DNA of 18,322 bases from Candidatus Saccharimonadota bacterium. GTDB lineage: Bacteria; Patescibacteriota; Saccharimonadia; Saccharimonadales; Saccharimonadaceae. Below are positions 1 through 18,322 of the stretch, piece after piece. The notes below the pieces were generated by a model. It was not told where the DNA came from. It ran no database searches and saw nothing but the letters and a program-made list of their open reading frames with translations. The translations under genes were made by a program, and so were the position numbers. How positions within the stretch are numbered: the first letter of the stretch is position 1; each line of letters begins with the position of its first letter. Where the stretch lies: the NCBI GenBank assembly GCA_030527565.1, contig JAUNAO010000006.1:1-18322 (forward strand). Reading direction: 5' to 3'.

Positions 1-614
1 GTTTTGACCCGTTTTACAATATCCAAAATTGTATTGTCTGCATAATTGTCTATAATAATTAATTCTTCTCTAGCCTCATTAAAGATTTCATAGATTTTCG
101 AATAGGCATCATAAATCTGTCCTTTAAAATAGATTTCACTAGACTTTCGTTTCTCTTCGAATTTCGAAAAAGATTCCTGCAATAACTTTATATCTTCCGT
201 ATTTTTCATCACTTGGTTGTTGATATACTTTTGTTCCAGCAGGTTCATATTAATATACTTTTTCATCACCACGAATGCATTCATAATCAACACGCTCATC
301 TTCACCGCGACATCGCTATGTATTACTGAAGTTAACATCGCCACCCCTTGTTCAGTATAAACATACGGCATTGTTCGCCTACCTCCATACTCTGAACTTG
401 ATATTCCAATTTGGAATATCAAGTTTTCATATTCTACATTCGTTAATTGAAAACAAAAATCTTCGGGAAACCGTCGCATATTACGTTTCATTGCCTTATT
501 CAGATTTCCCGTCGTCACTTCAAACAACTTAGCAATATCGCTGTCCAGCATCACCTGCTTCCCCCGCACCTCATAAATCATATTTTCGAGTTTCACTTTC
601 TTTTCTAATTCCAT
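1..614 (-). CDS. ORF6N-domain DNA-binding protein, C-terminally cut by window edge
   Basis: Reading the minus strand from the ATG at 614-612 gives 204 codons without a stop, running off the left edge. The start is preceded by GGAGAG five bases upstream. The first ~90 residues match the ORF6N pattern: a short strand-rich start (VRGKQVMLDSDIAKLFEV), then NLNKAMKRN, RRFPEDFCFQL and a late YTEQGVAML. ORF6N is a phage-derived DNA-binding domain related to KilA-N. Residues ~135-165 look like a helical linker. The last visible part (IYDAYSKIYEIF, then EELIIIDNYAD and ILDIVKRV) is typical of bacterial ORF6N proteins that continue into a phospholipase-D-like fold; that part lies outside the window. 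The gene is more AT-rich than the T4SS genes and such genes are often mobile, so lateral gain is likely. Its cellular role is not known. The domain call is by recognition of sequence, not a search. Confidence 0.82.
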   Translation of the reverse strand, partial: MELEKKVKLENMIYEVRGKQVMLDSDIAKLFEVTTGNLNKAMKRNMRRFPEDFCFQLTNVEYENLIFQIGISSSEYGGRRTMPYVYTEQGVAMLTSVIHSDVAVKMSVLIMNAFVVMKKYINMNLLEQKYINNQVMKNTEDIKLLQESFSKFEEKRKSSEIYFKGQIYDAYSKIYEIFNEAREELIIIDNYADNTILDIVKRVK

Positions 615-639
615 TTCTCTCCTATTATTAAATTAAGGA

Positions 640-669
640 ATTATAGTCATATCTCGCCAAATTTTTCAA
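640..669 (-). promoter_or_regulatory. Promoter of the ORF6N gene
   Basis: On the minus strand there is a -35 TTGAAA (664-669), an 18-nt spacer and a consensus -10 TATAAT (640-645). This leaves about 25 nt to the start codon, enough room for the GGAGAG ribosome site. Confidence 0.6.
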
Positions 670-707
670 CCCCCGCCCTGAAAACTTACCGCAACCACAA
701 AAGCCCA

Positions 708-739
708 ACAGAAAGACCCTCTGCAGAGGGTCTTTCTGT
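708..739 (-). terminator. Palindromic terminator after rny
   Basis: A perfect 32-bp palindrome has arms that read ACAGAAAGACCCTCTG on both strands. It lies 38 bp past the rny stop and before the ORF6N promoter. The following minus-strand sequence has only a short T run (GGGCTTTTG), so it is a strong hairpin with a weak U-tract. It probably ends the rny transcript; because the flanks are nearly symmetric it may be bidirectional. Confidence 0.65.
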
Positions 740-777
740 CACGTGCCACGAAGGCATCACAACACAATCGACGCCAA

Positions 778-2295
778 CTACTTCGCGTACTCGACCGCTC
801 GAGTTTCGCGAATCACATTAACTTTAATTACCCCCGGATAACTCATCGTCGCCTCAATCTTATTTGCAATATCCCGCGCCAATTTCAACGCCGACAAATC
901 ATCAATCGATTTCGGTTCAACAATCACGCGAATTTCGCGCCCTGCTGAAATCGCATATGCCTTATCAATGCCAGGAAACGACGTTGCGATATTTTCAAGA
1001 TCACGCATTCTTTCCGCAAAATTCTCTGCCGAAATATTTCGTGCGCCTGGCCGCGCCGCACTCATCGCATCACAAATCTTAATAATCACCGCCTCCGGCG
1101 TCGTCGATTCAATATCATCATGATGCGCCGCAATTGCGTGGACAACGTCATCTGGCAAACCATACTTCTTCGCAAGTTCCGCACCGATATCCGCGTGCTT
1201 TCCCTCAATCTTATGTGTCACTGCCTTACCGATATCATGCATCAAAGCCGCCGTCTTTGCAACTCGCTTATCCGCACCAATTTCTTCCGCAATCATCCCC
1301 GCAACGTGCGCCATCTCAACCGAGTGCAAAAGCACATTCTGTCCATACGAAGTTCTGAATTTCAATTCACCAAGCAAATGAATCAGCTCGCGTGGAATTC
1401 CAACTAGCCCAACTTCGCGCACCGCATCTTCGCCGGCCCTTACAACTTCTTTCTCAATTTCTTTTTCGCCCTTCGCAACCGCATCCTCAATCGACGCTGG
1501 ATTAATTCGCCCGTCTTTCATCAAACGTTCCAACGCGTACCGCGCAACCTGCCGCCGAATCGGATCAAACGAAGACAGCACCACCATCCCAGGCGTATCA
1601 TCAACCATAATATCAACCCCGGTCGCTCGCTGAAGAGCCTGAATATTCCGTCCTTCTTTACCGATAATCCGCCCCTTCATATCATCATCCGGCAACTTCA
1701 ACGCCGTTACCGTTCGGTCCGCCGTTACCTCCGAAGACATTCGCTCCATCGCCGTCAGCAAAATCGCCTGTGCCGTCTCGTCAATATTGTGCTTGATCTC
1801 TTTCTGCTCCTTCGCAACCAAATTCACGAGATCCTGCTTAATATCATTCTCGGTCATCTTCATCAACTTCTCACGCGCATCCGCCTTCGAAAGCCCTGCA
1901 ATCTTTTCCAACTTTTCATGTTGCTTCGTCCGGATTTCCCGCACCTCATTCTTGAGTTCATCAAGTTCTCGCTCTTCTCGCGCCAACTTCTCCGTTTTCT
2001 TTTCGAGCTGATCCAACTTCGCGTCCAAAGTATTCTCGCGCTCCGCCAACCGATTTTCAGTCTTCTTCAATTCTCGTCGTCGCTCATTTTCTTCGTTTTG
2101 TCCTTTTTCTGCAATCTTTGCTGCTTCCTTCTTCGCAGACAAAACAATCTCAGACGCCTCGTGCTTTGCCTTCCGCACTAAATCATCCGCCTTATTTTTA
2201 CCACCGTTTTCTTTTCGCTTATTATATGCAAAAATTCCGCCCACGCCACAAACGACTCCAGCCATCGCGGCAATAATTGGGATAATAATCTCCAT
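778..2295 (-). CDS. rny: Ribonuclease Y
   Basis: Membrane-anchored endoribonuclease that starts decay and processing of mRNA at the inner membrane. The 505-residue length is close to the family norm (~510-520). Residues 2-24 are a single hydrophobic anchor. Residues ~30-160 are a highly charged coiled coil rich in E, K and R. A KH RNA-binding domain follows, with GRIIGKEGRN at 208-217. The HD phosphohydrolase domain begins near 315 and shows the metal-binding H353-D354 pair (MHDIGKA), H367, and HHDD at 391-394. The ATG start is preceded by AAGGGAAG on the minus strand. The gene lies downstream of dnaJ and the 88-residue ORF but has its own candidate -10, so it is probably transcribed both by itself and by read-through. 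Nothing is missing or truncated; the identification is secure. Confidence 0.97.
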   Translation of the reverse strand: MEIIIPIIAAMAGVVCGVGGIFAYNKRKENGGKNKADDLVRKAKHEASEIVLSAKKEAAKIAEKGQNEENERRRELKKTENRLAERENTLDAKLDQLEKKTEKLAREERELDELKNEVREIRTKQHEKLEKIAGLSKADAREKLMKMTENDIKQDLVNLVAKEQKEIKHNIDETAQAILLTAMERMSSEVTADRTVTALKLPDDDMKGRIIGKEGRNIQALQRATGVDIMVDDTPGMVVLSSFDPIRRQVARYALERLMKDGRINPASIEDAVAKGEKEIEKEVVRAGEDAVREVGLVGIPRELIHLLGELKFRTSYGQNVLLHSVEMAHVAGMIAEEIGADKRVAKTAALMHDIGKAVTHKIEGKHADIGAELAKKYGLPDDVVHAIAAHHDDIESTTPEAVIIKICDAMSAARPGARNISAENFAERMRDLENIATSFPGIDKAYAISAGREIRVIVEPKSIDDLSALKLARDIANKIEATMSYPGVIKVNVIRETRAVEYAK

Positions 2296-2380
2296 TTCTT
2301 CCCTTTCTAATTGTTTTTGTCGATATTTTTCTTATACCAACGGGTTAACAAATAACATCAAATTTAAAGTTTCTACCTCT

Positions 2381-2386
2381 ATTATA
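2381..2386 (-). promoter_or_regulatory. -10 element of rny promoter
   Basis: Consensus TATAAT on the minus strand, about 85 nt before the rny start; the -35 region is poor and overlaps the 3' end of the preceding ORF. The long leader contains a usable SD (GGGAAG), unlike several promoters in this window. Confidence 0.4.
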
Positions 2387-2396
2387 ACACAAAAAA

Positions 2397-2663
2397 TTAG
2401 AATATAGAAGCCGAGATACGAGTTTCAACACAACCCGTCGAAGTATTTCGAACTACAAGATCAACCCCATTCGCCGCCCGTTCAATCCGATGCGTCACCC
2501 AACCCGAAGAATTCCGGATAACGAGAGAATTCGAAACCAAGCTCCCCTCGATATACGAGCTCGAGCCATCCGAAGCACGATAAATCACTCCATTCCGAAT
2601 TAACATCTCTTCCAAATATCCCATGTTGGAACATAGTTTACCGTAAGATTCAAGAATATGCAA
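2397..2663 (-). CDS. Small repeat-containing hypothetical protein downstream of dnaJ
   Basis: An open frame of 88 codons begins with TTG two codons after the dnaJ TAG stop and in the same frame as dnaJ. No clear SD is seen for the TTG; internal ATGs at residues 14 and 20 are alternatives, the latter with GGAAGAG directly in front of it but too close for ideal spacing. The product is not recognised. Its visible structure is three imperfect copies of a short unit: LIRNGVIYRA (21-30), LVIRNSSGWVTHRI (47-60) and LVVRNTSTGCVETRI (69-83). These share (L/V)-(I/V)-R-N, a small or polar turn, then V-x-x-R-(I/A), as expected of a beta-hairpin repeat. No signal peptide or membrane segment. It may be a real short gene co-transcribed with dnaJ, or a former C-terminal extension. 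The start is uncertain. Confidence 0.5.
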   Translation of the reverse strand: MHILESYGKLCSNMGYLEEMLIRNGVIYRASDGSSSYIEGSLVSNSLVIRNSSGWVTHRIERAANGVDLVVRNTSTGCVETRISASIF

Positions 2664-2666
2664 GCA

Positions 2667-3587
2667 CTAGCCGAATAAACCGCGTTTTTTCGCTTTCTTA
2701 AACTCTTCCAAAAGTTCTTTTTGTTTTTTAGACAAATTCTTCGGTGTTTCGACAATAATAGTCACAATATGCGGTCCACGATCACCATCCGCCCTAAACG
2801 GCACCCCATGCCCAGACAACTTAAACGGCGTTCCGCTTTGCGTTCCCGCTGGCACTTTCATGATCACTTTCCCATCAACCGTCTCGACTTCAATTTCCGT
2901 CCCAAGCGCCGCCTCAACCATATCAATTTTATGTTCGGACAAAATAATCGTCCCTTCTCGCGTCAAATTCTTATGTGGCTTAACTCGAACCCTAACATAC
3001 AAATCTCCAGCTTCCGCACCTTTTTCCGGTGCCGCTCCACCTTTTCCGCGCAACCGAATCGACATTCCATCATCAATCCCTGCCGGAATTTTCACCTTCA
3101 AACTACCATTTTCAAGATCAACAGTTTTCGTCGTCCCAAAAATCGCTTCCTCGAAACTAATGGTTACCGTCGTCTGGTAATCCGCACCCCTTCTCGGCCG
3201 CCGCGCTCGTCCCCCCGAGAATCCAAACAAACCTTCAAGAATGTCATCAAACATTCCTCCACCCCCGCCAGAAAAGTCAAAGTTGAAATTCTGCCCATTA
3301 AAGTTGAAACCACCGCCAAACGGATTCCCAGCCGCACCACCACCAAATCCCGAGGCGCCACCAACTCCCGCATGCCCGAATTGGTCATACCGCGCTCGCT
3401 TTTGCTTGTCCGACAAAACTTCGTGCGCTTCCGAAATTTCCTTAAATTTCGCCTCAGCTTCCTTATCACCAGGATTTTTATCCGGATGATATTTTACTGC
3501 CAATTTGCGATAAGCCTTCTTAATCTCATCATCTGATGCTGATTTCGAAACACCCAAAACTTCATAATAATCACGTTTCGCTGCCAT
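2667..3587 (-). CDS. dnaJ: DnaJ-like co-chaperone without zinc finger (type II, CbpA-like)
   Basis: J-domain protein that stimulates the ATPase of DnaK and delivers unfolded substrates. Residues 1-70 form the J domain, with HPD at 34-36 and the usual YYEVLGV and RARYDQFG ends. Residues 72-127 are a G/F-rich linker with [12 protein letters not shown]. From ~134 there are two beta-sandwich substrate-binding domains ([46 protein letters not shown]) and a C-terminal dimer region. The four CxxCxGxG zinc repeats of classical DnaJ are absent, so the 306-residue protein is of the CbpA/DnaJ-B class; the symbol is used in the broad sense. A CIRCE operator overlaps its promoter, so it should be a heat-shock gene repressed by HrcA. 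The -10 lies 10 nt before ATG and no SD is present, suggesting a nearly leaderless mRNA. Confidence 0.93.
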
Positions 3588-3597
3588 AGTATTATTT

Positions 3598-3626
3598 ATT
3601 ATACGCCCTTAGCACTCAAAATGCAA
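3598..3626 (-). promoter_or_regulatory. dnaJ promoter, close to the start codon
   Basis: On the minus strand a -35 TTGCAT (3621-3626), a 17-nt spacer and a -10 TATAAT (3598-3603) are followed by only 10 nt before ATG. With normal spacing the mRNA would start about 4 nt before the start codon. Confidence 0.75.
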
Positions 3627-3635
3627 GAGTGCTAA
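3609..3635. promoter_or_regulatory. CIRCE operator (HrcA binding site)
   Basis: The exact inverted repeat TTAGCACTC-N9-GAGTGCTAA is present, matching the CIRCE consensus bound by the heat-shock repressor HrcA. It covers the -35 and most of the -35/-10 spacer of the dnaJ promoter, a position that would block RNA polymerase. It also contains the TAG stop codon of the upstream PEGA-protein gene (3632-3634). hrcA itself is not in the window. Confidence 0.96.
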
Positions 3636-4555
3636 TTTCTAGTTTTATTTATCTCATCCAAAACCGAACTATCAACGTCAGGTACATTATAGCGTGACAA
3701 AATTGGGTACGGAGTCGCCAACATCTTCCAACTACTACCCTCTTTCTTCAAAATTGTCCGATAAACATATTCATATGGCTCCCCTTCCAAAGCCGTCGTC
3801 GACATCACCACCCCAACGTAGCTTCCTTCAAAGTTCTTTGTTTTTATAGAATACTCCGCTATTGTCTCACCGTATTTCTTTCTAATAAATTCTTCCGCCG
3901 ATAGCCCCTCATTCGCAACATCACTACTTACACCATCAAACTCCTCACCAAAATCATTTACGACAACCTTATAATCCGCAATCGATATTTCGTTATTGAA
4001 ATCATACAACTTTTCAATTGCCGATTCTAAATAAACTTGCTCGGCTTTTATATTTATTTGTGGTGTTCCGTCCTCTTGCATTGAATAACTTAGCGAAAAA
4101 ACCGCTTTATTGTATGGTAAATAATCTAAAATTGGATATTTTGTGTGCAATTTTTCCCCAGCCGCATCTTCCAAAGCCCCATAAATACCCTCAACATACA
4201 AATAATCTTTCAAATGTTGATTATAGATCTTCTCCCCTTCATCATCGGCATAATCCATCATTCCATAAATCTGTTTACTCTCCTCCGAAATTACAAATTC
4301 CTTCGTAAAAGTTTTAAAATGTTCGAGTTCTGCAACTACCTCATACATCCCAGGCTCCAAATACACCTTTGTATTATTTCCATAATTCTCCCCATTTAAT
4401 TTTACAACCGACGAAAACGGAGCAACATTAATACTAACTTCAATTTTACCTATCCGACTAATCATTATCACTACGGAATATACTATAATAGCTACAATCG
4501 CAACAACCGAACCAATAATTCCTATTTTTGCCGGTTTAGTTAAGTTCCTGAACAT
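3632..4555 (-). CDS. Membrane-anchored PEGA-domain protein of the T4SS operon
   Basis: 307 residues. Residues ~11-33 form one transmembrane helix with a short basic cytoplasmic N-terminus (MFRNLTKPAK), so the rest is predicted outside the membrane. Residues ~38-89 fit the PEGA fold: VSINVAPFSSVVKLNG, a turn, then LEPGMYEVVAELEHFKTF, with the EPG sequence where the family has its PEGA motif. The C-terminal half (~95-300) is unrecognised; its end (YEYVYRTILKKEGSSWKML) resembles an NTF2-like fold, which is also the fold of VirB8/TcpC scaffolds of T4SS. That link is inference. It is the last gene of the operon, behind a strong SD (AAGGAGG) and 8 bp after the stop of the peptidoglycan hydrolase gene. 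A cell-surface scaffold or wall-binding role in the secretion system is likely. Confidence 0.72.
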   Translation of the reverse strand: MFRNLTKPAKIGIIGSVVAIVAIIVYSVVIMISRIGKIEVSINVAPFSSVVKLNGENYGNNTKVYLEPGMYEVVAELEHFKTFTKEFVISEESKQIYGMMDYADDEGEKIYNQHLKDYLYVEGIYGALEDAAGEKLHTKYPILDYLPYNKAVFSLSYSMQEDGTPQINIKAEQVYLESAIEKLYDFNNEISIADYKVVVNDFGEEFDGVSSDVANEGLSAEEFIRKKYGETIAEYSIKTKNFEGSYVGVVMSTTALEGEPYEYVYRTILKKEGSSWKMLATPYPILSRYNVPDVDSSVLDEINKTRN

Positions 4556-4563
4556 TCTCCTCC

Positions 4564-5922
4564 TTATTTTTTCCTATACCAGCGCACAATTTCGCCGTCA
4601 TTATTTTTCTCCAGCCCTTCTCGACCCGCCATTGGAGCCCTCGCCCATCCATAAGGAGATGTCGAATCATAAGACGCTGACGCAATCGTAGAATCAAATC
4701 CTTCTATTTCGCCAACATAAATAAACGTATGTCCCGTCGTAAACGCCACATCCCCAGGTTGCAACGTACTCGTATCAATTACCTCCCCCGAACCGTTTAA
4801 CGCCGTCCAATTAGCCTTTACATAATCTTCCTGTGGCCCAGTATTACTTTTCTGCGGATTATATCCAGCATCCCAGCCGCTTTCCTGCACTAATGTCGTC
4901 ACAAATCCGCCACAGTCAATCCCAGCCACGCCCTCAACTGAGCCTCCAACATAATTTCCCTCCGACTGACGCTCCGCGACTATTTCCGCATACGCCGGCA
5001 TCCTATCTAAATATTTACCCTTATGATACTCCGGCCAGGCATACGCCACTACAAACTCCGCAAAAGTCGAAGCCGAACTACACGCCCCACCATATTCGTA
5101 ATTAATAAATTTATCATAATAAGCCTGTGCTTTTGCTAGTCTATTCGTATGATGTGTGCCACCTTTGCTACGATCGCCTCCTGGCCTCTCATACACATCC
5201 AAAACCCAATGCGTTGCGTCCGAAAGATTCGTCTGGTCATCAAATCCAGAATAACTACTATCTATTTCCTGTTTAATATATTCAATTTCAATTCCATAAA
5301 GTCTTCTAGCAACTTCTACTCCAACTTCTTGTATCAAGGCATCGGCAGAAAGACTATTATATTTACCTGGATCATTAAAATATTGTACAAGATCCGGAGC
5401 TTTTTCCTGCACGCTCTTGTATAAAGCGGCCCTTCTTCCGAACGACCATTGCACTAAACCTAAACCATACGATACTTTTGTGTTCCCACCAAGATCAAAA
5501 TGTCCATCAACATAATCCGTACTCGTATATGTTCTTGCGATATCTCTACCAGCATAAGTCGTCGCCGTCGTTGGTCCACTCGTCCAAAACAATCTGTATG
5601 TCTCGTACTCATGTTTTACCGGATTACCAACCCCCTCGCTTGCGATATTTCCCAACAACGCTGCCGCTTGGATCTCAGTAAAACCAACCGAAATCAACCC
5701 AGTCCACATCATCTCATCAGCCGTTTCGCCAGAAACCGAAGCTGCGCCATCTCCGACAAAACAACTAATCGTTTCCCCCGGATCATAAAACAAAATATTA
5801 TTCTCAGCAAACGCATCAAGTTGTGATTCAGACAATCCGAACGCCGAAACGCTCGGCAAAAACGTCATCAAAATCGCCAGCACCCCCGCAAACACTCTTC
5901 CTAAAATCCCTCGCTTCATCAC
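4564..5922 (-). CDS. Secreted two-domain peptidoglycan hydrolase (lysozyme-like + NlpC/P60-like), T4SS-associated
   Basis: Opens the cell wall for assembly of the secretion apparatus, the job of VirB1 in Proteobacteria and of CwlT/Orf14 of Tn916 in Firmicutes. An N-terminal signal peptide (basic MMKRGILGR, hydrophobic core, likely cut after VSA at ~27) is followed at ~65-275 by a domain like the phage-tail lysozymes: AALLGNIASEG with candidate catalytic E96, then SYGLGLVQWS and DATHWVLDVYERP. Residues ~285-452 look like an NlpC/P60 or CHAP cysteine peptidase: IDCGGF with C337, then LQPGDVAFTTGHTFIYVG with H398. The start is GTG at 5922 (GTGA, 4-bp overlap with virB4) or the next codon ATG at 5919 (1-bp overlap); the overlap implies translational coupling. 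The family calls rest on motifs; which peptidase subfamily is unsure. Confidence 0.85.
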   Translation of the reverse strand: MMKRGILGRVFAGVLAILMTFLPSVSAFGLSESQLDAFAENNILFYDPGETISCFVGDGAASVSGETADEMMWTGLISVGFTEIQAAALLGNIASEGVGNPVKHEYETYRLFWTSGPTTATTYAGRDIARTYTSTDYVDGHFDLGGNTKVSYGLGLVQWSFGRRAALYKSVQEKAPDLVQYFNDPGKYNSLSADALIQEVGVEVARRLYGIEIEYIKQEIDSSYSGFDDQTNLSDATHWVLDVYERPGGDRSKGGTHHTNRLAKAQAYYDKFINYEYGGACSSASTFAEFVVAYAWPEYHKGKYLDRMPAYAEIVAERQSEGNYVGGSVEGVAGIDCGGFVTTLVQESGWDAGYNPQKSNTGPQEDYVKANWTALNGSGEVIDTSTLQPGDVAFTTGHTFIYVGEIEGFDSTIASASYDSTSPYGWARAPMAGREGLEKNNDGEIVRWYRKK

Positions 5923-7733
5923 TTCCCCACCGGATTTGTCGTAATTAACCCCTCTTCCGTCTCCGACGCAATCACCTGAATATGTACATGATTCTGCCCT
6001 GCGAAGAACAAACCTTGCCCAACCGGGAAGTTCGCGAGCCTTCGCTTCTCTTCCTCTGTCAACTTAAACACATCCGACAAAACATCAACCGCCGACGCCG
6101 ACTGCTTCAAAAGCAACTGCATCGACGAGTTCGCCACAATCGCCCGCCCCATCTTCGAGCTCATAAAGTCCTCGACATCCTGCGTAATCGTCGTAAGCCC
6201 TAAATAATATTTTCGCGCCCGCTTTGCTAGCGAGAACAAGAAATTCGCCGAATCTTCGAACTGCATCAACTGCCACGCCTCATCAACAATCAAAATCCGC
6301 TTTTTCTGCTGCGCCCTTACTACATTCCAAATATGCGACAAAACAATATACATCGCCACCGGCCGTAGTTCATCTTCAAGATCCCGAATATTAAACACCA
6401 CCATCTGATTATTAATATCGACATTCGACTGCTGCGAAAAAATCCCCGCAAACGTCCCCGTCGTATACTTCCGAAGTCGCTGCGCTAGTTGTGGTCCCGA
6501 CCCTTCCATATGCAAAAGCGTATCATACAAATTCAAAATCGTCGGCGGCGTCGACTGATGCGTCAACGGATCTGCCGTAATCCCCGCTCGCGCATAAGTA
6601 TCGATCAAAGCCTGATCAAGATCCGCCTCTTCATTTGCGGTTAATGCCGGCACAACCTGCCCGCCCGCCGTCATCTGGTTCCCGCCAAGCATCAACCTAA
6701 ACAAACCATGGAGCGTCACCAAATTCGCGCGCAGAGCATCATTCGCATCCTCAGAATCCACCACCTTCGGTAAATCAAACGGATTAATCCGCACGTCCGA
6801 GTTCAAAGACAACCGAATATATGAACCACCGACCGCATCACACAACTTCTGGTACTCATTTTCCGGATCGATAATAATAATTTCCGACCCCACCATCATT
6901 GATCGAAGCGCCTCTAGCTTCACCGCAAACGACTTACCAGCACCAGATTTCGCAAACACAACCATATTCGCGTTCTCGAGCGAGAACCTATCGAAAATCA
7001 CAAGCCCGTTATTATGCATATTAATCCCATACAAAATCCCCTTATCCTGCGTCAAGTCCGCCGAGGTAAACGGGAACGATGTCGAAATCGCACCAGTATT
7101 CATATTCCGCCGAATCTGCAACTGGTCCGTACATTGTGGCATAATCGAGTTCATCCCCTGCTCCTGCTGCGAACTCGCAACCTTCGAGAAAATCATCTGC
7201 TGCCCAAAAATCGTTTCAATTTTCTGCTGCACAAATTTCAACTCATCCAACGAATCCGCCCAAATCGTCACATAAAGTCCAAACCGGAAAAACTTTTCCG
7301 CCCCAACCTGCAATTGGTCTCGCAACTCCTCCGCATCCGTAATTGCCGCCTCGAGCTCCGGATCCCGGACTCGCCCCTTCTCAGCATTCAAATTCATCGA
7401 AGCCTCAAGCTGCGTCACCTTCGTCTTCAAGTTTTTCATCACCACCGCCGACTCAACCGGATAAATATACATCGAAACATCAATTACTTCATCAATGTTC
7501 ACAATCGGCGAAATCCAACCCGTATAAAGAGACCGCGGATATCCATACACATAAAGCGTCCGCCCATATTTCGTCCCGAGCCTAAAATAATCCGAATGAA
7601 TCTCAATCGCCGCCGGCGAAATCAAATCACGTAAAGTATTCGTCCCCTGCTCGAACGCCTGCTGGATCTGCGCTGCCTCGAGCGCCTCATTCTGCGCCGC
7701 AATCTCTGCCGCCGTCAATTTTTTCTTCGCCAT
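5919..7733 (-). CDS. virB4: VirB4-type T4SS ATPase
   Basis: Motor ATPase of the secretion system, acting at the cytoplasmic face of the inner membrane in pilus assembly and transport. The 604-residue product has a Walker A motif, KSGAGKS at 262-268, in the typical context NMVVFAKSGAGKSF; IIIIDPENEY at ~285-294 is a further VirB4 signature; Walker B is LIVDEAW at 481-487 with D484-E485; the later TTITQDVEDF stretch (514-523) is also family-typical. Before Walker A there are ~250 residues of N-terminal material (RTLYVYGYPRSLYTGW), shorter than in classical VirB4 (~800 residues); the missing part matches the preceding gene. The ATG overlaps the stop of that gene by one base (TAATG), with GGAGG nine bases upstream. 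The stop is TGA, which shows that UGA is not recoded here. Confidence 0.95.
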   Translation of the reverse strand: MAKKKLTAAEIAAQNEALEAAQIQQAFEQGTNTLRDLISPAAIEIHSDYFRLGTKYGRTLYVYGYPRSLYTGWISPIVNIDEVIDVSMYIYPVESAVVMKNLKTKVTQLEASMNLNAEKGRVRDPELEAAITDAEELRDQLQVGAEKFFRFGLYVTIWADSLDELKFVQQKIETIFGQQMIFSKVASSQQEQGMNSIMPQCTDQLQIRRNMNTGAISTSFPFTSADLTQDKGILYGINMHNNGLVIFDRFSLENANMVVFAKSGAGKSFAVKLEALRSMMVGSEIIIIDPENEYQKLCDAVGGSYIRLSLNSDVRINPFDLPKVVDSEDANDALRANLVTLHGLFRLMLGGNQMTAGGQVVPALTANEEADLDQALIDTYARAGITADPLTHQSTPPTILNLYDTLLHMEGSGPQLAQRLRKYTTGTFAGIFSQQSNVDINNQMVVFNIRDLEDELRPVAMYIVLSHIWNVVRAQQKKRILIVDEAWQLMQFEDSANFLFSLAKRARKYYLGLTTITQDVEDFMSSKMGRAIVANSSMQLLLKQSASAVDVLSDVFKLTEEEKRRLANFPVGQGLFFAGQNHVHIQVIASETEEGLITTNPVGK

Positions 7734-8623
7734 TACCTCTGCCCTCCATTATTAGCCATCGGATTCGCTCCCGCCGTCCCAGGCGCCTCTCCCTTTCTTA
7801 CATACATCGTCGCCAATTTCGAAAAATCTACTAACGGCTCCCTCACTGCCGTATCCGGATTATTGAAATTATAATACAACTCCGCGAGTTCCCGCGTGTT
7901 CAATCGCACCGACTGAATTCCGATCTGAAACAACCCCGAAATCACCGTATCAACTCGGTTCGCAAGTTCCGACAAAGCCTTGTCATACGTCGCTCGGTCA
8001 ATCCGCGTCACCTCAACCCCCTTATTTTTCGAAAACGACGAGAAAAAATTCTTCGTCTGCTCAAGCGCCTTCTCCGCATCCGTCGAAGAATAATACGGAA
8101 TCACAATAAAGAACGACTTATCCATAATATTCGCTTCTTGCGACAAAATATCAATGAAGTTAATATAGTCGTCCATCAACACCCCGAGCAACATATTGTC
8201 ATTATTCCGCCGGATTTCGGACAACTTCTCAATATACGGCCCAATATCCACCCTCTGCGACCGCACCAAAATCTGCGTCGTAAACTTCAACGAATTCAAA
8301 AAATTCTGATAAGAATACTCGACCGCTTCCCGCTCAACATCCGACATAAGATCAAAGTTAATCGACTTACAAGCCACCACCGCCCTGAACGAGCCATCTT
8401 TCATAATCACCACATTATCGCGCAGCTCGGAAATAAGAAGTGTCGATTGCGTCGAAGTCGGCGATTCTTTATTCGGCGAAACCGGCGACGCAGCTTGCGC
8501 CGAAATCGCTGCCGAACCTAAATTCTGCATCGCCATATTTTGCGCCTGCGCATTCCCCGCCGCCATCATCTGCGGCTGCTGACCAGGTAAAACCATTTGT
8601 GGATTTTGCTGTTGTGGATTCAT
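7733..8623 (-). CDS. TraC-like protein, N-terminal domain of VirB4 as a separate gene
   Basis: The frame is open upstream to 8698, but the ATG at 8623 is preferred: it sits one base after the TAA stop of prgI and avoids a 74-bp overlap in which the upstream codons give an Arg-rich, shadow-like sequence. The 296-residue product starts with a Q/M/P/N-rich low-complexity segment (1-40). A globular domain ~60-270 follows, with LRDNVVIMKDGSFRAVVACKS, EYSYQNFLNSLKFTTQILVRSQ and FFIVIPYY, resembling the N-terminal domain of TraC/VirB4 ATPases. The tail (GTAGANPMANNGGQR) is disordered. No Walker motifs are present. With the shortened VirB4 just downstream it probably rebuilds a complete motor, linking the ATPase to membrane partners. 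Translation is likely coupled to prgI since no good SD is visible. Confidence 0.8.
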   Translation of the reverse strand: MNPQQQNPQMVLPGQQPQMMAAGNAQAQNMAMQNLGSAAISAQAASPVSPNKESPTSTQSTLLISELRDNVVIMKDGSFRAVVACKSINFDLMSDVEREAVEYSYQNFLNSLKFTTQILVRSQRVDIGPYIEKLSEIRRNNDNMLLGVLMDDYINFIDILSQEANIMDKSFFIVIPYYSSTDAEKALEQTKNFFSSFSKNKGVEVTRIDRATYDKALSELANRVDTVISGLFQIGIQSVRLNTRELAELYYNFNNPDTAVREPLVDFSKLATMYVRKGEAPGTAGANPMANNGGQR

Positions 8624-8624
8624 A

Positions 8625-9464
8625 TTAGTGTAGCGAGATAAATACCTCTCCCTCGTCCTTTCTATTAATTCGGTTAGCTTCCTTCGCAATCGTCGCAACA
8701 GAATAGTCAGAATTATTAGCTAATTCCATTATATCAGGTTTTTGCGCAAGCGGTTTAACATTTTCTGGCGTTGGCTGGACAACTGAAGCCGGCTTCTCCG
8801 CCTGATGAACCTCGCCCCGCGCTCCAACAATCGCTGGCGTTTCGTTCGAAACGACCGGTTGTAGACTCTCACTCCGTTCAATCGCCGCCCGCATCTCATT
8901 AATCGCCTCTTGATGTCGCTCAACTTTATCCTGATTAATCGCCTTGTCGATAACCTGCGACTTATAATTCATCGTATCGAAAATATCCGTCGCCTGATTC
9001 GCCTCCGCAACAAGATCATCTCGCATTAAATTTGAATTCATCGTCCTAATCGATTGTCCACCCGAGTCGACGACATCCGCAAGGAACGACAGCCGATGTG
9101 TCGCCTCTTCCTGCGTCAAATCACGCGTCCGCGTCTCCTCAACAATCTTTGGCGCCGTAATCGTTACAGTCGACTCTCTCTGCCCAGGCGTCCACACTCG
9201 CTTCCGCGGTTTTAGGTAGAACGAAACGATTGCCGCAAGATAAGTTTCCATCGGCTGATCTTTTCGAAGTGGCAACGCAAGCGCGAGGAGCAACAAAACT
9301 GGTGGCAACGGAATAATTGCGAGGAGCGGAAAAAGTTGCGCCAGCCCAACCGCCGCCGCGATTAAACCCGCCGCAATCAAAAGATAGACAAACTGCCGGA
9401 AACTAAACGGCCCGATTAACTTATCATCCGCCTCAACATCCTGAGGCACTTTATACTGCGCCAT
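8625..9464 (-). CDS. prgI: PrgI family protein (VirB3-like T4SS inner-membrane protein)
   Basis: Small inner-membrane subunit found directly before VirB4 in Gram-positive-type T4SS loci. The N-terminus is diagnostic: YKVPQDVEADDKLIGPFSFRQFVYLL (family hallmark VPQD...GPFS.RQ). Two transmembrane helices lie at ~27-45 and ~47-66, followed by a short basic segment (KPRKRVWTP). The ~190-residue tail from ~95 is long, charged and helical, longer than in most PrgI proteins (~110-150 residues in total), and may dock the TraC-like protein. It is the first gene of the five-gene operon. The extended -10 promoter ends 8 nt before ATG and no SD is visible, which predicts a leaderless mRNA. Confidence 0.9.
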   Translation of the reverse strand: MAQYKVPQDVEADDKLIGPFSFRQFVYLLIAAGLIAAAVGLAQLFPLLAIIPLPPVLLLLALALPLRKDQPMETYLAAIVSFYLKPRKRVWTPGQRESTVTITAPKIVEETRTRDLTQEEATHRLSFLADVVDSGGQSIRTMNSNLMRDDLVAEANQATDIFDTMNYKSQVIDKAINQDKVERHQEAINEMRAAIERSESLQPVVSNETPAIVGARGEVHQAEKPASVVQPTPENVKPLAQKPDIMELANNSDYSVATIAKEANRINRKDEGEVFISLH

Positions 9465-9472
9465 ATAAAATA

Positions 9473-9481
9473 ATTATAGCA
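9473..9481 (-). promoter_or_regulatory. Extended -10 promoter of the prgI-virB4 operon
   Basis: TGCTATAAT on the minus strand lies 8 nt before the prgI ATG; no convincing -35 because that region is occupied by the T tract of the preceding terminator. Expected transcript start is ~2 nt before ATG. Confidence 0.65.
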
Positions 9482-9496
9482 TAATTTCAATAAAGA

Positions 9497-9519
9497 AAAA
9501 GCCCCGCCGAAGCGGGGCT
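9497..9519 (-). terminator. Intrinsic terminator of the 191-residue gene
   Basis: On the minus strand the stem AGCCCCGC / GCGGGGCT (8 bp, 9500-9519) closes a TTCG tetraloop and is followed by TTTTTCTTT. This is a classic rho-independent terminator and separates the gene from the prgI operon. Confidence 0.93.
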
Positions 9520-9534
9520 GAGAGAAAAATCTAC

Positions 9535-10110
9535 TTAACCTACAGCATATAAACTGCCATGAAGCCAGCCATCATCCGGGTAATCTTCGTACACAGAAAT
9601 AACAAATGAACCAAACAACTTATCACAACCGGACATCACGAGTCCAGTCTTGTCCGCTCCAGCAAAGTCCCATTTCTCAACTGGGATTTTCCTATTGCCA
9701 TAACCAGCAATACGCACATTCACCCAATTGATACGTGCATCCGGATCCGCATTTAAAATTCCGCGAAAATAGCCCGGTATACTAACCATATAACGATTAC
9801 GCGTTTCGAACTCATACCTCGTCATAATATCGGCTTCAGTTAAATCCGTCTTGAAACGCCCAAAGCATGAATTTGGGTCATAGTACACGGCAAAAGGCTT
9901 ATTTTGCGGAGGTTGACCGTGGTCTTCCCAGAACTTCAGTGTCTCTACTTCTATAACATTGTTCGCAGTTAAATGCAAATTACAGTATAGAGGCTTGTCA
10001 TCTGGGATAGACTCGAAATTAGTCAAAAGGACCGAAATATCTTCCCATTTTTTGAATCCAAAAGCCAATGCTTCGTCATCCTTCGGATCAACGACAAAAA
10101 ATCTCTCCAT
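9535..10110 (-). CDS. Unrecognised 191-residue soluble protein inside the T4SS locus
   Basis: I do not recognise this family. The protein starts MERFFVVDPKDDEALAFGF, has no signal peptide or membrane helix, and is rich in aromatic and acidic residues with no long low-complexity stretch, so it is probably a folded globular protein. Visible segments include FAVYYDPNSCFGRFKTDLTE, RINWVNVRIAGYG and SFVISVYEDYPDDGW. Two of its three cysteines (C102, C164) lie in the conserved-looking core, but no catalytic pattern is evident. The ATG follows a good SD (GGAGAG). It has its own promoter with a palindrome over the -35 and its own UUCG-loop terminator, so it is an independent unit between virB6 and prgI. 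A secreted substrate, regulator or immunity protein of the T4SS are guesses from position only. Confidence 0.75.
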   Translation of the reverse strand: MERFFVVDPKDDEALAFGFKKWEDISVLLTNFESIPDDKPLYCNLHLTANNVIEVETLKFWEDHGQPPQNKPFAVYYDPNSCFGRFKTDLTEADIMTRYEFETRNRYMVSIPGYFRGILNADPDARINWVNVRIAGYGNRKIPVEKWDFAGADKTGLVMSGCDKLFGSFVISVYEDYPDDGWLHGSLYAVG

Positions 10111-10160
10111 AATTTTCTCTCCAATCTAAAAGTACTACATCAAAAAGATGCGCTATCCTA

Positions 10161-10189
10161 ACTATAGCACATTTTTTCCTAGAAGTCAA
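10161..10189 (-). promoter_or_regulatory. Promoter of the 191-residue gene
   Basis: On the minus strand a -35 TTGACT (10184-10189), a 17-nt spacer and an extended -10 TG-C-TATAGT (10161-10166) are seen. About 50 nt of leader follow, with an SD. Confidence 0.75.
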
Positions 10190-10213
10190 TAGCGCCCAGG
10201 GATGCTATTGACT
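10184..10213. promoter_or_regulatory. 10-bp inverted repeat over the -35, candidate operator
   Basis: Perfect arms AGTCAATAGC / GCTATTGACT are separated by 10 bp. One arm contains the -35 TTGACT of the 191-residue gene. The repeat lies 5 bp beyond the virB6-like stop; no T-run follows on the minus strand, so an operator is more likely than an intrinsic terminator, although it could also stabilise the virB6 mRNA end. Confidence 0.6.
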
Positions 10214-10218
10214 CTACG

Positions 10219-13200
10219 TTACGCATCTGGATATAATGTCGGATCACCCAATAGCCCCTTCAAATACTCCCGAAGCTCAAAAACGTCCGCTGTTTGATTT
10301 TTCTCATAGAACTTCTCGAATTTATAACCAAGAAAACTATCCTCGCCAAACCAACCTACAATTTCGCCCATCGATTTTTCAAAGAACACTTCTACATCAT
10401 CATCTCTACATTCAGTGTAGAGGTCGTCAATTGTTGCCATATATGCACTCCTGTCCGCTTCAGTATAGTATCGCGTTGACGTTGCTTCATCATCTTCCAT
10501 AACTGGATCCGCTGCACCCTTGCGCTTTCGTTCTTCCTCATACGCACGTTTCTGCTCCTCACGGCTCTGTGTCAAATAATCATTAATTGCCACCTCATTA
10601 TCAAGGTTAAGCCAGCCACGCATCCAGTCTTTAGCGTTATTCGCCGCACCAGAACGTCGCGTACGGTAAATCTGCTCAAGCTTACCGCTATCTGCAAGAA
10701 TCTTACGAACACGTTTACCGGTAATCTCATCCTTCAGTGCCATCATCTCCTTGTCGCGCTTCATCTTTGCCTCACCAATTGGCGAATCACCATACTTGCT
10801 TTGAATCTCCGCTACTCGCGCAGTATATTCTCTACGACGCTCTGGATGATCTGGATTGTCTAACCATGCATTTGTCAAATGCTCATTAATCGCCGCTTTG
10901 TAATCACTACGCATACCCAAAATCTGCGCTGGCGTCTGATCTTTAAAGTATTTCTCCGTCTTATCGCGGAAGAACTTCTCCGTCTCCGCCCGTTCCTCGG
11001 CCGACAATCTCTTATCATCCCACTCCGCAACCAACTCGTAAACCGGATTTCCTTTTTCGTCTACAACTACTTGGTCGTTTGCATCTTTCTTTTGCTTGCG
11101 CGAATAGCCGGTCAGGAACGTCACGGCACTACTTAATTGCTCTGAACCAGACAAGTACTTAAGGCTCGCCGAAATAAACTGTGGTCCAATCGACTGCTCA
11201 ACTTCCCTACGTTTCGCCAAATAAGCTTCCTGATCAATTTTTCCAGTCTCCGGATCCGTATAGACTTTCTTTAAGCTGCTAACTAAGTTAGCATATGCCG
11301 TCCGTTCAACGCCATCAAATCCAGTACCCTCCATCAACGGCACCATTGAACGCTTCGCATACATTTTCTTACCATCCGGTTCAACATGATATCCCTCAAC
11401 GTATTCATCAAAAGTGACCTTCGCCTCTTTACGTTCATCCTCATTGAACATCTTCGCCGTCTCAAGATTAATATACTTACCAAACCTACGTAACGTCGGG
11501 TCAGCATCTTTAACCTCAAACATCAAGAACGAAGCGAGCGACTGTGATGCATGCGTCCCAAGCTCCAACCCACCATCAAGAATATCATCCATAATATTTT
11601 TTACAATATCCGTATCACCACGACGGTTAACCTCACGAAGACCAGCCAAGATCGCATCAATACTTTCCGAAGCTCTCTTATTCGGATTGAGCGACAACTC
11701 CCTAATCCTATATTCAAGATCCTTCGTCGGAGGCGTCATCTCAAAATACTTTTGGAATTTTGTCATAATAATCTTATTCTGTGTATCATAGGCTGCTGCC
11801 GCCGAAGCCGCCGCATAATGCGTAAAATCAACATCGCCCTCCATAATTTTACTCACATCACCATACCTATTAAGCGCCTCCTTGAATTGCTCCGATTGCA
11901 TATCGGCAAAGTGCCTCTTGTATTTCTCCGTATTTATATTAACGTTATCAAAATGCGCATTCATCGCCGCCTCCATGCGTTCATGGAAGCCCTTCGCGTT
12001 ATCAAGTTCAATCATTTCACCACGCGCCTGCTCCGCCTTCAACAAATCCGACGCCACCACATTCCTGATATCTAACCGATCAAGATCAGCCTTCTTAATC
12101 GTACCCAACTTCGCCCGGTAGCCATACCCCTTATTCATATTATTGCTATGGCGCAAAACTGTCTGCTGGTACTCCATCCCCCTCGCCTGATCCTCATACG
12201 CCCTCTCACCCCGCTTCGAAAGCACACCATCTAAATCACCCCCCTTATAATTCCGCTTCGCATCATACGCCAACCCCCGATTTTTCACCGTCGTCAAATG
12301 CCGCGTCGTCTCTTCACCTCGCGCAATCTTCCGGTTTTCAAGATACTGACGCAACTTCAAAGATGGCGTATACGCATCCCCGCGCGCCAAATTCTTCGCT
12401 CGCGTCAAATCGCGATGCGACGAAGCCCATGCCCGGTTTGTCGCCAGTGGCGCCGCTGCAAGCCTGTGCATACTCGCATTGATCGCCCCGAGGAACGTCC
12501 CAGACATCTTCATCAACTTCCAAGAGAAGAACAGCGGGAAAATCTGTACCGCCACCCCAAGCAGTAACGAGAAGCCGTCCTGTGCATTCGCAATAATCGC
12601 CCAACCCGCAAGCGAAGACGCCCCAAAGAGCAACGAGAACATTGGATAGAAAATCAACATCTTATATAACAGTTGTTTCCACTGCTTAAACCACCTATCC
12701 GTGTTTGGCAACATATACGCCACCATCGCCAGCGGAGCAATCATAATCAAAAGCACCACAACCGCCTGCCGAAGAGCAATCGTGATTAAACCGGTAACAA
12801 CCGCAACGATCGCCCCTAAAATCACTGGAATTAACATCCAGATCGCCCCCGTCTCAAACGCAATCACACCCCCACCAATCGCCAGTGCCGTCCCCCCAGC
12901 CATCGACTGATACATTTCTGCGAGCGCAATATGCGACTGACCATTATTAATCGCCATCCCCGACATTGTCGCCGCCTCAATCGACTCAAACAACCCTCTT
13001 AAACTATTCCCGACGATATTCGACAAATCCACCGCAACCGAACAGATTAAGAAGCTTAAATTAACAAGAATCGCCGTCACAATCAACTTCGGCAAAATCT
13101 TCTTCAGCCCGTAGTTATTAATCCCCCAACCTGTAATCTGCGAATAGATCACGACGAGCAGGAAGATAATAAATACGATATTTGTTACCGCCCTAAAATA

Positions 13201-13566
13201 CTTCCAAATCTCATAAATCGGCTGGCCGTCCTCGGCCTTTACCGGATTAATCAATAAAATATCTTCAATTTTCTCATACAGCCAGTCCACCGCCTCAGAA
13301 ATTTTCCCCGTTGTCGGACAGACCAACCAACCAATCGCCCCAAGGCTATTCTCACAAGAAGTACTCCCAGTCGTCACCCCAGTATTATTCGTAGCAGTAT
13401 TATTCGTCGTCGTCTCTGTTGTCGTCGGCTGGTTAACTGCCGGCTCCGCATATACTGGCGCTGTGAAAAATGCACTAAATAAAACTAAGATACTGAAAAA
13501 ACACCCAAAAAAGGCCTTTGCTAGTTTAGATTTTGAGAATTTTTTCACTACCATAGTTATATACAC
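10219..13566 (-). CDS. VirB6/TrbL-like T4SS polytopic channel protein with very long C-terminal domain
   Basis: Inner-membrane channel subunit of the secretion system. The 1115-residue product has a signal peptide (basic KKFSKSKLAK, hydrophobic core, cut near VYA at ~40) and a T/N-rich linker (41-70). Hydrophobic segments lie at ~127-145, ~160-183, ~222-245, ~246-265, ~267-288, ~302-322 and ~328-349. The block with IALRQAVVVLLIMIAPLAMVAYMLP and NTDRWFKQWKQLL is typical of TrbL/VirB6. From ~375 to the end there are ~740 hydrophilic, mostly helical and highly charged residues that I cannot assign; on topology they may be cytoplasmic. The start is GTG at 13566, 12 nt after AAAGGGAGG; ATG at 13554 is the alternative. 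It is read from a perfect consensus promoter, divergent from the pilin operon. VirB6 identity is from topology and context, so moderately sure. Confidence 0.85.
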   Translation of the reverse strand: MYITMVVKKFSKSKLAKAFFGCFFSILVLFSAFFTAPVYAEPAVNQPTTTETTTNNTATNNTGVTTGSTSCENSLGAIGWLVCPTTGKISEAVDWLYEKIEDILLINPVKAEDGQPIYEIWKYFRAVTNIVFIIFLLVVIYSQITGWGINNYGLKKILPKLIVTAILVNLSFLICSVAVDLSNIVGNSLRGLFESIEAATMSGMAINNGQSHIALAEMYQSMAGGTALAIGGGVIAFETGAIWMLIPVILGAIVAVVTGLITIALRQAVVVLLIMIAPLAMVAYMLPNTDRWFKQWKQLLYKMLIFYPMFSLLFGASSLAGWAIIANAQDGFSLLLGVAVQIFPLFFSWKLMKMSGTFLGAINASMHRLAAAPLATNRAWASSHRDLTRAKNLARGDAYTPSLKLRQYLENRKIARGEETTRHLTTVKNRGLAYDAKRNYKGGDLDGVLSKRGERAYEDQARGMEYQQTVLRHSNNMNKGYGYRAKLGTIKKADLDRLDIRNVVASDLLKAEQARGEMIELDNAKGFHERMEAAMNAHFDNVNINTEKYKRHFADMQSEQFKEALNRYGDVSKIMEGDVDFTHYAAASAAAAYDTQNKIIMTKFQKYFEMTPPTKDLEYRIRELSLNPNKRASESIDAILAGLREVNRRGDTDIVKNIMDDILDGGLELGTHASQSLASFLMFEVKDADPTLRRFGKYINLETAKMFNEDERKEAKVTFDEYVEGYHVEPDGKKMYAKRSMVPLMEGTGFDGVERTAYANLVSSLKKVYTDPETGKIDQEAYLAKRREVEQSIGPQFISASLKYLSGSEQLSSAVTFLTGYSRKQKKDANDQVVVDEKGNPVYELVAEWDDKRLSAEERAETEKFFRDKTEKYFKDQTPAQILGMRSDYKAAINEHLTNAWLDNPDHPERRREYTARVAEIQSKYGDSPIGEAKMKRDKEMMALKDEITGKRVRKILADSGKLEQIYRTRRSGAANNAKDWMRGWLNLDNEVAINDYLTQSREEQKRAYEEERKRKGAADPVMEDDEATSTRYYTEADRSAYMATIDDLYTECRDDDVEVFFEKSMGEIVGWFGEDSFLGYKFEKFYEKNQTADVFELREYLKGLLGDPTLYPDA

Positions 13567-13602
13567 TACTAAAAACCGCCTCCCTTTACTAGGCGTGGTT
13601 TA

Positions 13603-13631
13603 ATTATAGCACGCATAAGCTTTTTTGTCAA
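13603..13631 (-). promoter_or_regulatory. Perfect consensus promoter of the VirB6-like gene
   Basis: TTGACA (13626-13631), 17-nt spacer and TATAAT (13603-13608), with an added TGC extension of the -10, read on the minus strand. This is the best sigma-70-type promoter in the window. A GCC/GGC-rich imperfect inverted repeat in the leader (about 13575-13600) surrounds the SD and could modulate translation. Confidence 0.88.
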
Positions 13632-13652
13632 GAGTAAATACATAAAATCTCT

Positions 13653-13680
13653 TTGATTTTCAAAAAATCTATGCTAATAT
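13653..13680 (+). promoter_or_regulatory. Promoter of the pilin operon, leaderless
   Basis: -35 TTGATT (13653-13658), 16-nt spacer and -10 TAATAT (13675-13680) with a TGC extension. Exactly 6 nt separate the -10 from ATG, so transcription is predicted to start at the A of the start codon. It faces away from the virB6-like promoter. Confidence 0.75.
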
Positions 13681-13686
13681 AAGATT

Positions 13687-14418
13687 ATGAAAAAGATTTT
13701 AGTCTTCGTGGCCCTCATTCTCGCCACTTTTACCACCTTTAACCTGATATCCAGTCCATCTGTCTCTGCGGCGGCCAGCACCGAAACTTTCCTCGGTATG
13801 CCAGCTTGGAACTATGGTCTAGATACTAGCACTATCACCAATACCGAAGGAATTAAACAAGCCATTGTTATGATTGTTTCGAACGTTCTTCTCGCAATCA
13901 CCGTTGCTGCTACTTATCTTATTCTAGCCTACACTATTTATGGTGGCTATCTCTATATCTTTTCTAATGGCGACCCAGGCAAAGCTGCTGGCGGGAAGAA
14001 AACTCTAACCCGCGCCTTTATCGGCATGGCCGTAGTCGCTTCTACCTACATTATCCTAAATGCTATCCGTATTGCCTTTATGGGCGCAAATGGAAATTTT
14101 GCTGCAAACTGCACAACAAGCGAATGTCTTACGGCTACGGATTTCGTTACCAACATCCTCGGTTGGTTCATTGGCATTGCCGGAATCGTCGCCGCTATCT
14201 TCCTCGTTGTTGGAGGGATTGGTTATGTTACCTCTGCCGGTGACGCTAGTAAGCTCCAAAAATCAAAAAATACCATTATGTATGCTTTGATCGGCCTCGC
14301 CATCGTCGGTCTCGCCCAAGTTATTGTCGTATTTGTCTCAAATATGGCAAGAGAGGCGACTAAAACTTCCTATCTCGACAACCAAACATTAATAGCAAAG
14401 GAGTATCATGAAAACTAA
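13687..14418 (+). CDS. T4SS pilin-like protein with two tandem pilin domains
   Basis: 243 residues. A signal peptide (MKKILVFVALILATF, likely cut after VSA at ~28) is followed by two copies of the small two-helix domain of CPR T4SS pilins (VirB2-like, Pfam T4SS_pilin type). Copy 1 spans ~55-130, with YGGYLYIFSNGDPGKAAGGK between helices. Copy 2 spans ~152-222, with VGGIGYVTSAGDASKLQKSK. Both show the pattern GG-x2-Y-x2-S-x-GD-x3-K followed by K-x-T/N and a second helix. Between the copies C142 and C147 may form a disulphide. The tail (TKTSYLDNQTLIAKEYHEN) is polar. It is the first gene of the operon and overlaps the next by 11 bp. Whether it is a structural subunit or an assembly factor such as a pilus base or cap cannot be told. 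Confidence 0.85.
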   Translation: MKKILVFVALILATFTTFNLISSPSVSAAASTETFLGMPAWNYGLDTSTITNTEGIKQAIVMIVSNVLLAITVAATYLILAYTIYGGYLYIFSNGDPGKAAGGKKTLTRAFIGMAVVASTYIILNAIRIAFMGANGNFAANCTTSECLTATDFVTNILGWFIGIAGIVAAIFLVVGGIGYVTSAGDASKLQKSKNTIMYALIGLAIVGLAQVIVVFVSNMAREATKTSYLDNQTLIAKEYHEN

Positions 14419-14791
14419 ACTTATTAAAGTAGTCGCTGCACTTATTGCACTATTCAGCATGTCCACAATTATTAATATGCCGAACTACGTCGCAGCCTAC
14501 GATCCATGCGCCGACATCGCGGACGAATTGAAAGAGGCCTATGGCTGTTCTGGCGCATCATCAACAACAACGCTTGAAACCAATATCGAAAACATCCTTG
14601 AAGCTATCATCGGTGTCGGCGGCCTAGTCGCAGTTATCTTCATCGTCATCGGCGGCTACAACTACATGACTTCCTCTGGCGATGCTGGCAAACTAAAGAA
14701 AGCGAAAGACACCATCCTTTACGCCTGCATCGGCCTCGCCGTCTGTGCTCTCGCTTTTGCAATCGTAAACTGGGTGATTGGAATCCTCTAA
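14408..14791 (+). CDS. T4SS pilin-like protein (VirB2-type)
   Basis: 127 residues. A signal peptide (MKTKLIKVVAALIALFSM) is probably cut near VAA at ~29. The short mature N-terminus has two cysteines (DPCAD and YGCSG). Two hydrophobic helices (~59-76 and ~96-125) are joined by the pilin loop IGGYNYMTSSGDAGKLKKAK. Such small two-helix proteins polymerise into conjugative pili in VirB2 systems. The ATG overlaps the preceding gene by 11 bp and is preceded by AAAGGAG, so translation is SD-led and probably coupled. The second half is nearly the same as that of the next gene, a sign of recent duplication. Confidence 0.9.
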   Translation: MKTKLIKVVAALIALFSMSTIINMPNYVAAYDPCADIADELKEAYGCSGASSTTTLETNIENILEAIIGVGGLVAVIFIVIGGYNYMTSSGDAGKLKKAKDTILYACIGLAVCALAFAIVNWVIGIL

Positions 14792-14819
14792 TGCAACTTC
14801 TCTGAAAAGTATTGCATTA
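14789..14819. promoter_or_regulatory. 8-bp inverted repeat at pilin gene junction
   Basis: TAATGCAA (14789-14796, including the TAA stop) and TTGCATTA (14812-14819) form a perfect inverted repeat with a 15-bp loop. The right arm contains the -35 of the next promoter. It lacks a T tract, so it is an operator candidate or an mRNA-end hairpin. Confidence 0.45.
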
Positions 14820-14840
14820 TTAGAAAAAACGTTATAAAAT
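14812..14840 (+). promoter_or_regulatory. Internal promoter of the third pilin gene
   Basis: -35 TTGCAT (14812-14817), 17-nt spacer and -10 TAAAAT (14835-14840). The ~20-nt leader carries the SD AAAGGA, so this gene can be expressed apart from the two before it. Confidence 0.55.
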
Positions 14841-14867
14841 AAGATTAAATTAATATAAAGGATAAAA

Positions 14868-15164
14868 ATGAAGAATTTTCTTACCACGTTAGCAGCTAGC
14901 AGCGTTACCCCAGTTAATCCTAACGGTAACGATGATCTCGTCGGTAGCATCACTGGCATCTTGAATGCAATTATCGGCATTCTCGGCCTCGTCTGCGTCG
15001 TCGTCATTATCATCGGTGGCGTTAACTACATGACTTCAGCTGGCGATGCTGGCAAAGTCAAAAAAGGCAAAGATACGATCCTTTACGGCTGTATTGGTCT
15101 TGTAGTCTGTGCTCTTGCCTTCGCAGTTGTTAACTTCGTTATCTCTGGCATCTTAGGCCAATAA
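14868..15164 (+). CDS. T4SS pilin-like protein without evident signal peptide
   Basis: 98 residues, the shortest of the four pilin-type genes. Two helices (~28-49 and ~70-95) flank IGGVNYMTSAGDAGKVKKGK, closely matching the previous gene. The N-terminus is only MKNFLTTLAASSVTPVNPNGNDD, which is too polar and short for a normal signal peptide; an in-frame TAA 12 bases upstream (14856-14858) rules out a longer start. The ATG follows AAAGGA. It may be inserted directly by YidC or SRP through its first helix. The gene ends 15 bp before a strong terminator that closes the pilin operon. Confidence 0.9.
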   Translation: MKNFLTTLAASSVTPVNPNGNDDLVGSITGILNAIIGILGLVCVVVIIIGGVNYMTSAGDAGKVKKGKDTILYGCIGLVVCALAFAVVNFVISGILGQ

Positions 15165-15179
15165 CATAGGCTCTCTTCC

Positions 15180-15206
15180 AAAATATCCCCTTCGGGGGAT
15201 ATTTTT
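15180..15206 (+). terminator. Intrinsic terminator of the pilin operon
   Basis: An 11-bp perfect stem, AAAATATCCCC / GGGGATATTTT, closes a TTCG tetraloop and runs into a T-run. Same UUCG loop design as the terminator at 9497. Confidence 0.95.
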
Positions 15207-15333
15207 GTAGTGGAATAACTTAACTTTTCTAAGCGAAACGTAAAGAAAACGCCAAGCTGGCGTTTTCAGAACGAGCACCCGTAAAGACGGGCTGCGAGTG
15301 GGTTTCGCGTGGAAAGTTAAGTTATTCCACAAC
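15207..15333. repeat. Large nested inverted repeat; structured RNA or MITE-like element
   Basis: Outer arms GTGGAATAACTTAACTTT (15210-15227) and its exact complement (15313-15330) make 18 perfect base pairs, with two further pairs beyond a mismatch (GT/AC). Inside lie a 5x4 internal loop, a 7-bp stem GCGAAAC/GTTTCGC (15233-15239 with 15302-15308), and two hairpins: GAAAACGCC-AAGCT-GGCGTTTTC (15245-15267) and CCCGT-AAAG-ACGGG (15278-15291). As RNA this is a three-way junction on a long handle. It fills the gap between the pilin terminator and the hsp20 stop. On the minus strand the first hairpin is followed by TTTACG and may terminate hsp20. No promoter and no target-site duplication is evident. 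Confidence 0.75.
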
Positions 15334-15359
15334 CCTTAAGTGTATGACCCAAAAACCGA

Positions 15360-15854
15360 TTATTGAATTGCGATTTTCTTTGGTGCTTCAACCTTTTCTT
15401 TCTCGAAAGAAATCGTAAGAACACCATCTTTAAGTTCCGCTTTTACGCTGTTCTCGTCCTCGCGTACTTGAACCGGCAAAGCAATCGTTCGCGTAAATTC
15501 ACCCCAATAACATTCCTGAATGTGCCAACGCGTCGTCTGTTCGTCTTCCCCGCCCGAAAGCACACCCGAAATCGTCAGAATATTGTCGGAAATACTGACA
15601 TCAAGATCAGTTTTCGAAATTCCGGCGGTACGGGCTTTTACTACTAGTTTATCGGCGGTTTCATAGACATCCACTGCAAGCTGTCCAGGAAAGTCGTCGC
15701 CGTCTACCCACTCATCTTCGACTGGTTCGCTAACTTCTACCGGCGCCTCTTCCGTCACTTCTTTTGGCGCAGCAACAAGTTCATCGTCGCCTCCAAGAAA
15801 TGCCGCAGCGAGGTCGTCTTCCATCAGCAAATCGTCACTGTTTGTACGAGCCAT
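15360..15854 (-). CDS. Small heat-shock protein, Hsp20/alpha-crystallin family
   Basis: ATP-independent holdase that binds unfolding proteins. 164 residues: an acidic, disordered N-terminal arm (1-55, many E and D), then an alpha-crystallin domain from ~58 (LAVDVYETADKLVVKARTAG, DLDVSISDNILTISG, ECYWGEFTRTIALP, VKAELKDGVLTISF). The signature A-x-L-x-DGVLTI-x-F is complete near 138-150. The short tail PKKIAIQ carries the C-terminal I-x-I anchoring motif. The ATG follows GGAGG. Its promoter has a palindrome centred on the -10, so control differs from the CIRCE-controlled dnaJ. It is divergent from comF. Confidence 0.94.
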   Translation of the reverse strand: MARTNSDDLLMEDDLAAAFLGGDDELVAAPKEVTEEAPVEVSEPVEDEWVDGDDFPGQLAVDVYETADKLVVKARTAGISKTDLDVSISDNILTISGVLSGGEDEQTTRWHIQECYWGEFTRTIALPVQVREDENSVKAELKDGVLTISFEKEKVEAPKKIAIQ

Positions 15855-15877
15855 ATTTCCTCCACACTTATATTGTT

Positions 15878-15896
15878 ATGCTTTATTATAAAGCAT
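15878..15896. promoter_or_regulatory. Palindrome over the hsp20 -10, candidate operator
   Basis: ATGCTTTA-TTA-TAAAGCAT, perfect 8-bp arms with a 3-bp centre, covers the -10 of hsp20 and lies ~25-40 bp before comF. It does not match CIRCE or the HspR/HAIR and CtsR sites as I know them. Confidence 0.6.
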
Positions 15897-15913
15897 CTTT
15901 GTTGTAAAATCAA
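15885..15913 (-). promoter_or_regulatory. hsp20 promoter
   Basis: -35 TTGATT (15908-15913), 17-nt spacer and -10 TATAAT (15885-15890) on the minus strand; the ~25-nt leader holds the GGAGG ribosome site. Confidence 0.78.
15905..15910 (+). promoter_or_regulatory. Possible -10 of comF
   Basis: TAAAAT lies 9 nt before the comF ATG and would give a leader of about 3 nt. The -35 is poor (TTTATT at 15882-15887) and overlaps the hsp20 palindrome, so both genes could share one regulator. Confidence 0.35.
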
Positions 15914-15919
15914 GAGGAA

Positions 15920-16606
15920 ATGCAATTAAATGTAAAAAATACAACACTTCCGAGCCTTCAAGACCTCATCGCTCCCCACTCCTGTCGGGGTTGTAATCGT
16001 ACAGGTAAGATTCTTTGCGAGTGTTGTAAAAATAACTTGGCTGCACAAACTTTTACTTTTTGTCCAAATTGCAAAACTAAAAACAAAACCGGCAAATGTA
16101 AAAAATGTAAACTCCCGCCAATCTTCGTCGTCGGTGAGCGAAACAGCCTCCTCGGCACTCTTATCCACGATTTTAAATATAATTCCGTTCGCGCCCTCGC
16201 AAAACCACTCGCCGAACTTCTAGATAGAACTCTCCCGAATCTTCCCGAAAACACTGTTATCGTTCCCCTCCCAACCGCAACCCACCACATCCGCGCTCGC
16301 GCTCTCGACCATACCTACAACATCGCAAAACACCTCGCAAAACTTCGTGGTTTAAAAGTTGAGAAACTTCTTCTCCGCACAAAAAATACCGTCCAGGTCG
16401 GTAGCGATGAAAAAACTCGCCTAAAGCAAGCCGCCTCAGCTTTTGAGCTTAACGAAACACTAAAAATTGACAATTCAAAAACTTATCTCCTAATCGACGA
16501 CGTTTGGACAACCGGTGCTAGCATGAAAGCCGCAATCAAAAAACTCCGCGCGGGCAGAGTTTCGAAAATCATTGTCGGTATTTTAGCCGTTAATAGCCTG
16601 AATTAA
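15920..16606 (+). CDS. comF: ComF family phosphoribosyltransferase-like protein
   Basis: ComF-type proteins are needed for DNA uptake in naturally competent bacteria and belong to the type I phosphoribosyltransferase fold. The 228-residue product begins with a zinc-ribbon region of paired cysteines: C22/C25 (SCRGC), C33/C35/C36 (LCECC), C48/C51 (FCPNC) and C60/C63 (KCKKC). The PRTase domain follows with FKYNSVRALAKPLAELL, VIVPLPTATHHIRARALDH and the PRPP-binding loop YLLIDDVWTTGASM at ~188-201. The start ATG follows AAGAGG at short spacing. The last 24 bp overlap convergently with the fourth pilin gene. Its presence beside a T4SS supports, but does not prove, a link with DNA import. The biochemical reaction of ComF is not established. 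Confidence 0.93.
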   Translation: MQLNVKNTTLPSLQDLIAPHSCRGCNRTGKILCECCKNNLAAQTFTFCPNCKTKNKTGKCKKCKLPPIFVVGERNSLLGTLIHDFKYNSVRALAKPLAELLDRTLPNLPENTVIVPLPTATHHIRARALDHTYNIAKHLAKLRGLKVEKLLLRTKNTVQVGSDEKTRLKQAASAFELNETLKIDNSKTYLLIDDVWTTGASMKAAIKKLRAGRVSKIIVGILAVNSLN

Positions 16607-16999
16607 CGAAGCAGTTTCTTTTGGGGTCTCCGAGCTTGGTAATGCCGTAATCACAAAATTTACAATCGCAAATGCGAGAAACGCAACAATCAAACCGATA
16701 ATTGCATACAAAACTGTATTTTTTGCGTCAGTCACTTTCTTCGAATCGCCGCCCGACACTACGTACTTAATACCACCGATAATCAACATAATCACCGCCA
16801 CAATCCCTACAATATAAAGAATCGTGTTCGTAATTTGCTTAAAAACGCCGGTCTCGCCAAACAAATCACTCGGACAACCATCACACTGCCCAGCCTGCGC
16901 ACCTTCCTGTAAAGATAACGCCGATACGTTTGTTGCCGCCATAAATGTAAAGACCCCACACATCAAGATTGGTAAAACTAATTTCACAATGTTTTTCAT
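16583..16999 (-). CDS. T4SS pilin-like protein (fourth paralogue, distant)
   Basis: 138 residues. A signal peptide (MKNIVKLVLPILMCGVFTFM) is probably cut after VSA at ~27. A short mature head has a CDGC pair (39-42). Two helices (~62-80 and ~95-118) flank IGGIKYVVSGGDSKKVTDAK, the same pilin loop as in the divergent operon, and a polar tail of ~20 residues (PSSETPKETASLIQAING) follows. It is separated from the other pilin genes by hsp20 and comF, is read on the opposite strand, and is less similar to them than they are to each other. An extended -10 promoter sits 9 nt before ATG and there is no SD, predicting a leaderless mRNA. Confidence 0.9.
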   Translation of the reverse strand: MKNIVKLVLPILMCGVFTFMAATNVSALSLQEGAQAGQCDGCPSDLFGETGVFKQITNTILYIVGIVAVIMLIIGGIKYVVSGGDSKKVTDAKNTVLYAIIGLIVAFLAFAIVNFVITALPSSETPKETASLIQAING

Positions 17000-17008
17000 A
17001 ATAATCCA

Positions 17009-17036
17009 ATTATATCACAAAAATCCCCGTTGTCTA
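17009..17036 (-). promoter_or_regulatory. Promoter of the fourth pilin gene
   Basis: -35 TAGACA (17031-17036), 16-nt spacer and TGA-extended -10 TATAAT (17009-17014) on the minus strand. Nine nt to ATG predicts a leader of about 3 nt. Confidence 0.72.
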
Positions 17037-17039
17037 CAT

Positions 17040-17061
17040 AAAAAATAAGCCCAAAGGCTCA
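17040..17061 (-). terminator. Terminator downstream of tRNA-Ser
   Basis: On the minus strand TGAGCC-TTTG-GGCTTA forms a short 6-bp stem followed by six T. It would end the tRNA transcript after the duplicated 3' segment. Confidence 0.65.
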
Positions 17062-17082
17062 TGGCGGAGGGTGGGAGATTCG
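17061..17082 (-). repeat. Exact 22-bp duplicate of the tRNA-Ser 3' end
   Basis: Identical to 17126-17147, i.e. the last 21 nt of the tRNA (T-loop end, T-stem 3' strand, acceptor 3' strand, discriminator and CCA) plus one flanking base. It resembles an attachment-site remnant left by an integrase using a tRNA gene. The two copies are 65 bp apart, and the spacer is filled by two hairpins (17083-17097 and 17105-17128). Confidence 0.8.
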
Positions 17083-17104
17083 TTCGCGTAGCGCGAATCG
17101 GCCA

Positions 17105-17128
17105 CATTTTTGTCGCAAGACAAAAATG
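17105..17128. repeat. 10-bp hairpin abutting the tRNA 3' end
   Basis: CATTTTTGTC-GCAA-GACAAAAATG is perfect and overlaps the CCA end of the tRNA gene. On the minus strand it is the sequence just after the mature tRNA and could guide 3' processing. The T-run lies inside the stem, so it is not a standard terminator. Confidence 0.6.
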
Positions 17129-17219
17129 GCGGAGGGTGGGAGATTCGAACTCCCGCGCCAGGTCGCCCCAGCCTAACGATTTAGCAAACCGTCCCCTTCA
17201 GCCACTTGGGTAACCCTCC
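17127..17219 (-). tRNA. tRNA-Ser (anticodon GCT), CCA encoded
   Basis: Minus-strand sequence from 17219 folds as a class II tRNA. The acceptor stem is GGAGGGT with ACCCTCC. The D arm has the GGC context, and the anticodon loop holds GCT (TTGCTAA), reading AGC/AGU serine codons. A long variable arm follows, then the T arm with GTTCGAATC. The discriminator is G, followed by an encoded CCA. Length is 93 nt with CCA, normal for tRNA-Ser. A TGATAGAAT extended -10 (17229-17237) lies 9 nt before the 5' end, so the 5' leader is only about 3 nt. Confidence 0.96.
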
Positions 17220-17228
17220 GTTCCATCT

Positions 17229-17237
17229 ATTCTATCA
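17229..17237 (-). promoter_or_regulatory. Extended -10 of the tRNA-Ser promoter
   Basis: TGATAGAAT on the minus strand, 9 nt before the tRNA 5' end; no good -35 at the usual distance. Confidence 0.5.
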
Positions 17238-17271
17238 CACTTTCCCTTTTTCTTCTACAATTAAAAATCCG

Positions 17272-17280
17272 TGATATAAT
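17272..17280 (+). promoter_or_regulatory. Extended -10 of the 17287 gene, leaderless
   Basis: TGATATAAT ends exactly 6 nt before ATG, so the predicted +1 is the start codon itself. The -35 region is weak (TTCTAC, 17253-17258). Confidence 0.7.
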
Positions 17281-17286
17281 AAACTT

Positions 17287-17754
17287 ATGGCAAAGAAGTT
17301 TGAAGCCGTCTCGTGGGACGCAGAAGAATACGTTATTAGAAGTCGTAATACTTGGTGGTACGTCGGTCTCGTTGTCGTGACCCTCGCGCTCTCCGCCCTC
17401 GCCGTTTGGCTTGAAGGCTGGACCTTCCTTATTTTAATTATCTTAAGCGCTATTACCATTCTGGTTTCAAATCTCCGTCCACCACGCAAACTTCACTACA
17501 CTCTTGATAAAAACGGCTTAACTGAAGGTACAAAACTCTACAAATACGAAGATTTCAAAGCCTTCGGCATCCTTAAAGAAGAGGAACATTTCTCCGCTAT
17601 CTTAATCCCGAAGAAACGCTTCGGCCTGCAAGTTAAAGTTTATTTCCCGATGGGCAGCGGCGAGGCTATCGTCGACGCTCTCGGCGCTCGTCTCCCTATG
17701 GAGGAAGTAAAGCTCGACGTTCTCGATAAGATTGTAAACTTCTTGCGAATTTAA
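17287..17754 (+). CDS. Two-helix membrane protein with PH-like C-terminal domain, function unknown
   Basis: 155 residues. The N-terminus (MAKKFEAVSWDAEEYVIRSRNTWWY) is cytoplasmic-like. Two hydrophobic helices (~25-41 and ~45-60) form a hairpin closed by a basic NLRPPRK. The remainder (68-155) is strand-rich: LHYTLDKNGLTEGTKLYKYEDF, then FSAILIPKKRFGLQVKVYFP, ending in a helix (LDVLDKIVNFLRI). This resembles bacterial PH-like domains that follow a membrane hairpin; that reading is inference. The layout also recalls PrgI (two helices near the N-terminus), but the VPQD and GPFS motifs are missing. No SD; the extended -10 abuts the ATG. The next gene starts 48 bp downstream behind its own promoter. 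Confidence 0.85.
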   Translation: MAKKFEAVSWDAEEYVIRSRNTWWYVGLVVVTLALSALAVWLEGWTFLILIILSAITILVSNLRPPRKLHYTLDKNGLTEGTKLYKYEDFKAFGILKEEEHFSAILIPKKRFGLQVKVYFPMGSGEAIVDALGARLPMEEVKLDVLDKIVNFLRI

Positions 17755-17762
17755 AAAATCTG

Positions 17763-17771
17763 TGCTATTAT
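17763..17771 (+). promoter_or_regulatory. Extended -10 of the Pro/Ala-rich protein gene
   Basis: TGCTATTAT, in a 21-bp block (17753-17773) that matches 19/21 positions of the promoter block of the pilin operon (13662-13682). Here ~30 nt and an SD (AAAGGTGG) lie between the -10 and ATG. Confidence 0.6.
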
Positions 17772-17801
17772 AAACATAAGTATAATTAAAGGTGGGCAAA
17801 A

Positions 17802-18322
17802 ATGAATAATCCAACGATTGATAATGATCTCCAGAAGGCGATCGACGATATTACTAATACAACTAACAGCGATCCAATTTTCGCAGATCCAGTTGCTGCC
17901 GCTCCAGCTCCGGCTCCAGTTGCACCAGCGCCAGTCGAAACTTACGCTACTCCGGCTCCTATAGCCGCAGAAATGCCAGTCGCAACCGAAATCGAAGAAG
18001 AAATCGTCACTGCTGCTCCGGCACCAGTCATTTCCGAAACGCCAATCGCTTCAGAAGCCCCAGTCGCTGCGCCTGTTTATTCAGCCGACGCCGAACCAGT
18101 TTTCGAACCGGTTAATGCTCCAGACGCAATTTCTAACGCTCTCGACGCAGACACCGCAAGACTCGGCAAAGAAGAAGTCAAAGAAGCTGCGCTTCGTGAC
18201 CTCGCTCCGATCCTCGAGAAACTCGACCTTACCGCCGAGCGTAAATTCGAAATCTACAAACACTTAATCGAAGAAAATAAAGACCAAACCGTTCTCGGTG
18301 CCGCCTATCGCACCGCTGGCGA
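17802..18322 (+). CDS. Pro/Ala-rich hypothetical protein, cut by right window edge
   Basis: From ATG at 17802 the frame is open for 173 codons to the window end. The start follows AAAGGTGG at good spacing. The N-terminal ~20 residues are polar (MNNPTIDNDLQKAIDDI). Residues ~30-110 are low complexity, dominated by A, P, E and V, with repeated APAP and (V/I)(A/S)(E/A)xP units, and are probably unstructured. From ~118 a charged helical segment begins (KEEVKEAALRDLAPILEKLDL, AERKFEIYKHLIEE), which may be a conserved folded part. No membrane segment is visible in this part. Function unknown; I recognise only the general layout of a disordered linker followed by a small helical domain. The end is missing. 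Confidence 0.8.
   Translation, partial: MNNPTIDNDLQKAIDDITNTTNSDPIFADPVAAAPAPAPVAPAPVETYATPAPIAAEMPVATEIEEEIVTAAPAPVISETPIASEAPVAAPVYSADAEPVFEPVNAPDAISNALDADTARLGKEEVKEAALRDLAPILEKLDLTAERKFEIYKHLIEENKDQTVLGAAYRTAG

Follow-up and report, generated by a model that had tools for sequence, protein, structure and literature searches.

Promoter boxes adjoining start codons in the window

Can a promoter lie so close to a start codon that the mRNA opens with, or almost with, the codon itself, and does the same genome then use two modes of translation initiation? Six sites in the window (the whole 18,322-nucleotide stretch that was analyzed), which comes from a gut member of the Saccharibacteria, raise this question. 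An earlier note had placed -10 boxes 6, 6, 8, 9, and 10 nt ahead of the start codons at 13687, 17287, 9464, 16999, and 3587, and a reading of the sequence gave exactly these gaps.

On the plus strand, TGC-TAATAT (13672..13680) stands 6 nt before the ATG of pilin 1 (13687..14418; T4SS_pilin, PF18895), in the pilin-1 operon, and TGA-TATAAT (17272..17280) stands 6 nt before the ATG of a conserved 155-amino-acid protein with no Pfam match (17287..17754). Both genes are predicted to be leaderless. On the minus strand, TGC-TATAAT (9473..9481) precedes by 8 nt the ATG of prgI (8625..9464), encoding a PrgI-family T4SS protein (PF12666) predicted to be leaderless or to have a leader of about 2 nt. The gene that begins at 8623 shares bases with the stop codon of prgI (TAATATG), which suggests that it is translationally coupled to prgI. 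Also on the minus strand, TGA-TATAAT (17009..17017) is found 9 nt before the ATG of pilin 4 (16583..16999; PF18895; predicted leader of about 3 nt), with a -35-like TAGACA at 17036-17031. The dnaJ gene (2667..3587, minus strand; PF00226 and PF01556; predicted leader of about 4 nt) has a TATAAT (3598..3603) without a TG, 10 nt from its ATG. Immediately upstream of this box is a perfect inverted repeat, TTAGCACTC-N9-GAGTGCTAA (3609..3635, minus strand), which we take to be a CIRCE/HrcA operator.

The sixth site was rightly flagged as doubtful in the earlier note. A TAAAAT box (15905..15910, plus strand) is indeed present 9 nt before the ATG at 15920, with a purine run, AAGAGGAA, ahead of the codon. 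The gene (15920..16606, plus strand) encodes a comF-like phosphoribosyltransferase with a Pribosyltran match below the Pfam cutoff; the name ComF was taken from that note. We dropped it as a clean leaderless case and retained it as near-leaderless only, with a predicted leader of about 3 nt.

The gap was 6 nt at just two of the six sites. Only the sites at 9464, 16999, and 17287 passed a strict, cross-validated matrix with a cutoff of 8 bits. Those at 13687, 3587, and 15920 fell below it because the hexamer is off consensus or the TG is missing; the case for them therefore comes from orthologues (see below).

Other genes of the window have a different arrangement. The leadered virB6-like gene has a consensus promoter, TTGACA-17-TATAAT (13603..13631, minus strand), and starts at either GTG 13566 or ATG 13554, with an SD-like GGGAGG upstream. 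SD regions are found ahead of hsp20 (TGGAGGAAAT, 15855..15864, minus strand) and rny (AGAAAGGGAAGAA, 2296..2308, minus strand).

The promoter-adjoining start codon is a genome-wide pattern

We scanned 325 kb of the assembly, comprising 274 genes whose starts were assigned without regard to the motif. Exact TATAAT was found before the ATG at a gap of 6 nt in 55 genes and at 7 to 10 nt in 20 genes, with a single case at 0 to 5 nt, compared with 5 of 4,429 internal-ATG decoys. The motif has the form of an extended -10 element, TRTGNTATAAT. The scan of distances against shuffled upstream regions that the earlier note had proposed was performed with dinucleotide-shuffled upstream regions of 273 genes in 300 rounds. 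At gap 6, TGNTATAAT was observed 45 times against a shuffle mean of 0.01, and at gaps 6 to 10 it was observed 62 times against a mean of 0.1 and a maximum of 2. Across the entire assembly, the gap-6 peak reached 106 matches, compared with 6 for the reversed pattern and 19 at a spacing of 13. The strict matrix was passed by 82 of the 274 genes (about 30%, or three in ten) and by 8 of the 4,429 decoys. With the same code, no TATAAT was found at gaps 6 to 10 in 116 genes of Escherichia coli K-12. These results confirmed that promoter-adjoining start codons extend beyond the window to the genome as a whole.

The motif as a promoter and the probable position of +1

We consider it very probable, from the sequence patterns described here, that these genes are leaderless or have leaders of 1 to 4 nt and are driven by an extended -10 promoter adjoining the ATG. 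The most tenable alternative is that transcription starts farther upstream and that the AT-rich element is a non-SD ribosome-loading signal of the Bacteroidetes type. Noncanonical AT-rich sites of this sort are known in other phyla, according to the portions of PMC5397173 and PMC9581028 consulted. However, the motif is that of an extended -10 element whose offset peaks sharply at 6 nt, with hardly any cases at 0 to 5 nt. Moreover, a TATAAT or TGNTANNNT box lies 7 to 11 nt before 12 of 19 tRNA genes, 10 of them with exact TATAAT; the motif therefore behaves as a promoter. Just 2 of 81 leaderless-type genes had a further -10-like site between -100 and -23, compared with 24 of 115 SD-led genes. 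We regard ribosome loading as an improbable explanation of the element.

If the element is a promoter, +1 of the gap-6 genes most probably coincides with the A of the ATG, because the -10 is extended and the base directly before the ATG is a pyrimidine, as expected where transcription begins. This pyrimidine was present in 56 of 60 gap-6 genes vs. 53 of 115 SD-led genes; the pyrimidine-then-A signature was not seen at gap 7 (9 genes). On both strands of the 325 kb, TGNTATAATN6 was followed by ATG 56 times and never by GTG, TTG, or CTG, whereas the starts selected on the basis of a strong SD comprised 67 ATG, 7 GTG, and 7 TTG codons. The same string was followed by ATA 15 times and by ATT 6 times in the 325 kb, so some such promoters do not abut an ATG. 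As for a downstream signal, codons 2 to 4 were hardly richer in A (0.47 in leaderless-type genes vs. 0.45), and we make no claim for one.

According to the proposed mechanism, the position of TRTGNTATAAT would make RNA polymerase initiate at the first base of the ATG or slightly before it, and the mRNA would thereby begin with, or nearly with, a 5'-terminal AUG. The ribosome would read this AUG without SD contact, most likely by the 70S route. Most of the remaining genes of the same genome use SD-led initiation.

Two nearly exclusive start signals

The earlier note had also proposed two initiation modes in this lineage, and the distribution of SD sequences bore this out. An SD core was found in 1 of 82 genes with the -10 signal vs. 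115 of 184 genes without it (Fisher's test, 6e-25), with 8 genes of intermediate matrix score left out of the 274. Among the SD-core patterns, TGAT was disallowed, since it is contained in TGATATAAT and inflates the class of genes with both signals. Sequence comparison thus supports two nearly exclusive start signals, a proximal extended -10 or an SD, used genome-wide and mostly kept per gene. As 69 of the 184 genes without a -10 signal also lacked an SD core, the two modes do not cover all genes. The geometry, namely, 6 nt between the -10 and the ATG, a pyrimidine and an A at -1 and +1, and the tRNA calibration, points to leaderless transcripts; at gaps of 7 to 10 nt, the leader would be about 1 to 4 nt.

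No 16S gene was found in the source assembly or in the four genus members searched, and the anti-SD of the genus is therefore deduced from SD use only. Among 12 relatives searched, 5 had a 16S gene, and a regex for the tail GATCACCTCCTT matched at just one of these five loci. Ribosomal protein S1 was rejected as a divider of genera with high and low signal, since 20 of 20 genomes of the family had an S1-like match that was partial and scored below the family cutoff.

That the leaderless genes include T4SS and stress genes, as the earlier note stated, was correct, but it did not amount to a functional rule: both kinds also occur with an SD. The SD-led T4SS genes include virB4, pilins 2 and 3, and probably virB6, whose start is uncertain; SD-led stress genes are hsp20 and grpE. 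Pfam was searched with 30 of the 82 leaderless-type genes and 30 of the 115 SD-led genes. The leaderless-type sample had broad functions, many of them housekeeping, and 7 of its 30 genes had no Pfam match, so a rule of T4SS or stress enrichment was rejected. Ribosomal proteins numbered 0 in the leaderless-type sample vs. 6 in the SD-led sample; at most, given these small numbers, they prefer an SD.

Conservation of the start signal among orthologues

Start codons of orthologues were set by protein alignment alone, and a -10-like box was sought 6 to 11 nt upstream. The box was present in all 78 prgI orthologues and all 37 orthologues of the 155-amino-acid protein gene, with no SD in either set (0/78 and 0/37). 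It was found in 54 of 57 orthologues of dnaJ, 58 of 61 of comF, 48 of 59 of pilin 4, and just 28 of 59 of pilin 1. The SDs attributed earlier to hsp20 and rny were equally constant (64/64 and 46/46), and the virB4 control had an SD in 80 of 80 orthologues (79/80 with another SD pattern). Judged by these alignments, the initiation mode of a gene is largely conserved, with a switch in some orthologues (pilin 1 and dnaJ). Pilin-4-like genes appear SD-led in several other genera; orthology among pilins is uncertain.

These data bear on a second alternative, in which the true start codons lie downstream and ordinary promoters serve normal 5' untranslated regions, with the SD inside the assumed N terminus. 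An SD-preceded in-frame start within codons 5 to 50 does exist in 6 of 82 leaderless-type genes, but this is no excess over the 10 of 115 SD-led genes. At all 78 prgI loci, the orthologue begins at the projected residue, and the sharp 6-nt offset to ATG, never GTG or TTG, would lack an explanation. We hold displaced start codons to be even less probable than ribosome loading. Chance, by which AT-rich intergenic DNA would yield TATAAT near an ATG, accounts for a background (the 6 reversed-pattern matches and the 19 at a spacing of 13), but it is already contradicted by the shuffles at gap 6, by decoy rates of 0.1 to 0.2%, and by the positions conserved between orthologues, and its probability is negligible.

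Spread across lineages

The signal was present in 24 of 24 sampled members of the genus. Counts of TATAAT had suggested a restriction to this genus; we withdrew that conclusion, as genus G291 has as many (126). In many other genera, counts of TATACTN6ATG showed TATACT in place of TATAAT, so much of the gradient between lineages is a change of dialect. Outside the class but in the same phylum, 234 of 260 sampled genomes exceeded the reversed-pattern control and 125 of 260 did so at a binomial P of <0.01, as composition-controlled pattern counts made without gene starts. We tentatively suggest, as a possibility that we do not favor, that leaderless initiation could be the ancestral major mode in Saccharibacteria, and perhaps in much of Patescibacteria, with reduced ribosomes strictly accepting a 5'-terminal AUG and with -10 dialects (TATAAT vs. 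TATACT) coevolving with the start codon. Such coevolution is proposed because one base would be both the transcription +1 and the first translated base.

Discussion

Patescibacteria make up a large, mostly uncultured share of bacterial diversity and have small ribosomes; we found little literature on their translation start. Should initiation at a 5'-terminal AUG apply to about 30% of genes, SD-tuned gene finders may misplace starts. Antibiotics that hit leadered initiation only, a kind noted in the consulted part of PMC9581028, would also act unevenly. The orthologues that switch mode (pilin 1 and dnaJ) offer a natural series for shifts between leaderless and SD-led genes.

In Actinobacteria such as Mycobacterium, a large minority of genes are leaderless, with the promoter next to the start and SD-led genes mixed in. 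The genome studied here shares all three features. In mycobacteria, GUG also serves as a start codon of leaderless genes, unlike in the present genome, where GTG or TTG was used at 0 of 56 gap-6 sites. Leaderless genes exceed 20% of genes in Actinobacteria, according to the consulted part of a study of TA-led bacterial genes with a proximal Pribnow box (Zheng et al. 2011, PMC3160421). As described there, TA-led genes carry TANNNT some 12 bp ahead of the start codon, lack an SD, and occur beside SD-led genes, as here, and the TAtaaT of medium-GC groups resembles our TATAAT. The present -10 differs in being extended (TRTGN) and in its very sharp 6-nt offset. The groups that the consulted text names do not include Saccharibacteria; one genome there is "unclassified." The GeneMarkS-2/StartLink leaderless class, as given in the consulted part of PMC9581028, covers 21.6% of bacterial species, with up to 40% of transcripts predicted to be leaderless; a sizeable share of predicted leaderless genes is common to that class and this genome. 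The clades tested in that study were Archaea, Actinobacteria, Enterobacterales, and FCB, and Patescibacteria are absent from the consulted part. We found no published account of leaderless genes in this lineage in the literature searched. The mechanism itself is already known; its strictness and frequency here seem unusual, and the lineage has received little study.

-10-like boxes in the window and its relatives

The window, contig 47 in a 61-contig assembly totaling 594,968 bases (completeness, 95%), encodes rny, dnaJ, a lysozyme/NlpC protein, a TraG/VirB4-like protein, PrgI, hsp20, a ComF-like protein and, according to Pfam, four T4SS_pilin proteins. A 155-aa protein had no Pfam match, and the TrbL/VirB6-like match was weak, covering only residues 135 to 327, under the Pfam cutoff, of a protein of 1,111 aa (10219-13554); no Pfam match was found in the rest of it. 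The protein with Phage_lysozyme2 and NlpC/P60 domains (Pfam; 4564-5919) lies inside the T4SS gene cluster and is likely a cell wall enzyme of the secretion system.

An earlier note had placed -10-like boxes just before five or six start codons, and direct reading of the sequence confirmed all six, with the following gaps between the last base of the -10 and the start codon: pilin 1 (13687; gap 6, hexamer TAATAT), the 155-aa gene (17287; gap 6), prgI (9464; gap 8), pilin 4 (16999; gap 9), dnaJ (3587; gap 10) and comF (15920; gap 9, hexamer TAAAAT). The sites at 9464, 16999 and 17287 passed a strict cross-validated extended -10 matrix. Those at 13687, 3587 and 15920 failed it, so the case for them rests on conservation in orthologues. 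The strongest consensus promoter of the window, TTGACA-17-TATAAT (13631-13603), belongs to the leadered virB6-like gene.

A scan found 535 relatives of the VirB4-like ATPase in named genomes, the top one with 98% identity (isolate S19M_St_42). The best 80 of the 535 were taken for locus comparison; 78 of these records were titled Saccharibacteria, one "uncultured bacterium" and one Nomurabacteria, with ruminant gut as the source in many titles. Orthologue starts in the 80 loci were set by protein alignment alone, and boxes were scored at gaps 6 to 11 (wider definition) or 6 to 10, with 8 to 11 for comF (narrower). The orthologues are related sequences, so the counts are not independent events: a box was present in 78/78 (wider) or 77/78 (narrower) for prgI, 48/59 or 47/59 for pilin 4, and 28/59 or 19/59 for pilin 1, and, under both definitions, in 37/37 for the 155-aa gene, 54/57 for dnaJ and 58/61 for comF. 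As for the controls, a Shine-Dalgarno (SD) sequence preceded rny (46/46), hsp20 (64/64) and virB4 (80/80, or 79/80 with another SD pattern), and a near -10-like box was found in none of the rny or virB4 orthologues and in 1/64 for hsp20 (gap 12).

Some dnaJ and pilin 1 orthologues had longer leaders, roughly 20 to 40 nt by eye. The pilin 1 promoter of relatives, often TGNTAATAT, was seen by eye either about 6 nt or some 20 to 35 nt before the ATG, which suggests leader gain or loss. Pilin 4-like genes look SD led in several other genera, with pilin orthology uncertain; genes may thus switch between modes. The gene after prgI has a possible start overlapping the prgI stop as TAATATG (8623-8627) and an SD core in just 13/75 orthologues; termination-reinitiation, a third mode, is possible there. 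The divergent hsp20/comF intergenic region (65 bp; 15855-15919) contains, by eye, a near-palindrome, ATGCTTTATAATAAAGCAT, and a strongly conserved box, TAAAATCAAG.

Genome-wide spacing of TATAAT and start codons

In the whole assembly, there were 106 matches to TATAATN6ATG (52 + 54) and 6 to its reversed form; with the spacing left free between 1 and 12, the counts were 245 and 80, and a spacing of 13 gave 19 and 8. A gene-based test covered the window and 20 further stretches, together 325,423 bases with 274 genes; the gene calls and starts were our own, made with a simple coding score and the 5'-most ATG without considering the motif. Exact TATAAT was found 55 times at gap 6, once in total at gaps 0 to 5, 8, 4, 6 and 2 times at gaps 7, 8, 9 and 10, respectively, and 0 to 3 times per position from there to gap 45. 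Internal ATG decoys had it at gap 6 in 5/4429 cases. In the comparison with shuffled upstream regions proposed in the earlier note, TGNTATAAT was found at gap 6 in 45 cases versus a mean of 0.01, and at gaps 6 to 10 in 62 versus 0.1 (273 genes, 300 shuffles). The extended -10 matrix at gaps 5 to 11 was passed by 82/274 genes (30%) and 8/4429 decoys. With the same code, TATAAT at gaps 6 to 10 was found in 0/116 genes from three 50-kb stretches of E. coli K-12.

A TATAAT or TGNTANNNT box also lay 7 to 11 nt before the mature end of 12/19 tRNA genes (exact TATAAT in 10 of the 12); the 19 include one with an anticodon called as four bases, possibly a false positive. Since translation has no role at tRNA genes, this argues that the motif is a promoter. 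The textbook discriminator between the -10 and +1 is six bases, so the A of ATG would be +1 in gap 6 genes. The logo of 65 such genes (looser hexamers) read TRTGNTATAAT, then six bases, then ATG, and T or C directly preceded ATG in 56/60 gap 6 matrix genes versus 53/115 SD-led genes. At gaps 8 to 10 (13 genes), A was the seventh base after the -10 in 10/13; at gap 7 (9 genes), the pyrimidine-then-A signature was not found. Gaps below 6, at which the transcript start would cut into AUG, were nearly unused. The codon after TGNTATAATN6 was ATG in 56 cases, ATA in 15, ATT in 6 and GTG, TTG or CTG in none; starts chosen by a strong SD were ATG in 67, GTG in 7 and TTG in 7.

Two nearly exclusive modes

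The 82 genes passing the matrix are called leaderless type here, a class that includes gaps 7 to 10 and hence predicted leaders of 1 to 4 nt. An SD core was present in 1/82 of them versus 115/184 genes without a -10 signal (Fisher, 6e-25, with 8 intermediate-score genes excluded), and 69/184 had neither. Proximal -10 and SD are thus two nearly exclusive modes. A second -10-like site at -100 to -23 was found in 2/81 leaderless-type versus 24/115 SD-led genes, and SD-preceded downstream starts showed no excess in the former (6/82 versus 10/115). Divergent neighbors were commoner in leaderless-type genes (29/82 versus 19/115), and a same-strand gene within 30 nt was rarer (24/82 versus 56/115); in these 24 cases, the promoter must be located within the end of the upstream gene or next to it.

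Functions were sampled with Pfam in 30 of the 82 leaderless-type and 30 of the 115 SD-led genes. Matches were found in 23/30 of the former, with housekeeping functions frequent among them: RuvB, FtsK, Obg GTPase, an RF-1-type release factor, three aminoacyl-tRNA synthetases, RelA/SpoT, an EPSP/MurA-type enzyme, Mur ligases, a ParA-like ATPase, a T2SSE ATPase and a histidine kinase. The SD-led sample included ribosomal proteins (6/30), NusG, GrpE, DnaN and PNPase-like proteins. One SD-led gene of this reduced genome (L048:5772-6908) encodes a reverse transcriptase domain (RVT_1).

The earlier note had counted stress genes among the leaderless ones, which was supported, with stress genes found in both classes. 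A Clp-type AAA gene, outside the list of 82, has a CIRCE-like repeat and an exact TATAAT at gap 6 without TGN, giving two likely heat shock genes with a proximal -10; hsp20 and grpE, however, are SD led. At dnaJ, the CIRCE-like operator (3609-3635) is a perfect TTAGCACTC-N9-GAGTGCTAA, and a close variant is found at the Clp-type gene (L039:2290), each directly upstream of the start-abutting -10. This arrangement suggests near-leaderless heat shock genes under HrcA-type control.

Spread across genus, family and phylum

All 24 sampled genomes of the same genus had 66 to 124 TATAATN6ATG matches versus 2 to 24 for the reversed pattern, and 174 other genomes of the family had 5 to 126. In a phylum sample of 286 genomes, four members of the genus ranked at the top (106, 124, 113 and 118). 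This ranking alone is misleading, given the TATACT counts in other genera: among 61 family genomes, TATACTN6ATG occurred 2 to 8 times in four genomes of the genus, 25 to 58 times in 37/57 outside it (controls, 2 to 16) and 3 to 21 times in the remaining 20. The fifth base of the -10 thus varies by genus within one family, consistent with a lineage-specific promoter dialect. By eye, prgI had a clear box at 6 to 10 nt in 15/20 family genomes, several as TATACT, one weak box and no box in four. TATAAT or TATACT at gaps 6 to 10 preceded 7% to 28% of sampled gene starts within the family (two genera with 8 genes each), with an SD in at most one such gene per genus. Six of seven named genomes reached via the loci had 91 to 126 matches (UBA2866, 108), and the Nomurabacteria-titled one had 42. 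In the rest of the phylum, 234/260 genomes exceeded the reversed-pattern control, 125/260 at P < 0.01; these pattern counts, with their composition-correcting control, are suggestive only.

Comparison with known leaderless genes

Searches of the open-licence literature found no report of leaderless genes in Saccharibacteria, the Candidate Phyla Radiation (CPR) or TM7x, which is weak evidence, and nothing relevant on Shine-Dalgarno sequences in Patescibacteria or transcription start sites in Saccharibacteria. CPR are described as retaining YchF, which has been connected with leaderless translation (PMC12641178). Leaderless use, up to 40% of transcripts, is predicted for 21.6% of bacterial species, as cited by StartLink (PMC9581028). 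Among 953 bacterial genomes, Zheng et al. 2011 (PMC3160421) describe 207 with leaderless genes that have a Pribnow box about 12 bp upstream of the start. The kind of leaderless gene proposed here would therefore be one already known, in a lineage apparently absent from those reported.
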